Source of the DNA: Rhodobacter sp.
GTDB lineage: Bacteria; Pseudomonadota; Alphaproteobacteria; Rhodobacterales; Rhodobacteraceae
DNA: 61,429 nucleotides
Assembly: GCA_020250175.1 (NCBI GenBank)
Contig: JADCEN010000014.1
Span: forward strand, 1-61,429
Direction of reading: 5' to 3'
The notes under the pieces are model-generated. The model had not been told where the DNA came from. It searched no databases and was given only the letters and a program-made list of their open reading frames with translations. Shown here in pieces: positions 1 to 61,429 of this stretch; position 1 is the stretch's first letter; the number at the start of each line of letters is the position of its first letter. The position numbers were made by a program, and so were the translations under genes.

Positions 1-560
1 CGGGTCGGGCGCTGGCCGGGGGCTTTTGGCCCCCGGCGGGCCAAGGGTCAGCGCGGCGCTGTGGCAGGGGCGATGGCCCCTGCCATGGCAGCGGTGAAAG
101 TGCTTTCGCCCCTCCGGGCGGGATCAGGAAACGCACCGCGTTTCCCCCGCCCGTGCGGGACGGTGCCCCGCAGATCGGCAGGTTCAGTAACAACGCTGGC
201 CAGCGCCCGGCCAGGCGGGCGAGAAGCGCCCGCCGTGGGCGGGTCGGGCGCTGGCCGGGGGGGGCTTTGGCCCCCGGCTGGCAAGGGGCAGCGTGGCGCT
301 GTGGCAGGGGCGATTGCCCCTGCCATTGCAGCGGTGAAGCTGCTTATGTCCCTCCGGGCGGGATCAGGAAACGCACCGCGTTTCCCCGCCCGCGCGGGAC
401 GGTGCCCTGTAGACCGGCAGGTCCGGGAACAACGGCAGGCCAGCGCCCGACCCGGCGGGCGAAAAGCGCCCGCCATGGGCGGGTCGGGCGCTGGCCGGGG
501 GCTGTGGCCTCTGGCGTGCCTGAGGCGCGCGCGGCGCAGGGCCGGGGTGATGGCCCAGGC
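1..560 (+). repeat. GC-rich long repeat array, left copy (two-plus units of about 240 bp)
   Basis: Two nearly identical units lie head to tail with a period of 240 bp: the hairpin core GGCAGGGGCGATGGCCCCTG at 63-84 recurs at 303-324, and each is followed by the same run (GCGGTGAA..., CTCCGGGCGGGATCAGGAAA, a G/C-rich stretch, GGCGGGTCGGGCGCTGGCCG). A degenerate third start is seen near 535-562. The same family recurs in opposite orientation at 5255-5850. All six frames are open here because the DNA is so GC-rich, but the products are low-complexity Pro/Arg/Ala and look non-coding. Function unknown; it could be a REP/BIME-like element family of this genome. Confidence 0.8.
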
Positions 561-1050
561 CAGACTGCACGGGGCGCACAGAAGCGTTTTCTGTCTTGCA
601 GCCAAGGGTCCATGCGGTTGGCGCTTTGCTAACAGCCTGCCCGATGGAAACCGGCCTGCCCTGTACGGGGATGTCCCAAGGGGTGGCGGGGCCGGAAACG
701 TCCGTCCCGCCGCGTCACCCCTTGCTGATTCTCTGCAGAGTCTGCGGCTTCAGTCAGAAAAACGGCACCCTGCGACGCGCAATGCGCGCAGGGGTTGAAA
801 GCCGCGGCACCGGGAAGAAGGATATTCCGGCAAAGCCCCCTTTGCCGACAGAAGCCCTGCGACCTGTGCAGCGTGCTGTTGACACAAGACCGTCTTACCG
901 TTTTTGTGACGCGCGGGCACCGGCGCATCTGCGTCCGGCGTCATCAGGTTGTTGCGCAACACCTTTAGCAGCTGGTCCTGCCTTGCTGCGGGATGCTGTG
1001 GCGGGGCTTGTGGACGATCCGGTTTGACCGACAACAAGGGAGACGACATC
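561..1050. other. Leader region upstream of the ABC importer operon
   Basis: No convincing gene. A TTGACA hexamer at 879-884 could be a -35 element for the downstream operon, but no good -10 follows at 16-18 bp, so the promoter call is weak. The ribosome binding site of the binding-protein gene (AGGGAG) is at about 1038-1043. Confidence 0.35.
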
Positions 1051-2187
1051 ATGAAGAAGACAGAAACGGGCTTTAGCCGCCGCACGTTCCTGAGGGGATC
1101 GGCAGTGGGCGTGGGCATGCTGGCAGCACCTGCAATCATTTCGCACAAGGCACTGGCCTCGTCGGGCGAGGTGAACTTCATGGGCTGGGCCGGGTACCCC
1201 GGACTTGCCGAAACCGTATTCCCGGCCTTCGAGGCCGCGACGGGCATCAAGGTGAACTTCAACGAACAGCCCGGCCAGGACGATATGTTCGCGCAGGCCA
1301 AGCTGGCGCTGCAAACCGGCGGCACCGATGTGGTGGAACCCACGGTTGACCGCGTTGGTGGCTGGGCCTCGAACGGGCTGATCCAGCCCTGGGATATGAC
1401 CAAGCTGAACATTGACAACTATCTGCCCGGCCTGGCCGACGGCAAGATGGGCGAAATGGCGACCGTGGACGGCAACCGCATGATCGTTCTGTCGGTCTGG
1501 GGCACCGAGGCGCTGGTCTACAACAAGGAAACGATGCCGCTGGAGTATGGCACCGCATCGCTGGGCGATCTGTTCAACCCGGCCAATGTGGGCAAGGTTG
1601 TTGCCCGCCCGCATTCGTCGCTTGCTGCCATGGGCCGCTGGCTGGATGCCGAAGGCAAGCTGCCCAAGCCCTGGCTTGACGGCTACAAGGACGAGGCCAC
1701 GATGGTCGAGCTGTGGGACATTGCCCTGGCCGAAGCGATCAAGGTCAAGAGCAACATCGTTCAGTGGTGGACGGGCGAGAACGAGGCGCAGGCCGGGTTC
1801 CGCGTGAACGGCGGCGAGATCGGGCTGTGCTGGGATTCGACCGGCTTCAACCTGCGGAGCGAAGGCTATGGCTTTGTCCCGCCGAAGGAAGGTGCCTTTG
1901 CCTGGAACCAGGGTCTGGTCCTGATGGCAAATGCCGCCAACCCCGAACAGAGCCATGCCTTTGCCAAGTGGATCTCGGAACCCGAGGGATCGGCACTTTG
2001 GGCAACGGCCTTCGCGGCCAACCCGGTGGGCAAGGGTGCCATCGACAAGATGTCGCCGGACGTTTCGGCCTTCTACAACGCGGCGTTCAATGACGACGCC
2101 ATTCAGAAACTGTGGTGGTGGCCCGCCCAGGAGGCATGGTTCATCGCCAAGCGCGGCGAATATGCCGACAAGTTCAAGGCTGCCTGA
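1051..2187 (+). CDS. ABC transporter periplasmic binding protein (spermidine/putrescine PotD family)
   Basis: Extracellular solute-binding protein of the polyamine/opine class, 378 aa. The N terminus carries a Tat signal, SRRTFLRGSAVG, followed by a hydrophobic stretch and an alanine-rich cleavage region near residue 35, so it should be exported folded to the periplasm. The body has the usual PotD-like order, with TEALVYNKE near residue 150 and a Trp-rich C-terminal part (KLWWWPAQEAW). The ATG at 1051 was chosen over upstream in-frame starts because AGGGAG lies 8 bases before it and the Tat signal starts there. It is the first gene of a binding protein, ATPase, permease, permease operon. The substrate cannot be told from sequence; polyamine is the family default. 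Confidence 0.93.
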   Translation: MKKTETGFSRRTFLRGSAVGVGMLAAPAIISHKALASSGEVNFMGWAGYPGLAETVFPAFEAATGIKVNFNEQPGQDDMFAQAKLALQTGGTDVVEPTVDRVGGWASNGLIQPWDMTKLNIDNYLPGLADGKMGEMATVDGNRMIVLSVWGTEALVYNKETMPLEYGTASLGDLFNPANVGKVVARPHSSLAAMGRWLDAEGKLPKPWLDGYKDEATMVELWDIALAEAIKVKSNIVQWWTGENEAQAGFRVNGGEIGLCWDSTGFNLRSEGYGFVPPKEGAFAWNQGLVLMANAANPEQSHAFAKWISEPEGSALWATAFAANPVGKGAIDKMSPDVSAFYNAAFNDDAIQKLWWWPAQEAWFIAKRGEYADKFKAA

Positions 2188-2293
2188 TTTCTGACAGCAA
2201 ACAGCCCGCCGGTGCCCGCAGCGGCACCGGCGGGTTGCATAATTGGCAACGCGGCGATCAAGCTGCGGCACGACCAGGTGAAACGGGGAACGG

Positions 2294-3391
2294 ATGAGCG
2301 CCGGGGTAGACCTTGATAACGTATGCGCCGATTTTGGCACGTTCCGGGCCGTCGATAATGTGGCGGTGAACATCCAGCCGGGTGAATTCTTTTCCTTTCT
2401 TGGCCCTTCGGGCTGCGGCAAGACGACGATCCTGCGGATGATTTCCGGCTTCATCTCGCCCAGCCAGGGCGTGATCCGGATCGGCGGCAAGGACATGAAG
2501 GGGCAACGGCCGAACCAGCGCCCCACAGCGCTGATCTTTCAGAACCTTGCCCTGTTTCCGCTGATGCCGGTCTGGGAAAACATCGCCTTCGGGCTTGAGG
2601 TGCGCGGGGTGGATAAGCAGAAACGCCGCGCCCGTGCCGAAGAATTGCTGCACCTGGTTGATCTGCCCGATGCGGCGGACAAGGCGGTTGCCCAGCTTTC
2701 CGGTGGCCAGAAACAGCGTGTGGCCATCGCCCGCGCACTGGCGGTGGAACCGCAGGTGATGCTGCTGGACGAACCCCTGTCGGCGCTGGACCTGAAACTG
2801 CGCCAGCACATGCGGGCCGAATTGCGGGCGATCCAAAAGCGCACCGGCGTGACATTCATCTACATCACCCATGACCAAGGCGAAGCCCTGGCGATGAGCG
2901 ACCGTGTGGGCGTGATGAGCCAGGGCAAGCTGCAACAGGTCGCCAACCCGCGCGACATCTACAACAATCCCGCAAACGGGTTCGTTGCCTCATTCGTGGG
3001 CGAGAACAACATTTTCACCGGCGAGGTTCAGGGGACAGAGGGCAATCTGGCCCGCTTTGCCACCGCCAGCGGCACCTTCACCGCGCGCCTGGGGCCGGCG
3101 GTGACCCAAGGCATGAAGGCGCGGCTGTTCCTGCGACCGGAACATGTGCGGCTGGCACCCGGGGCTGGCGGTACCAATTCGATACCGGTCGAGGTGACGG
3201 ATGTCGCGTTCGAAGGCAACTTCATCTCGATCCATGCCCGCGACGCAGGCGGGCAGGTTCTGCTGGCGGAGGCGCGCAATGACGGTGCCACGGCGGTGCC
3301 TGCGCCGGGGGACCGGCTGCATTTCACATTTGACGGGCAGAATGCCGTGATCCTGACCGGTGACACCGCCGCCAGGGATATCGACGCATGA
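2294..3391 (+). CDS. ABC transporter ATP-binding protein (PotA family)
   Basis: Cytoplasmic ATPase of the importer, 365 aa. Visible are Walker A GPSGCGKTT (about residues 37-45), the signature LSGGQKQRVAIARAL (about 137), Walker B VMLLDEPLSALD, and the switch His in YITHDQGEA. After about residue 240 there is a TOBE-type regulatory domain (RLFLRPEHVRLAPG). It follows the binding-protein gene by 106 bp and overlaps the first permease by four bases (ATGA), so it is probably translationally coupled to it. Full length for PotA-type ATPases. Confidence 0.95.
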   Translation: MSAGVDLDNVCADFGTFRAVDNVAVNIQPGEFFSFLGPSGCGKTTILRMISGFISPSQGVIRIGGKDMKGQRPNQRPTALIFQNLALFPLMPVWENIAFGLEVRGVDKQKRRARAEELLHLVDLPDAADKAVAQLSGGQKQRVAIARALAVEPQVMLLDEPLSALDLKLRQHMRAELRAIQKRTGVTFIYITHDQGEALAMSDRVGVMSQGKLQQVANPRDIYNNPANGFVASFVGENNIFTGEVQGTEGNLARFATASGTFTARLGPAVTQGMKARLFLRPEHVRLAPGAGGTNSIPVEVTDVAFEGNFISIHARDAGGQVLLAEARNDGATAVPAPGDRLHFTFDGQNAVILTGDTAARDIDA

Positions 3392-4272
3392 AGGACCTGC
3401 TGAATCGCTACGGCCTGCTGCTGACAACGGTCTTCGCGGTTCTGACCGGCTTCTGGATTCTGGTGCTGGTGGTTCTGCCGAACATCTATCTGTTCGAACA
3501 TTCGTTCAAACCCTATCTGCCGGTGGCCGAACTGGGCGGGCCGAAGGATGTCTACAGCCTTGACAACTATCTGACCTTCTTCCGCAGCCCGATCCATATT
3601 TCGGTGTTCTTCTGGACTGTCATCTATTCGGCAGTCGTGACCTTTATCTGCTTCCTGATTGCCTATCCGCTGGCCTATTACCTGTCCAAGGTTTCGGCCC
3701 GGGCGCTGCTGCCGATGATCTTCCTGCTGCTGTTCATCCCGCTTTGGGTGTCCGAGGTGCTGCGCAGCTTTGCCTGGTTCATCATCCTTGCGCTGAAGGG
3801 GCCGCTCAATGCCTCGCTTCTTGGTTTGGGGATCATCGAAGACCCGGTCCGCTGGATCACCGGGTTTCGCGGCGTGATCATCGGGCTGGTCTATACTTAT
3901 GTCCTGTTCATGCTGTTTCCGCTGTACAACGCCATTCAGTCGCTGGACACCAACCAGATCGAAGCGGCAGAAGACCTGGGCGCGCCCTGGTGGCGCACGC
4001 ATTGGCGGGTGATCCTGCCCCATGCCAAGCCAGGCATCGCATCGGGTTCGGTGATGGTGTTCATGCTGTCTGCGGGGTCGATTCTGGTGCCGACCCTGCT
4101 GGCCAGCACCAATTCCCGCTGGTTCACCGAGATCATCCAGCAATGGATGTTCGAAAGCCAGGACTGGAACACCGGGTCTGCCTATGCCTTTCTGCTGCTG
4201 ATCCTGTGCACGGTCTTCGTTTCAGCCGTGATGCGGGTGTTCCGCGTCAAGCTTTCCGACATCGCGAAATGA
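3388..4272 (+). CDS. ABC transporter permease, PotB-like
   Basis: Inner-membrane permease, 294 aa, with about six hydrophobic segments. The first spans about residues 10-35 and is followed by a long periplasmic loop, as in PotB/PotH. The cytoplasmic EAA-type loop that contacts the ATPase is seen as EAAEDLGAPWWRTHWRVILP. Its ATG overlaps the stop of the ATPase gene, and the second permease starts 7 bp after its stop, so the subunits are co-expressed. Confidence 0.94.
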   Translation: MKDLLNRYGLLLTTVFAVLTGFWILVLVVLPNIYLFEHSFKPYLPVAELGGPKDVYSLDNYLTFFRSPIHISVFFWTVIYSAVVTFICFLIAYPLAYYLSKVSARALLPMIFLLLFIPLWVSEVLRSFAWFIILALKGPLNASLLGLGIIEDPVRWITGFRGVIIGLVYTYVLFMLFPLYNAIQSLDTNQIEAAEDLGAPWWRTHWRVILPHAKPGIASGSVMVFMLSAGSILVPTLLASTNSRWFTEIIQQWMFESQDWNTGSAYAFLLLILCTVFVSAVMRVFRVKLSDIAK

Positions 4273-4279
4273 GGCACGC

Positions 4280-5110
4280 ATGAGACAGGTGCGTTCCATA
4301 GACTGGCTGTTTCACCTCTATCTGGTGCTGTTTCTGGCCTATATGCTTCTGCCGCTGATCGTGATGGGCGGGGCCGCCTTCAACGATTCCCGCTTTCCGT
4401 CGGTCTATCCATGGGTCGGCTGGACCGACCGCTGGTTTGTCGAACTCTGGGCAGACAAGCGGATGTGGAATGCCTTCGCCAATACGATCTATGTGGCACT
4501 TGCGGTCGTGGCGATTTCGGTGCCCATCGGCACGGCGGCGGCGATTCTGATCAACTCGATTGCGGGGGCCACAAGATCGGTGCTGTATGCGCTGATGGTG
4601 GCACCCATTCTGACACCGGGGGCGGTGATTGGCATTTCCACCCTGCTGTTCTGGAACGGCGTCGGCCATGCGGCAGGGTCCGATTTCTTCCTGTTCAAGG
4701 CCGGGCTGCATCTGTCGGTGCTGGGGCAGGTCTCCTTCATTGCGGCCTTCGTCATGCTGCTGGTGCTGGCGCGGCTGCAAAGCTTTGACCGGGGGCTGGA
4801 AGAGGCGGCGCTGGACCTCGGGGCCAGCCATTCGCAGGTGATGCGCCGCATCCTGTTGCCGCATCTTTATCCTGCCATCGGGGCCGGGGCGGCGATTGGC
4901 TTTTTCCAGTCGATCGAGAATTTCAACGTCACCCTGTTCACACGCGGCACCTATGACACGCTGACGGTCTATGTGTTTTCCAAGGTGCGCACCGGGATCA
5001 CCCCCACGATCAACGCGCTGGCGCTGATCATGATCACGGCAACGCTGCTGGGCGCGATCGGATACGAGATCGGCCGCAGACGGCGCGAGCGTCGGCTGGC
5101 CGGGAAATAG
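4280..5110 (+). CDS. ABC transporter permease, PotC-like
   Basis: Second inner-membrane permease of the importer, 276 aa, about six membrane segments. It has the ATPase-contact loop EEAALDLGASHSQVMRRILL near residue 175. It is the last gene of the operon; the C terminus is basic (RRRRERRLAGK). The right-hand repeat array begins about 145 bp downstream. Confidence 0.94.
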   Translation: MRQVRSIDWLFHLYLVLFLAYMLLPLIVMGGAAFNDSRFPSVYPWVGWTDRWFVELWADKRMWNAFANTIYVALAVVAISVPIGTAAAILINSIAGATRSVLYALMVAPILTPGAVIGISTLLFWNGVGHAAGSDFFLFKAGLHLSVLGQVSFIAAFVMLLVLARLQSFDRGLEEAALDLGASHSQVMRRILLPHLYPAIGAGAAIGFFQSIENFNVTLFTRGTYDTLTVYVFSKVRTGITPTINALALIMITATLLGAIGYEIGRRRRERRLAGK

Positions 5111-5254
5111 CAGCCGGGCAGACGACCGTGACGGCGTGCCAGACAGCCCTCCGTCACGGGTTTCGGTTCTGACGGGGTGCTGAAAACTGCCGGGCGCATG
5201 GGCTGCCTGACCGAAAAGCGCGAAACTCTTCTGCTTGCGCGCCTTGCGCATCCT

Positions 5255-5850
5255 GGCGGGGGCCATCGCCCCTGCCACAGCGCCACGCTGCCCCTTGGCC
5301 AGCCGGGGGCCAAAGCCCCCGACCGGTGCCCGCCCCGCCCATGGGTCGGGCGCTTCGCCCCCGCCGGGTCGGGCGCTGACCTTCTGCTGTCCCCGGACCT
5401 GCCGGTCTGCAGGGCACCGTCCCGCGGGGGCGGGGAAACGCGGTGCGTTTTCTGTTCCCGCCCGCACCGACGAAAGCAGTTTCACCGCTGCAATGGCAGG
5501 GGCCATCGCCCCTGCCACAGCGCCTCGCTGGCATCAGGACCAGCCGGGGGCCAAGGCCCCCGGCCCGCGCCCGCCCCGCCCCCGGCGGGCGCTGGCCTGC
5601 CGTGTTCCTGGACCTGCCGGTCTACGGGGCACCGTGCCGCACGGGCGGGGGAAACGCAGTGCGTTTCCTGTTCCCGCCCGCACTAACGAAAGCAGTTTCA
5701 CTGCTGCAATGGCAGGGGCCATCGCCCCTGCCACAGCGCTGCGCTGGCAGCAGGATCAGCCGGGGGCCAAAGCCCCCGACCGGTGCCCGCCCCGCCCATG
5801 GGCCGGGCGCTTCGCCCCCGCCGGGTCGGGCGCTGGCCTGACGTTGTGCG
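5255..5850 (-). repeat. GC-rich long repeat array, right copy (three hairpin cores, inverted relative to the left array)
   Basis: Hairpin cores of the form GGCAGGGGCCATCGCCCCTG occur at 5255-5276, 5495-5516 and 5711-5732, spaced 240 and 216 bp. The intervening sequence is the reverse complement of the left array at 1-560 (GGTGCCCGCCCCGCCC, GGTCGGGCGCT, the CCGGTCT/GGGCACCG segment, GAAACGCGGTGCGTTT). The ABC operon is therefore bracketed by inverted copies. No credible gene lies in 5111-5947. Confidence 0.8.
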
Positions 5851-5947
5851 AGCAGCATGAGGGCCGCGGCATCCTTGGCCCGATGGGGCCATTCTGCGCT
5901 TCCGGCATTTCGCCGCAAGGCGCGGCGGGGCTTCGCGGCCCGGCCCC

Positions 5948-7453
5948 TTAGCGCAGGTCGGCGGGCAGCAGATCATCGGGGATGTTCTGATAGCACACCG
6001 GGCGCAGCCAGCGGCGGATCGACAGGGTTCCCACGCTGGTCGCCCCGAAGTTGGTGCTGGCCGGATAGGGGCCGCCATGGACCATCGCATCGGCAACCTC
6101 AACCCCGGTCGGAAACCCGTTGGCAAGAATGCGGCCCGCCTTGCGCTCCAGCACCGGCAGAAGCCGCTGCGCCAGCGGATGATCGGCGGCATCCAGGTGC
6201 AGGGTACAGGTCAACTGGCCTTCGACCCCGGCGGCCAGGGCCAGAAGATCAGCCTCGTCCCTGGCCCGCACCACCAGACCAAGCGGGCCGAACACCTCTT
6301 CGCCCAGCGCAGGGGTTTGCCGGAATGCTTCGGACGGGATCGTGTACAGGTTGGGATTGGCCAGGCGTGCCGTGCTTTCGGTTTCCACAAGCGCCGTCAC
6401 GCCGGGGGCCGCAGCGATGCGGGCCTGCCCTTCGCGGTAAGCCCGGGCAATGCCATCGGTCAGCATGGTCTGCGCGGCAACACCGCCCAAAGCCGCCGCT
6501 GCCGCCCGCTCGAACGCCCCGATCCCTGGCCCGTCAATGGCGATGACCAGACCCGGATTGGTGCAGAACTGCCCGGCCCCCTGTGTCAGCGAAGCAACCC
6601 AGCCGGCGGCAATCTGCTCTGCCCGCGCCTTCAGGGCGGCGGGCAGCAGGAAGGTGGGGTTGACGCTGCCCAATTCGCCGAAGAAGGGAATGGGATCGGG
6701 GCGCTGTGCGCACAGATCGAACAGGGCGCGGCCCCCGGCAAGGCTGCCGGTAAAGCCGACCGCCCGGATCAGCGGATGCTGCACCAGCGCCTCGCCCACA
6801 TCGCGCCGCCCGCCCTGGATCAGGCTGAAGATGCCCGGATGCAGGCCAAGCCCGGCGATGGCCGCTGCAATCGCCTGCGCCACGATCTCCGCAGTGCCGG
6901 GATGGGCCGAGTGCCCCTTGACGACCACCGGGCACCCTGCCGCCAGGGCAGAGGCCGTATCCCCACCCGCCGTGGAAAACGCCAGCGGAAAATTGGAAGC
7001 GCCAAACACCGCAACCGGCCCGATGGGGCGCTGCACCAGTTTCAGATCGGGGCGCGGCAGCGGTTTGCGGTCTGGCAGGGCGGCGTCATGGCGGCGGTCC
7101 AGATAATCGCCCTTGCGGATATGGCTGGCGAACAGGCGCAACTGGCCGCTGGTGCGGCTGCGCTCGCCGTCCAGCCTTGCGGCGGGAAGGCCGGTTTCGC
7201 TGGTGCCGATGGCGGTGATCTCGGCCCCGCGCGCCTCGATCCCGTCTGCGATGCGGTCCAGCAAGACGGCGCGCTCTTCGCGGCTGGTCTGGCCGTAGCT
7301 GGCAAAGGCCGCTTCGGCCGCGCGCACGGCGCGGTCCACAAGCGCGGATGTTCCCACGGAAAACTCAAGCCCCTCGCCATGGGCGGGCGAAGAGCGGAAG
7401 GTGGTTTCGCCCGAAACCCAATCGCCTGCGATCAGGTGTTTGCCAGTCAGCAT
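5948..7453 (-). CDS. 2,5-dioxovalerate (alpha-ketoglutaric semialdehyde) dehydrogenase, aldehyde dehydrogenase family
   Basis: NAD(P)-dependent aldehyde dehydrogenase, 501 aa, resembling the enzymes that oxidise alpha-ketoglutaric semialdehyde to 2-oxoglutarate at the end of the non-phosphorylating pentose and sugar-acid routes. Visible motifs are GPVAVFGASNFPLAFS (cofactor-binding strand), VVVKGHSAHPGT, VGFTGSLAGGRALF, the catalytic Glu in FFGELGSVNP, and the catalytic Cys in TQGAGQFCTNPG. The GELGSVNP and FCTNPG variants are typical of this subgroup rather than of betaine or succinic semialdehyde dehydrogenases. The start ATG follows, by 4 bp, the stop of a decayed galactose-dehydrogenase-like frame on the same strand, so it was probably the second gene of a sugar-oxidation operon. 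Confidence 0.88.
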   Translation of the reverse strand: MLTGKHLIAGDWVSGETTFRSSPAHGEGLEFSVGTSALVDRAVRAAEAAFASYGQTSREERAVLLDRIADGIEARGAEITAIGTSETGLPAARLDGERSRTSGQLRLFASHIRKGDYLDRRHDAALPDRKPLPRPDLKLVQRPIGPVAVFGASNFPLAFSTAGGDTASALAAGCPVVVKGHSAHPGTAEIVAQAIAAAIAGLGLHPGIFSLIQGGRRDVGEALVQHPLIRAVGFTGSLAGGRALFDLCAQRPDPIPFFGELGSVNPTFLLPAALKARAEQIAAGWVASLTQGAGQFCTNPGLVIAIDGPGIGAFERAAAAALGGVAAQTMLTDGIARAYREGQARIAAAPGVTALVETESTARLANPNLYTIPSEAFRQTPALGEEVFGPLGLVVRARDEADLLALAAGVEGQLTCTLHLDAADHPLAQRLLPVLERKAGRILANGFPTGVEVADAMVHGGPYPASTNFGATSVGTLSIRRWLRPVCYQNIPDDLLPADLR

Positions 7454-7457
7454 GGTG

Positions 7458-7860
7458 TCATCCTCCGTCGTGGAACGGGCCGGTCGCGGTCTGACGCCCT
7501 TTCAGGCAGGCATCGGCGACGATCCGAAGGGGGCTACGTCGGTACCGCTGGCGCGCGCGGCAACAAGCCGGGCGAAGCGGCGATGGCTGTCAGGGTATTC
7601 CGGTTCGGCCCCCACGTCCACCTCCTGCGCCGTCAATCGCAAGCCTGGCCCCGCCCATCCGCAGCTTGAGACGGTTCGGGCCCGCCTGCGCCTCGATGTC
7701 CCGGAACTGCGGGCCTTCCTGACGCCAGTCGAAATCGGCAAGGATCGGGGGCCTGCCCCGTCCGGTCAGTGCAAGATGCGCGGCAATGGGGGTGAACGCG
7801 TTGAGCGGCACCGCCTTCGCCAGGGGAAGCGCCTGAAGGAGATCGGGCGGTTGGGAGGGT
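7458..7860 (-). pseudogene. Galactose 1-dehydrogenase-like (Gfo/Idh/MocA) C-terminal relic, frameshifted
   Basis: Reading the minus strand gives a C-terminal half of a Gfo/Idh/MocA sugar dehydrogenase split over three frames. Frame one (from about 7860) reads LNAFTPIAAHLALTG, FDWRQEGPQFRDIEA, MGGARLAIDG to about 7628. Frame two reads EPEYPDSHRRFARLVAAR and DVAPF to about 7526. Frame three reads RIVADACLKGRQ and ends with TGA at 7458-7460. These blocks match in order what I know of D-galactose dehydrogenases (DWRQ.GPQTWDI, GGARL.IDG, EYP..YRRFA.L, D.DLAPLRLVADAFLLGRR). The N-terminal Rossmann half is not recognisable. At least two frameshifts are needed, so the gene is dead or the assembly is wrong here. 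Confidence 0.7.
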
Positions 7861-8640
7861 GTGGCAGTCGTGATCCCCCGGCTGCGGCTTTCCGGCGGGC
7901 CCTGGGGCTGTGTTTTCCGCCTGCGTTCAGGATCAGATTCGTGGCCATGTGCCGGGATGTGGCCGTGTTTCCGGGGCCGTTCCCGCTGCGCAGGCGCATC
8001 GGGTCATCGTGGAGCACCAGGTCGCGGACCCGGCGGGCGCGGATGGCGCGGGCGGGGGGCATCGAGGGGGGGGGCGAGAAGAGGACGAAGCGGCGCGCGA
8101 TGGTTGTCCTGCCCCGCCCCCGTTCCACCCCGGCCATGGCGATGGCCCTTGGGCCGGGGAAGCGCGGCCCTGCGGGGGCACGGCGGTCACCGTTAAGCGA
8201 AGCCATGTCATGACGGACCGCCAAGCACATTTGTCACATCGTTCAGCCTGTAAGGCGCGGGAATGCCTTGCGCGAAGGGCCAGAGGCGGCGCGCGGCGGT
8301 CCAGATTCTGTCGCCCCCAACGGCGGGTTTCCACAAACTCCACCGCCCCGGCCAGAGTCGCGCACAGGACCAAACGCATGATCTCCGGCAGGGGATACCA
8401 CCTTGCCCCGCTGGCGCGGATCATCAAGCGCCGAAACATGGCCGGGAAGCGACGGGCGCGACTTGCGGAACCCTCCATGATCGGGGTCTCGCATGGCTCA
8501 CGCAACGCGCCCCGAGGGACTCCTGATAGGCGTTCAGGCGATGGCCCAGGCCTGCCCAAAGGCGCGATTGACAGCAGATGCGCCACGGGGTCAGCTTGGG
8601 CAGACCGGTTTGGCCGATATCACTTTCGTTGGGAGGCGAC
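7861..8640. other. Gene-poor, apparently decayed region
   Basis: Long open frames exist on both strands, but they are Arg/Pro/Ala-rich and start without ribosome binding sites. Short stretches look protein-like, for example ATNLILNAGGK and RLVLCATLAGAVEFVETR on the minus strand in different frames, as expected for an eroded gene. I could not assign a family. The last bases hold the binding site (GGGAGG) of the next gene. Confidence 0.5.
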
Positions 8641-9699
8641 ATGAAGACGATCAAGGGCCCTGCCCTGTTTCTGGCACAGTTTGCAGGCGATGCAGCCCCG
8701 TTCAACAGCTGGCACGGCATTACCGCCTGGGCGGCAGACTGCGGCTATGCGGGCGTCCAGATTCCCAGCTGGGACGGACGCCTGTTCGATCTGGCGAAAG
8801 CCGCCGCGTCAAGGGATTACTGTGACGAGATCACGGGCATTGCTGCGGCAAACGGCGTTGCGGTTACCGAACTGTCCACCCACCTGCAGGGCCAGCTGGT
8901 GGCCGTTCACCCCGCCTATGATCAGGCGTTCGACGGCTTTGCCGCCCCGGCGGTGCGCGGCAACCCCAAGGCGCGGCAGGCCTGGGCGGTGGATCAGGTC
9001 AGGCTGGCGCTGACCGCATCGCGCAATCTGGGGCTGACGGCACAGGCCACCTTCTCGGGCGCGCTGGCCTGGCCATACGTCTATCCCTGGCCACAGCGCC
9101 CCGCCGGGCTGGTGGAGGCGGCTTTCGACGAACTGGCTGCACGCTGGCGGCCGATCCTGGATCATGCCGATGCCATGGGCGTGGACCTGTGCTATGAGAT
9201 TCACCCCGGCGAAGACCTGCACGATGGCATCAGCTTTGAGATGTTCCTGGACCGCGTGGGCGGCCATGCGCGCTGCAACATGCTGTACGACCCGTCGCAC
9301 TATGTCCTGCAACAGCTTGATTACCTTGCCAATATCGACATCTATCACGACCGGATCAAGATGTTCCACGTCAAGGATGCAGAACTGAACCCGACGGGGC
9401 GGCAGGGTGTTTATGGTGGCTTTCAAAGCTGGGCAAACCGGGCGGGCCGCTTCCGGTCGCCGGGCGACGGGCAGGTGGACTTTGGCGGCATCTTCTCGAA
9501 ACTCACCCAATACGGTTTTGACGGCTGGGCGGTTGTCGAATGGGAATGCGCGCTGAAACACCCCGAGGACGGGGCGCGGGAAGGATCGGATTTCGTGCGC
9601 GCCCATATCATCCGCGTGACTGAAAAGGCTTTTGACGATTTTGCAGGCAGCGGCGCCGATGATGCCGCAAACCGGCGCATGCTGGGGTTGGGGGCGTGA
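8641..9699 (+). CDS. Sugar phosphate isomerase/epimerase-type TIM-barrel protein
   Basis: 352-aa protein of the xylose-isomerase-like TIM-barrel family (AP endonuclease 2 superfamily), which includes sugar isomerases, inosose dehydratases and epimerases using divalent metals. Candidate metal ligands are the Glu of LCYEIHPGED, the Asp/His of LYDPSHYVLQ, the His of KMFHVKDAE and the late Glu of WAVVEWECALKH. The ATG at 8641 has GGGAGG 5 bases upstream. It is followed one base later by a Gfo/Idh/MocA dehydrogenase, a very common pairing in sugar or cyclitol catabolism. The exact substrate is not readable. Confidence 0.88.
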   Translation: MKTIKGPALFLAQFAGDAAPFNSWHGITAWAADCGYAGVQIPSWDGRLFDLAKAAASRDYCDEITGIAAANGVAVTELSTHLQGQLVAVHPAYDQAFDGFAAPAVRGNPKARQAWAVDQVRLALTASRNLGLTAQATFSGALAWPYVYPWPQRPAGLVEAAFDELAARWRPILDHADAMGVDLCYEIHPGEDLHDGISFEMFLDRVGGHARCNMLYDPSHYVLQQLDYLANIDIYHDRIKMFHVKDAELNPTGRQGVYGGFQSWANRAGRFRSPGDGQVDFGGIFSKLTQYGFDGWAVVEWECALKHPEDGAREGSDFVRAHIIRVTEKAFDDFAGSGADDAANRRMLGLGA

Positions 9700-9700
9700 C

Positions 9701-10876
9701 ATGACAATCAAGGGAACAACCGAAGGGCGCGCCCCGCGCATCCGGCTTGGCATGGTGGGCGGCGGGCGCGACGCCTTCATCGGCGGCGTTCACCGCATCG
9801 CCGCGCGCATTGACGACCAGTTCGAGCTGGTGGCAGGCTGCTTCAGTGCCACCCCGGAAAAATCGCTGGCATCGGGGGCCGACCTTGGCCTGCCGGAAGC
9901 GCGCGTCTATGCCGGTTTTGCTGACATGGCCGCGCGCGAGGCCCGTCGCAAGGATGGGATTCAGGCGGTTGCAATCGTGACCCCGAACCACATGCATGCC
10001 CCGGTTGCAATGCAGTTCCTGCGGCGCGGCATCCATGTGATCTGCGACAAGCCGCTGACGGCCACGCTGGCAGAGGCAAAGAAGCTGGCAAAGGCTGCCG
10101 AAGCTTCGGGCGCGGTCTTAGTGCTGACGCATAACTACACCGGCTATCCGATGGTGCGGCAAGCGCGCGAGATGGTGGCAAATGGCGATCTGGGCGAGAT
10201 CCGCGTGGTGCAGGTCGAATATGCGCAGGACTGGCTGAGCGAACCGCTGGAACAATCCGGGCAGAAACAGGCCGCCTGGCGCACCGACCCGGCGCGCAGC
10301 GGTGCCGGCGGCTCCACCGGCGATATCGGCACCCATGCCTTCAACCTGGCCAGCTTTGTCACCGGGCTGACGCTGGAAAGCCTGGCCGCCGATCTGCAAA
10401 GCTTTGTTGCCGGGCGGCGGGTGGACGACAACGGGCATGTGCTGCTGCGGTTTCAGGGCGGTGCGCGCGGCATGCTGTGGTGTTCGCAAGTCGCCCCCGG
10501 CAATGAAAACGCGCTGCGGCTGCGGGTTTATGGCACCAAGGCCGGGTTGGAATGGGCGCAGGAAGACCCGAATTACCTGTGGTTCACCCCGCTCGGCCAG
10601 CCAAAGCGGCTGATCACCCGCGGCGGGGCCGGGGCCGGGGCCGCAGCGGCACGGGTCAGCCGGGTGCCGCCGGGCCATCCGGAAGGCTATCTGGAAGGCT
10701 TTGCCACGATCTACAGCGAAGCCGCCCGCGCAATCCGGGCCAGACAGGCCGGTGTCGCACCGGAGGCCGACGTGGTCTTTCCCACCGCTGCGGACGGGGT
10801 TGCAGGCGTGGCCTTTGTCGATGCCTGCGTACGCTCCTCGCGGCGCAACGGGGCCTGGGTAACGCCCGATCTGTAA
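9701..10876 (+). CDS. Gfo/Idh/MocA family oxidoreductase
   Basis: NAD(P)-dependent sugar or cyclitol dehydrogenase, 391 aa. The Rossmann motif is GMVGGGRDAFIGGVHR (about residues 13-28), the family EKP signature appears as CDKPLTAT with the usual Lys, and the substrate-side motif is GGSTGDIGTHAFNLASF with the catalytic His. The ATG lies one base after the stop of the isomerase gene, so the two are one operon. Unlike the galactose-dehydrogenase relic at 7458-7860, this gene is intact and of normal length. Confidence 0.9.
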   Translation: MTIKGTTEGRAPRIRLGMVGGGRDAFIGGVHRIAARIDDQFELVAGCFSATPEKSLASGADLGLPEARVYAGFADMAAREARRKDGIQAVAIVTPNHMHAPVAMQFLRRGIHVICDKPLTATLAEAKKLAKAAEASGAVLVLTHNYTGYPMVRQAREMVANGDLGEIRVVQVEYAQDWLSEPLEQSGQKQAAWRTDPARSGAGGSTGDIGTHAFNLASFVTGLTLESLAADLQSFVAGRRVDDNGHVLLRFQGGARGMLWCSQVAPGNENALRLRVYGTKAGLEWAQEDPNYLWFTPLGQPKRLITRGGAGAGAAAARVSRVPPGHPEGYLEGFATIYSEAARAIRARQAGVAPEADVVFPTAADGVAGVAFVDACVRSSRRNGAWVTPDL

Positions 10877-11017
10877 CGCAAGGCCGGGGCAGCGCCCGGT
10901 CTGCGGCCTTTGCCCCGGGGGCGGGGAAACGGTCTGGTTCCCGGCATCGGTTCCGCTGTATACTGCTGCCGACATCTGCAACACATCTTTCGTTCACCGC
11001 CTGCCCAAGGAACCGCC

Positions 11018-12241
11018 ATGACCCTGCAGAAACCCGTCACTGCCCGCAAGGACGCCCCCGACCTCGACCGGTTCGACTGGGAAGACCCTTTCCGTCTGGA
11101 AGACCAGCTAACAGAAGAAGAGCGCATGCTGCGGGATGCCGCCCGGACCTTTGCGCAGGAAAAGCTCCAGCCAAGGGTGGTGGCCGCCTACCGCGAGGAG
11201 AAGACCGATCCCGCCATCTTCACCGAAATGGGGGAAATGGGCCTGCTGGGTGCTACGGTGCCGGAACACTACGGTGGCCTCGGCGCCTCTTATGTGGCCT
11301 ATGGCCTGATCGCCCGCGAGGTGGAGCGGGTGGATTCGGGCTATCGCAGCATGATGAGCGTGCAATCCAGCCTTGTGATGTATCCGATCCATGCCTATGG
11401 CAGTGAAGAGCAGCGGCTGAAGTACCTTCCCGGGCTGGCGGCGGGCAGGCTGATCGGCTGTTTCGGCTTGACCGAACCCGATGCCGGGTCGGATCCGGCG
11501 AGCATGAAGACGGTGGCAAGAAAGACGGACGGCGGCTATCGCCTGACCGGTGCCAAGATGTGGATTTCCAACAGCCCGATTGCCGATGTCTTCGTCATCT
11601 GGGCCAAATCCGAAGCGCATGGCGGCAAGATCAGGGGCTTTGTGCTGGAGAAGGGCATGAAGGGGCTTTCAGCGCCCAAGATCGGCGGCAAGCTGTCTTT
11701 GCGGGCCAGCATCACCGGCGAGATCGTGATGCAGGACGTCGAGGTTGGGGAAGACGCCCTGCTGCCCTATGTCGAAGGCCTGAAAGGCCCCTTCGGCTGC
11801 CTCAACCGGGCGCGCTACGGCATCAGCTGGGGTGTTATGGGGGCCGCAGAATTCTGCTGGCATGCGGCCCGGCAATACGGGCTGGATCGCCACCAGTTCG
11901 GCAGGCCTTTGGCGCAGACGCAGCTGTTCCAGCTGAAACTGGCTAATATGATGACCGAAATCACGCTGGGCCTTCAGGGGTCCCTGCGCATCGGCCGGCT
12001 GATGGACGAAGGCCGTGCAGCACCGGAAATGATCAGCCTGATGAAGCGCAACAACTGCGGCAAGGCGCTGGACGTGGCGCGCATGGCGCGGGACATGCAC
12101 GGCGGCAACGGCATCGCCGAGGCGTTTCAGGTGATGCGCCATATGGTGAACCTGGAAACGGTGAACACCTATGAGGGCACGCATGACGTGCACGCGCTGA
12201 TCCTGGGGCGGGCACAGACCGGGCTGCAGGCGTTCTTCTGA
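11018..12241 (+). CDS. gcdH: Glutaryl-CoA dehydrogenase (acyl-CoA dehydrogenase family)
   Basis: FAD flavoprotein that oxidatively decarboxylates glutaryl-CoA to crotonyl-CoA in lysine and tryptophan breakdown; 407 aa, normal length. Signs: [15 protein letters not shown] (substrate/FAD loop), [71 protein letters not shown] and the C-terminal [20 protein letters not shown], whose Glu is the catalytic base in glutaryl-CoA dehydrogenases. The N terminus ([19 protein letters not shown]) is also typical of GcdH. The ATG at 11018 was preferred to an upstream in-frame start because AAGGAA precedes it and the family starts here. It stands alone. Confidence 0.93.
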
Positions 12242-12471
12242 GCATCCGCCGGTCGATTGACCGGAACCGGGGCGGGGCGGCTGCCCGCAGAAGGCCGATT
12301 GAGCGGATGCAGAAGGCGCTTCGCCCTGTGTCGATGGCCCCGCAGGGGTGGGGCCGCCGCCCACTCCTGCGCCGAAGCGCGCCGTGCCGCACAGATGCCC
12401 GCCCCCTGAAGCGCTTCCAAGCCCTTGCGCGCTGTGACAAGTTCCACTAAATCTGCCCCATCCTGAAGGCT

Positions 12472-12545
12472 GGCGGGTTGGCGGAGAGGTTACGCAGCGG
12501 ATTGCAAATCCGTGAAGACCGGTTCGATTCCGGTACCCGCCTCCA
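12472..12545 (+). tRNA. tRNA-Cys (GCA)
   Basis: A complete cloverleaf can be drawn: acceptor stem GGCGGGT pairs with ACCCGCC, anticodon stem GCGGA/TCCGT holds loop TTGCAAA with anticodon GCA, and the T arm CCGGTTCGATTCCGG is canonical. The 3' CCA (12543-12545) is encoded. Confidence 0.96.
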
Positions 12546-12593
12546 AGGTTTCTTTCAAACCCTTGTAATTTATTGGCTTTATTTCATCGACAA

Positions 12594-12617
12594 CATGCAA
12601 TCCGCCACTCTACCAAA
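12594..12617 (-). other. tRNA-Cys-like fragment in reverse orientation
   Basis: On the minus strand the bases read TTGGTAGAGTGGCGGATTGC, which resembles the D arm to anticodon region of a tRNA. The run GCGGATTGCA is shared exactly with the tRNA-Cys 50-120 bp away. The surrounding DNA is AT-rich compared with its neighbours. It could be a remnant of an integration event at the tRNA 3' end, or chance. Confidence 0.35.
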
Positions 12618-12725
12618 CACGCGCGATGCGCTTGACACGGAGGCTACCCTTTAGGGACCAGTCCGAATGTCTTGGGGCAGGTCCGCCCTGGCATGGTCGA
12701 TGACGAATGACGTTGCCCCCGACTT

Positions 12726-13500
12726 TTATCCTGCGTGAGCGAGTCCCGGGGCTTGCGCTTTGCCTGTTTGGGCGGGTTGGGCAACGGGGGCTGGCGCGGG
12801 GCTTTGCAGGTTGCGCAGCGTCAGGCCACGTCGCGAGGAGAAGGTCTGGGCGAACCCGGCGGGGGGTTGCCAGCCAAGTCGCGCGTGGGGGCGTTCGGTG
12901 TTGTTATCCGTGCGCCAAGCGGCCAGCGTGGCGCGGGCGTGATGCAAAGACGGGAACAGCGTCTCGTTCAAGACCTCGTCGCACGGGCGGCCGTTGAAGC
13001 TTTCGATGAAGGCGTTCTGGGCCGGCTTGCAGGGTGGGATGTAATGCCAGTCAAACTTGCGATCATCAACGAACTTCAGAATCGCGTTTGAGGTGAACTC
13101 GGTAGCGTTATCGCCGACAATCGTTTGGGTCTTGCCGTGGGCGTCAAACAGCATGGCCGGTTCCCGCGCGCCCCTTGCGCCCGACAGCGAAGTGTCTGCG
13201 ATCAGCGCGAGGCAGTCCCGCGTGCATTCATCGACCACGGTCATGATCCGGAAGAGGCGGCCATCCTTCAGCTGATCCGACACAAAATCCAATGAACAGC
13301 GCTGGTTGGGCATGAGCGGCAGCACCATCGGAGCCCGTGAGCCCATGGCCCGCTTGCGCCCACCGCGACGGCGCATGTGCAACTGCTCTTCGCCGCAGAT
13401 GCGGAACAGGCGCTTGTGGTTGCGAACAAAGCCCTCGCGCCGCAGGAACGCCTGCGGCCGACGGTACCCGAACCGGCGTCGAAGCAATGGCGCAGAATGG
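12726..13500 (-). pseudogene. IS3-family transposase OrfB, truncated
   Basis: The minus strand encodes the C-terminal two thirds of an IS3-type (IS407-like) integrase. It begins at [16 protein letters not shown] and runs through the HTH_21 region ([13 protein letters not shown]) and the DDE core: SLDFVSDQL (first Asp), [11 protein letters not shown] (second Asp) and [18 protein letters not shown] (Glu), ending [13 protein letters not shown]. The upstream codons to about 13649 remain open but no longer match a transposase. OrfA and inverted ends were not found, so this is a remnant between tRNA-Cys and the SMP-30-like gene. Confidence 0.85.
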
Positions 13501-13709
13501 CTCGCCCTGGCGGTGAATGACGACCGCTGCCGCGAAAACCTTTGCCTAGTCGCAGAAACCAGCTTCTCGGGGACCAGGGTCGCGCGAGAGCTGGAAGGCG
13601 GCAAGCGCAAGCAAGTCTTTTCTGTTTCATTTTCGACAAGCCGCTGCAAATATGAACCGGCAAATTGCGCCTTGATTTCAGCGGCGCAATCATCGGATGG
13701 GTGGGGTCA

Positions 13710-14810
13710 ATGAAACTGGATTTGACGGTGGTCGCCGATGGACTTGGCTTTCCCGAGGGGCCGGTCGCAACTGCGGACGGGACCCTCTATTTCGTGGATA
13801 TCGCTCGGCAGACCCTGATGCGCATGAAAGATGGGTCGAATCCTGAAGTGGTGGCAAGTATTCCTGGCGGTCCGAACGGTCTTGCCATCGGTCCCGACGG
13901 ACATGGCTATGTCTGCAACAACGGCGGCATTTTCGATTTCAACACTGCGCCGCCGACTCCTCGCGGGAGCCAGCCACCGCAAGATCGCAACGCTTACCTG
14001 CTGCTCCCCGCCTCAAGATGTCCCGGCGAGCATTACGGGGAATATGCCAAGGACGCGGCGGGCAAACCAATCGAGAAGACACCTGATATGGCAGCCGGGT
14101 CGATCTGCAAGGTCAACCTGAAAACCGGCCATACCACAGAGATCTACGGTCCGTCCAAGGGCGACAGTCTGATCGCGCCCAATGACATTGTCTTTGATGC
14201 CAACGGGCCGGCGGGATCCTTCTGGTTCACCGATTGCGGCTACCAGACCGAAAAGATCGTTCGGAAGGGCGGTGTCTATGCCGGCCATGTCAACGGCCAG
14301 CGGCCCGTCAAGATGGCCGAGATCCCCAGCGCCAACGGGATCGGCTTCAGCAAGGAAGGCAAGGTTCTCTATGTGGCCGACACACTATACGGGCGGCTTT
14401 GGGCGCTGCAGATTGACAGCTTCCGCAACCAGGACGGGTCGATCGACAAGACTGCCCATACCCGCCGCGTGGTCCAGGACAACCGTGCCTGGCCTTTTCC
14501 CGGCAAAGCCGTGCTGGCACTGCCGGGCCCGCAATGGCTGGACAGCCTGAAGGTCGAGGACGGCGGGCGGGTCTGCATGGGCACGCTCTTGCGAGGCGGC
14601 ATAACCGTCTTCAACCCTGACGACGGGTCCATCGATTTTCTGCCGGTCGGAGGCGGGACGCCAAACCAGGAACCCGGCGACCCCTTCACGTCGAACCTGT
14701 GCTTCGGCGGTGAGGACAGGATGACCGTCTGGATCACCGCCTCGGCCACCGGCAGGATCTACAAAGGCAGATGGCCAAGACCTGGCCTGAAACTCGCCTA
14801 TAACGATTGA
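13710..14810 (+). CDS. SMP-30/gluconolactonase/LRE family protein
   Basis: Six-bladed beta-propeller protein of the SMP-30/gluconolactonase family, 366 aa. Signs: EGPVATADGTLYFVDI near the N terminus (the Glu is the usual metal ligand), GPNGLAIGPDGHGYVCNNGG, LIAPNDIVFDANG with the metal-binding Asn, and SANGIGFSKEGKVLYVADT with the propeller Asp. No signal peptide, so probably cytoplasmic lactone hydrolysis, though the insert with HYGEYAKDAAGKPIEKTPD makes it longer than typical family members. No strong ribosome binding site is visible before the ATG (GTGGGGTCA). The IS3 remnant ends just upstream, so its original promoter may be lost. Confidence 0.85.
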   Translation: MKLDLTVVADGLGFPEGPVATADGTLYFVDIARQTLMRMKDGSNPEVVASIPGGPNGLAIGPDGHGYVCNNGGIFDFNTAPPTPRGSQPPQDRNAYLLLPASRCPGEHYGEYAKDAAGKPIEKTPDMAAGSICKVNLKTGHTTEIYGPSKGDSLIAPNDIVFDANGPAGSFWFTDCGYQTEKIVRKGGVYAGHVNGQRPVKMAEIPSANGIGFSKEGKVLYVADTLYGRLWALQIDSFRNQDGSIDKTAHTRRVVQDNRAWPFPGKAVLALPGPQWLDSLKVEDGGRVCMGTLLRGGITVFNPDDGSIDFLPVGGGTPNQEPGDPFTSNLCFGGEDRMTVWITASATGRIYKGRWPRPGLKLAYND

Positions 14811-15002
14811 ATGGTGCGGCGCGCCGATGTTCCAAGTCTGGCGCATGCTACCGGCTTTCGCGGACATCATCGAAGGTGCCGAGGGCGCAGCGTTGACGTC
14901 TCGGGATGACACGCCTGCCACACGAAGGGAATTTTGTGTCAGGTGGTGAACACTGGTAATGTCGATCAGATGGCGATTAAGGTGCCATAGTTCCCGCGGG
15001 CG

Positions 15003-18000
15003 GTGGAGCATCAGTCTTTGCAAACGGGCGAACGAAGGCAGGTATCCGTGCTTTTCGCGGATATGGTGGGGTATACCGCCACCGTTGAGGCCTTGGGTGA
15101 AGACCGGGCCCTGCCGTTTACCAAAACCATTCACGACATGCTGGTCCAGGCCGTACAAGAACTGGGCGGATCGGTCCGCAGTTTTGCCGGTGACAGCATC
15201 ATGGCGGTGTTCGGTGTCCCCGTCGCCCAGGAAGACCAGGCCCTGCGCGCTTGCCGGGCGGCACTTTCCATCCATGAAGTTTTTGACGCTGCGGGCGAGA
15301 GTTTGAAGACGCGGTTCGGTGCCAGGCCCGAAGTGCGGGTTGGCATCAGTTCCGGCGCAGCTGTCATGGCCCCGGTGCAGGGCGACGACGCGGCATTGTC
15401 GGCGGTTGGAACGGTGGTGAATCTGGCTTCGCGGGTGCAGGCCCTGGCCAGCGCGCGGCAAACCCTGATCTGCGACGCGACCCGGCGGCAGGTGGAATGG
15501 CAGTCCGATCTGGGCTTTGCGGGCGAACATGCCATCAAGGGCGTTGGCAGGCCGCAGAAACTGTGGCGGCTGCGCGCCGTTCGACCGGGGGCGACGCGGT
15601 TCGATGCCTCGGTGGCGCGCGGACTGAGTATGCTGGTCGGGCGTGAGGCCGAACTCTCGGTTCTGACGACCGCGCTGGGCCATGCAGCAGGGACCCGGCA
15701 ACTGGTGGATATCGTGGGCGAGCCGGGGCTGGGAAAAACCCGTCTTCTGTTTGAGTTCACCCAGCGGGCCAAGGCCGAGGGTGCAACCGTGATGGCCGGC
15801 CATTGCACGACATACGGTCGCAACGTTCCGTTCTTTCCGTTCCTTGAAGTCGTGCGCGATGCATTCCGTCTGCGCGCCGAGGACGAACCGCAGGAAATTG
15901 CCCAAAAGCTTGAGACCGGGTTGCGCAACTCGAACCTGTACTCGCTTGAAAATCTTGGACTTATGCTGAACCTTCTGGGCCTGAAGACCCCGGAGGGGGC
16001 GCTGGCGGGCCTCGACGGTGTGCTGACCGGCCTGCGGACGCGCGACCTGCTGCCACGGCTGTTGGCGGCGCAAACCCTTCAGAACCGGGTGGTGCTGCTG
16101 ATCGAGGATACGCACTGGATCGACGGCATGTCCGAGCAGCTGCTCTATCGACTGGCGCACGAGAGCGAACGGTCGAACTTGATGATCGTGACGACCCACC
16201 GGCCAGAATATGCGCCGACCTATCAAGACCTGGCTGACCTTGTCACCCTGACCCTGCGCCCACTGCAGTCAGAGGACCTTCAGGCCCTGATCAGGTTGCG
16301 CCTGGGCGTGGACAGCCTGCCGCAGGGATTGATCACTCAGGTCACCGACCGAGCGGGCGGAAATCCGCTTTTTGGCGAGGAGATCCTCAGCCTGCTCTTT
16401 CAACAAGGTGCCTTGCAGGTTGAGGGCGGAAGCGTCCGGTTCGACGATGACCTTGGCACGGCCGAGCTGCCAGTCAGCGTGCAGACACTTCTGACGGCGC
16501 GAATCGACAACCTGCCGCCCGAAGACCGCGCGCTGTTGCAGGTAGCTGCGGTGATCGGACATCAGTTTGATCCTGGGCTGCTGGCAATGGTCATGCCCAG
16601 CCCGGAAAAGACCGGCGCGACCCTCCAGCGCCTGCACGATCTTGACCTTGTGGAACGCGAGGTCGATTCCTCGGACTACGCATTCCGGCATGTGCTTTTG
16701 CGCGACACGGTTTATGATGCCTTGTTGGCTGACCGCCGGCAGGCCCTGCACCAGACCGTTGCCGAGGCGCTGGAACGGCGCAACGACGACCGTCTGCCCG
16801 AGGTGGCCGAAATCCTAGCCTATCACTTTTCCCGCTCGAATCGCACGAAGGAGGCCTTTACCTATTGTGCCATGGCCGGAACAAAGGCGCTTGGCATCTA
16901 TTCCCTGGATCAGGCTGTCCAGTATTTCTCGCAGGCCATGGCGCTTTATGAAAGCGACCCGGCCTGCACCACCGATGCCAGGTTCAGCGCCTATGTCGCC
17001 GACTACGGGCTTAGCCTGAACATCTCGATGCGGGTCAAGGCGATGCTGGCGCTGGTCGACAAGGTCGACCCTGTCATCCGACGGATCGGGGACAACACGT
17101 GCCACGTGCATTTCCTGCACCACCTGGTGGTCTGCCTGATCTGCTCGGCCAACTACTTCCGGGCCAATGACGTCCGGGCTGAAATGATGGCGATGGCCGA
17201 CCGCCTGGGTGATGCGGAGTCCAGCGCCTATGCCCTGGTGACGGATCTTGCCTTGTCCTGCCATTTCGAGCCCTACCCGGCCGAAGAATTCGAGGCCAGG
17301 CGCCAGAAAGCCGAAGCCGCACTTGCCCAGATCGACGACGCCTATCTGCGCAATTATCTTTATGCCTATCTTGGTTACGACAAGGTCAGCCGTGGCCTTG
17401 TGACCGAGGCCAAAGAATTGGCCGATCTGATGATTGAGCGTGGAAACGAACGCAACGACGCCCGCTCGCTGGGCTACGGCACCGCAATGAAGGCGCTGAT
17501 TGCGCTTTGCACCGACGACTACTTGACGGCCTTGCAGAAGTCCGAAGAGGCTCTTGGGTTGGCCCGGGTCGAATGGGAACGGGCCATCGCGGTTGCCTCA
17601 CGCAACGCCTCGTGGATCGCGCTTGGCGTTCCTGGAGCCGCTGAGGAGGTCGAGCGCTATACTGAAGACTGCGAGCGCAACAAGTGGACGATGATGTCAA
17701 ATGGCCCCGAAGCCATGCTGGGCATCGCGATGCTCATGCAGGGCAACATCGCCGGAGGCGTCCGCCAGATCCGCAAGTCTATTGCGCGCCGCGAGGCCGA
17801 GGGAAACAAGACCGCCGCGAATTGGTCACGCATGTATCTTTGCGAGGTCTATCTGGCGATCCTGTCCGGACAAGACAACGCGTCTATGCGGGTGTTGCTG
17901 CGCAATTTTCGTGCGCTGATGGATATCATGCTTTTCGGTCCGAAGGAGATCAGGGACATGGTCAGCCAAGTGCAAGCCAGTCCGCATTTCGCGAAAGATG

Positions 18001-18200
18001 GTCACTTTATTGCGCGTAGCGAGATGATCTTGGGCCTGCTTTACATGGCCAAGAAGCAGAAACCTGCCGCCATCGCGCATCTCAACGAGGCACTGAGGAT
18101 CATCGAACCGGCGGGTGTATCATCCTTGCGCAGCCGGATCGAGGGCGCGCTTGCCGAACTTGGTGCCGCCCCTGCCAGAAGCTTTGCCCTTGAGGCTTAG
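15003..18200 (+). CDS. Class III adenylate/guanylate cyclase-AAA ATPase-TPR regulator
   Basis: 1065-aa multidomain protein. Residues about 12-190 form a class III nucleotide cyclase domain with the metal Asp in VLFADMVGYTA (D20) and FAGDSIMAVFG (D64). Residues about 210-480 are a STAND/MalT-like ATPase with Walker A GEPGLGKTRLL (about 239-249) and a Walker-B-like LLIEDTHWID. The remaining 500 residues are alpha-helical repeats of TPR type (for example AFTYCAMAGTKALGIYSLDQ). Members of this architecture are signal-integration proteins of mostly unknown input. The start is GTG; no ATG lies upstream in frame before noncoding sequence. It is convergent with, and overlaps by four bases, the DyP peroxidase gene. 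Confidence 0.85.
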   Translation: MEHQSLQTGERRQVSVLFADMVGYTATVEALGEDRALPFTKTIHDMLVQAVQELGGSVRSFAGDSIMAVFGVPVAQEDQALRACRAALSIHEVFDAAGESLKTRFGARPEVRVGISSGAAVMAPVQGDDAALSAVGTVVNLASRVQALASARQTLICDATRRQVEWQSDLGFAGEHAIKGVGRPQKLWRLRAVRPGATRFDASVARGLSMLVGREAELSVLTTALGHAAGTRQLVDIVGEPGLGKTRLLFEFTQRAKAEGATVMAGHCTTYGRNVPFFPFLEVVRDAFRLRAEDEPQEIAQKLETGLRNSNLYSLENLGLMLNLLGLKTPEGALAGLDGVLTGLRTRDLLPRLLAAQTLQNRVVLLIEDTHWIDGMSEQLLYRLAHESERSNLMIVTTHRPEYAPTYQDLADLVTLTLRPLQSEDLQALIRLRLGVDSLPQGLITQVTDRAGGNPLFGEEILSLLFQQGALQVEGGSVRFDDDLGTAELPVSVQTLLTARIDNLPPEDRALLQVAAVIGHQFDPGLLAMVMPSPEKTGATLQRLHDLDLVEREVDSSDYAFRHVLLRDTVYDALLADRRQALHQTVAEALERRNDDRLPEVAEILAYHFSRSNRTKEAFTYCAMAGTKALGIYSLDQAVQYFSQAMALYESDPACTTDARFSAYVADYGLSLNISMRVKAMLALVDKVDPVIRRIGDNTCHVHFLHHLVVCLICSANYFRANDVRAEMMAMADRLGDAESSAYALVTDLALSCHFEPYPAEEFEARRQKAEAALAQIDDAYLRNYLYAYLGYDKVSRGLVTEAKELADLMIERGNERNDARSLGYGTAMKALIALCTDDYLTALQKSEEALGLARVEWERAIAVASRNASWIALGVPGAAEEVERYTEDCERNKWTMMSNGPEAMLGIAMLMQGNIAGGVRQIRKSIARREAEGNKTAANWSRMYLCEVYLAILSGQDNASMRVLLRNFRALMDIMLFGPKEIRDMVSQVQASPHFAKDGHFIARSEMILGLLYMAKKQKPAAIAHLNEALRIIEPAGVSSLRSRIEGALAELGAAPARSFALEA

Positions 18201-19654
18201 CCCTTGAGGCCGGAAAGATACCGGATCCCTCTCAGCGAGGGCAGGAACGTGTAGGCCCCTCCGCGCGTCGTCACGAAGCGGGGCAGGCCGTAGATCCGGT
18301 GCTTTTCCATTGCTGCCTGGTCGTCATCTTTCCACAGGTTCAGATCGAACCAGCTGGTTTCGGGTGTATTGGCCCCGAGTAGCGGGTCGTTCGATCCGGT
18401 GATCTCGGGAGAGTGCAGCCCAAGGTTCAGCCAGTCGCACATGACTGCCTCGAATTGCGCGCCAAGGCTTGCCCCGATGAAGTTGCCAAGAAGTCCGCGT
18501 TCCTTGTCGTCGGGATTTGCAAGGTCCAGCGTATCCCCGTAGGACATTCCGCGCCGCACCAGCCTGCGGGTGAAATTGGAGATGCGTTGCACAATCTCGG
18601 CCCCGCGCGGGTTATTGCGCCGGATATGCGCGCCAGCCGGGCAAAGTGCCCCGTCGCCATAGTCGAACTGGTTGCTGGGATCTGTGTTGGCAGCTTTCCT
18701 GAGAGTCTTCTGCAACTGCATCGGCGTTCCCTCACGCCACCGACCGCAAAGCTGCGCCGCGATGACCTCACGCAGGGCAATATCCGCTTTGTCTTTCAGG
18801 TCCGGATAGATCAGCCCGACACTCTCGACCCCGACCAGCCGCTTGTCGACACCTTGTTGCCGCAGCCGCTCGACCGTGCTGGTCAGGAAATTTTCGAAGC
18901 CGAAGCAATCCTGTTTCAATACGCGGAAGGCGTTGAACGTGCCAAGGTTTCCCAACTGCTCCGGCTGGGGAGTCGCGAACTTCAGGTCAGGCAGCCGGGT
19001 CGGTTTCCCCAACAGGATCGTTCCCAGCGGGTCGTCCGGTTGTTCAGTCCTCGTCGGACCCTGACGGGAGGGGGCACCGTCGTGAAAGCCAAGGAACCGT
19101 GGCTGCGACAGGCCGTCCTTGTAACCGAAATACACCGCGCCATTGGGCAGGGAATACCCTTTGTGGATGCCCCGAAGATCGAACGCCTGCTCCACCTGCT
19201 TTTGAATGGAGTCCAGCGAGGTGTCATCCGACGCGTAGGCCGTGGCGATGACATGCACATGATCGGGCTGATCATAGGGGCTGGGCCAGTTCGACGGATC
19301 GCTGTCCCCGAAATCGCTGAGTTTTGCGGCCCGTCTGGTCATGCCTTCGATGAACTCAGTCGGGAAACTTGCCAGATCGCCCGGCGCAAGCCCCAAAGCC
19401 GCCAGCCCCTGGTAAGTAAAGCCGAGGTTGAAGGCCGTCACCAGCTTGGGCAGGTTGGTACCGATCCGCTGTTCGGTCGTGATCTGCGGCACATTCGGGT
19501 TCCCGACTGTCACCGAGGCCGCCAGAAAGGCCCGTGCGGCAGCGCTGTCGCTGATCCTGAGGATCATGTGGCGGACAGCGGGCAAGGTATAGCCACGCAG
19601 GATATTGCCCTGCAGATTGCCGATCTCGTCGTCGTTCAGCCTTGCCATGCCCAT
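18197..19654 (-). CDS. DyP-type (dye-decolorising) peroxidase
   Basis: Heme peroxidase of the DyP family, 485 aa, in the length range of the larger A/C/D-type members. The catalytic Asp motif is GYKDGLSQPRFLGF (family GXXDG) and the proximal heme His is in CPAGAHIRRNNPRG. A distal Arg candidate is in the FTRRLVRRGMSYG region. There is no N-terminal signal, so it appears cytoplasmic. It is the third gene of a set with a catalase-like protein and a 237-aa protein of unknown function; the upstream gene ends 5 bp before its start. A second Met at residue 3 is an equally good start. Confidence 0.9.
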   Translation of the reverse strand: MGMARLNDDEIGNLQGNILRGYTLPAVRHMILRISDSAAARAFLAASVTVGNPNVPQITTEQRIGTNLPKLVTAFNLGFTYQGLAALGLAPGDLASFPTEFIEGMTRRAAKLSDFGDSDPSNWPSPYDQPDHVHVIATAYASDDTSLDSIQKQVEQAFDLRGIHKGYSLPNGAVYFGYKDGLSQPRFLGFHDGAPSRQGPTRTEQPDDPLGTILLGKPTRLPDLKFATPQPEQLGNLGTFNAFRVLKQDCFGFENFLTSTVERLRQQGVDKRLVGVESVGLIYPDLKDKADIALREVIAAQLCGRWREGTPMQLQKTLRKAANTDPSNQFDYGDGALCPAGAHIRRNNPRGAEIVQRISNFTRRLVRRGMSYGDTLDLANPDDKERGLLGNFIGASLGAQFEAVMCDWLNLGLHSPEITGSNDPLLGANTPETSWFDLNLWKDDDQAAMEKHRIYGLPRFVTTRGGAYTFLPSLRGIRYLSGLKG

Positions 19655-19659
19655 GTCCG

Positions 19660-20373
19660 TTACCAGCCCATGCCGTGGTTCTTGCGGATTTGCGCAGCCG
19701 AAACGCCCGGATAGGCCCGATACCCGCCGCCAAGCGATACATCCGGGTTGGCGTGAAGCTGGAGGATATACTCCCGCGGCAAAGAGCGCAGCCCATGATG
19801 GGTCTTTCCGGTCAGGCGCATGGCCTGATCCTGCAAGGCGAAAAGGTCGCTTGGGAAATCCGGGACCTGAAACAGATCATGCGCCTGCACCCAGTCGATG
19901 AAACGTTCGATCTTCTGTTCGGTCGGCGACACCTCCTCGCCACCCTCGACCTGATCCATGATCGCGTCGAACACGCTGCCGATCGTGGCGATGAAATCCC
20001 GGATGTAATTGCTGAAATCACCGTCATAGACCGAGAACATGCACAGGTTGTTGCCCAGCAGCAGAAACCGGGCGTTGTGCACGGTGCCCACGTTGTCCAG
20101 TCCGGCGAAGATTTCATCCACGTTCTGCGCCACGATCAAGGCCGCTTTCGCGCGCCCCATCGGCGACGGGTCTTTCAGCGGCATGACCAGGTTCATCATG
20201 CGCTGCAGGTTTTCGCCGGGTTGCGGCGACGGGCGCGGGCCACCCTTCAGCCTGGGTTTGGGGTCGCGCCATATCCAATAGGGCACCACCACATGGCGTG
20301 AAAGAAACTGGAACCAGCCCCGCGTTGGCAGGCTGTCAACGAAACTGTCCAGCCAGCTAGCCTTGGGTGTCAT
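19660..20373 (-). CDS. Conserved-looking protein of unknown function between catalase-like and DyP genes
   Basis: 237 aa, not recognised. It is soluble, without signal peptide or membrane span. It carries Trp-rich N-terminal text (RGWFQFLSRHVVVPYWIWRD), a helical middle (LIVAQNVDEIFAGLDNVGTV, RFLLLGNNLCMFSVYDGDF) and a C-terminal GGGYRAYPGVSAAQIRKNHG. Its ATG lies 16 bp inside the end of the catalase-like gene and its stop is 5 bp before the DyP gene, so the three are translationally coupled. This argues for a role with the two heme enzymes. Confidence 0.8.
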   Translation of the reverse strand: MTPKASWLDSFVDSLPTRGWFQFLSRHVVVPYWIWRDPKPRLKGGPRPSPQPGENLQRMMNLVMPLKDPSPMGRAKAALIVAQNVDEIFAGLDNVGTVHNARFLLLGNNLCMFSVYDGDFSNYIRDFIATIGSVFDAIMDQVEGGEEVSPTEQKIERFIDWVQAHDLFQVPDFPSDLFALQDQAMRLTGKTHHGLRSLPREYILQLHANPDVSLGGGYRAYPGVSAAQIRKNHGMGW

Positions 20374-21457
20374 GGTTCGTTGCTTTCGAGAAAGGACAGG
20401 GTGATGCTTTGCGCTGCTTGCTTGACAGTTTGTAAGTCTCTACCCGGAACTTCAGAACCTTGTCGTCCGACATGGCGATGCCATCCGTCAAAAGGCCGGG
20501 ATTGAAGCTGATCTTTTCCCACTCTTCGGGATCGTTCACGATTTCCTTGATACTTAGCGTGCCCATCATGATGCGTACTCTATGCGGCGGCCAGGCGCGG
20601 GAAGGGTCGTTCAGCGCATCGCCTGCTTCGCCAAGCGTCATCATCAGGGTGAAGCGCGGGCGATCCTTTCCTATGGACGTCATCAGCGTCTGGCGAAGCT
20701 GGTCTTGCAGGTAGAAATCCTCGTTGGCCGGTTTCGTGTAAGGGGCATTGGGATCAAGGTTCCGGACGCCCATGACCGGTTGCCAGCTGAACCGCACCGG
20801 GCGCTGCACACCCTCGTCGTTCGTCACGATGAACGTGTGCACGGCATGATAGGCTGCGCGCAGATAGGATGTCGGTGCACCGATTGTCGCCGCCTCAAGC
20901 ACGCCAGGCTTGGCGGCGTCATTCCTTTCAGCAAAGTTGATCGCGCCAAGATCGGGACTGATCGTCTCGTTGGGATAGGGGTTGCGCCGTGGCATCATCA
21001 GTTTCAGCATATCAAGGACCTTGCGCCAGGGCCGTTCGGCCACATATTCTGTGGGTCGGGCTGCCCAGGCAAACTCCTGAAAGTCATCGGGTGTGCTGCT
21101 GAAGAACTCGGACAGGGTCGTCGCGATCAGATCGGTATAGGTCCTCTCTGCGGGATTGGGGGCGGGCAAGGTGAACCGCGTGGCCATCCCGCGCACGTCC
21201 GACCAGCTGTCATGCGGGTCCTTGCAGCCCGAGCCATTGGAAAAGCGCACGGTAACCGGATGGCCGCCACGATGTGGCTGGAAATGCGCTGCCCTGCAAT
21301 AAAGCGGGGCAACTTCCGAAGCCTTGAAGAAACCGGTTGCAGAAATACCGACCGTATGAACTGGGCGTCTGTCTGGATCACCGTCAACGCGATAAAGAAT
21401 CTTCAGGATGCTTTCCGGTGTTGCGGGAAGCGGTGGTGGAGACTCTGTATTTTCCAT
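20357..21457 (-). CDS. Catalase-family (heme-dependent catalase-like) protein
   Basis: 366-aa protein related to catalases of the small catalase-like/SrpA class. The catalase core block is PVTVRFSNGSG, then DVRGMATRF (family RGFAVKF), then YTDLIATTLSEFF, FEWAARPT-like AWAARPTEYV, and AYHAVHTFIVTNDEGVQRPVRFSWQPVMG, which matches the catalase region around YHTF.F.N..G....V.. . It is shorter than monofunctional catalases. The ATG at 21457 was preferred because AAGG lies 5 bases upstream; an ATG at 21469 is possible. The frame is open far upstream only because of the decayed permease and IS DNA. Confidence 0.83.
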   Translation of the reverse strand: MENTESPPPLPATPESILKILYRVDGDPDRRPVHTVGISATGFFKASEVAPLYCRAAHFQPHRGGHPVTVRFSNGSGCKDPHDSWSDVRGMATRFTLPAPNPAERTYTDLIATTLSEFFSSTPDDFQEFAWAARPTEYVAERPWRKVLDMLKLMMPRRNPYPNETISPDLGAINFAERNDAAKPGVLEAATIGAPTSYLRAAYHAVHTFIVTNDEGVQRPVRFSWQPVMGVRNLDPNAPYTKPANEDFYLQDQLRQTLMTSIGKDRPRFTLMMTLGEAGDALNDPSRAWPPHRVRIMMGTLSIKEIVNDPEEWEKISFNPGLLTDGIAMSDDKVLKFRVETYKLSSKQRKASPCPFSKATNHDTQG

Positions 21458-21649
21458 CATGACCTTCATGCCAAAGACGCCGGTAAAGAACTCCAGCTTC
21501 CACCGGTTTTGCGCGACGTTATCCGAACTGCCAATTCGGTCAAGAAGAAGGAACTGCGCTGCAGTGCCTCGGGTTGTGCTGGCTGCGCCCTGCAAAAGGT
21601 TGCCCCTCAGGCCGGGATGGTCTTTCGGACGCGCGGGATCGCGAGAGCC

Positions 21650-21958
21650 AAAGCAGGGGGCGTCCGTTCGCTTTGCCACAGCAGGACCATTGCCACCCAT
21701 CAGAAGTGCGCAGCCGCCCACAATGCTTGGCGAGATCCGCCCACCCAGAAGCAAGGCGGCAAAAAGCGGCTTGATCATTGATGCCACAAGTCCGGCCACC
21801 GCCGTCCGGCACTTCGCCATTCCCGAGCAGGAGCACAGACAGGCAAGCGCCGCGGGCAGAAGTGCGAGATATGCCACCAGGAGACCAAGTCGAAATGCCG
21901 GGACATTTGCCAGGTCCGGAGGGAGCCGTCCCTTTCGGGACATCAGAGCCATCATGAT
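21650..21958 (-). pseudogene. EamA/DMT-family permease C-terminal relic
   Basis: In the minus strand a drug/metabolite-transporter (EamA) C-terminal half can be read: LLVAYLALLPAALACLCS, GMAKCRTAVAGLVASMIKPL, FAALLLGGRISPSIVGGCAL, LMGG. Normal EamA proteins have ...PLFAALLGWLLLGERLSP..LLGGALILAGV. The N-terminal half is missing: the left end of an IS3 element abuts at 21959. The frame runs on into the catalase-like gene without a stop, so no true terminus remains. Confidence 0.65.
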
Positions 21959-22991
21959 TGAACCGCGCCGGGTTTGCCGGAGGCTGATTGATCTTGGTTG
22001 CGCGGCCATGGGTTCAGTTTCCGGCGCTGCAGAGAAGTTGGCTTCCGCTTCGGCGGGCGGGATGTTCCCGATCAGCTCGGGGCGGGTCAACGCATGGCGT
22101 TGACGATGTTGAACCAGTCCACCCATGCGAGGGTTGCGTTTTCGACGGCTTCGAAGCGGTGCCAGGGGCCGCGACGGTGGATGACCTTGGGCCTTGCAGA
22201 GGCAATTGATCGTCTCCACCAACGCGTTGTCAAACCTGTCGCCAACGCTGCCCACCGAGGGCTCGATGCCCGCTTCGGCCAGTCGCCCGGTGTATTTGAT
22301 TGGCAGATACCGGCTGCCCCTGTCGCTGTGCTGGACCAGCCCCGTGCCCTTTCCGGGGCGGCGATCATGCAGCGCCTGTTCCAGGGCATCGGGGACGAAC
22401 CCCGCATGGGCCGAAGGGCTGACCCGCCAGCCCGGGATGCGGCGGGCACAGGCGTCGATGACGAAGGCGACATGGATCGAGCCATGGGAACGCCACTGGT
22501 CCGAGTGACCCTGGCGCGGGCCGCTCGAGGTGGCGACACAGGTGAAATCGCTGACCCGGCGCATGTTGGGCAGCGGCACGCGGAACTGGCGGTTCACCTT
22601 GTCCTGCGGCTAGGGCGCCTTTCTGTCCGGGATCGTCGTCCTGTGCGGCTTTCTGCGGACAATGGCTTGAATCCCCATGCTCTTCATCCGTCGTGCCCCC
22701 GGGCATCGCGCGACATTAAAGCCCCCTCGGCCATCTCGCTGGAGACGCCCGCCCTCTTGCCGCCGTCGCCCTCGGCCTTCCTGACCCGCTCGTACAGGGC
22801 ATGTTCCGAACAGCCGATCTTCGCCAGGACCTACAGGATCGCCTGCCAGAGCGACCTGTGCTGACCCCCGGTGTCGAGGACCAGCCGCGCCGCCCGTTCG
22901 CGCACTTCGGGGGAAAACCTGTTCGTCGTCTTGCTCATCATGCCCCATCCTCCTCAGGAGTCGGAGCCTCCGGCAAACCCGGCGCGGTTCA
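21959..22991 (-). mobile_element. IS3-family insertion sequence, internally deleted, with perfect terminal inverted repeats
   Basis: The ends are a perfect 27-bp inverted repeat: 21959-21985 starts TGAACCGCGCCGGGTTTGCC and 22965-22991 is its reverse complement. The element is only 1033 bp against about 1.2-1.3 kb for this group. On the minus strand OrfA starts near 22947 ([20 protein letters not shown]) and contains an in-frame TAG near 22832. OrfB keeps FVIDACARRIPGWRVS, VQHSDRGSRYLPIKYT and VGDRFDNALVETIN but lacks its N terminus and shifts frame near 22185 (RRGPWHRFEAVENATLAWVD). No target duplication is obvious. Confidence 0.88.
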
Positions 22992-23325
22992 GACCTTTAT
23001 CGCGCAGGCGTCACATCGGAACTGACGGGCAGAGGCCGGGCATCCGGGCGGCGAAACTGACCACAGGCCGGACAGCGCCGGGGCAATCGCGCAATCAGGC
23101 CCGGCGCACCCCATGGCGCTTTGGCCGAACGGCCGGGCAACGGTGGTGCAAGACGCCAACCGTCAGGTCGCCGGCTTCCCTGTCACGGCAGCCGCCCTGA
23201 ACAGCGTCACCGCCGCCGCGGGATCAATCCGCGCGCTGGCAGGGAAACTTCGGTCCTCACAGGATCTGTGCTGCCGTGCCGACGATCCCTCAGACCGTTG
23301 AACTGCAAACCCGGATCAGACGGCT
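22992..23325. other. No recognisable gene
   Basis: A plus-strand open frame around 23113-23301 reads MALWPNGRATVVQDANRQVA and on, but has no binding site and I cannot assign it. The region may hold the other half of DNA disrupted by the IS3 element. Confidence 0.4.
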
Positions 23326-23655
23326 TCACTCCCGTCCACGGCCCTTCTTTTCGTGAAAGTCACCAAGGCTGTCCAGGGGTGCCGTTGGCTGCGATCCGAT
23401 CTTTTCCATCAGGGATTGCATATCAGCGACAAGCATGGCGGTGTTCTCTGCCGTCCTTAACTGAGCCGTTGCCATTTCAGAGACAAATGTCATCACCACA
23501 CCATAGACCAAAAGAACCAGTGCCATCGAAAGAACTGCGGCGTCAGTGTTGCCCCATGTCAGGACCATCGCCGCCAAGGCGCCGACGATCATGAGCCATC
23601 CCATGACAGTGAACATCCTGAGTACGCCGCGCGCCAACCCAAAACTGCTTTGCAT
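23326..23655 (-). CDS. Small two-span membrane protein of unknown function
   Basis: 109 aa, not recognised. Two hydrophobic segments (FTVMGWLMIVGALAAMVLTW and VLSMALVLLVYGVVMTFVS) are followed by a polar, probably helical tail (TAENTAMLVADMQSLMEKIG). It is downstream of the LuxR-type regulator that ends the pilus gene cluster on the same strand, about 330 bp away. Coding potential is moderate. Confidence 0.55.
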   Translation of the reverse strand: MQSSFGLARGVLRMFTVMGWLMIVGALAAMVLTWGNTDAAVLSMALVLLVYGVVMTFVSEMATAQLRTAENTAMLVADMQSLMEKIGSQPTAPLDSLGDFHEKKGRGRE

Positions 23656-23988
23656 CAGCGGTTCACCGCAAGGGGTTTCAACATCAGGGCTGAAAGGCAG
23701 AACAGGAATTCCCGAACGACCGCACAGTCCGAAGCGGAAAGCCGGGCACGTTCAGTTCTTGCCGGAGCGTTTGACATTGTGGACGAAGCCCCATCACCAT
23801 GCACTCGCAACAAAGCTGCAACCACAGCCGCGCATAGCATTCCCCCCGGAAAAGCGCAGTCCGTGCTGCCTGATCTTGACGATGATATGACTGTTCTTTG
23901 GGTCGCTCAAGAAAAATTCATGCCGGAAAGGTCTTGGCACCTCGGCGCTGCAACCCTTGGCAGATGGTTCTGTGCCGCCACCCGGCCT
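23656..23988. other. Intergenic, nothing assigned
   Basis: Open frames here have no binding sites and no recognisable content. Confidence 0.4.
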
Positions 23989-24666
23989 TCAAACCACCAG
24001 CGGCGGAACAAATCCGCGCTTCATCGCATTCACAAGAAGCTGTGTCCTGTTCTGGGCATCCAGCTTGCGCGACAGGTTTGACATGTGCATCTTCACGGTC
24101 GCCTCGGTGATGCCAAGGTTGTAGGCGATCAGCTTGTTGCTGATGCCCTGAAACAGTTGGTTCAGGATTTCCCGCTCCCTCCAGGTGATCAAAGGCCTGT
24201 CATCGGCGCTCGGGGCACTGATCGGGTCACAATCGGCAGACATCCGAAGCGTGGGAAGCCAGGCGGAACTTGGAAAGAACGTCTCTCCCCGCAGGGCCAT
24301 GAAAAGGGCCATCCTGAACAGATCAGCGTCAAAGTCGGTCGGGATGATCCCCCGCCCACCGATCTCCAGAACCTTACGGACAAGGACAAGGCTGATCTGT
24401 TCCGCGATCACGATGACGGCGTTATGCGCCGCAACTTCGTAAAGCCTGCGGTACAGACGATTGAACGCATTCGAGTCAAGAAGCAGGGCCGTTCCACGTT
24501 CCAACTTCTCAAGGCCACGCTCTTCAATCAGGCCGGGTGCCATGATCTGCACGGACAGGCCGCCTTCTTCCCTGAACCGGTCGGAAAGAAGGGCACCCAG
24601 AAGCGTGTTCTCGGTAACAAGAATGATTCTAAGGTCTTCCGTCGCGGGCAAACTCGGATGGTCCAT
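23989..24666 (-). CDS. LuxR-type DNA-binding response-regulator-like protein (pilus-linked, copy 1)
   Basis: 225 aa. The C terminus (about residues 155-220) is a LuxR/GerE helix-turn-helix: LITWREREILNQLFQGISNK, LIAYNLGITEATVKMHMSNL, SRKLDAQNRTQLL. The N-terminal 120 residues have a receiver-like alternation (IILVTENTLLGALLSDRF, ALLLDSNAF) but lack the acidic pair that binds Mg and the conserved Lys, so phosphorylation is doubtful. AAGG lies 8 bases before the ATG. It follows the pilus gene pilU and has a relative of the 18-bp palindrome 76-93 bp upstream, overlapping the pilU stop codon. Confidence 0.88.
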   Translation of the reverse strand: MDHPSLPATEDLRIILVTENTLLGALLSDRFREEGGLSVQIMAPGLIEERGLEKLERGTALLLDSNAFNRLYRRLYEVAAHNAVIVIAEQISLVLVRKVLEIGGRGIIPTDFDADLFRMALFMALRGETFFPSSAWLPTLRMSADCDPISAPSADDRPLITWREREILNQLFQGISNKLIAYNLGITEATVKMHMSNLSRKLDAQNRTQLLVNAMKRGFVPPLVV

Positions 24667-24741
24667 GACAGCACCTTAGTCTTTCGTCTGTATCCATACA
24701 AATGATGAAGAGACCTGACCCTGTAAACCCGGCCATAGTGC

Positions 24742-24759
24742 TATATCCTTAAGGACAGA
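24742..24759. promoter_or_regulatory. Palindromic box A (14/18 match)
   Basis: TATATCCTTAAGGACAGA matches 14 of 18 positions of the perfect palindrome at 42045-42062. It lies 76 bp upstream of the LuxR-type gene at 24666 and covers the end of pilU. Inferred operator for a LuxR-type dimer. Confidence 0.5.
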
Positions 24760-25591
24760 TGAACGTTCCGGCGAATCCGGGGTCCTGGCAACTGAAGATG
24801 TAGCCGAGTGCAGACTGCAATGGCACCAGGGCCACGATGACCACAGCCAGAATTGAAAACATCAGGGATAACACCGCGATGGCGGGGCTGCTCGCATCAA
24901 GGCCCAGATGCTCCCGGCCCTCCTTCACGGCTTCCGGATTGCTGAAAACCGACCGGGCAAACTCACTTCTTTGCGCGATGAACGCCAGGCAGACGGCCGT
25001 GACATAGACAAGGCCGGTCTCGGGCGTGATCCCCAGAAGATAGATCGGCAGGCCAAGAGCCACCATATCAGGCGGGGTAAGAAATTCTCTTCGAATCTGC
25101 GTCTGCAGGCCCCAAAGCAGGACCAAAACCAGCCAGATGGCGAACCCGGCGGCCAGGCTGAGCACAACCAGCAACACGACGGGACGCTGACCGAGGAAGC
25201 CGGTCACACTCTGTGCACCGACGCCCTCTACCAGCCGCAGCACGCTGGCCGGCTCTGTGCCGTGCGTGAAGACAAAGGCCGAGGATGCCGTAAGGACCGT
25301 CAGCAGGACGCTGTCCGGAACCCAGGTCGTCTGACGGTCAATCCATCCTGCCATGGCAAGCTGCCCGACCAGGAAGGCCTGGATCATCTGCGGCCCAACT
25401 TCCTTCTCATCGGAGTCACCGAAATAGAGGGCAGCCGCCGATGCAAGGCACGACACCAAGACCAGGCTGAGAAACGGAAGGCGGTCAAGGGCGGCGCTGC
25501 CGCTTTCCAGGCCTTCGACACTGATGTGGGCCACCAGGGCGAAAACCGCGCAGGCGCAGAACAGCCAGACTGACGGCGGGATGCCGCTCAT
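24749..25591 (-). CDS. pilU: Prepilin peptidase-like membrane protein (type IVb pilus, PilU-like)
   Basis: 280 aa with about seven hydrophobic segments. It is too diverged for a certain family call, but two Asp residues sit as expected for aspartyl prepilin peptidases (A24): the first in GWIDRQTTWVPDSVLL near residue 103 and the second in LTPPDMVALGLPIYLLG near residue 190, replacing the usual GxGD with PPD. It would cleave the class III leaders of PilS and PilV. No N-terminal cysteine methylase domain is present, as in TFPP-type enzymes of type IVb systems. It overlaps pilR by four bases. Confidence 0.68.
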   Translation of the reverse strand: MSGIPPSVWLFCACAVFALVAHISVEGLESGSAALDRLPFLSLVLVSCLASAAALYFGDSDEKEVGPQMIQAFLVGQLAMAGWIDRQTTWVPDSVLLTVLTASSAFVFTHGTEPASVLRLVEGVGAQSVTGFLGQRPVVLLVVLSLAAGFAIWLVLVLLWGLQTQIRREFLTPPDMVALGLPIYLLGITPETGLVYVTAVCLAFIAQRSEFARSVFSNPEAVKEGREHLGLDASSPAIAVLSLMFSILAVVIVALVPLQSALGYIFSCQDPGFAGTFICP

Positions 25592-26661
25592 TGCTGGACG
25601 GCTTCGCTGATCTGGCCCTGAACTGAATACATGCCGGCGACGATGGAGATGATGACAAGAAACACAAGCACCAGAGACACGTTTCGTGCCGTTGCCATGC
25701 GCTGTTCGATCTTTTCCTGGTTCAGGTTAAGCCAGTCCTGTGCAAGCCGCGCCAGCTGACGCGACAGATCCTGGGTGCGCGCAAAGATCTTGACGGAAAG
25801 GTTCATGTTGTAGTCGGGCCAGGTCCGGCCGTTGCTGTGCAGCGCTTCACCAAAATCCTGTCCGTTCAGCATGCCGCGGCGGATGGCAAACAGCTTTTCC
25901 TTCACATAGGGCGTTGCCAGGGGCATAATTCTTTCCACCGCATTGATCGGGGCCATGCCGCCGCGCATCAGACTTGAAATGGCCAGAATGAAAGAGATGC
26001 CGGTATAGACGCGGTAAAGGGCATATATGGGAAGATAGTCAAAAAAACGCCGCACGCGCCCCGTCCAGCGGGGCAAGGTAATCAACACGATGGTCAGAAG
26101 CACGGCAATGACTATGACCGTGGGAACGGCGTAACTCGAAGCAAAATCGCCGAGGAACGCAAGAAACCTGGCCGCTCCCGTCCATTTTTCCGGTGGCAGC
26201 AATCTTCCGATATCGGGAACAATATAGAGCCCGAAATAGATCAGAAGGCCCATGACCATCAGAACAAGGAAAACGGGATAGGACAGACCCCCGACAATAG
26301 TGCCGACAATCTTGCGCTTCTGCTTCAGGGTACGGCAGTATTCCTCCAGCTGACCGGGGAAGTCATCCGAATTCTCTGTGGCCTCCAGGACCATCCGGTC
26401 ATCAGACGGCACCCACCTGCGGACCGCTTCCCCAAAGGATTTACCGTTGCGCATGTCACGCAGAATCGAAGACAGGACGATCGACATCGCGTCCTTTTGC
26501 TTCTTGCCCTCGTCGCTTGCGACAACCTGCAAAAGGTTGACGGCATCCGGCTTGGACATACCGGACCGCAGCAAGGCAGACAGCTCCTGGTAGAACTTCG
26601 TGCGGGCCTCAAAGCCGAACTGCGCCTTTGCGAACCAGCGTTCGAACCCATTGAATTCCAT
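25588..26661 (-). CDS. pilR: Type IVb pilus inner-membrane platform protein (T2SF family, PilR)
   Basis: 357 aa GspF/PilC-fold platform protein with two T2SF repeats. The first starts FYQELSALLRSGMSKPDAVN, with NGKSFGEAVRRWVPSDDRMV, and the second starts LAISSLMRGGMAPINAVERI with NGQDFGEALHSNG. Hydrophobic segments lie at about 125-150, 175-200 and 330-350. It docks the assembly ATPase PilQ, whose gene overlaps it by one base. Normal length for R64 PilR. Confidence 0.9.
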   Translation of the reverse strand: MEFNGFERWFAKAQFGFEARTKFYQELSALLRSGMSKPDAVNLLQVVASDEGKKQKDAMSIVLSSILRDMRNGKSFGEAVRRWVPSDDRMVLEATENSDDFPGQLEEYCRTLKQKRKIVGTIVGGLSYPVFLVLMVMGLLIYFGLYIVPDIGRLLPPEKWTGAARFLAFLGDFASSYAVPTVIVIAVLLTIVLITLPRWTGRVRRFFDYLPIYALYRVYTGISFILAISSLMRGGMAPINAVERIMPLATPYVKEKLFAIRRGMLNGQDFGEALHSNGRTWPDYNMNLSVKIFARTQDLSRQLARLAQDWLNLNQEKIEQRMATARNVSLVLVFLVIISIVAGMYSVQGQISEAVQQ

Positions 26662-28283
26662 CAGCGTTTCCTGCCTTGTTGCTGTCGGAAGGCGGCAATC
26701 TCTGACCGGAGCCGATCTGCGAGGTAAGAAAGATCGCGCTCATAGCTTTCAAGAAGATCAACTTCTTCCTGCACTTCGTTGATATCGACGATGCCTGCCC
26801 CCACCTTTACCAAGGCATGGTGCATGACCGGTGCCCCGCCCAGTCCACCGTCTTCCTTTGGCTTGATCCAATAGCGTTCCGCCTCGATGCGCGAGGAATC
26901 CATGTAGGTTTCCAGCAGACGCGCATCGGGACGGATGGTTTCGGCAACCACCGTTCGGCCGGCAAGGCCCATGAAGCACGATGAACACCCCGGCCCGCGA
27001 CAGAAGAGCTCGTTCGGGTTCTGCCCGGTCAGCTTGACCAGACGCAGGGCCAGCTCTTCCTCGACAAGGTTGGTCCTTACGGCCTCGGGCAGCGCAACCT
27101 TGCAGTTCGGGCAAAGCACACCGATAAGGCGCTGATAGATCAGGCCGCCGACAGTCCTGGGATCCTTCAGATCCTCGCGGTCTGCGCCCAGGTTGATAAG
27201 TCGGTTGAGGATGCCAAGCGCAGAGCCGGCGTGGACAGTTGACCACAGCGCGTGGCCGGTCTTTGCCGCCTCGACGGCCATCGATGTCAATTCTTCGGAC
27301 CGGATTTCGCCCAGGACGATCACGTTGGGATCAGACCGCAGGGCAGCCTTCATTGCCATCTTGAAGGCATCGTTCGCGTTTTGCCCGGCCGTGATCTGCG
27401 CCTGGATCGCGCCAAGAAGCTCCAGCTCTTTCGGGTCTTCGGCGGCGTAGATGCTGATCTCTCTCTTCTTGTCGAGATACATCGCGTTCAGGCAGCGTTG
27501 CAGCGTGGTCGTCTTGCCCGAAGACACCTTCCCGGCGAAGATATACATGCCATTGGTCTTGAGGCGCATATTCTTCAGGTCGAGCGATTGCTGCTGCGAA
27601 TAACCCAACGAGTCGACATCGGTATCAATGTTCTTGCCCACGTATTTCAGGCGCATGACCAGCGCGCCGCGCTGATCCGATGTCGGCGTGTATTGCAGCC
27701 GGAGCATTTCGACATTCTCGGGAAGCAGCCCCGATTTCTGGAACATGGCCCCTTGCTGGAACGTGGAGTCCGTGCCGCTGGCACCCTGCCCGGACGACAC
27801 CGCAAATGCTGCGCGGATCATTTCCTGGCCATCCGACGCAGGCTCGTTTCCCAACTCTCGCATACGGCCGTTGACGCGGACCTTCACTTCGGTATGCGAC
27901 TCGAGCACACGGATATGGACATCCGACGCGCCAAGCTGGCTTGCCTCGCTGACAATGCGCGCCAGCGACTTCTGACGGTCAAGGTCCAGGTTCTTCCAGT
28001 TGACCGAAACCTTCTTGGGTTCGACACCGGAATAGACCTGTTCAATGACCGTGGTCTTGAGTTCCCTGACCTCGACCAGACGGATTCCAAGGCGCCGGGC
28101 CTTGTCCATCACCACCTTTGCATCCGGCGCGTGACGCTGGCCCTCTGCGACCAGAACGATGCCGTTCTTGAAGACGGCAATGGTCTTTCGCTGGTCCGGT
28201 CCAAGTTCAATCGATGTGCCCGGACCGGAGGCGAGGCCCCAGTCAGACGCCAGATCCGTTATGTTTTCAGCGGTAATCTGCAC
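26661..28283 (-). CDS. pilQ: Type IVb pilus assembly ATPase (PilQ, T2SE family)
   Basis: 540-aa cytoplasmic hexameric ATPase powering pilus extension. Walker A FAGKVSSGKTTTLQ (about residues 250-263), Asp box AAEDPKELEL, Walker B NVIVLGEIRSEELTS, His box ALWSTVHAGSALGI, and a tetracysteine zinc site formed by LCPNCK and CRGPGCSSC. The N-terminal half holds the N2 domain (SDVHIRVLESHTEVKVRVNG). The start is GTG; no ATG lies between it and the upstream in-frame stop. Coupled to pilR. Confidence 0.93.
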   Translation of the reverse strand: MQITAENITDLASDWGLASGPGTSIELGPDQRKTIAVFKNGIVLVAEGQRHAPDAKVVMDKARRLGIRLVEVRELKTTVIEQVYSGVEPKKVSVNWKNLDLDRQKSLARIVSEASQLGASDVHIRVLESHTEVKVRVNGRMRELGNEPASDGQEMIRAAFAVSSGQGASGTDSTFQQGAMFQKSGLLPENVEMLRLQYTPTSDQRGALVMRLKYVGKNIDTDVDSLGYSQQQSLDLKNMRLKTNGMYIFAGKVSSGKTTTLQRCLNAMYLDKKREISIYAAEDPKELELLGAIQAQITAGQNANDAFKMAMKAALRSDPNVIVLGEIRSEELTSMAVEAAKTGHALWSTVHAGSALGILNRLINLGADREDLKDPRTVGGLIYQRLIGVLCPNCKVALPEAVRTNLVEEELALRLVKLTGQNPNELFCRGPGCSSCFMGLAGRTVVAETIRPDARLLETYMDSSRIEAERYWIKPKEDGGLGGAPVMHHALVKVGAGIVDINEVQEEVDLLESYERDLSYLADRLRSEIAAFRQQQGRKR

Positions 28284-28327
28284 CGGAACTGTTCTGCACC
28301 TTCCATTGCTGCGTCACCACACCCGCA

Positions 28328-29035
28328 TCATGGTGCCCTGAGAACCTGAAGAGTACCATCCGGCTTCTGAAGTTCAACCCTTTCGGGCGAAATGCTTATA
28401 ATTTCCGACCCGTCTTCAAGCTGATCACCGGTCACTACGGTCGTCGGACGGCCATTCGATATGATTACGGCAACAAGATCATCAGATTTTCCATAGATTT
28501 CACGGATCCATGTTCCAGTGCTCTGCCCCACGCCAGTATCAAGCTCCACGCCGGCTTCAAGGCTCGCCTTTTGGATCTGCGATTGCAGCTGCAGATAAGC
28601 AATCCTCTGCTGCAAACCTGCGGGAGTGTCGGCGAAGCTTCTGAATTCGCCGGGCGTCACCTCGATCTGGGCATCAGGCCCAAGCACAGCAAGAAGCTGC
28701 CCGACAAGTTGCGCCTGACGCAGCTGGCGCTCCATCAGCAGCAGGCCTTCGCTCAGCCTGCTTTGCTGGTCGATCAGCCCGCTTTCCTTCAGCAGTTCGA
28801 TCTGCGCATTCGTGATGGGATCGGTTGTCGGCTGCGCCGCCTGGGCCGGAGCGCCCGGCGGTTGCATCTGACCGGGCAGTGTTGCGTCCTGCGCCGACGC
28901 CGGGCCGGCAGAAGGCATCATGTAAGCCGCGAGCAGTGCAGCAGCGACGCCTGCGCCAAGGCCGTAAACCAAACGACGCCGACGCAGGAAAGACCTTCCA
29001 GACAGCAGCCTATTCTGAACGTTGTTCGATACCAT
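28328..29035 (-). CDS. pilP: Type IVb pilus assembly protein PilP
   Basis: 235 aa. A basic N terminus and one membrane anchor (YGLGAGVAAALLAAYMMPS) are followed by a periplasmic helical segment (LSEGLLLMERQLRQAQLVGQ) and a C-terminal PilP-type region (TWIREIYGKSDDLVAVIISN, GDQLEDGSEIISISPERVEL). PilP links the inner-membrane platform to the secretin in R64-like systems. The ATG at 29035 was chosen because it falls beside the pilO stop (TGACCATG); a longer frame begins at 29089. Confidence 0.8.
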   Translation of the reverse strand: MVSNNVQNRLLSGRSFLRRRRLVYGLGAGVAAALLAAYMMPSAGPASAQDATLPGQMQPPGAPAQAAQPTTDPITNAQIELLKESGLIDQQSRLSEGLLLMERQLRQAQLVGQLLAVLGPDAQIEVTPGEFRSFADTPAGLQQRIAYLQLQSQIQKASLEAGVELDTGVGQSTGTWIREIYGKSDDLVAVIISNGRPTTVVTGDQLEDGSEIISISPERVELQKPDGTLQVLRAP

Positions 29036-29037
29036 GG

Positions 29038-30579
29038 TCAACTCGTCTGGGTGATGGGCGGATGATAGATGAAAGCGGTCAGCTTCCATGTCTGTGTGGA
29101 CGGAGTGTAGGTCAGGGTGTTCGGTACAACCGCAGGGATATCGCCGATCAGAGAGATAAGCTCCGTTGGAAAGGCCGAGGATTCAAGCTCGATCGAATGA
29201 TAATTCCAAATCTTGCGATTCGGCAGGCCCGAGGCATCCGGCGCTGCCGGTTGCGCCACCTGGGCCGTCAGAGTCAGTGGCAACGCCAGGGTGTCGAACC
29301 GGTACACAAGCCGGGTGAACATCTCATTCGGGTCCAACGGCGCAACATCCTTGCCCCAGTCATTCGCCGGAATCGAGGCGCTGCGGCTGACCGAGCCAGA
29401 GGCCAGAGTCGCATCAAACTGCGGCACCGGCAGCCCCCGAAGATCAAGCGCGCTGTAGAGGTACTTTGCCCGTGTTCCATCCTGCCGCTTCCACGTGGCA
29501 CTGGCCGATACGGTGCCGCGCGAAACCGTGCACGTCACAGGATCCAAAAGCCAACCCGGCGGATTGACCTGCAACTCGTTGATCAGGGTTGCACAGGCGA
29601 TGGCCGAGTCAAGCAAGTTTGGCATCCCATCCCAAGGCGGAACCTGAAGTGCCTCAAGCCGCCTCAATTCCTCTTCTTGCAACCTTGCCAGTTCTGCACG
29701 TTCCGCTTCTTCCTGAATGTTCTGCCAATAGTTGTATCCGAAAGCCACCCCGCCAATGACAACGGCCGCCGCGATCGCCCGCGGGGCCCAAATCACGACG
29801 GGACTGTGGGATTTCAGCGCGGCACCCTTAGTGCCGGGCCTGATCAAATAGCCCAGGGCGATGTCATGTGCATCACTGATCTGCCAGTTCGGCGGGCAGA
29901 TCACCGTCTGCCAGCCGGGGGCGTCGTACAGATCCATAAAGCTTTCACGCGCTTCGATCTCGTTGCGCACCAGGCGGTCTTCATAGACCAGGCCATCGCG
30001 ATGGGCGACGATCCACCATGCCAGCTGCATCTGATCGCCGGCGACCGGCAGGACAAAGGCCGCAAGCCAGGTATCCCCAACATATTCCCGTGGAATGGCC
30101 GTGGCGGCGGCCATCATCCCATCCTTATGGGCATCCATCTTCGATGCGAAACCAACCTGCGCACCCGCGGCGTACAGGACGCTGAGGTCAAAGACCGTAT
30201 CGCCCACCGCTGCTGACTTCGCCTGGGCATTCAAAGATTGGCCGCTTGACCGCGGCTGCCACAGCAGGCCAATCGCCATCTTGCGACGGCCCCCTGCCAG
30301 AAGACTGTCCGTATCCAACTCGTACATGACAGGGGCGGGGCCGGTTGTGCCTGGCAGTTTTGGATCAACTGCCGGGTTCTTCTTTGCCACCTTGCGCCAG
30401 GTGAAGCTCTTGGCAGCCTTTCGCGGTGCGGCAGGGGCACCAGCGGTGTCTTCGACCGCCTTTGGCTTCGCTGCTGTTTTCTTGCGCGCCCAGAAAGACT
30501 GTTTCCCGGAACCCGCGGGCTTTGCAGCTTTCCGCTTCGGGGGCCTCTTGATCTTCAGCTTGTCAAGCAAACCAGACAT
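29038..30579 (-). CDS. pilO: Type IVb pilus protein PilO2-like
   Basis: 513 aa. A long basic Lys/Ala/Pro-rich N-terminal segment (about 80 residues) precedes a globular cytoplasmic part (AWWIVAHRDGLVYEDRLVRN, GWQTVICPPNWQISDAHDIA), a single membrane span near residues 265-285 (APRAIAAAVVIGGVAFGYNY), a coiled-coil-like EEAERAELARLQEEELRRLE and a periplasmic C-terminal domain. This layout and the gene position between secretin and PilP fit R64 PilO/BfpC-type proteins, which organise the ATPase and platform. The lysine-rich N terminus is unusually long. Confidence 0.82.
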   Translation of the reverse strand: MSGLLDKLKIKRPPKRKAAKPAGSGKQSFWARKKTAAKPKAVEDTAGAPAAPRKAAKSFTWRKVAKKNPAVDPKLPGTTGPAPVMYELDTDSLLAGGRRKMAIGLLWQPRSSGQSLNAQAKSAAVGDTVFDLSVLYAAGAQVGFASKMDAHKDGMMAAATAIPREYVGDTWLAAFVLPVAGDQMQLAWWIVAHRDGLVYEDRLVRNEIEARESFMDLYDAPGWQTVICPPNWQISDAHDIALGYLIRPGTKGAALKSHSPVVIWAPRAIAAAVVIGGVAFGYNYWQNIQEEAERAELARLQEEELRRLEALQVPPWDGMPNLLDSAIACATLINELQVNPPGWLLDPVTCTVSRGTVSASATWKRQDGTRAKYLYSALDLRGLPVPQFDATLASGSVSRSASIPANDWGKDVAPLDPNEMFTRLVYRFDTLALPLTLTAQVAQPAAPDASGLPNRKIWNYHSIELESSAFPTELISLIGDIPAVVPNTLTYTPSTQTWKLTAFIYHPPITQTS

Positions 30580-30592
30580 TTCGGCCCATTCC

Positions 30593-32137
30593 CTAGTTGG
30601 TCGTCAAGTTACGGGACAGGATTCGCGGCGTGATGAAGACGATGCTCGATGCACGCCGTATTTGCCCTTCGGCGACGCCACCCAGACCCAGGAAGTTGGG
30701 CGATCCCACCCCTTCCCTGTCGACCTCGGTCCGCTGACGCTCGAACCCGGACAGGACCAGCGTCTGCCCGTTCTTCAGAATGACCTGCTGTTCAAATTTC
30801 GAACGGGTCACCTCGGGCAACTGCACGGTCGAATCGGAAGATTCGAAGGTCTCAATGCCCACAAGGTCAGACAGGTCAAGAGAATAGCGCAGCAAGATCT
30901 CTCTTGTGTTGAGGACGCGGGGCAGCAACTGCATCTGGAAACCGGTCACAACTGTGTCGGTTGTTATCGACTGTGTCGGATTTCCGAAAGTATCCAGCGT
31001 GACTGAAACCTCTGACACATAGGCTTGTTCCTCGACAACCTCGACCGGGATCATCTGGAAGTTTGTCGTCGTTGCACCTGCACGGTTTTCAATCGTCACA
31101 TTCTGGCGCGTCGACAAGGCAGAGATCGCGACATCCAGATTGAAATCGCCGCTGATGATTCCCACGTTGACCGCTCCGACAGAACCGGCAACACCCCGTC
31201 CCCCTATCCACTCAATGTCGCCGTTGTTGTTCGCAAAGGAAAGGTTCTGCAGATCAACGCCGTAGCCTTCGGCATCCCGGGCCGTCACTGTCAGAACGTT
31301 GACATCAAAGGCAATCTGCTGGCCCATGGTCTGGTTCATCGTTGCGACGTAATCGCGAATCCGTTCCTGGTCAGACAGCAGCGCCGTGACTGTCAGAATG
31401 CCGGTGCCCTGGCCCAATTCAAATTCTGCATTCGGCCCTGCGACGTTCTGCAACCCCCGATCCAACTCGTCCCATATATCAAGGTCGGCGGTCGACGATG
31501 TCTGGACCGCACTGAAACCCATGGCCGACGTCACCGGCAATGCTGAAAGCTGATATTGCCGGGTGACATAGTCGCGGAACACCACCCGCCCGTTCTTGTA
31601 TGTCCATTCGACATCAAAGGCAGACCCCACCTTGTCAAGCACAGAAGACAGCGATCCGCGCAAGCTGGGGCGGATGGAAAGCGACCCGGCGCGCGAAGTA
31701 CCGGCAGCCGAACCGCCAGCCGAACCTGCATCAGCCCCTGCAGCCGCCCCGGCCTGCGCCGTGGTCCCGTTCGGCCCCAACTCCACGCTGTGCTGGATCT
31801 TCGTGATCTCGGACAGGCGGGCGGCAATATCCGTCAGCTTCAAAGGGTTGCGAGAGATCAGAACCACCGAGGTTGATGTCTCGGCGCTGGCAGGCAGCCG
31901 GTCGGAAGATTTCAGGTTCACAATCTCGGGGGCGACAAAGTTGGCACCCGAGGTTTGGGCACCGCTGGCGCGCACTGGCGGGCGCGAATAGAACTGGTTG
32001 TTGAGCTGCGCCGTGCGCGCACTGGCGGAAGCGACGGTATCCTGAGACCGCTCCAGGGTGCCGTCGCAGCCGATCAGGGCAAAGGCCATCAAAACCGGCG
32101 CAGCGGCACGCAGAAAGGCACGGAAAGGACGCATCAT
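30593..32137 (-). CDS. pilN: Type IVb pilus lipoprotein secretin (PilN/BfpB family)
   Basis: 514 aa outer-membrane pore. The lipobox is ALIGC with Cys24 as the lipidation site, typical of the PilN/TcpC/BfpB secretins. An N-terminal STN-like domain follows, then a Gly/Ala-rich linker (AGAAAGADAGSAGGSAAG), then the secretin core, ending with VQLPEVTRSKFEQQVILKNG, QTLVLSGFERQ and SIVFITPRIL, which is the family hallmark. ATGATG start overlaps the stop of the upstream TcpQ-like gene. Confidence 0.94.
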   Translation of the reverse strand: MMRPFRAFLRAAAPVLMAFALIGCDGTLERSQDTVASASARTAQLNNQFYSRPPVRASGAQTSGANFVAPEIVNLKSSDRLPASAETSTSVVLISRNPLKLTDIAARLSEITKIQHSVELGPNGTTAQAGAAAGADAGSAGGSAAGTSRAGSLSIRPSLRGSLSSVLDKVGSAFDVEWTYKNGRVVFRDYVTRQYQLSALPVTSAMGFSAVQTSSTADLDIWDELDRGLQNVAGPNAEFELGQGTGILTVTALLSDQERIRDYVATMNQTMGQQIAFDVNVLTVTARDAEGYGVDLQNLSFANNNGDIEWIGGRGVAGSVGAVNVGIISGDFNLDVAISALSTRQNVTIENRAGATTTNFQMIPVEVVEEQAYVSEVSVTLDTFGNPTQSITTDTVVTGFQMQLLPRVLNTREILLRYSLDLSDLVGIETFESSDSTVQLPEVTRSKFEQQVILKNGQTLVLSGFERQRTEVDREGVGSPNFLGLGGVAEGQIRRASSIVFITPRILSRNLTTN

Positions 32138-32580
32138 CTTGTCTCCACCAAAGTCGTTTCGACGTGAACCACGCGATTTCCCCGGTACAGCGTGACCAGC
32201 ACCTCGGGGTTGGACCGGTGAATTGTATCTACCAGGCTGGCCACAGCCGTTTCAAAATCACCCGCGAACTGGGCCGAGGCGCGCAGACGGTAGTTGACGG
32301 GGCTGTCCCAGACCAAGGTCCATCCGGCAGCACGTGACCAGCCGTCCAGCGTGGCCTTCAGGTCGCTGCCGGACATGGCGGCCCAACCGCGCGATGTGCG
32401 CACGGGGGGGGCACTGCTGCCTTCGCCTGCCGGCCCGACGGCATCGGCAAAGGCGGGAAAAGAAGGAACGTTACACATCGACAACAACAGCGTGAAGGCC
32501 AGACACTTGGCCGGATTGATAAACCGAAACTGGCTTAAACTCTTGGGATATTCCCGAAAAAAAGTTTGGGAAGTCAACAT
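32134..32580 (-). CDS. TcpQ/PilL-like periplasmic pilus protein
   Basis: 148 aa from the ATG at 32580. A signal peptide covers KCLAFTLLLSMCNVPSFPAF with an AFA-type cleavage near residue 45. The mature part is a compact TcpQ-like domain: DLKATLDGWSRAAGWTLVWD, YRLRASAQFAGDFETAVASL and a final VTLYRGNRVVHVE. Such proteins help the secretin fold (TcpQ, BfpG, R64 PilL C terminus). Its frame extends upstream to TTG 32655, and the true start is unsure. Stop overlaps pilN. Confidence 0.8.
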   Translation of the reverse strand: MLTSQTFFREYPKSLSQFRFINPAKCLAFTLLLSMCNVPSFPAFADAVGPAGEGSSAPPVRTSRGWAAMSGSDLKATLDGWSRAAGWTLVWDSPVNYRLRASAQFAGDFETAVASLVDTIHRSNPEVLVTLYRGNRVVHVETTLVETR

Positions 32581-32754
32581 ACTGTATGATCCTGCTCGGA
32601 ACCTGACTGCTTCTTTTTCTTCGGCCATCAACACGTCCATCGCGTCTCTGGTCAAGCCGAATTCCCGGTCTGGTCCGTAATTCTATACCCCTGTGGTTAC
32701 TTTTGTGCTTCGTCCGCTGCGCCACCGGGCAGCTGTGCACCTGCGGGCTGCGAA

Positions 32755-32786
32755 GGAAAAAGGCCCCGCCCGACATGGGCGGGGCC
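32755..32786 (-). terminator. Rho-independent terminator after the prepilin gene
   Basis: Stem GGCCCCGCCC/GGGCGGGGCC with loop GACAT (32762-32786) is followed on the minus strand by a T tract (32757-32761). It separates pilS (ending 32803) from the eight downstream genes, so most transcripts should end after the major pilin with partial read-through. Confidence 0.85.
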
Positions 32787-32802
32787 GGTATCATGCCAGG
32801 CC

Positions 32803-33414
32803 TCAGCGGTTGAAGGTGAACTGAACGTCAGCAATACCGCCGGTGAAAGTGCACAGCGTGGAAACGGCAGACGGCGAGAGCGCATTACTAGCGGGCGTGG
32901 TCGCTGTCGGGAAAGTTGTTGTGGACGGTGCCTTGAACGAAATCGACCGAATACCCGAACCTACCCGACCAGAGCCGGACGAATCGGTGGAAGTCAGGCG
33001 AACACAGGCAGCCGTAGGAAGACTAGGATAGGTCACGGTAAAGCCAGAGTGCGGCGGTGTGTCAGTAGCGCCCGTTGATCCAGCAGCGATGGTGCCACCC
33101 CACTCGTTGACCAGGTTGGTGCCACTGATGAGGGACGTCGGCACGGCACCTGCGTTGATCAGAGAGGCTGCAGTGAACCCGTCAAAGTTGTTCGCCTGCT
33201 GATACAGCCCGCGGGTTTCCGAGGCGATGGCCGAGATGTTGCGCACCGCGCTGTTGGTGCGCTGGGCCAGCGAGGCTTGCTGGAAGAACACCAGACCGCC
33301 GACGATCAGCGCCAGGGCGATGGAGATGTAAAGAACCGCTTCGATCAGCGTCACGCCGCGCTTGCGGGCGGCACCAAGCCGGGCGGCCCGTGCCAATGTT
33401 GAGAGAGATGTCAT
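32803..33414 (-). CDS. pilS: Type IVb major prepilin (PilS)
   Basis: 203 aa. The leader is long and basic and cleaved at RKRG/VTLIEAVLYISIAL, with Glu at +5 and a 20-residue hydrophobic alpha helix, but Val rather than Met or Phe at +1. The globular part carries two cysteines late in the chain (AACVRLTS and STLCTFTGG), spaced like the disulfide region of type IVb pilins. The ATG at 33414 has AAGGA 8 bases upstream, better than the longer in-frame start at 33435. It is first in the minus-strand pilus operon and is followed by a terminator. Confidence 0.92.
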   Translation of the reverse strand: MTSLSTLARAARLGAARKRGVTLIEAVLYISIALALIVGGLVFFQQASLAQRTNSAVRNISAIASETRGLYQQANNFDGFTAASLINAGAVPTSLISGTNLVNEWGGTIAAGSTGATDTPPHSGFTVTYPSLPTAACVRLTSTDSSGSGRVGSGIRSISFKAPSTTTFPTATTPASNALSPSAVSTLCTFTGGIADVQFTFNR

Positions 33415-34180
33415 GAGTGTCGTCCTTGTTATCATGATAGCCGCACCCGAGCAAACAACCGGATATGTTCAGTGTTCATCTTTGGAACATCGAGGGCAAG
33501 TTGTTCGTCAAGCCGTACTTTTTTCTACAGCGAACTGCGGCCTGCTTCACTCTGTTCTTATGGGTATACCTATACTTTAAGCTAGGTCTATCGGTGCCGG
33601 TCCCGGGCACGGCATCATGCTTTCGTTCCCGTAAACCGGAGATCGGCCGAGGCAAAACGCTGCACTGCCTGGGGGTTTCTTCGTTTACTATCAATTATTT
33701 ATGCCGCCGCCCTTTGCCCATCCGCTGCGTTGCCGCAGCCAGGGCAGTATCCTGCGCGAACGTCACCTGACTTTGTTAATAAAATCCTAAGGAAGAGCAT
33801 CAGTTCAAATGTTCGACATTGAATGCCCGCCCGAGGCAGGATATCCTCTCATGTCATCGGGTTGCTGGTGGCGGAGTGCCGAAGGACCTCGAACGACCCG
33901 AAATTGATGGAATAAACCCACATAAGATCAATAGCTTGGCAGGTAACTTCCGCCATTATCGCGCAGTCTCGGAGGTGCCCCAAATGGCCGATGGACAATG
34001 GGCGCGGAAACGCCTTAACTAAATCTCGGCGCTGTGCGTTTTCGTCGGCTCTGCAAGATGTGAACGCATGAAGCGCCGGGATATGTTAGGTGCCGTCTGG
34101 CAGATTCGTGTCAACACTGCGCCTGACTTGGGCGGTACAGATGACAGGGCGAACGGCATCTGGACAGAAGGTGTGCAGGG
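33415..34180. other. Long AT-richer divergent control region between pilS and pilV-like genes
   Basis: The region is noticeably less GC-rich than its surroundings and holds palindromic box D at 33569-33586. A possible small frame at 33809-33907 (32 codons, starting MFDIECPPEAG, with AAGGA 10 bases upstream) could be a leader peptide but has no supporting homology. The binding site of the pilV-like gene (AAGG and CAGGG) is at about 34167-34180. Confidence 0.6.
33569..33586. promoter_or_regulatory. Palindromic box D (14/18 match)
   Basis: CCTATACTTTAAGCTAGG is itself an inverted repeat (CCTA...TAGG) and matches the box at 42045-42062 in 14 of 18 positions. It lies about 155 bp upstream of the prepilin start. 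Inferred operator. Confidence 0.5.
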
Positions 34181-35752
34181 ATGACTGAAAGCAGAACCGG
34201 CGATCTGGCGGATGCCGCAATGGGCAGACGGCGCAGGGCCCTGCGCCGCAAGCGGGGCACCACCCTGATCGAAATGGTGCTTTACTTGACGCTCGTCTCT
34301 GTCGTCATGACATTTTCCCTGGGCCTTCTGCGCGAAGAACAGGTGCGCCGGGAAAGGACCGCTCTTGCAGCAGAGCTGCGGCAGGTGACTTCGGCCAGCC
34401 AGGCTTATGTCGCCGCCAACTACGAAAGCCTTCTCAACACCTTGCTCACCGGGACTCCGGCCAATGATCCGATGATTGCAGTCCGTCCGATCAGCGATGT
34501 CGTCAGCGCGGGTTTTCTGCCCCAGGGGTTCGCAGGCACGTCAAACCCAAAGAGTTTCGTGAACACGCTGAATTACTCGCTTGTCATGCGCGCAGTGCGA
34601 CGCAATGACCCCGGAGACACGGACTTGCCCATCGAAGAGCGGTTTCCTGACACCATTGACAAGAACAACACGATCGCGGTTCCGGGCCCTCCGGAGGCGT
34701 TCATACCGGCACTGATTGATCGCGATCCGGGCAATGACGAGATCGACCTTGAGGTGCTTTTGGTCACAACAAGCGCTGATCCCTGCGTCATCGTCCCCGC
34801 TGTCCAGGGTCCGCGCATCGCTTCACAGGCAGAAACCATGGCGGCCGGCTATGTCACCGGACCGGGAGCCGGCAAGCCCACCACCTGCCCTGCGTCCGTC
34901 ACGAACGACCCTGCCTGGGACGGCACCTTCACAGCGACCGGCCCCTTCGGTGCCTGGACCTTGCCGCTGGAGCCGTACAAAGACCTGAAGATTGGTACTC
35001 AGCCCGCAGTGCAGGCAGGACGGCTTGCCTCGCTCATCGCGCTGCAAAAACGTCCGGCCCTGTCTGAAGGGGCGGCGATTGCAGGGGCGGGCGACAGTGC
35101 CTTCCGCTGCGCGGACGTCACACCCAACACGCCCCAGCATCTTGCGTGCCGCCAAAGTGAATTGATGTATTCCGGGATCACGTTCCAGGCCTGGGACAGC
35201 GATGGCAACGGGTCACCGGACAAGCGGCCCGGTCTGGAGAATGTCCACAGCATCAGCCTTGCCGCGCCGGCCGCTGCGGCATCCCCTGCACAGATACGCA
35301 ACGTTCTTTCCCTGGACTGCCTGCCGTCCCCGGTTACAACCCCACCTACTCCACCTGAGGATACAACGTGGAACACCAACGAACTGAACGTGAACTGTCC
35401 CAAGACGAAGCTGCAGGGCCTTGTCGTTTCAGACGACCTGATCCTGAAGGGAGAGAACATTGAAGCAAAATTTGCCAAAAGCGCTGTCTATACCTTTGCC
35501 GGCGGTATTCCATTGACGGTACCCAAACCGGTATGCCCCACCGGGTACTCGGAAAAAATGGCTGCTTCAGTGATGTCGTACGAGGCGACCGACGTGCGCA
35601 AGCAGGAGGTTGTTTCCACACCTACGGGCGCTTCGTGGAAAGTTGACCTGACGCTGACGGTGGGAAACCCTCCATTCAATCTTACCGGTGCCACGAATAC
35701 CAGCAGCAATCCAAATGATGCAAAGCTTCTTGTGCAGACTTGGTGCAGTTAA
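34181..35752 (+). CDS. Large PilV-like minor pilin
   Basis: 523 aa. The class III leader reads RKRGTTLIEMVLYLTLVSVV, with cleavage after Gly26, Glu at +5 and an uninterrupted hydrophobic helix, so it is a substrate of the same peptidase as PilS. The C-terminal 450 residues form a big, Ser/Thr/Pro-rich globular head with several Cys (DPCVIVP, TTCPASV, FRCADV, HLACRQS, VNCPKTK, KPVCPTGYS, TWCS). The size and position fit R64 PilV, the tip adhesin. I see no shufflon segments or recombinase gene. Confidence 0.82.
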   Translation: MTESRTGDLADAAMGRRRRALRRKRGTTLIEMVLYLTLVSVVMTFSLGLLREEQVRRERTALAAELRQVTSASQAYVAANYESLLNTLLTGTPANDPMIAVRPISDVVSAGFLPQGFAGTSNPKSFVNTLNYSLVMRAVRRNDPGDTDLPIEERFPDTIDKNNTIAVPGPPEAFIPALIDRDPGNDEIDLEVLLVTTSADPCVIVPAVQGPRIASQAETMAAGYVTGPGAGKPTTCPASVTNDPAWDGTFTATGPFGAWTLPLEPYKDLKIGTQPAVQAGRLASLIALQKRPALSEGAAIAGAGDSAFRCADVTPNTPQHLACRQSELMYSGITFQAWDSDGNGSPDKRPGLENVHSISLAAPAAAASPAQIRNVLSLDCLPSPVTTPPTPPEDTTWNTNELNVNCPKTKLQGLVVSDDLILKGENIEAKFAKSAVYTFAGGIPLTVPKPVCPTGYSEKMAASVMSYEATDVRKQEVVSTPTGASWKVDLTLTVGNPPFNLTGATNTSSNPNDAKLLVQTWCS

Positions 35753-35783
35753 GGTGTAATCGCCTGTTTGAGGAGCACGACGA

Positions 35784-36269
35784 ATGAACCTGCTGCTGCC
35801 CCCCCTTATGGCATCCGTTCTGCTGGCGGGCTATGTTGCCACGGTCAGTTTTGACCGGACCGATGGAGACGAACGGCGCTACGCCGCCGACAGCATGGTG
35901 CGGTATCACACCCTTGCCGTCGAGCAGTACAGGGCAACACCGGCCGCGGTCCTGAACCCGAACATGGCCCCTTTTGCAAAGGTCCTGGACTGGCAAAGCC
36001 GGGAAGTCGAAGACAGTGATGAGCAGAAATGGATCATCACCTATATCCCAAGCACCCAACCTACGTTGCCATCAACGATCAGCAGCATCGCGATGTCGTC
36101 CATTCCCCAGGAGCTGGCGCGCAGGGATTTCAGCGGCGGCACCTACGGGATATGGGACGATTCTACGCCAACACCAACCCTGGCGTCGACCATTGGCACC
36201 ATATCCATTACTACGGTGCTGACCCCGGCTGTTCTGGACGGAACGCTGGTGATTGCAACCCGGCTCTGA
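35784..36269 (+). CDS. PilM-like membrane-anchored pilus protein
   Basis: 161 aa. One N-terminal hydrophobic segment (LLLPPLMASVLLAGYVATVS) is followed by a small periplasmic domain with RYHTLAVEQYRATPAAVLNP and WIITYIPSTQ. The shape, size and location fit PilM of R64-type clusters, but sequence identity is too low to be sure. GAGGAG lies 9 bases before the ATG. Its 3' end overlaps a convergent muramidase-like gene by 59 bp. Confidence 0.65.
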   Translation: MNLLLPPLMASVLLAGYVATVSFDRTDGDERRYAADSMVRYHTLAVEQYRATPAAVLNPNMAPFAKVLDWQSREVEDSDEQKWIITYIPSTQPTLPSTISSIAMSSIPQELARRDFSGGTYGIWDDSTPTPTLASTIGTISITTVLTPAVLDGTLVIATRL

Positions 36270-37152
36270 TGACCGGCGGTGCAGCCTGGCCTTCGGGGCC
36301 GGGCAGTAATGCGACCGGTATCGCAGCCATCCCGAAAATCTCTGCAAACCGGCTCTCGTAGTATTGCCGTGAAATGGTCGCGGAATTGCCCGCGAACCCT
36401 TCATAAGCCGACAGGCCGGACCCCAGCGGCAGCCCGGCCCAGACAAAAGCCAGACTGTCCAGAAAATCAACCGGGGCCATCTGCCCCGACAGAAATTCGG
36501 GCAGGCCCGCATCGTTGATCAGCCGCACAGCCAGCCTGTCCTGCAGCGCCGGTGAAAAGACGGCGGTCATCGGCACGCTCTCGACCGCAACAAGGTAGCT
36601 CAGCGTCATCGGGATGATCTGGTAGCGGCCAATGGCGTGGTTTTGCCGGGGTGTCGCGTCGATCCAATCGACGATCTCCTGAATTGTCATTTCTGTCGGG
36701 GCCTTGTCAGGCAGCACCCAGGCGCGATGATGGATCGCATCATAACCGGCGGGCCCGGCCTCGGCCGAAGCGATCAGGGACAGCAGAAGATCAAGCTGCG
36801 GACCCGACTGCGCGGGGCCGGGCGGGACAAGCCGGATCACGGCCTTTTGCGCAGACGGGGCGGCCGCGTTGAGGCGCTTTTCCAGCAGCGGTGACTTGAC
36901 ACCGCGCAGGACCAGAAGGGAGATGATCTGATCGCGCCGCTCCTCGGCGGAAAGCGACACACGCAAATTGTCGGGCCGGACCTGTTCGGCAAGGCCAGGC
37001 GTCAGGGCCAGAAGACAGGCCACACCTCCGGCAAAACTTGCCGCCACGGATTGCCGAAATGTCCTTGCCCATCGCCAAGGGGTCAAACACGGCCTCCACG
37101 CAATCCGTCCCTGCAATCTTTCGTTCCCCCCGCCGAAGCCCGCTTGGCACAC
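36211..37152 (-). CDS. Lysozyme/muramidase-like exported protein of the pilus locus
   Basis: 313 aa. A hydrophobic signal segment lies at about residues 35-55 (SVAASFAGGVACLLALTPG). The core reads LLLSLIASAEAGPAGYDAIH ... MTIQEIVDWIDA ... GRYQIIPMTLSYLV, the Glu-containing lysozyme-like pattern of phage-type muramidases and transglycosylases (SAEAG and GRYQI). It is probably the peptidoglycan hydrolase (functional counterpart of PilT in R64) that opens the wall for pilus assembly. The start is GTG and uncertain. Confidence 0.72.
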   Translation of the reverse strand: MCQAGFGGGNERLQGRIAWRPCLTPWRWARTFRQSVAASFAGGVACLLALTPGLAEQVRPDNLRVSLSAEERRDQIISLLVLRGVKSPLLEKRLNAAAPSAQKAVIRLVPPGPAQSGPQLDLLLSLIASAEAGPAGYDAIHHRAWVLPDKAPTEMTIQEIVDWIDATPRQNHAIGRYQIIPMTLSYLVAVESVPMTAVFSPALQDRLAVRLINDAGLPEFLSGQMAPVDFLDSLAFVWAGLPLGSGLSAYEGFAGNSATISRQYYESRFAEIFGMAAIPVALLPGPEGQAAPPVIRAGLQSPAFRPEQPGSAP

Positions 37153-37477
37153 AGGTTTTCACCCCTTGTCTTTCCTTGTGAGATTAATTCACTTCCAAGC
37201 CCAAGTCCAAGAGCTTTGTCTCTTGCAGGCATGCAGACTCTGGGCTTGATGCATTTGACTGTAAATGAGACTTGACGGCACCAGCCCATATGAAACAGTC
37301 AGGTACCGGGATCCGGGCTGACCCTGATGATCGGCTGTCGCGACAGGCTGGCAACGTTGCGTGACCCTTCCCTTCGCCGTGAGATTAGTTTAGGATCACT
37401 CCAGATCAAATCCCTTTTGGCAGGATCGTCGTGTCTTCCCTTGTGACAGTTCAGATGCTGGAACCGCAGACATAACC
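37153..37477. other. Divergent intergenic region upstream of the SPOR gene
   Basis: Two similar stretches, GTGAGATTAATTCACTT near 37180 and GTGAGATTAGTTTAGGATC near 37379, may be regulatory. No gene is seen. Confidence 0.4.
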
Positions 37478-38839
37478 ATGGTGGAAAAAATCCTTTCTCC
37501 AGCTTCCGGCCCGTCCCGGCCCGATCACCGGACATCATCCCGGAAAAGCGGGCATGGCGGCAGGGCAGGCAAGAAAATGTTCTTCGGTCGCATTGCCTTT
37601 CGCATGGTCCTTGTCGCTGGCGCTCTGGCATTGGCCTTGCCCTATGTTCTTGCCTATACCCCGCCCGTTCAGTCTTACACCGGTGGCGTGGCATCGGCGG
37701 GAATGGCACCAGAGATGAACTATCTTCTTGATGCGGAAGCGGCCGCGGCGGGCCTGCCGGGTACCCAAGACACGCTGGATCAAGACACGCTGAATGTGGT
37801 GCAAAGCAGCTTTGATCCGGTGCTTGTGGAACGGCTTGAAGGAAACGCGTCCGCGATGGATCTTGGCATGGTCGGCGGATCGGCGGATGCCCCTGTGGTG
37901 ACCCCGGAAATGCTGCGGATTCTGGCGCAGATGACGCCGGAACAGATCGATGCCCTGACCTTCCTGCTGCTGTCACAGCAGGACCCGCAGGCTGCGGCCG
38001 CCTCGGCCGCTGACCAGGCGGATGCGCTTGCCGTTGATGCGCCCTGGGTCGGCGATTGGACGGCTGGGGACCTGAACCCTGAACAGGCTGATCCGGTCAC
38101 CCTGGAAGAACCTGTACAGAATGAACTGCTGGCGGGATGGTATATCTTCGAGGCTTCTGCGACCGAGGCCGTGATCCGCAATGTCGACGACCCGCTCAGC
38201 GCCGTTCTTGTATCGCCCGGAACGGTTCTGGGAAATCTGGGTGTTGTGTCGGAAATCCGGCTGGAGGGGGGGGCTGCAAAGGTTATCCTTTCTGGCGGTG
38301 ATGTCATCCTCAGTGATGCCGGTGCCATCATCACGGGAGAGGCGCCGAAACCATCCGAACCACGCCGCGTCACTCCGGTCGAGATTGCCATGGCCATGGC
38401 AGAGTCTGACAAGGTTGCCATGGCAGAGTCCGGCACAGTGGCCATGGCAGCGTCCGTTACCGAGGAACCGCCCGCAACTGATCTTGCCGCCCTGGACAAG
38501 GCAGAGCCTGACGTGCCGGTTGCAGGATTGGCCGCAAGCCCGACCGCTCAGCCATCGCAGGCGGCTTCATCCAAATCCGCCTCTGACGAACCCTTGAAGC
38601 CGGGGGATGAAGGTGACGGTCGTTACGTGCAGGTTGCAACTTTCAAATCGGTCGAAAATGCACAGATCGCCAAGAAAATGCTGGAGTCGGGCGGCATGAC
38701 TGGCGAGCTGCGCAAGACCGTCATGAAGGGTGTATCCTATCACCAGGTTCTGGCAGGCCCCTTCGATCCGGCAGACACAAAGGCGGCCTTGACCCGCGTG
38801 ACAGGGCTTGGCTTCAGAGACGCGTTCATCATCCGATAG
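37478..38839 (+). CDS. SPOR-domain, membrane-anchored pilus-locus protein
   Basis: 453 aa. One membrane anchor near residues 43-60 (MVLVAGALALALPYVLAY). A central region (about 200-290) contains ILSGGDVILSDAG and NELLAGWYIFEASATEAVIR, resembling the PilP/GspC-type homology region. A low-complexity Ala/Met/Ser linker (AMAMAESDKVAMAESGTVAM) leads to a C-terminal SPOR domain (RYVQVATFKSVENAQIAKKM to the end) that should bind denuded peptidoglycan. It precedes the second ATPase by 53 bp and probably shares its transcript. Confidence 0.83.
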   Translation: MVEKILSPASGPSRPDHRTSSRKSGHGGRAGKKMFFGRIAFRMVLVAGALALALPYVLAYTPPVQSYTGGVASAGMAPEMNYLLDAEAAAAGLPGTQDTLDQDTLNVVQSSFDPVLVERLEGNASAMDLGMVGGSADAPVVTPEMLRILAQMTPEQIDALTFLLLSQQDPQAAAASAADQADALAVDAPWVGDWTAGDLNPEQADPVTLEEPVQNELLAGWYIFEASATEAVIRNVDDPLSAVLVSPGTVLGNLGVVSEIRLEGGAAKVILSGGDVILSDAGAIITGEAPKPSEPRRVTPVEIAMAMAESDKVAMAESGTVAMAASVTEEPPATDLAALDKAEPDVPVAGLAASPTAQPSQAASSKSASDEPLKPGDEGDGRYVQVATFKSVENAQIAKKMLESGGMTGELRKTVMKGVSYHQVLAGPFDPADTKAALTRVTGLGFRDAFIIR

Positions 38840-38892
38840 GCCGATCGGGCGCAGCATTCATCACGCTTGCAGGCGGATACGGGAACAGACCC

Positions 38893-39921
38893 TTGGATAC
38901 ACTCGTCGAAAACAAGCTTTCTTCTGTCATGTTCTCGGACATCTTCATGTCTTCTGAAGAAGCTGATCCGGTTCTGGTGCTGAACCTTTCCGGAGAAGGA
39001 ATCCGACCGACAAAGTCGCGCGGACCATCGGCTCTTCCGGAAATCTACGTGTCAGACGCCCGGAGGCTGTTCAGAGCAACCGAACAGAAATGGAGCGCGG
39101 AACGCTTCGCACCGGAATTCAACCTTGTCTATGACAACCTTTCCTACCGCTGTGCGCTGATTGCGGCACCAGAGGCCGCAGTTCAGATTCCCCGGGAATC
39201 CACACTGGCGCAAAAACGCCGGAACTGGTGTCTTCGTCGCGTTGATGCAGGGCGCATATCCCTGGACCAATTGGGCTATCCGGCTTGGGCGCGCGAGGAG
39301 CTTCGCCGGATCGGCGCATCATCTGGACTTCTTCTGGTCTCGGGTTCCTTCGGGTCGGGTAAATCCACGACGTCGGCTGCCTGTTTCAAGGACTGGATCA
39401 CCCTGCACGGCGGTGTTGGTGTGACCTTGGAAGACCCGCCTGAAAAGGCATTGGAAGGCTACTATGAAAACGGCCAAATCTACCAGATCTCTGTCCGCGA
39501 TTCGGCTTTCGCCGAATCAATCAAGGCATCGCGGCGTTGGGCCTATCGATATCTCTATCTTGGCGAGGTTCGCGACCAGGGATCAGCGGCCGAGTTGCTG
39601 CAGATTGCACTGGGCGGGCCCATGGTGATCACCACGATTCATGCCTCTGCTCCTGTAGAGGCCCTGATGGCGCTGGCAAAGTTCGCCACAGGTGCCGGTG
39701 ATCCCCGGTCCGTCAATGACAGGATTGCGGCAAGCATCATCGGTGTCATCTGGCAAAGCCTGCGCGGCGGAATGGTGGATGTTCAATACCTGTCGTTCCG
39801 CGGGCGAAATGCCGATTCCATGCGCACGAAGATCAGCGAAGGCCGTTTCAGACTGCTGAAGGAAGATCTTGCCTATCAGGCGAACCTGCGCAGCCTTGGC
39901 CGCATCGAGGAAAGCTTCTGA
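38893..39921 (+). CDS. PilT/BfpF-like second T2SE ATPase
   Basis: 342-aa ATPase. Walker A VSGSFGSGKSTTSAA (about residues 149-163), Asp box VTLEDPPEKALEG, Walker B YLYLGEVRDQGSAAELL, His box MVITTIHASAPVEAL. It is shorter than the assembly ATPase PilQ and has no zinc tetracysteine site, as expected for retraction-type ATPases. The start TTG has GGGA upstream; an ATG at 38929 is the alternative. It is 53 bp after the SPOR gene. Confidence 0.85.
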   Translation: MDTLVENKLSSVMFSDIFMSSEEADPVLVLNLSGEGIRPTKSRGPSALPEIYVSDARRLFRATEQKWSAERFAPEFNLVYDNLSYRCALIAAPEAAVQIPRESTLAQKRRNWCLRRVDAGRISLDQLGYPAWAREELRRIGASSGLLLVSGSFGSGKSTTSAACFKDWITLHGGVGVTLEDPPEKALEGYYENGQIYQISVRDSAFAESIKASRRWAYRYLYLGEVRDQGSAAELLQIALGGPMVITTIHASAPVEALMALAKFATGAGDPRSVNDRIAASIIGVIWQSLRGGMVDVQYLSFRGRNADSMRTKISEGRFRLLKEDLAYQANLRSLGRIEESF

Positions 39922-39949
39922 GACCGCCCACTTTCCCCTTGCAGAAGCC

Positions 39950-40627
39950 TCACAGCGGGAACACGCCCAGCTTCAAAGCCTTTACCAGCACTTCCGTACG
40001 GTTGGTGGCGTTGAATATCCGCCGCAAAGAGGCAAGATGAAGCTTCACGGTTGGTTCGGAGACCAGAAGCGAATGCGCCATGGCCTTGTTTGAGTAACCC
40101 TTCGCCAGCAATCGCAAGACATCAAGCTGCCGGGCCGTCAAGGCGGCATGGCCGATCTCTTTCGGCGCATCAACCAGATCTGAAAGGTCCGGCTCTTTTA
40201 CCGGGACACTTACGGAATAGTCATTCACGTAGCTGGCAAGGACCACCGCAGATGCAATGACGCTGAACGGGGCCGAAGCCTTCAGAAAGACAAATACATC
40301 CAGCTTCTGCGCCCAGCGGATCACATCGGTCAGATTGCCTTCGTAAATGCAGATGATCCTTGCCGGGCTTCTTGCCTTCACCTCTGCCGCGCGGGCGATG
40401 ATGTCATCCCGCATGGAACTGCTGTCCAGCACCATGAGAATGCATCCGATGCGATCCGGACTTACGACAGGTCCGGACAGGCCCAACGCAACGGCACCAG
40501 ACAGAGCAGCCTGGGTCAGCAATTGCACATAAAGCGTTTCGACAAGCGGTGTGGATGCGACAACACCAATCGACCCGGACGGATCATCGGCTGAAAGCGC
40601 GGCAAGCGCTGGTCCGGACAGGGTCAT
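39950..40627 (-). CDS. LuxR-type DNA-binding response-regulator-like protein (pilus-linked, copy 2)
   Basis: 225 aa, the same length as the regulator at 23989-24666 and clearly related to it. The LuxR/GerE helix-turn-helix is at about 155-220: LTARQLDVLRLLAKGYSNKA, MAHSLLVSEPTVKLHLASLR, IFNATNRTEVLVKAL. The N-terminal receiver-like part keeps an Asp (ILMVLDSSS) and a Lys (VFVFLKASAP) but has lost the acidic pair (GVVAST). A relative of the palindromic box lies 312 bp upstream. Confidence 0.88.
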   Translation of the reverse strand: MTLSGPALAALSADDPSGSIGVVASTPLVETLYVQLLTQAALSGAVALGLSGPVVSPDRIGCILMVLDSSSMRDDIIARAAEVKARSPARIICIYEGNLTDVIRWAQKLDVFVFLKASAPFSVIASAVVLASYVNDYSVSVPVKEPDLSDLVDAPKEIGHAALTARQLDVLRLLAKGYSNKAMAHSLLVSEPTVKLHLASLRRIFNATNRTEVLVKALKLGVFPL

Positions 40628-41150
40628 TGCGCGCCCCGCTTATCTCGGCACACCGGCCTGCAAGCAGCGGTCCAAGGCAAACCCGGAGACATGCCTTCTG
40701 TCCGGGCAAGGACGCGGATCAGCGGCGCTGATCCCATAGTCTGAGCGAAATCACCCTTCACACCAGCAACCCCAAACACTGCACAGGCCATACAAACGCA
40801 ACATAACGGGGAACACCCCCAACACATCTCAGGAAAGGCCCCAAGCCCCTAAAGGCAGGCTGCGCGCCAATGCGCTGAATGCTTCGTACGAACATCTTCG
40901 AACAATGCCCTGCCGATGTCAACTTTAGGTTAGGGCAGAATATCATTTAGGATAGGGTGCATGCCACTTACGAACATCGTGCGAAAGCCCCGGCAAGCAA
41001 GGATTCGGCATTGATCCTGCGTTCCCAGTCCGGCGTTCTCTGCGCGGAAGGCGGCATGGATAAATGCCATGCCGTACCGGTTGTACAAGCCTTACGGGTT
41101 GCTCTGCCAGACTAACCTGCTGATATCCGGAGATAAACCAAGACAGGCAA
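40628..41150. other. Intergenic region with palindromic box C
   Basis: No gene is seen. It holds a box-like 18-mer at 40939-40956 and a related half-site, CTTTAGGTTAGGG, at 40924-40936. Confidence 0.45.
40939..40956. promoter_or_regulatory. Palindromic box C (14/18 match)
   Basis: AATATCATTTAGGATAGG keeps the right half of the consensus palindrome exactly. It is upstream of the LuxR-type gene starting at 40627. Confidence 0.45.
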
Positions 41151-41666
41151 TCAATGCACCTGCCGTACTTTTTCCAGCATCAGGCTGCGGCGGCGCTTGC
41201 GCCATGCGGCATTGTTCGCCGCAGCAGCCTCCAGCGCCAGCCCGATCCGGTCAAAATTGGTCACAGGGGCAACAAGACTCACGTCGGCGATTGCCAGCCT
41301 TTCCTGGCTGAGGTCGTCGGCGCGGAAGTATCTGGACAGAAGAATCACCGGCAGATTCGGCGCGCGTGTCCGAAGCCGACGCAGAAGATCTATGGCAAGC
41401 GATTCGCCTGAAAAGTCGTCAAAGTTGACGAGGACAAGGCTGCATCCGCTGCGCCGGGAAGCAAGCACACGCACCGCAGAGGCCAGACCCACAGCCTGTT
41501 CGATCGTCAAGTTCCCGAAGGATACCTCCCCGAGCAAGCCCAGGCGGGACGCCGGCGTCCGAGAGATCAGACATACACGCTGCGCAGGCTCGCCCCGCAG
41601 GCCGAAAGCACTGTAGCAAAGCCCGCCATCCATGCGGTAGTCGTTCCGTGCCGCCAGTTCGTTCAT
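41151..41666 (-). CDS. Receiver-like protein without DNA-binding domain (pilus-linked)
   Basis: 171 aa from the ATG at 41666, which has AAGGGA 8 bases upstream. It looks like an isolated receiver fold: CLISRTPASRLGLLGEVSFG, SLVLVNFDDFSGESLAIDLL, NLPVILLSRYF, VSLVAPVTNFDRIG. The putative phosphoacceptor is one of the Asp in NFDDFS. There is no helix-turn-helix after it; the chain ends with a basic helix (WRKRRRSLMLEKVRQVH). It may pair with the two LuxR-type proteins flanking the pilus genes. Not assigned to a named family. Confidence 0.7.
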   Translation of the reverse strand: MNELAARNDYRMDGGLCYSAFGLRGEPAQRVCLISRTPASRLGLLGEVSFGNLTIEQAVGLASAVRVLASRRSGCSLVLVNFDDFSGESLAIDLLRRLRTRAPNLPVILLSRYFRADDLSQERLAIADVSLVAPVTNFDRIGLALEAAAANNAAWRKRRRSLMLEKVRQVH

Positions 41667-41696
41667 GGCGATATCCCTTACACCCGAGCTAAACAT

Positions 41697-42145
41697 TCCA
41701 CGCCTATTCGGTCACGGCCCGGACTCAACAGCCCCCAAAGACAACAAGCGTCCGTCAACCCACACCCCAAAGATGGGGTCAAGCACCACAAAACGCGTCT
41801 GTCTTCGCCCGATTGGCCTTCAGCGCCTGCACGCCTGCAAACACCTTGCCGAACTCACCGACCAGAGCCGAGCGACCCCGCACAGACATGGTAGAAGCCG
41901 CACGAAAGACCAAAGACCGAACCAAAATCACGCGCAAGTCACGCCCGGTCTTCAAATGGCACCCGCGCACAACCCATGCCATCGCACTATTCGGCAATTC
42001 CAGACTTCCGAATACCTAGCAAAAATACTCGAAATCAACAATGCCCTATCCTTAAGGATAGGCGGGGCTTTGGTCTGTCCGCCGCCGGGGACGTCGTCGC
42101 TGAGGATCAGGGGGATATCCCCCCTGATCAGGTGCGCGGCCCGTT
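41697..42145. other. Intergenic region with perfect palindromic box B
   Basis: A short minus-strand frame at 41779-41997 (TTG start, 72 codons) is preceded by box B and could be a small gene, but nothing else supports it. The rest is featureless. Confidence 0.4.
42045..42062. promoter_or_regulatory. Perfect 18-bp palindrome (box B)
   Basis: CCTATCCTTAAGGATAGG is a perfect inverted repeat. Three other 14/18 relatives lie upstream of pilS and both LuxR-type genes. It is about 380 bp upstream of the receiver-like gene at 41666. Confidence 0.6.
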
Positions 42146-44731
42146 TCAGAACCGCCGTGTAAAGGCGATCCCGAAGAACGGCTGAGACTCGGCTCCGCTG
42201 ATGATCCTGTAGCCGCCGTCCAGCTGCAGGCCAAAATCACGGGAGCCGTCAATCGGCAAGGTGAAGGACATGCCGACATCCACCGGCTGCACATCGTTCT
42301 GAAACTCGATATCCTCGCGCGAGCGCAGAACGGCAGCACTTGCAACCCCGTCGACAGCGGCCGCACGCTGCACCGGCATGTCAACCGTCAGGGTGCCTTC
42401 CGTCACGACGATGGGCATCGACACGTTGAAGCCGATCCGCCCGCCGCTCAGCCCCGGCACGGGCCGCGAGATAGAAAGCCGCCCCCCGGACGAGGCCATG
42501 TTCCGCCCGCCCGCCACAAGGCCGCCCTGCGAAAAATCCGTCTGCCCGAAAACCGCCTGCAGATCGATATCCAGCGACCCGCCCAGCGTTGCCCCCGCCC
42601 CCAGGGTGACAAAGTTGGTCAGCGCGCGGCCATCGCGCCCGGATGCGCCCTGAAATGCCGTTCCCAGAACCTGATCCTGTTCATTCATCTGCCCGACGCC
42701 GAAAGAGGCCCGGATCAGGCCGCTGCCGTGAAGCCCGACCGAAAAGGCATCCCCCCGGCCCGACCCTTCGTCAGAGAAGGTCGCCGTCATCCGGGCATCC
42801 CAGCCCGATCCCAGAGAGACGCCGAACTGCCCGGTCGTGCCGCCTTCCAGCAGCGTGGAATGGTCCAGAATCCCGGCCGAGGTGGCAACGGCTTTTGCAT
42901 CGCCGTACCAGGTCCGGAAATCATCCCGGACCACGCCGTAAGCCCGGCCACTGGCCGCGAAACCGGCCATCCTCAGGCCGGTGGCCGCGTTCAGGGTTTC
43001 AACCATCATGCTGGCGCTTGGTCCCTGCGTGCCGGAAACCAGCAGGTTGTCCATCGCCATCGCGTAGCCGCGATTGTACCGGTCGCCCACAATCATCTCC
43101 CGCGAAGTCAGGGCTGCCGTCAGCGCCCCTTCCATCGCCCCGCTGGTCACGATGGCAGACTCGGCCAGCGGCGTTGCCGGCCCGGTCACGCTGGTGCCGT
43201 CATAAACCATCAGTGCGCCCGCCGGCTTCACCGCCTTGGCGATGTTGAGCAGGCCGTGGCCATAGACCTCGTCCACCCCAGGCGCGCCCAAGTCCGTTGC
43301 GGTGTCCAGCAAGAGATTTGCAATCGTCGGCGAATCCAGTTCCGGCCACTGGCTGATCAAAAGCGCCGCCGCCCCCGTCACGTGGGGCGCGGCCATCGAG
43401 GTGCCGCTCAGAGCGACGACATTGTCGCTGCCGGACCCACCCAATTTGGTCGATTCGATGTTGACCCCGGGGGCGGCGAGGCAGTGGTCCTTGGCGATAC
43501 CGCACCGGGTCGTAAAGCTGGCCGGAAGGTTGGCATCGTCCACAGCGATGACGCTAAGGAAGTATCCGGCATACTCCGGCATCAGAACGGGAATTGCACC
43601 AAGAAAGGATGCGTCCGGCTGACTCTTGTTTCCCGCCGCAAACACGGACAAAAGATTTGCAGCCTTCGCCGTTTCAAACGCCGTAAAGATTTCGGGTCCG
43701 AATAAGAACTCGAGCTCAGCTTCAAGCTCTTCCCGATCAGCAAAATCCGCAATCGTGATATCGCGGACGGCATTGCCAAAGCCCCAACTGTGATTCATCA
43801 CGCGCGCACCGGCATCTGCGGCCCGACTGAGGGAATCTGCGTAGAAGATTTCGCTTGAATCGTCCGGATCGAACTCGCCCGGGATGCCATTGAAGATCAC
43901 AAGTTGTGACTCGAAGGCTACACCATGGGTGCCGACAGCATTCCTGGCCGCCGCCAGAATTCCGGAGACATGCGTGCCATGCCCGTCGTTGTCCTGCACC
44001 GACGGGTCGGGAAAGTAGCTCTTGCTGTTCGCAAGATCGATCTTCCCGGCAAATTCGCTGTTGTTCAGGTCGATGCCGCCATCCAGAACGGCAATCTTCA
44101 CATTCTGGCCCCGCCCGCCTGCAGCATAGCGCGTTGAAGCCTTTATCTGCGCCAGCCCGAAATTGCGCTTGTACTCGGCTGTCTCGAAAAACGCCGGGTT
44201 GTCCGGTGTGGGTTCTGGCGTGTTGTCGCCGCCACCGCCACCGCCTCCCCCGCCTCCACCACCACCACCGCCGCCACCCCCGGCTGCCGCCGCCAATCCA
44301 AGAACACCCAAGGCAATGAACAGGCCATTGTTCTGCTGCGACGCCTGCCGGTCGTACACCGTCGCCGTCGTCGGTTTTCCGGCGGCCCCCGCCGGTTGCG
44401 GCCGCGTCGTCCGTGACGCGGCTGTACCGCCCGCCGCCTCGGGCGCTGCGGCGACGGTCGCCGCAGGTTTCGAAACCCGGGGGGCCGGCCCCTTCAGCGT
44501 CAGCTTGTTGAAGCGGTCCACAAGATAGGGGCGCTGCGCTTGAAGAAAGGCAAGGGACTCGGCATAGGTCGCCGGTTCGCTGCGATACAGGCTGACAAGC
44601 TGCTCGATGACAAATTCATCGCTTTGCGCGGGCGTAATGATGACCTGACCGATTTGCGTCATCTGGCCCCATGCAGGCGGCACCGCAACGGCAGTGACCA
44701 GCATGGTCGTCACGAGCAGCTTCTTCAACAT
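42146..44731 (-). CDS. Subtilisin-like serine protease autotransporter
   Basis: About 861 aa. Order: signal peptide (LLVTTMLVTAVAVPPAWG), a 100-residue prodomain, a hydrophobic stretch and an 18-Gly tract, a peptidase S8 domain, and a C-terminal autotransporter beta-barrel of about 280 residues ending in FTRRF with a terminal Phe. The catalytic triad is visible: Asp in IAVLDGGIDL, His in DGHGTHVSGI and Ser in LSGTSMAAPHVTGAA; the oxyanion Asn is in VFAAGNKS. It should be surface-displayed or shed. A half-site of the palindromic box (CCTAACCTT) lies about 185 bp upstream. The start at residue MLKKLL was chosen because a signal peptide begins there. Confidence 0.92.
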   Translation of the reverse strand: MLKKLLVTTMLVTAVAVPPAWGQMTQIGQVIITPAQSDEFVIEQLVSLYRSEPATYAESLAFLQAQRPYLVDRFNKLTLKGPAPRVSKPAATVAAAPEAAGGTAASRTTRPQPAGAAGKPTTATVYDRQASQQNNGLFIALGVLGLAAAAGGGGGGGGGGGGGGGGGGDNTPEPTPDNPAFFETAEYKRNFGLAQIKASTRYAAGGRGQNVKIAVLDGGIDLNNSEFAGKIDLANSKSYFPDPSVQDNDGHGTHVSGILAAARNAVGTHGVAFESQLVIFNGIPGEFDPDDSSEIFYADSLSRAADAGARVMNHSWGFGNAVRDITIADFADREELEAELEFLFGPEIFTAFETAKAANLLSVFAAGNKSQPDASFLGAIPVLMPEYAGYFLSVIAVDDANLPASFTTRCGIAKDHCLAAPGVNIESTKLGGSGSDNVVALSGTSMAAPHVTGAAALLISQWPELDSPTIANLLLDTATDLGAPGVDEVYGHGLLNIAKAVKPAGALMVYDGTSVTGPATPLAESAIVTSGAMEGALTAALTSREMIVGDRYNRGYAMAMDNLLVSGTQGPSASMMVETLNAATGLRMAGFAASGRAYGVVRDDFRTWYGDAKAVATSAGILDHSTLLEGGTTGQFGVSLGSGWDARMTATFSDEGSGRGDAFSVGLHGSGLIRASFGVGQMNEQDQVLGTAFQGASGRDGRALTNFVTLGAGATLGGSLDIDLQAVFGQTDFSQGGLVAGGRNMASSGGRLSISRPVPGLSGGRIGFNVSMPIVVTEGTLTVDMPVQRAAAVDGVASAAVLRSREDIEFQNDVQPVDVGMSFTLPIDGSRDFGLQLDGGYRIISGAESQPFFGIAFTRRF
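44228..44281 (-). repeat. Trinucleotide run encoding 18 consecutive Gly
   Basis: Eighteen GGN codons (mixed GGC, GGT, GGA, GGG) lie in the linker between prodomain and protease domain of the autotransporter. Length changes by whole codons would keep the frame. Confidence 0.9.
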
Positions 44732-45216
44732 TCCAAGCACCACCTGCTGTTTCAAACGCCACCCGGCCCTTCGGCTGGGGGCCACCTCGCCCAGGCTGAA
44801 CAGCCCACACTGCCGACCTCGCTCAGCCTGTGTACCGCCTTCAGACGATTCGTCAAAAAACTCTGCCGCAAAGCTGCAAGTTCCATGATCACCATGTGCA
44901 TCATATGCAGGTTCTGCCTAACCTTTCACTTTGGCGTGTCTTCACGCCGATGGCTGCCGCCCCGCCGCCAGTAGAGCAGCAGACAACGTGCATCGCTGGC
45001 GGCGCAGCCCTGGCTGACCGGTGCGGTTGCCGCCAGAGAATGGGCCGTCATGCTGCCAGGATTGCCCGCCCGTGTTGATGACGATGATCCCGGCCGAATT
45101 CTTGCTGACGCCTCTGCCGGGACGATTCAGCAGGAAACGGCGTTCCGGTTCGCAAGTGGAAGACTGCGACGCTTCCATGCAGGACGGTGATCTGGCCGCG
45201 CAATCGAAACCCGTCT
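44732..45216. other. Intergenic region between autotransporter and helicase genes
   Basis: No gene is seen. The half-site CCTAACCTT at 44917-44925 is the only notable motif. Confidence 0.45.
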
Positions 45217-48200
45217 TCAGCCGCCGCCTGACTGCGAAAGACGGGTCGCCTGCTTGCGGCTTTCGAACACCAGTTCGGGCAGGACCACCTCCCACGCGTC
45301 GCGGCGGAGCAAATGGTGGTACTCCCCGTCCCCATCCTCGCGCCGCCAGGTCAGGATGGCCGCAACCTCACCTCGCAGGAAGGTGGTACCGTCGGGCGGG
45401 GCAAAGGCGCGGGACAGGCGGGCAAGGGTCTGGCCTTCAGCGGTGTCGATCCGCCAGCGGTCGACGTCGCGGATCAGATGGACGGGGTCGCCAGGGCACG
45501 CGGTGGCGATGGCCGTGAGCGACGGGTCGCCCGGCCGCAGGCGCCCGGCAAAGGACAGGTCCACCAGCTTTGTGTCGGGCGGCACATAGCGCAGGCGGGC
45601 GCGCGGCAGGGCGGCGGTGTCGGGGGTAACGCGGCGGGACAAGACGGCATCGCCCGGACAGACAAAGGCATGGGGGCCGTCGGTCAGCACGGTCAGGGTC
45701 GACCGCGCCCGCGTCATGGCGACATAGAACAGGCGGCGTGGGGCATCCGTATCTTCGCCGCGCGAGGGGCGGTCCCAGCCGCCGTTCAGGATGGCGACAT
45801 GGTCGAACTCCAGCCCCTTGGCGCGATGGGCGGTCATCAGCAGCAGCCCCCGCTGCTCGCCCCGCACATCCCGCGCCCATTCGCCGAACCATTGCACGAT
45901 GTCGGGCACCGGGGCGGCCTTTTCCACCAGTTCGCGCGCCAAAGTGCCAATGCCCTCGCCGATCAGATCGGTCCAGCGCGATTGCGGCTGGGCGTTCAGG
46001 ATGGCGACCAGATCGGGGATGGTCAGCAGCCGGTTCCGATCTGCCAGAAGGGCACGGATGAAGCGCTGCATCTCGCGCAGGCGCCACAGGCCGGGCAGCG
46101 TCTCGTTGGCCATGTCAATGGGAATGCCCAAGCCTTCGGCATAGGCGCGCACGGGTTCCAGCCGCCGCCAGTCGCGGGCGATCACGGCACAACGCCGCCA
46201 GGACCAATCGGGGTCCAGCCGTGACAGGCGCAGCAGTTCATCCAGCGCCGCCACCGCCTGCGCAGCATCGCCCCCTACATCCAGCAGGCTGACGCGGCCC
46301 TGTGCCACCGGGTCCAGCGCGGCCCATCCACCCCCCGGCGCAGCCTTGGCCCGCGCGCGGTTCACGGTGATGTCATGGCCCGCCTTCATGCGCCCTGCCG
46401 CAGGCGCAATCACGGCATTGGCCGCCGCTATGATATGGGCGGTGGAGCGGTAATTCTCGGTCAGCCAGACCGGTTTGGCGGCATAATCGGCCTCGAACCG
46501 GCGGATGAAGGCGATGCTGGCCCCGGCGAAGGCATAGATGTTCTGATCGTCATCGCCCACGGCAAAGAGGCTGATGCGCTGGTCATCTTCCAGCGACCGC
46601 CCCGCCACGGCGCCGATCAGGGCGTATTCCTCGGGGCCGATGTCCTGATATTCGTCGACCAAGAGCCAGCGATAGCCCTGGATCAGCGTCTCGCGCAGCG
46701 CCTCGGCTTCGGCCTTGCTCAGACCATCGCCGCGCAACAGGGCCACCGCCTGCATGACAATCCCGTCAAAATCGCGCGGGCCTTGCGGGTCACCTGCAAA
46801 GCTCGCCCCCATCAGCCGCATCGCCAGCGCGTGGCAGGTGGAGACAGTCACCCCCGCCGCATCGTCGCCGATCAGGCGGCGCAGGCGTTCGCGGATCTCG
46901 GCGGCGGCATGGCGGTTGTAGGTCAGCACCAGAATGCCGCGCGGGTCTTCGCGTTTCACGCGGATAAGGTAAGCGATCCGGTGCACCAGCACCCGCGTCT
47001 TGCCCGACCCAGGCCCCGCCAGCACCAGCACATTGGTCTGTTCGCGGTCATCGCGCACAATCTCGGCCTGCACCGGGTTGTCGAGTGCCTCGACAATCGC
47101 CCGCCATGACGTGCCGGTGGTTTGCCGCCGGATTTCCGTGCCGCGCCCCGGCAGCCAGCGGCGCAGGAAGGCGTCACGGTCCAGCACGAAGTAATCCTCG
47201 GCCAGGCGCCGGGCCTGATCCATCGCCGTGAGCCCCTTTTCGGCATAGGCGGCCATCACATGGGTCTGGATCGTCGTCTCGGTATAGTGTTCCTCCAGCG
47301 GCGCGAAGTGCTGCACCGTGAAGGGCCCGCCCTTTGGGTTCAGGTGCACCGTGATCGCGGGGCGGAACACGGTCAGTCCCCGGCCAAGGGTGACGACCTG
47401 ATGTTCATGCAACCACAGAAGCGCGCGGTCCATCAGGCGGGTCATGTCGCGCACCCCGGCCCGCAGCAGCGCGTCGCCATTCAGCGCATCCAGCATCGCG
47501 CCAAGGGTGGTTTCCACCTGAATATCCTTGCCGCGCATGCCCTTGGCGACCTTTCCCGTCAGATGGGTCAGCAACGCCTGCGCCCCCTGACGGCGCAGAT
47601 CGGCGGTGCGGGCAACCACGGGCCAGGTCCGTTCCAGCCGCAGGAAGACCGTGTTGCGGCTGACCTTGCGCAGGGTCAGGTTCCCCCTGCCGCCGTCCTG
47701 ATCGCGCCCGTCCTGCGCCATACCGCGCAGGGCCGTTTCCACCAGATCGGGGCGCACCTGCGTATGGCCCCTGTCGCGCAAGGCCTGACAGGTTTCGGTC
47801 AGGTTCAGGGGGTGCGCCTCGGAACCTTCGGCATCCGGCACCGCCTCTTGCATCATAGTGATCAGATCGGCTTCCATCCGGGCCGCGTGATCCAAGCGTC
47901 GGGCCGAGGCATCCTCGACCCCCAGATGAACATAAACGGTGATGCCCGTGTCGTTGCTGGCAATGCCCAGCACCTCAAGATCGGCAAAGGCGCGGTGCAA
48001 CGCGCGCCCAGACACGCCGCAGGCACCCGTCAGGTCATCCGTCGACACCCCGGCATCGGCGGGCGCATTGATGACATGGCGCACAAGGTCCATCAGTTTC
48101 TTGCGCCGAACCCCGGTGATCCGCGCCCGTTCCAGAATGGCCGCCGCATCATCCACCGACCGGATGCGCAGCGACGACGGAAAGACCTGCACCCGGTTTT

Positions 48201-50337
48201 CCTCACGGGCCAGCAGCGTGGCTTCCTCCAGCCAGGCCACGGCGGTTTTCACGCGGGTGTCGTCGGTGGTCTTGTCGCGCTCGAACTCCTGATCCTTTTC
48301 CTCGCGCACGATCTCGCCCGGCGTGGCGACCACCTCGCCGGACTTGTGCTTTTCCATGCGCCGCAGCGCCTTCAGGATCGCGCCGATCTCATGCCGTGCC
48401 AGACGGGACCGCGCCGAAAGCGAGAATTGCCGCTCCACATCCTCGGGGCTGAACAGCAGCACGCAATTGGCGGGCGCGCGATCCCGGCCGGCGCGGCCCG
48501 CCTCTTGCAGGTAATTCTCCAGCGACCCCGGAATGTCGCCATGCACGACCAGCCGGATATCGGGCTTGTCGATCCCCATGCCAAAGGCATTGGTCGCAGC
48601 GATCACCCGCAACTGGCCGGTGCGGAACGCCTCTTGCACCTCGCGCTTTTCCTCGGGGCTGCGCTTGGCGTGGAAGTAGTCCGCCGCCAGCCCCTGCCCC
48701 TTCAGGAACGCCGCCACCTTTTCCGTCGCGCCGCGCGTGGCGCAATAGACCACAGCCCCCGAGGCACCTTCGGGCGGCAGGTTCGCCTCTATTGCTGTCA
48801 GGATGTCGGAATGCTTCGTCGCCTTTTGCGTCGGCAGCACGGCAAAGGACAGGTTGGTGCGCATTGCCCCGCCGTCCAGCAGCATCAGATCGACCCCCAG
48901 GCGGGTCTGGAAATGGTCGCGGATGTCGCCCACCACCTCGGGCTTGGCGGTGGCGGTCAGGCACATCACGGGCGCTGGGCTGTCACCGGAGAATTCCTTG
49001 ATGAAGCGGCTGACATAGCGGTAGTCGGGCCGGAAATCGTGGCCCCATTTGCTGATGCAATGCGCCTCGTCCAGCACCCAAAGCCCGACCTCGCGCTGTT
49101 GCAGGACCGTGCGGATCGACGGCGAGCGCAATTGTTCGGGCGAGATCAGCAGCATCGCCGCATCGCCCATCCGCACATGCGCCAGCGCGTCATGCCGTTC
49201 GGGCAAGGACAGCATGCCGTTCACCGTGACCGCACTGGATATTCCCGCCCGCGCCAGCCCCTGCACCTGATCGGCCATCAGCGCCACCAAAGGCGAAATC
49301 ACCACCGTCAGCGCCCCGGTCTTGTCGAACCGCGACAGCGCCGGGATCTGGTAGCAAACCGATTTGCCCGTGCCGGTGGGGAGGATGCCAAGCACCGATT
49401 TGCCCGCCATCGCCTCGGCCACAATCCGCTCTTGCAAGGGGCGGCCCATGTCATCGACGGGCTGCGGGCGAAAGGATGGAAAGCCGAACCAGCGTTCCAG
49501 CGCGGCGTTGGGGTTGTTCTTCTCGGCGCACCAGCCGCAGGCCGGATCGCCGCAGTTGGTGTCGCGAAGATGCCGCACGATCCGCCCCGCCTGCGGAAAC
49601 TGCATCCGCACCCAGGGCGGCATCACCGAAGCCCCGCCTGCGACCGAAATCCACGACAGCGCATAGGCCATCGGCCAGCCGTTGCGCGGGTCAGACAGGC
49701 GGCCCAGCGTCTGCTCCAGCCGGTGATTGCAGGCGCGGCCCTGCAGCAGGCGGCGGATAGCGGCATGGGCTGTGGCCTTATCGGGTGCAGGACCGCGCAA
49801 GGTTTGGAACAGCGCATCGAACCCCGCCGAAGCTTCGCCCCGCGTCGTCAGATGGTGACAGGCAAGCAATGCATCCGGTGCCTCCTGCACCAGCCGGGTG
49901 AAGGCCGCGATCTGGTCCGTCAGCACCTGCAGCGCCAGCCGCGCATCCTGTTCGGGATCATTGACATGCCCAACCTGCAGCCGCCCGTCCTGATAGTGCT
50001 TGACCAGGTGGTGATACGGGTTGCGCGGAAAGGCGAGCGGGTTCAGCCACAGCGTGTCGATTGGAGCACTGCCCAAGGCCGCCAGCCGCGCCCGGTTGGC
50101 CACCAGATGTGGCAGATCGTGCCGCAGGATATTGTGGCCCACCACATGCGCCGCCCCGTCGCAGAACGCCTCCAGCCGGTCCAGCCCGCCTTCGAGCGAC
50201 ATAAGGGGACCCGTGCGATGCACCATCGCCTCGTCGCCCCGCACTGCCGCAAAGGCGAACAGACGTGCCGTCTTGGGATCAACCTCCAGATCAACCGGGA
50301 CGCAGGCCGACAAGAAGGTGGGGGTGCCGGGGGTCAA
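45217..50337 (-). CDS. Fused DnaQ-like exonuclease/RecQ helicase/UvrD-type helicase
   Basis: 1706 aa. Residues 1-190 resemble a DEDD 3'-5' exonuclease (VDLEVDPKTARL, HVVGHNILRHDLPHL, DPEQDARLALQVL). A Cys motif (CGDPACGWC, about 262-270) precedes a RecQ helicase at 300-650: Walker A LPTGTGKSVCYQ (319-330), WVLDEAHCISKWGHDFRPDY (421 on), and motif VI QEAGRAGRDR. A middle region (650-1060) looks winged-helix and linker. A UvrD/Rep SF1 helicase follows: VLAGPGSGKTRV (about 1105), LLVDEYQDIG (1225), GDDDQNIYAFAG (1261), WLTENYRST and MTAHRAKGLEFDHVAI. A DNA repair or recombination role, or anti-phage defence, is possible. Confidence 0.9.
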   Translation of the reverse strand: MTPGTPTFLSACVPVDLEVDPKTARLFAFAAVRGDEAMVHRTGPLMSLEGGLDRLEAFCDGAAHVVGHNILRHDLPHLVANRARLAALGSAPIDTLWLNPLAFPRNPYHHLVKHYQDGRLQVGHVNDPEQDARLALQVLTDQIAAFTRLVQEAPDALLACHHLTTRGEASAGFDALFQTLRGPAPDKATAHAAIRRLLQGRACNHRLEQTLGRLSDPRNGWPMAYALSWISVAGGASVMPPWVRMQFPQAGRIVRHLRDTNCGDPACGWCAEKNNPNAALERWFGFPSFRPQPVDDMGRPLQERIVAEAMAGKSVLGILPTGTGKSVCYQIPALSRFDKTGALTVVISPLVALMADQVQGLARAGISSAVTVNGMLSLPERHDALAHVRMGDAAMLLISPEQLRSPSIRTVLQQREVGLWVLDEAHCISKWGHDFRPDYRYVSRFIKEFSGDSPAPVMCLTATAKPEVVGDIRDHFQTRLGVDLMLLDGGAMRTNLSFAVLPTQKATKHSDILTAIEANLPPEGASGAVVYCATRGATEKVAAFLKGQGLAADYFHAKRSPEEKREVQEAFRTGQLRVIAATNAFGMGIDKPDIRLVVHGDIPGSLENYLQEAGRAGRDRAPANCVLLFSPEDVERQFSLSARSRLARHEIGAILKALRRMEKHKSGEVVATPGEIVREEKDQEFERDKTTDDTRVKTAVAWLEEATLLAREENRVQVFPSSLRIRSVDDAAAILERARITGVRRKKLMDLVRHVINAPADAGVSTDDLTGACGVSGRALHRAFADLEVLGIASNDTGITVYVHLGVEDASARRLDHAARMEADLITMMQEAVPDAEGSEAHPLNLTETCQALRDRGHTQVRPDLVETALRGMAQDGRDQDGGRGNLTLRKVSRNTVFLRLERTWPVVARTADLRRQGAQALLTHLTGKVAKGMRGKDIQVETTLGAMLDALNGDALLRAGVRDMTRLMDRALLWLHEHQVVTLGRGLTVFRPAITVHLNPKGGPFTVQHFAPLEEHYTETTIQTHVMAAYAEKGLTAMDQARRLAEDYFVLDRDAFLRRWLPGRGTEIRRQTTGTSWRAIVEALDNPVQAEIVRDDREQTNVLVLAGPGSGKTRVLVHRIAYLIRVKREDPRGILVLTYNRHAAAEIRERLRRLIGDDAAGVTVSTCHALAMRLMGASFAGDPQGPRDFDGIVMQAVALLRGDGLSKAEAEALRETLIQGYRWLLVDEYQDIGPEEYALIGAVAGRSLEDDQRISLFAVGDDDQNIYAFAGASIAFIRRFEADYAAKPVWLTENYRSTAHIIAAANAVIAPAAGRMKAGHDITVNRARAKAAPGGGWAALDPVAQGRVSLLDVGGDAAQAVAALDELLRLSRLDPDWSWRRCAVIARDWRRLEPVRAYAEGLGIPIDMANETLPGLWRLREMQRFIRALLADRNRLLTIPDLVAILNAQPQSRWTDLIGEGIGTLARELVEKAAPVPDIVQWFGEWARDVRGEQRGLLLMTAHRAKGLEFDHVAILNGGWDRPSRGEDTDAPRRLFYVAMTRARSTLTVLTDGPHAFVCPGDAVLSRRVTPDTAALPRARLRYVPPDTKLVDLSFAGRLRPGDPSLTAIATACPGDPVHLIRDVDRWRIDTAEGQTLARLSRAFAPPDGTTFLRGEVAAILTWRREDGDGEYHHLLRRDAWEVVLPELVFESRKQATRLSQSGGG

Positions 50338-50590
50338 GCGTCAAAACCGGGCTTTGGTGGCTGAATTCCGAAACCCAAGCACAACGACCGGACGACCGGC
50401 AGCAAAGCCGCGCGCGCCTTCCGGGTTCTGGACGACCTGTTGCGAACGAAACACGCAACTGCGAAACGGGTTGAGGTTGGTGGTCAGGTCGACAATCCCT
50501 TTCCTGACCGGAACCGGACGGAGCTTTTCTCTTGGCCCCTTCAGGCCGGACAGCCTGCTTAAGGGCCGATCCTTCGTGTCACTTACGAAG

Positions 50591-51127
50591 ATGAAACGAT
50601 TCCGCTTACCTTGCAAGACAGTGCTGCTGTCCAGACTTGCCGATATCCCGGACTATGCCTGTCACGCCGCGCAGATTGCAAAGGTGATCAGCGCGATGAT
50701 CACGGACCTGCGGCTACCTGCGCTGCCCGACCGCAGCCAGGACCTGGGAATTGCCTTCCCGGTGACGAACATCGCCTGCGGTGCGGTGCCGGGGGCGCTG
50801 CTGTTGATCGACAGGCCCCGACCGGCGGCGCACGGCATGGCGTGCGGGCCGTTCGACCTGGCGCAAGGCTGCGACGCATCGGGCCTTTTCGGGCAGGCGT
50901 CGCTGCCCCGGCGGCCGGTCAGGGGGATCGCGGCGGCGCGCCGGGTCTGCCGCGAAACCGGTCGGCCGGTGCGCTGCGGCGGGCTGGCGGCTTGGGATCA
51001 ACACATCCGCGTAGCGGCCCCGTGCGGGGCGATAGCGGGGGCCGCAGGCCTGCGCGACGGGTGGTGCCCGGCCCTGCCTGCCGCAACCCCGCGCGACGGG
51101 ATCTGGCCGCGCCCCCTTCCCTTCTGA
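50591..51127 (+). CDS. Hypothetical protein, weakly supported
   Basis: 178 aa, not recognised. The first 80 residues look like a folded protein (LSRLADIPDYACHAAQIAKV, DLGIAFPVTNIACGAVPGAL) while the C-terminal part becomes Arg/Ala/Cys-rich and low in information. No good binding site precedes the ATG. Confidence 0.3.
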   Translation: MKRFRLPCKTVLLSRLADIPDYACHAAQIAKVISAMITDLRLPALPDRSQDLGIAFPVTNIACGAVPGALLLIDRPRPAAHGMACGPFDLAQGCDASGLFGQASLPRRPVRGIAAARRVCRETGRPVRCGGLAAWDQHIRVAAPCGAIAGAAGLRDGWCPALPAATPRDGIWPRPLPF

Positions 51128-51339
51128 CACCCGATCCGGACAGCCCGCCACCGCAGGTGCCAACCTTTGCAAAGGGGCGTCTCTGCGGCTGCCCGGCTGT
51201 TGATGCAACTACAGAACCCGCCCGTGAAGCGCGCATCCGGTTCGTGCAAACCCGCGCGCCGCTGGTGCAGACACCCCTTTTCCTGCACCCCGCAGCACCG
51301 ATTATCCGACCACGCCGAAGCCAAAGAAGGAGGTTTCCG

Positions 51340-51393
51340 ATGGCCATTCCCGTTCCGCCCGCCACAGCGCACAGCGGGCCGTCCCGTGCCTGA
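51340..51393 (+). other. Possible 17-codon leader frame with strong Shine-Dalgarno
   Basis: AAGGAGGTTTCCG directly precedes an ATG; the frame MAIPVPPATAHSGPSRA ends 60 bp before the hydrolase gene. It could be a leader peptide or the scar of a lost gene. Confidence 0.35.
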
Positions 51394-51453
51394 TCCGCGC
51401 GACTGGCCCGCCCGCACCGATGTCACCCTTGCCATGCCAAAAGGATACAACGC

Positions 51454-53283
51454 ATGTTCCGACTGCCCCGTCCCCTGCCCCGCCCGCGCCGGACGCTGTC
51501 TGACCCCGCCGCCGCGATTGCCGGCGCCATTCTCGCCCTGGCCGTCGCGGCCCCGCTTGCCGCAGAAACGGCAGACCTTGGCGATCCCGACCTGATCGAG
51601 CAGGTGCAGCTGCGCGATGGTGCCCGGCTTCACACCCAGGTCCACCTGCCGCCGGGCGACGGGCCTTTCCCGGCAATCCTGGTGCGCACACCCTATGGGG
51701 TGCCAACCCAGATCTCCGGCCCTGTGGCGCTGGACGAGGAGGCCGAGGAAGACCCTGCGGCTCTTTTGGCCACCTGGGCACCGGTCTTTGACCGCGGCTA
51801 TGCGGTGGTGTTCCAGAACACCCGCGGGCGCGGCCTGTCCGGCGGCATCGACCGGCTGTTCACCACCGAACGCGAAGACGGTGCCGACACCGCCGCCTGG
51901 CTGACCGCGCAGCCATGGAGCGATGGCACCTTCGTTCTGACCGGCGATTCGGCCGACGGTTTCGCAGGACTGCTGACTGCGGCTGCCCGGCCCGAGGGGC
52001 TGCGCGGCGGGTTCTTTCAGGCCAGCTGCGGCAACCTTCTGCGCGAAGGCGTGGTGCGCCGCACCGGCGGCCTGCAGATGGAAACGCTGGCACCCTGGAT
52101 CTATGTACAGGCCGGCGACAGCGGGCCGGAGAATCTGGAATTTTTGGCCCGGCAGGGCGTCGATCCCGACGCGGTCGAGGCCGAGGCCGGCGCGCTGTTC
52201 GGTGCGCTGATGGGCGACGATCCGGCGGCGGCAGCCACTGCCTTTGCCGCAGAACCCGCGGCCGGGACGGGCCTTTTGCCCCAGCTGCAACCGCTTTGGA
52301 CCGACTTCGTGACCGAGTCCGGACAGGCCCGGCTTGCCCCCTACTTCGATACCGCCGACACGCTGGAGGTGCCCATCCTGCATGTGGGCCTGTGGCAGGA
52401 CATTTTCCTCGACTGCACCGTCGATGTCTTTGCACGGGCCGAGGCGCGGGCGGGCAACCAGCACCTTGTGGTGCTTGACGGCACGCACTATGACATCGAC
52501 GATCCCGCCACATGGCCCGACGGGTTCGCGCAGGCGCTGGGCGACTGGCTGGATGCGCTGGACGGGACGCAGCCAATGCCGCCCAAGGTGCGTTATGTCA
52601 TCGAGGGCGCGGACTCCCAGGCGGTCATGACCGCAGCCGCGTGGCCGCCCGCCACGGCCAGGGAAAGCGTGCTTTACCTGCAGCCCGGCGGTGGGCTGGC
52701 AGAGGCACCGCAGGCCGGGGCGCTGGGCCGGATCGTGGCCGACCCCGCCGACCCGGCGCCGACGCTGGGCGGGCGCAACCTGTTTATCGAGGCGGGTGCC
52801 GCCGATCAGGCCCCGATCCTGGGCCGGGACGACATTCTGCTGTTCCAGGGGGCGCCCCTGGCCGAGGATATGGTGATCACGGGTCAGGTCACGCTTGACC
52901 TGGTGATCCGGGCCGAGGCGCAGGACGCAGATGTGGTGGGCAAGCTGGTTGCCGTCTCGCCCGATGGCGAGGCGCGGCTGATCGTCGAGACGCTGCTGCG
53001 CGCGCGCTACCGCGACGGGCGCGACGCGCCGAAGGCTGTGGTGCCCGGCGCCGAAGTGCCGCTGACACTGGCCCTGGGCCATACTGCGCACCGGCTGGCT
53101 GCGGGCGAACGGCTGGCGGTGATCCTGCAGGGTGCGAACGCGCCGCGCTGGGACAGCACTGCAGGGCTTGACAGCGATCCTGCCCTGTCGGTGCCCGGCG
53201 GCCCGGTGGCCTTCGAGGTGCTGGCCCCGGCTGAGGGCGCGGCCCTGCGCCTTTCGGTGCTGGATGCCGAAGGTCGCGGCTGA
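51454..53283 (+). CDS. CocE/NonD-family (peptidase S15-like) hydrolase
   Basis: 609 aa. An Arg-rich start and hydrophobic Ala-rich segment (residues about 20-45) look like a signal peptide. The N-terminal alpha/beta hydrolase domain has VQLRDGARLHTQVHLPPG, FPAILVRTPYGVP, YAVVFQNTRGRGLSGG, and the nucleophile region FVLTGDSADGFAGLL. The usual GxSYxG has become GDSADG, with Ala replacing Tyr. The Asp and His candidates are in LHVGLWQDIFLD and LDGTHYDIDD. A C-terminal jelly-roll domain follows (VITGQVTLDLVIRAEAQDAD). AAAGG lies upstream of the ATG. Confidence 0.87.
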   Translation: MFRLPRPLPRPRRTLSDPAAAIAGAILALAVAAPLAAETADLGDPDLIEQVQLRDGARLHTQVHLPPGDGPFPAILVRTPYGVPTQISGPVALDEEAEEDPAALLATWAPVFDRGYAVVFQNTRGRGLSGGIDRLFTTEREDGADTAAWLTAQPWSDGTFVLTGDSADGFAGLLTAAARPEGLRGGFFQASCGNLLREGVVRRTGGLQMETLAPWIYVQAGDSGPENLEFLARQGVDPDAVEAEAGALFGALMGDDPAAAATAFAAEPAAGTGLLPQLQPLWTDFVTESGQARLAPYFDTADTLEVPILHVGLWQDIFLDCTVDVFARAEARAGNQHLVVLDGTHYDIDDPATWPDGFAQALGDWLDALDGTQPMPPKVRYVIEGADSQAVMTAAAWPPATARESVLYLQPGGGLAEAPQAGALGRIVADPADPAPTLGGRNLFIEAGAADQAPILGRDDILLFQGAPLAEDMVITGQVTLDLVIRAEAQDADVVGKLVAVSPDGEARLIVETLLRARYRDGRDAPKAVVPGAEVPLTLALGHTAHRLAAGERLAVILQGANAPRWDSTAGLDSDPALSVPGGPVAFEVLAPAEGAALRLSVLDAEGRG

Positions 53284-53737
53284 CACCGGCCATACCAACC
53301 GGGGCGAAGCGGGCGCGCACCAGCGCCGCCGCTTCGCCCCGGCCCTTTTTCACCTCACATTCCCTGGCACGCGCTGGCCATCCGGCAGGTCCGGGTGCGC
53401 AAGGCAACCAACCCCGACCCTTTGCGCGGCCTTTGCTCTTCGGCCGGTTTTCTGACGCCGGATGTTTCGTCTTGGGATGTTGCCCGCACCTGGCAAGGCA
53501 CCCGTCGCAAGCGGCAAGCTGCGGATTCTGTCTTGAAAAGGGCCATGATCCCGGCACGGACAGGCAACAGGCTTGACCAGGACACTTGAACTCAGGGCCA
53601 ATTGACAGCACACATGGTCTGCCTGCGCTGCGCCGGGCATCGCCTGCGTCCGCCAGAGTGATGCAACTTGCGCTTCCCGCCAGAAGTGACGAAAACTTGG
53701 TCCGTTCACATAGGATTTGGCAGAGTTGAAGAGCAAT
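53284..53737. other. Intergenic region upstream of manC
   Basis: No gene recognised. A TTG in frame at 53717 is an alternative start for manC (AGGAT upstream). Confidence 0.45.
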
Positions 53738-55183
53738 ATGGCGACACGCCTCTATCCGGTTTTGCTCTGCGGCGGGTCGGGCACCCGCCTTTGGCCGCTG
53801 TCGCGCAAGAGCTTTCCCAAGCAGTTCGCAAAGCTTGGCGATGGCGACACCCTGTTTCAGGCCGCAGCGCACCGCATGGTCGGGCCGGATGTGATGCCGC
53901 CCGTGGTGATCACCAGTTCAGATTTCCGCTTCATCGTCACCGAGCAGCTGGCCGAGGCGGGCATCGACCCCGGTCCGATTCTGATCGAGCCATCCCCACG
54001 CAACACGGCCCCGGCCATTCTGGCCGCTGTGCTGCATCTTGAGGCAACCGATCCCGGGGCCTTGCTGCTGGTGATGCCCTCGGACCAGGTTATGCCCGAC
54101 AAGGCGGCGTTTGGCACCGCCGTGCGCGCGGGCATGGCCGATGCCGTTGCGGGGCAGATCGTCACCTTCGGCATCCGCCCGACCCGTCCGGAAACGGGAT
54201 ATGGCTGGCTGGAGCTTGCCCGGCAGCCCGGACCGCATGAGCCCGAAGTCATCGACCTGCGCCGCTTTGTCGAAAAGCCGCAGCGGGATGTGGCCGAAGC
54301 GATGCTGGCGGATGGCCGCTATCTTTGGAATGCGGGCGTCTTCCTGTTCTCGGTCGCCGCTGCGCGCAAGGCGTTTCAGGCCCATGCCCCGCAGCTTCTG
54401 GACCCTGTCGGGCGGGCAGTTGCCGGGGCGAAGGCGGACCTTGGGTTCCTGCGCCTGGCGGCAGAACCCTGGGCAGGGGCGGAAGAGATTTCGGTTGATT
54501 ACGCGGTGATGGAGCGGGCGGCAAACCTGAAGGTGGTTCCGTTTGCCGGGGCATGGTCGGATCTGGGCGACTGGGAATCGGTCTGGCGCGAAAACAGTCC
54601 AGATGAGCATGGCCTTGTCACCCATGGCGCGGTCACCGCGATCGACAGCCGCAACAGCCTGCTGCGGTCGGAATCCGACGGGCTGGAGCTTGTGGGGATC
54701 GGTCTGGACAACATCATCGCCGTGGCGATGGGCGATGCCGTTCTGGTCGCCGACAAATCCCGCGCGCAGGAGGTGAAACAGGCCGTGGCCCGCCTCAAGG
54801 CCAAGGGCGCGCGGCAGGCGGAAACCTTCCCGCGCGATCACCGCCCCTGGGGCTGGTTCGAAACGCTGATTCTGGCCGACCGCTTTCAGGTCAAGCGCAT
54901 CGTCGTGCATCCCGGTGCTGCCCTGTCCCTGCAAAGCCATGTCCACCGGTCGGAACACTGGATCGTGGTCGCCGGAACGGCAAAGGTGACGGTGAACGAG
55001 ACGGTCCAGCTTTTGACGGAAAACCAGTCGGTCTACATCCCGCTGGGGGCTGTGCACCGCATGGAGAACCCGGGGAAGGTTCCGATGGTTCTGATCGAGG
55101 TGCAGACTGGGGTATACCTTGGGGAAGATGACATCATTCGCTATGATGACCTCTACGCCAGGGGGCAGGGCACGAAGGGATAG
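53738..55183 (+). CDS. manC: Mannose-1-phosphate guanylyltransferase/mannose-6-phosphate isomerase
   Basis: Bifunctional type II enzyme, 481 aa, making GDP-mannose for polysaccharide synthesis. The nucleotidyltransferase part has LLCGGSGTRLWPLSRKSFPK at the N terminus, EPSPRNTAPAI, GYGWLEL, FVEKPQRDVAEAML, LWNAGVFLFS and DLGDWESVWREN. The C-terminal cupin isomerase domain has DHRPWGWFETLILADRFQVK, LSLQSHVHRSEHWIVVAGTA, YIPLGAVHRMENPGKVPMVL and EVQTGVYLGEDDIIRYDDLY. No other polysaccharide genes are in the window. Confidence 0.95.
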   Translation: MATRLYPVLLCGGSGTRLWPLSRKSFPKQFAKLGDGDTLFQAAAHRMVGPDVMPPVVITSSDFRFIVTEQLAEAGIDPGPILIEPSPRNTAPAILAAVLHLEATDPGALLLVMPSDQVMPDKAAFGTAVRAGMADAVAGQIVTFGIRPTRPETGYGWLELARQPGPHEPEVIDLRRFVEKPQRDVAEAMLADGRYLWNAGVFLFSVAAARKAFQAHAPQLLDPVGRAVAGAKADLGFLRLAAEPWAGAEEISVDYAVMERAANLKVVPFAGAWSDLGDWESVWRENSPDEHGLVTHGAVTAIDSRNSLLRSESDGLELVGIGLDNIIAVAMGDAVLVADKSRAQEVKQAVARLKAKGARQAETFPRDHRPWGWFETLILADRFQVKRIVVHPGAALSLQSHVHRSEHWIVVAGTAKVTVNETVQLLTENQSVYIPLGAVHRMENPGKVPMVLIEVQTGVYLGEDDIIRYDDLYARGQGTKG

Positions 55184-55199
55184 ATCGCTGCCCGCCGTT

Positions 55200-55450
55200 T
55201 GGACCATAGGCTAAACCCTGAAGTGGTTTCGGCATTGCTGCGGCTGGAACAGACCGCAGACTGCGCCGACCTCCTGGCATAGTGCCCCAAAGGGTCTGTC
55301 GGCGGGTTTCCGGATCAGGGTCTTGCGCTTTGCGATTGCAAGGGCATGAACGCCACCGGTCGGGGTGAAGGCCCGATTGATCCCGATCAGGGCAAGATCG
55401 AACGGTCAGGACGGAAGAAAGATCAGCCTTTTGTCCTGGGGCGCGCGGCA
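55200..55450 (-). pseudogene. IS630-like transposase C-terminal relic
   Basis: On the minus strand the text KRKTLIRKPADRPFGALCQE, VGAVCGLFQPQQCRNHFRV, followed by a frameshift to AYGPNGG, matches the usual end of IS630-type transposases (KLKALLRKAAART...LW..IG..LD.FTP.EC.NYF..AGY). About 80 codons remain and there is no upstream DDE core. Identification rests on this pattern only. Confidence 0.5.
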
Positions 55451-55569
55451 GCCTGATCGCACGGCCGGAGTTGAGGGGCTTGCCAGGTTCAACCCCCATA
55501 TCTGGCAGGATCAGGGATTCACAGAATCCCGCACTTCAGAATCCCGACGCGGAAGCGATGCAACCCGCT

Positions 55570-56193
55570 TCAGTTCCACTCATAATTGAAGCTCACCGAG
55601 ATCCGCTCTTCCCCGGACATGTTCATCGGCACCTCGTGGCGCAGCCAGCTTTCCCACATCAGCACCTCACCCACATCGGGCGTGACATAGACAAAGCTTT
55701 GCAACTCCTGCGGGGCCTTCTTCAGCCGCACGGGTGCCGCCATCATCATCGGCAGACGCGGGTCTTCCAGTTTCAGGGCAGAGGTGCCTGCGGGCATCGC
55801 CACATAGGCGGTGCCGGAAATCACCGAATGGGGGTGAATGTGGCTGGCGTGCATTCCGCCCTGGGGCAGGATGTTGATCCAGAACGATCCGCATTTCAGC
55901 TTTCTGCCTTGCAGGTCAAACCCAAGGTCCTTGACGAAGGCCTTGACATGCCGGTCCAGCGCCTTTTCCAGCGCGGCAAAGATCGGAAAGCGCCAGGGCA
56001 GATCGTTCAGTGACGCATAGCTGGTATAGCCCGGATAGCCATTCTTTTCGCACCACCGCTGCCCCGCCTGGTCATCTTCGGCAATGGCGAGGCAGGACGA
56101 CGCCAGTTCGTCAAAGTCGATCTTCTTCTTGCCCTGGTCGTTCACCGCGGCGCGGTACAGGCGGGTCACAAACAGCGATGAGATGTCGGCCAT
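55570..56193 (-). CDS. 2OG-Fe(II) oxygenase-like protein (TIGR02466-type)
   Basis: 207 aa. The Fe/2OG dioxygenase pattern is visible: HASHIHPHSVISGTAYVAMP (His-X-Asp-like region with several His), VLMWESWLRHEVPMNMSGEE (distal His) and RISVSFNYEW (2OG-binding Arg). The family was originally defined as conserved hypothetical and includes cyanophage proteins; its substrate is unknown. It lies downstream of rplP behind a terminator. Confidence 0.82.
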   Translation of the reverse strand: MADISSLFVTRLYRAAVNDQGKKKIDFDELASSCLAIAEDDQAGQRWCEKNGYPGYTSYASLNDLPWRFPIFAALEKALDRHVKAFVKDLGFDLQGRKLKCGSFWINILPQGGMHASHIHPHSVISGTAYVAMPAGTSALKLEDPRLPMMMAAPVRLKKAPQELQSFVYVTPDVGEVLMWESWLRHEVPMNMSGEERISVSFNYEWN

Positions 56194-56215
56194 GGCGGTC
56201 TCCGTTCAGGGAAAA

Positions 56216-56244
56216 GGAAAAAGCCCCGCCGTTGCCGGCAGGGC
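56216..56244 (-). terminator. Rho-independent terminator after rplP
   Basis: On the minus strand a stem of GCCCTGCCGG/CGGCGGGGC type (56223-56244) is followed by a T run. It ends the ribosomal operon in this genome between rplP and the oxygenase gene. Confidence 0.75.
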
Positions 56245-56278
56245 CCCCGTCCACAGGGCAGGCGTCACCCCGCCGCCC

Positions 56279-56692
56279 TTACCAGTCTTCGCGGATCACG
56301 ACGCGGGTCAGCACCGGAAGCTTCATCGCGCCAAGGCGCAGGGCCTCGCGCGCGACGGATTCCGCAACACCGTCGATCTCGAACATGATTCGGCCCGGCT
56401 TGACCTTGGCCGCCCAGTAATCGATCGAACCCTTGCCTTTCCCCATCCGCACTTCGGTCGGTTTGGCCGAGACCGGGACATCCGGAAAGACCCGGATCCA
56501 GACGCGGCCCTGGCGCTTCATGTGGCGGGTGATCGCGCGGCGGGCTGCCTCGATCTGCCGCGCGGTCACACGCTCGGGTTCAGTCGCCTTCAGGCCGAAG
56601 GAGCCGAAGTTCAGCATGAAGCCGCCCTTCGCTTCGCCATGGATGCGGCCCTTGAACTGCTTGCGGAACTTTGTCCGTTTGGGTTGCAGCAT
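56279..56692 (-). CDS. rplP: 50S ribosomal protein L16
   Basis: 137 aa, starts [20 protein letters not shown], with [20 protein letters not shown] and [20 protein letters not shown]. Full length. It is the last ribosomal gene here; the usual downstream rpmC is absent and a terminator follows. Confidence 0.98.
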
Positions 56693-56704
56693 TGTCTCTC
56701 TCCC

Positions 56705-57415
56705 TTACGCGCGTTCGCGGCGCGGTTGGCGCGGAACATTGCCTTCCTGGGCTTCCGCGTGACGGCGGTCATGCGCCTGCGGATCATGTTCCAGGATTTC
56801 GCCTTTGAAGATCCAGACCTTGACGCCGATGATCCCGTAGGGTGTTGCCGCTTCGCAGATCGCATAGTCGATGTCGGCCCGAAGGGTGTGCAGCGGCACA
56901 CGGCCTTCACGGTACCATTCGGTGCGGGCAATCTCGGCACCGCCCAGACGGCCGGCCACATTCACGCGGATGCCAAGGGCACCCAGCCGCATGGCGTTCT
57001 GCACGCCGCGCTTCATCGCGCGACGGAAGGACACCCGGCGTTCCATCTGCTGTGCAATCGATTCCGCCACCAGCTGCGCATCGACTTCCGGCTTGCGGAC
57101 TTCGACGATGTTCAGGTGCAGCTCTGACTTGGTGAAGGCCGCCAGCTTCTTGCGCAGACCTTCGATGTCTGCACCTTTCTTGCCGATGATCACGCCGGGG
57201 CGCGCAGTATGGATCGTGACGCGGCACTTCTTGTGCGGACGCTCGATGATCACCTTGCTGATACCGGCCTGCTTGCACTCTTCCTGAATGAAGGCGCGCA
57301 TCTTCAGGTCTTCCAGCAGCAGGTTGCCATAGTCTTTCGACTCGGCGAACCAGCGGCTGTCCCAGGTCCGGTTGACCTGAAGGCGCATGCCGATCGGATT
57401 TACCTTCTGACCCAT
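56705..57415 (-). CDS. rpsC: 30S ribosomal protein S3
   Basis: 236 aa, starts [22 protein letters not shown] domain with [20 protein letters not shown] and [20 protein letters not shown]. It overlaps rplV by one base. Confidence 0.98.
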
Positions 57416-57795
57416 TATGCAGACTCCCCGACTTGGCGGACCGTGATCGTCAGTTCGCTGAACGGTTTCATGATTTTGCCAAACCGGCCACGTGCGCGCG
57501 GACGGCCACGCTTGAGGGTGATGTTCTTGCCGACATAGGCCTCGGCCACCACCAGTTCGTCCACGTCAAGGCCGTGGTTGTTCTCGGCATTGGCGATGGC
57601 CGATTGCAGGCACTTCTTCACGTCACCCGCAATGCGCCGCTTGGAGAAGGTCAGGTCGGACAGCGCCTTTTCCACCTTCTTGCCGCGGATCATCGTTGCG
57701 ACAAGGTTCAGCTTCTGCGGGCTGGTCTTCAGCATGCGCAGCTTTGCCATTGCTTCATTTTCGGCCACGCGGCGCGGATTTTTCTCGGTTCCCAT
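57415..57795 (-). CDS. rplV: 50S ribosomal protein L22
   Basis: 126 aa, with [40 protein letters not shown] and [20 protein letters not shown] (the exit-tunnel loop). Confidence 0.98.
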
Positions 57796-57798
57796 GGC

Positions 57799-58077
57799 TT
57801 ATTTCCGTTTCGCTTTCTTGTCGGCGGCGTGACCGTAATAGGTCCGTGTCGGCGAATATTCCCCGAATTTCTGGCCGATCATCTCTTCCGAGACGCTGAC
57901 GGGAATGTGCTTGTGCCCGTTGTAGACCGCGAAGGTCAGACCAACGAACTGCGGCAGGATCGTGGAACGGCGCGACCATATCTTGATCACCTCGTTCTTG
58001 CCCGATTCCCTTGCTTTTTCGGCCTTCTTCAGGACGTAAGCATCAACGAACGGGCCTTTCCAGACTGAACGCGGCAT
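57799..58077 (-). CDS. rpsS: 30S ribosomal protein S19
   Basis: 92 aa, starts [20 protein letters not shown]; contains [20 protein letters not shown] and [20 protein letters not shown]. Confidence 0.98.
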
Positions 58078-58080
58078 GGA

Positions 58081-58917
58081 TCAACGCCCCTTCTTCGCAT
58101 TGCGCGAGCGGACGATGTATTTGTCCGTCGACTTGTTCTTGCGTGTCTTGTTGCCCTTGGTGCCCTTGCCCCAGGGTGTCACCGGATGGCGGCCGCCGCT
58201 GGTGCGGCCTTCGCCGCCGCCATGCGGGTGGTCGATCGGGTTCATTGCAACGCCGCGCACCGTCGGGCGGATGCCCTTGTGGCGCATGCGGCCCGCCTTG
58301 CCGAAGTTCTGGTTCGAGTTGTCGGGGTTCGACACCGCCCCGACCGTTGCCATGCATTCCTGACGGACCATGCGCAACTCGCCCGACGACAGGCGGATCT
58401 GCGCATAGCCGCCATCGCGGCCGACGAACTGGGCATAGGTACCGGCGGCGCGGGCCAGCTGGCCACCCTTGCCGGGCTTGAGCTCCACATTGTGAACGAT
58501 CGTGCCGATCGGCATGCCCGCGAAGGGCATCGCATTGCCCGGCTTCACATCGGTTTTCGCACCGGCAATGACCGAGTCGCCAACACCCAGTCGCTGCGGG
58601 GCCAGGATATAGGCCCGCTCGCCGTCTTCATAACGCAAAAGGGCGATGAAGGCGGTGCGGTTGGGATCATATTCGATGCGCTCGACCTTGGCGGCCACGT
58701 CGAACTTGGCGCGGCGGAAATCCACCACGCGGTAAAGACGCTTGGCGCCCCCACCCTTGTGCCACATCGTGACGCGTCCGGTATTGTTCCGTCCACCCGT
58801 CTTGGTCAAGCCTTCCGTAAGGGCTTTGACCGGGCGGCCTTTCCAAAGCTCCGAACGGTCGATCAGAACCAACCCGCGTTGGCCAGGCGTCGTCGGCTTA
58901 TACGACTTGAGTGCCAT
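58081..58917 (-). CDS. rplB: 50S ribosomal protein L2
   Basis: 278 aa, starts [20 protein letters not shown]; the peptidyl-transferase-linked His is in [20 protein letters not shown]. Separated from rplW by 120 bp that contain a strong hairpin. Confidence 0.98.
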
Positions 58918-58995
58918 GCTTTCTGTCTTCCGTCAGCTTAAGGACCGTGTCCGGTCCGGTGAAGGGCTCCGCAGATCCCCGGTTTTCAAAACTGC

Positions 58996-59020
58996 GCGGC
59001 CCCGGTCAGACCGGGGCCGC
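58996..59020 (-). other. Strong hairpin inside the S10 operon (between rplW and rplB)
   Basis: A perfect 10-bp stem (GCGGCCCCGG/CCGGGGCCGC) with a five-base loop. It lacks a following T tract of terminator length, so it may be an RNA-processing or attenuation element. Confidence 0.7.
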
Positions 59021-59037
59021 AGAGTGGCGGCGTTCTA

Positions 59038-59334
59038 TCAAAGGCCCGTGGTGACGTCGATGGTGTTTCCGGCCTCGAGCGTCACATAGGCTTTCTTGCG
59101 GTCCGACCGCAAACCTGGGCGGCCGCGGAACTTCTTGGTCTTGCCTTTGGTGATGGTGGTGTTCACCGCCTTCACCTTGACGCCGAAAACTGCTTCGACC
59201 GCTTCCTTGATCATCGGCTTGGTCGCCTCCATCGCCACCTGAAACACAACTGCATTGGCCTCAGAGGCCATGGTGGCCTTCTCGGTGATCACCGGCTTCT
59301 TGATCACGTCGTAATGTTCGGGTTTCACGCTCAT
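59038..59334 (-). CDS. rplW: 50S ribosomal protein L23
   Basis: 98 aa; contains [20 protein letters not shown] and [20 protein letters not shown]. Overlaps rplD by four bases. Confidence 0.98.
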
Positions 59335-59951
59335 TTCAGACGGGCCTCCAAAGCTTCGAGACCCGCTTTGGTGATCACCAGCTGATCACGCCTGAGGATA
59401 TCGTAAACGTTAGCGCCGATGCAGGGCAGCACATCGATGGTTTCGATGTTGCGCGCCGCCTTGGCGAAGTTTTCGTTGATCTCGGCGCCGTCGATGATCA
59501 GGACGCGCTTCCAGCCCAGCTCGCGCGCGGCTTTCGCCAGCTTCGCGGTCTTGGCATCGGCCATGGTGGCCGCATCGAGGATGATCAACTCGCCCGCCGC
59601 AGCCTTGGCCGACAGCGCATGCTTCAGACCGAGTGCCCGGAACTTCTTGGGCAGGTCATGGGCGTGGCTGCGCGGCTGCGGGCCCTTGTAGACGCCGCCG
59701 TGACGGAAGATCGGGGCTTTGCGGGACCCGTGGCGTGCGCCGCCGGTACCCTTCTGCTTGTAGATCTTCTTGGTCGAATAGCTGACATCGGACTTGCCCA
59801 GCGTCGCGTGGGTGCCGGCCTGGGCCTTGGCCCGCTGCCAGCGCACCACGCGGTGCAGGATGTCGGCGCGCGGTTCAAGCCCGAAGATCGCCTCATCCAG
59901 ATCGACAGAACCTGCCTTGCCGGCGTCCAGACTAATCACATCAAGTTTCAT
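59331..59951 (-). CDS. rplD: 50S ribosomal protein L4
   Basis: 206 aa; contains [20 protein letters not shown] and [20 protein letters not shown]. Overlaps rplC by four bases. Confidence 0.98.
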
Positions 59952-60676
59952 GCTTCACCCCCTTCGACCGGCGCTTCCACAGCCGGAGCGGCGGCAGCGG
60001 CGGCTGCACGGATTGCTGCGGGCAGCGGCAGATCGGCGGGAGCCGCCTTCTTGACCGCGTCCTTAATCGTGACCCAGCCGCCCCTGGAACCGGGGACCGC
60101 ACCCTTGATCATGATCAGGCCACGGTCGGCATCCGTCCGTACAACCTGCAGATTCTGGGTCGTGACGCGGACCGAGCCCAGATGGCCAGCCATTTTCTTG
60201 CCCCTGAACACCTTGCCGGGGTCCTGGCACTGGCCGGTAGACCCGTGCGAGCGGTGCGAGACCGACACCCCGTGCGACGCCCGGAGGCCGCCGAAGTTGT
60301 GCCGCTTCATCGCGCCGGCAAAGCCCTTGCCGATCGAGGTGCCCGCGATATCCACATACTGGCCCGCCAGGTAGTGGTTTGCGGTAATCTCGGCACCCAC
60401 GTCGATCAGGTTGTCGGGGCTGACGCGGAATTCGGCGATCTTGCGCTTTGGCTCCACATTCGCCCGGGCGAAGTGGCCGCGCATCCCGGCCGAGGTCCGC
60501 TTGGCCTTGGCGGTGCCTGCGCCAAGCTGAACGGCGGTATAGCCATCGCGGTCAGCGGTGCGCTGCGCCACAACCTGCAGGTTGTCAAGCTGAAGAACGG
60601 TGACAGGAACCTGCCTGCCGTCTTCCAGAAACAGCCGGGTCATGCCCAGCTTCTTTGCGATAACGCCGGAGCGCAT
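59948..60676 (-). CDS. rplC: 50S ribosomal protein L3
   Basis: 242 aa from ATG 60676, reading [20 protein letters not shown] with AAGGGG upstream; an in-frame ATG at 60694 is less likely. Contains [20 protein letters not shown] and [20 protein letters not shown], and an Ala-rich C-terminal tail common in alphaproteobacteria. Confidence 0.96.
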
Positions 60677-60690
60677 CTGTCTGCCCCCCT

Positions 60691-60999
60691 TCAAACTTTG
60701 ATTTCAACGTCGACGCCGGCCGCAAGGTCGAGCTTCATCAGCGCGTCCACGGTCTGCGGGGTCGGATCGACGATGTCGAGAAGACGCTTGTGCGTGCGGA
60801 TTTCCCACTGGTCGCGCGACTTCTTGTCGATATGCGGACCACGCAGAACCGTGAATTTCTCGATCTTGTTGGGCAGCGGAATCGGGCCGCGCACTTGCGC
60901 GCCGGTCCGCTTGGCCGTGTTCACGATTTCCAGCGTGCTGGCATCCAGCACACGGTAATCAAAGGCTTTCAGCCTGATACGGATGGTTTGAGACGACAT
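60691..60999 (-). CDS. rpsJ: 30S ribosomal protein S10
   Basis: 102 aa; contains [20 protein letters not shown] and [20 protein letters not shown]. First ribosomal gene after tuf in this operon. Confidence 0.98.
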
Positions 61000-61056
61000 T
61001 TTCTTGCCCTCGGGCTGGTGGATGGGGCGGGGGGCGGTTCCCCCGCCTGTGCCCTG

Positions 61057-61429
61057 TTACTCGATGATCTTCGACACGACCCCGGCGCCGACGGTGCGGC
61101 CGCCTTCGCGGATGGCGAAGCGCAGTTTTTCTTCCATGGCGATGGGCGCGATCAGTTCGACGTTGAACTTCAGATTGTCGCCCGGCATCACCATTTCCGT
61201 GCCCTCGGGCAGCTGCACCGTGCCGGTCACATCCGTGGTGCGGAAGTAGAACTGCGGGCGGTAATTGGCGAAGAACGGCGTGTGCCGCCCGCCCTCTTCC
61301 TTGGTCAGGATATAGGCTTCGGCTTCGAACTTGGTATGCGGCTTCACGCTGCCGGGCTTGCACAGCACCTGGCCGCGTTCGATCCCCTCACGGTCCACAC
61401 CGCGCAGCAGAAGGCCCACATTGTCGCCC
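61057..61429 (-). CDS. tuf: Elongation factor Tu, C-terminal part (cut by window edge)
   Basis: The last about 124 codons of EF-Tu: [60 protein letters not shown], and the end [13 protein letters not shown]. The gene continues past position 61429. It precedes rpsJ as in many proteobacteria. Confidence 0.97.

Follow-up and report, generated by a model that had tools for sequence, protein, structure and literature searches.

R64-type pili are best known as tools of conjugation, and their PilT is a lytic enzyme, while in the BFP system, whose accessory parts differ from those described below, the ATPase pair is BfpD/BfpF. In the present study a window of 61,429 nucleotides from Rhodobacter sp. 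(the whole stretch of DNA that was analysed) was compared with these systems with regard to a type IVb pilus (T4bP) locus. With the R64-type pilus and related systems (PAPI-1 pil2, Burkholderia Tfp7, S. Typhi pil) this locus has in common TcpQ/PilL, PilN, PilO2, PilQ, PilR and PilS; it also has PilP-, PilV- and PilM-like proteins and a lytic enzyme. It differs from the R64 type in that transfer genes were not found, no clear shufflon repeats were apparent and the operons are divergent, and also in an added SPOR protein, a divergent peptidase-like protein and a lytic enzyme of the GH104 type, not the PilT type. BFP is resembled by the bundlin-like pilin and by the possession of two ATPases, as in the BfpD/BfpF pairing. 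Where BFP has BfpC, the locus has PilO2, both belonging to the same family according to passages of PMC3984277, in which a chromosomal Tfp7 locus is also reported with a second ATPase, PilT2, and a pilT2 gene is listed for PAPI-1. The predicted single transmembrane helix, HR-like domain and wall-binding C-terminal part of the SPOR protein are reminiscent of GspB/OutB as presented in parts of PMC9239104; unlike GspB/OutB, however, the protein is encoded in a type IVb pilus locus, its wall-binding part is a SPOR domain and its match to K-12 GspB and GspC profiles was not significant.

Other T4b loci, of Bosea, Methylorubrum and Rhizobium megaplasmids, served for further comparison. Both Bosea loci are annotated with TcpQ, PilN, PilO2, two ATPases and T2SF, one of them also with PilV, and in those of Methylorubrum and Rhizobium profiles matched both ATPases, TcpQ, PilP and PilV. 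The SPOR core and the peptidase of the present type had no match in the Bosea, Methylorubrum and Rhizobium stretches (profiles) or in the plasmid collection (tblastn). The locus represents a variation on an established machine rather than a machine of a different kind. It is of interest, since a T4bP that persists as one block in genomes where transfer genes were not detected would be the same machine operating alone, since the SPOR/HR protein would supply type IVb pili with a GspB-like wall-anchoring scaffold and thus bear on how the pore is held, and since a TPPD peptidase would probe how flexible the GxGD rule is among membrane aspartyl peptidases.

Composition and genomic setting of the locus

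Positions 24749-39921 hold a complete R64/BFP-type T4bP locus, as a sequence-only reading of the same DNA had proposed, and every part named there is present on the strand given (Table 1). Pfam matches were judged against curated cut-offs.

Table 1. Features of the T4bP locus and its flanks (positions in the window).
Feature	Position	Strand	Evidence
LuxR/NarL-type regulator 1	23989..24666	-	GerE 63.9 bits
Divergent prepilin-peptidase-like membrane protein (PilU position)	24749..25591	-	Motifs invariant across 4 rows
T2SF inner-membrane platform (PilR-like)	25588..26661	-	PF00482 74.4 bits (cut-off 25.2)
Assembly ATPase (PilQ-like)	26661..28283	-	PF00437 (T2SSE) 195.3 bits (cut-off 24.9)
PilP-like alignment-complex protein	28328..29089	-	T2SSC weak match; conservation beside PilO
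PilO2	29038..30579	-	PF06864 (PAP_PilO) 78.7 bits (cut-off 26.7)
PilN-type lipoprotein secretin	30593..32137	-	PF00263 39.0 bits (cut-off 27.5); TIGR02520
TcpQ/PilL-like protein	32134..32655	-	PF10671 73.5 bits (cut-off 27)
PilS-type major prepilin	32803..33435	-	PF08805, Bundlin (PF05307), PDB matches; 27-aa leader
PilV-like minor pilin/adhesin, Ca-binding-like loop	34181..35752	+	N_methyl motif; conservation in relatives
PilM-like small membrane protein	35784..36269	+	Conserved beside PilV in G252, G024; positional in G207
GH104-type muramidase	36211..37152	-	PHROG 90 endolysin E 1.1e-13; plasmid relatives
SPOR protein: transmembrane helix, HR-like domain, SPOR domain	37478..38839	+	SPOR Pfam, model, fold matches
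Second ATPase (PilT2-type, putative retraction motor)	38893..39921	+	PF00437 65.7 bits (cut-off 24.9)
LuxR/NarL-type regulator 2	39950..40627	-	GerE 53.7 bits; 82% in G252
Receiver-like protein without HTH, genus-level companion	41151..41696	-	Response_reg E 0.1; 77% in G252
S8 serine-protease autotransporter-like protein, genus-level companion, non-core	42146..44785	-	PF00082 159.5 bits

The major prepilin matched both PF08805 (PilS; 61.2 bits, cut-off 22) and Bundlin PF05307 (49.0 bits, cut-off 22.3; E 1e-12) and, among PDB sequences, bundlin 1zwt (E 4.1e-7) and PilS 1q5f (E 2.4e-4). Like PilV, it possesses a long basic leader with a KRG end, followed by the prepilin helix with E at +5. Besides this PilS/bundlin-type prepilin with a long leader, the features of the R64/BFP group found here are a PilN-type secretin with a TcpQ/PilL partner (PF00263 and PF10671 over cut-off), PilO2, and an assembly ATPase of the T4b group with a T2SF platform. 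The secretin had its top NCBIfam match in the PilN family TIGR02520, at 206 bits below the cut-off of 287.65; the PilP-like protein matched T2SSC at E 0.01, under cut-off, and adjoins PilO in all six other family loci; the assembly ATPase fell into the T4b first-ATPase group of the tree (14 rows, support 100/100).

The PilM-like, PilV-like, muramidase-like and prepilin-peptidase-like proteins gave no Pfam match over cut-off, the first two none in PHROG either, and their identity is backed by conservation among relatives. The PilV-like protein, with an N_methyl motif at E 0.003 (below cut-off), a long ectodomain and a Ca-binding-like loop at residue 339, is conserved in the congener G252 as well as in G024 and G207, two of whose three PilV-like genes entered the profile. 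For the PilM-like protein a weak match (E 3.7e-4) lies between the second ATPase and PilV of R. leguminosarum. The muramidase gene is indeed convergent and has 59 bases (36211-36269) in common with the end of the PilM-like gene. Its product had no match among PDB sequences and reached 46-53% to plasmid proteins over half its length, two of these carrying a GH104 annotation; it is regarded as a modified form of a standard component. Repeats between 33400 and 37500 were short inverted pairs alone, with no shufflon-type repeated site apparent, and a promoter scan of the pilS-pilV gap gave one site against 0.6 expected.

The ribosomal-protein genes rplC/D/B and rpsC, identified by reading open reading frames, lie on the same contig at 56.7-60.7 kb, in agreement with the chromosomal location previously assumed. 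A genome-wide search found two T2SSE ATPases, both within the pilus locus, and hence no Tad, T2SS, T4a or VirB11-type ATPase elsewhere in the genome. A Tad/Flp, T2SS or T4a identity was rejected on the basis of this count, of the tree, in which both ATPases are T4b, and of NCBIfam scores, the TadA-family model TIGR03819 reaching 33.7 bits at a cut-off of 373. Pieces of the region 23288-44892 aligned with the congener G252 at 79-88% DNA identity, gapped and spread over two contigs; their collinearity excludes chance. The block was probably acquired horizontally; an empty-site test using the RecQ-like neighbour gave no information, as this gene sits in differing contexts.

The SPOR protein, the second ATPase and the peptidase-like protein

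Parts unusual for such loci had been suspected beforehand, and this holds for the SPOR protein, which belongs to a distinctive subtype; the second ATPase is a regular component of many T4b loci, and its novelty was rejected. In the tree it fell among the corresponding ATPases of further T4b loci, all 11 rows forming a single group (100/100), and a second-ATPase profile gave 103-159 bits on T4b second ATPases compared with at most 66 on the other ATPases of those loci. The second ATPase of M. extorquens was trimmed to its last 360 residues. Among the 80 matches listed in a scan of genome contigs, DNSZ01000278.1 aside, identities were 27-39%, resembling other T2SSE ATPases; of 34 pattern matches to viral copies none was confirmed.

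In the SPOR protein the eponymous domain reached 25.8 bits (Pfam cut-off 21) and was present in 4/4 subtype rows. The predicted architecture of a membrane helix, an HR-like domain and a peptidoglycan-binding SPOR domain resembles the arrangement found in the T2SS scaffold GspB/OutB. For the HR-like domain the top fold match among those listed was DotF, of the GspC/PilP type; GspC, PilP and GspB were absent from the best 50 matches of each of two fold searches, which consisted mostly of SPOR or other ferredoxin-like domains, and the PilP profile had no significant match to the protein. Literature searches turned up no report of a GspB-like SPOR scaffold for any type IV pilus.

The protein at 24749-25591 is the sole prepilin-peptidase candidate found in the genome. 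WxDxxTxWVPD and TPPD are invariant in all four aligned rows; for the profile searches of the other T4b loci the G207 row started a few codons early, with one stop replaced by X. D85, in a GspO-like DxxTxxxPD motif, is the first candidate catalytic aspartate; the second, the invariant D175, lies in TPPD, which stands in the place of the family's GxGD. The protein gave nothing above cut-off in Pfam, NCBIfam or PHROG, and Peptidase_A24 (PF01478) had no match in the genome and reached E 0.49 in one of the four rows, for which reason the protein is classed as peptidase-like only. Its structural model was too poor for a fold search.

Distribution in the family and conjugation genes

PilO was detected in 39 of 385 sampled class genomes, and the contigs that carry it measure 1.6-4.2 Mb in some cases; passages of PMC3984277 already describe R64-type loci in chromosomes, so that the rarity of chromosomal loci implied by the sequence-only reading was not upheld. 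The 38 class neighbourhoods include several that end at contig ends (8 to 20 kb). Linked genes for the SPOR protein, the second ATPase and the divergent peptidase-like protein were present in four of the seven PilO-bearing family genomes examined; in all four loci, from three genera, they lie inside the pilus block in rearranged order, and the SPOR gene is conserved with the pilus as a member of this subtype. The other three genomes possess DotI and lack the subtype set in the stretches fetched. This split is weakened by the incompleteness of G207 and by one DotI genome, G014, which keeps the core of the SPOR protein without the SPOR domain (the SPOR-core profile contains the G014 row itself).

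DotI/IcmL (PF11393) was found in 3/7 family genomes and not in the source genome; this result rests on the search of seven genomes with PF11393, as a separate DotI profile is weak, one of its four rows being misread (33 aa). A PF03432 relaxase was found in 0/7 genomes including the source, a weak test because the model matched nothing in any of them. The pair of MPF_I conjugation genes sought (DotI/IcmL-TraM and relaxase) was thus not detected, with the same reservation as to the relaxase, and the statement that the locus is not next to transfer genes was supported. The mating system that had been suggested was not corroborated, the DotI carriers being the three genomes without a full SPOR protein, second ATPase and peptidase-like gene in the stretches fetched.

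Proposed working and rival readings

From the parts and their relatives we infer, with a probability of roughly 0.6, a type IVb pilus that stands alone, can be extended and probably also retracted, and serves attachment (to a surface, in a biofilm or to partner cells) rather than conjugation. The divergent peptidase-like protein (24749-25591), as a membrane aspartyl peptidase, would cleave the PilS and PilV prepilins, and the T2SF platform and the assembly ATPase would polymerise PilS into a fibre that exits through the PilN secretin, itself aligned to the inner membrane by PilO2, PilP and TcpQ. PilV would cap the fibre, possibly as a Ca-dependent adhesin, the PilT2-type ATPase would retract it, and the GH104 muramidase would open the wall to admit the machine. 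Tethering of the pore in the wall is probably the task of the SPOR protein: in the manner of GspB/OutB it would hold the secretin, or proteins that act with it, through the HR-like domain and grip peptidoglycan through the SPOR domain. That the locus represents a distinct non-conjugative T4b subtype of this Rhodobacteraceae-type family, with the secretin moored by a GspB-like SPOR scaffold and prepilins cut by an aspartyl peptidase with TPPD in place of GxGD, is proposed tentatively, at a little less than an even chance.

A DNA-uptake (competence) pilus, in which retraction by PilT2 imports DNA and the SPOR protein braces the pore, would fit the putative retraction ATPase and a genome in which no further type IV filament ATPase was found. 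It is rather unlikely, as no competence gene was recognised within the block and as T4b pilins, like a PilV adhesin, typically go with adhesion.

A mating role is likewise unlikely. The pilus might serve mating-pair formation, like R64 thin pili, as part of a conjugative element that has decayed or become dispersed, with transfer genes lost or elsewhere: within the plasmid collection T4b loci are mostly found on conjugative plasmids (2463 of 2896 secretin-matching records were typed conjugative), some relatives adjoin relaxase or T4SS genes, lower G+C and patchy occurrence are consistent with a mobile origin, and the closest T4b relatives within the family are, in the ATPase tree, the three DotI genomes. 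However, neither DotI/IcmL nor a PF03432 relaxase nor a VirB11-type ATPase was detected in the genome, and the subtype is retained as a unit in three genera in which DotI was not found, where decay predicts otherwise.

Very unlikely is a secretion-like system (pseudopilus) with PilV or the neighbouring S8 protease as its substrate. The S8 gene travels with the pilus inside the genus, occurring in 2/7 genus genomes, the same two that carry the pilus, but searches of 40 kb of G024 and 24 kb of G207, which hold the remaining two subtype loci, gave no match to it, and its first reading as a part of the system was not supported. Moreover, the S8 protein (NCBIfam EprS 176.7 bits, under cut-off) resembles, by its C-terminus, a self-transporting autotransporter, and the main pilin is of the bundlin/PilS type. 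That the added parts (SPOR protein, second ATPase, peptidase-like protein) came to lie beside the pilus genes by chance is hardly credible: SPOR and T2SSE domains occur in many settings, but all three lie inside the pilus block throughout the subtype in spite of its rearrangements.

The LuxR-type regulators and the autotransporter appear as companions of the pilus and may govern expression or trim surface proteins. Regulator 1, which by a motif probably includes a pseudo-receiver domain, reached 84% in G252 and 37% in G024, where it lies near the SPOR gene.

Composition and genomic setting of the pilus locus

The locus is a known machine in a new form, for which no transfer genes were found. 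Family matches bore out the complete type IVb pilus (T4bP) locus that had been proposed from the sequence, the named parts being present between 24749 and 39921. It has the appearance of two divergent transcription units and single genes, because pilS and pilV diverge from a 745-base gap. The prepilin leaders, as read from the sequence, comprise 27 (PilS) and 26 residues (PilV), both end in KRG and both show a glutamate at +5; PDB matches of the prepilin were bundlin (1zwt, E 4.1e-7) and PilS (1q5f, E 2.4e-4).

Genes of the type IVb pilus locus
Feature	Position	Strand	Remark
Prepilin (PilS)	32803-33435	minus	
TcpQ	32134-32655	minus	
Secretin	30593-32137	minus	
PilO2	29038-30579	minus	
PilP-like	28328-29089	minus	
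Assembly ATPase	26661-28283	minus	
T2SF platform	25588-26661	minus	
Prepilin-peptidase-like membrane protein	24749-25591	minus	
PilV-like	34181-35752	plus	
PilM-like	35784-36269	plus	
SPOR protein	37478-38839	plus	
Second ATPase	38893-39921	plus	
Muramidase-like	36211-37152	minus	convergent with PilM-like gene

The source genome is a draft of 3.89 Mb in 86 contigs (99.96% complete), and the window is its entire contig C6, 61,429 bases long. Ribosomal-protein genes, named from their ORFs, lie further along this contig, at 56.7-60.7 kb, and the locus was therefore placed on the chromosome. Gene order in the block 23288-44892 is kept in the congener G252, with rearranged flanks. The block has a G+C of 0.59-0.61, falling to 0.53 between pilS and pilV; the left side has 0.615-0.656 and the right side 0.67. 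Profile searches of the genome detected neither DotI/IcmL (PF11393) nor relaxase (PF03432). The mating function, one of two suggested by the sequence-only reading, is unlikely. Two PF00437 ATPases were found in the genome, both inside the pilus locus, and the same search gave no Tad, T2SS, T4a or VirB11-type ATPase outside it.

Transposase-like ORFs (DDE, IS3-type, own reading) occur at 12726-13649 and 20357-22597; the latter, the remains of an insertion to the left of the pilus block, runs on into unrelated coding sequence. Two very G+C-rich stretches, 60-600 and 5180-5950, have overlapping ORFs whose translations are alike at both places.

Distribution and the linked gene set

PilO2 was detected in 6 of 248 family genomes (the window's own, G014, G024, G059, G207 and G209) and in two of seven of the genus (the window's own and G252). 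In the order, PF06864 matched 2/390 genomes, counted in a different sample with a possibly less sensitive Pfam model. The PilO profile was found in 39 of 385 genomes of the class, the window's own counted (30/315 among good-quality ones), and some of these carry it on contigs 1.6 to 4.2 Mb long. T4bP loci are therefore patchy in the family and not rare in the class. Many class genomes with PilO are small (0.9-2.3 Mb), which suggests that these pili are frequent in reduced, possibly host-associated lineages.

Window proteins were searched against stretches fetched around PilO from the six other PilO-bearing family genomes. In G252, G024 and G207 the SPOR protein, second ATPase, peptidase-like protein and PilV all lie inside the pilus block. 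The stretches of G014, G059 and G209 contained PilN, PilO2, PilP, assembly ATPase and T2SF, and no match to the second ATPase or the peptidase-like protein. PF11393 divides the seven genomes in the same way, being present in the latter three and not found in the window's genome, G252, G024 and G207 (83% complete); DotI and the pilus sit on separate contigs in G014 and G059. At E 1e-25 the second-ATPase profile retrieved the same four among 394 family genomes. Among 38 other class neighbourhoods, some of which end at contig ends, seven contained a T4b-type second ATPase, and none the SPOR-protein core or the peptidase-like protein.

The core of the SPOR protein, without the SPOR domain, is encoded directly before tcpQ in G014 (L017:8986-9957; profile E 1.2e-6) and was aligned with the other cores. 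The core is therefore not limited to the subtype, which speaks against a clean split; the SPOR-bearing form, as far as found, occurs only in the four subtype genomes. Most notable are the SPOR protein, a putative scaffold with a predicted HR-like domain, and the peptidase-like protein with its TPPD motif, both in a T4b pilus that is maintained although no transfer genes were found.

Second ATPase and peptidase-like protein

With tblastn, the second ATPase matched 211 records of the plasmid collection. In 79 of these the match spans 80% of the query or more, and the 25 matches listed have 93-97% coverage. Its profile gave 103-159 bits for second ATPases of Methylorubrum, Bosea, Azonexus, Polaromonas, Stutzerimonas and Rhizobium loci and at most 66 bits for other ATPases there. 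In a 30-row tree, 11 second ATPases formed one group (support 100/100) that excluded the assembly ATPases, K-12 YggR, HofB and GspE, and the third ATPases of Azonexus and Polaromonas, which we take to be TraJ/DotB-like. The second ATPase is no novelty; it is standard in many T4b loci. PMC3984277 describes the PilT2 ATPase of Tfp7, a chromosomal locus in Burkholderia, as lacking EpsE's first 110 residues, and lists a pilT2 gene for PAPI-1; according to PMC6668835, a PilB/PilT duplication was ancestral to a clade including T4bP. We infer that the second ATPase may act in retraction.

A four-row alignment of the peptidase-like protein showed 41 invariant columns of 334, with the motifs W83-x-D85-xx-T-x-WVPD93, resembling IDFRTQLLPD of K-12 GspO, and T172-P-P-D175, at the place where the family motif GxGD would be expected. 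Peptidase_A24 matched one of the four rows, at E 0.49, and the plasmid collection gave no match at E 1. The prepilin peptidase PF01478 was not detected in the window's genome at E 0.001 (control genomes positive 12/14), nor in G252, G207 (83% complete), G014 and G059; it was found in G024 and G209. Lack of a canonical peptidase is therefore not special to the subtype. G014 and G059 have T4b loci but gave no PF01478 match, and their fetched stretches contained no match to the window's peptidase-like protein; G024 has a GxGD protein elsewhere.

Pilins, muramidase and neighbouring genes

PilV carries a D-x-D-G-x-G-x-x-D loop at residue 339. All six PilV-like genes across the four loci encode at least one such loop, one G207 copy only at another place; among shuffled sequences (five rows tested) 2-12% have one. 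Judged from this recurrence, PilV is possibly a Ca-binding adhesin. PilV of R64 and PAPI-1 is reported to bind LPS (PMC5297154), and PMC9045228 deals with TP114, a plasmid with type IV pilus adhesins. G207 has three different PilV-like genes in tandem (L014:16656-18761, one across the L014/L015 joint, and L015:1094-3196), resembling an adhesin repertoire. In G024 a second PilS-like prepilin (L013:2145-2885; 28.6% to the window's PilS, E 7e-13) adjoins the SPOR/luxR end of the locus.

The muramidase domain matched PHROG 90 endolysin (E 1.1e-13) and proteins on 36 plasmid records. Judged by genus names, most of these records belong to Rhodobacterales and other Alphaproteobacteria; among the 15 plasmid matches listed, two carry a GH104 annotation. 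G252 and G024 also have the muramidase, and the G207 contig stops just past the PilM-like gene.

The S8 autotransporter-like protein, counted earlier as part of the system, is not core: it occurs in 2/7 genus genomes, the same two as the pilus, and was unmatched in the G024 and G207 stretches. Its gene (42146-44785) contains a long poly-glycine tract, and it is there that the G252 copy is broken between contigs C118 and C122. At 45217-50337 a protein of 1706 amino acids joins a RecQ-type with a UvrD/PcrA-type helicase; since copies (91% in G249 and G252, 65% in G253) stand in differing contexts, this fusion gene may be mobile.
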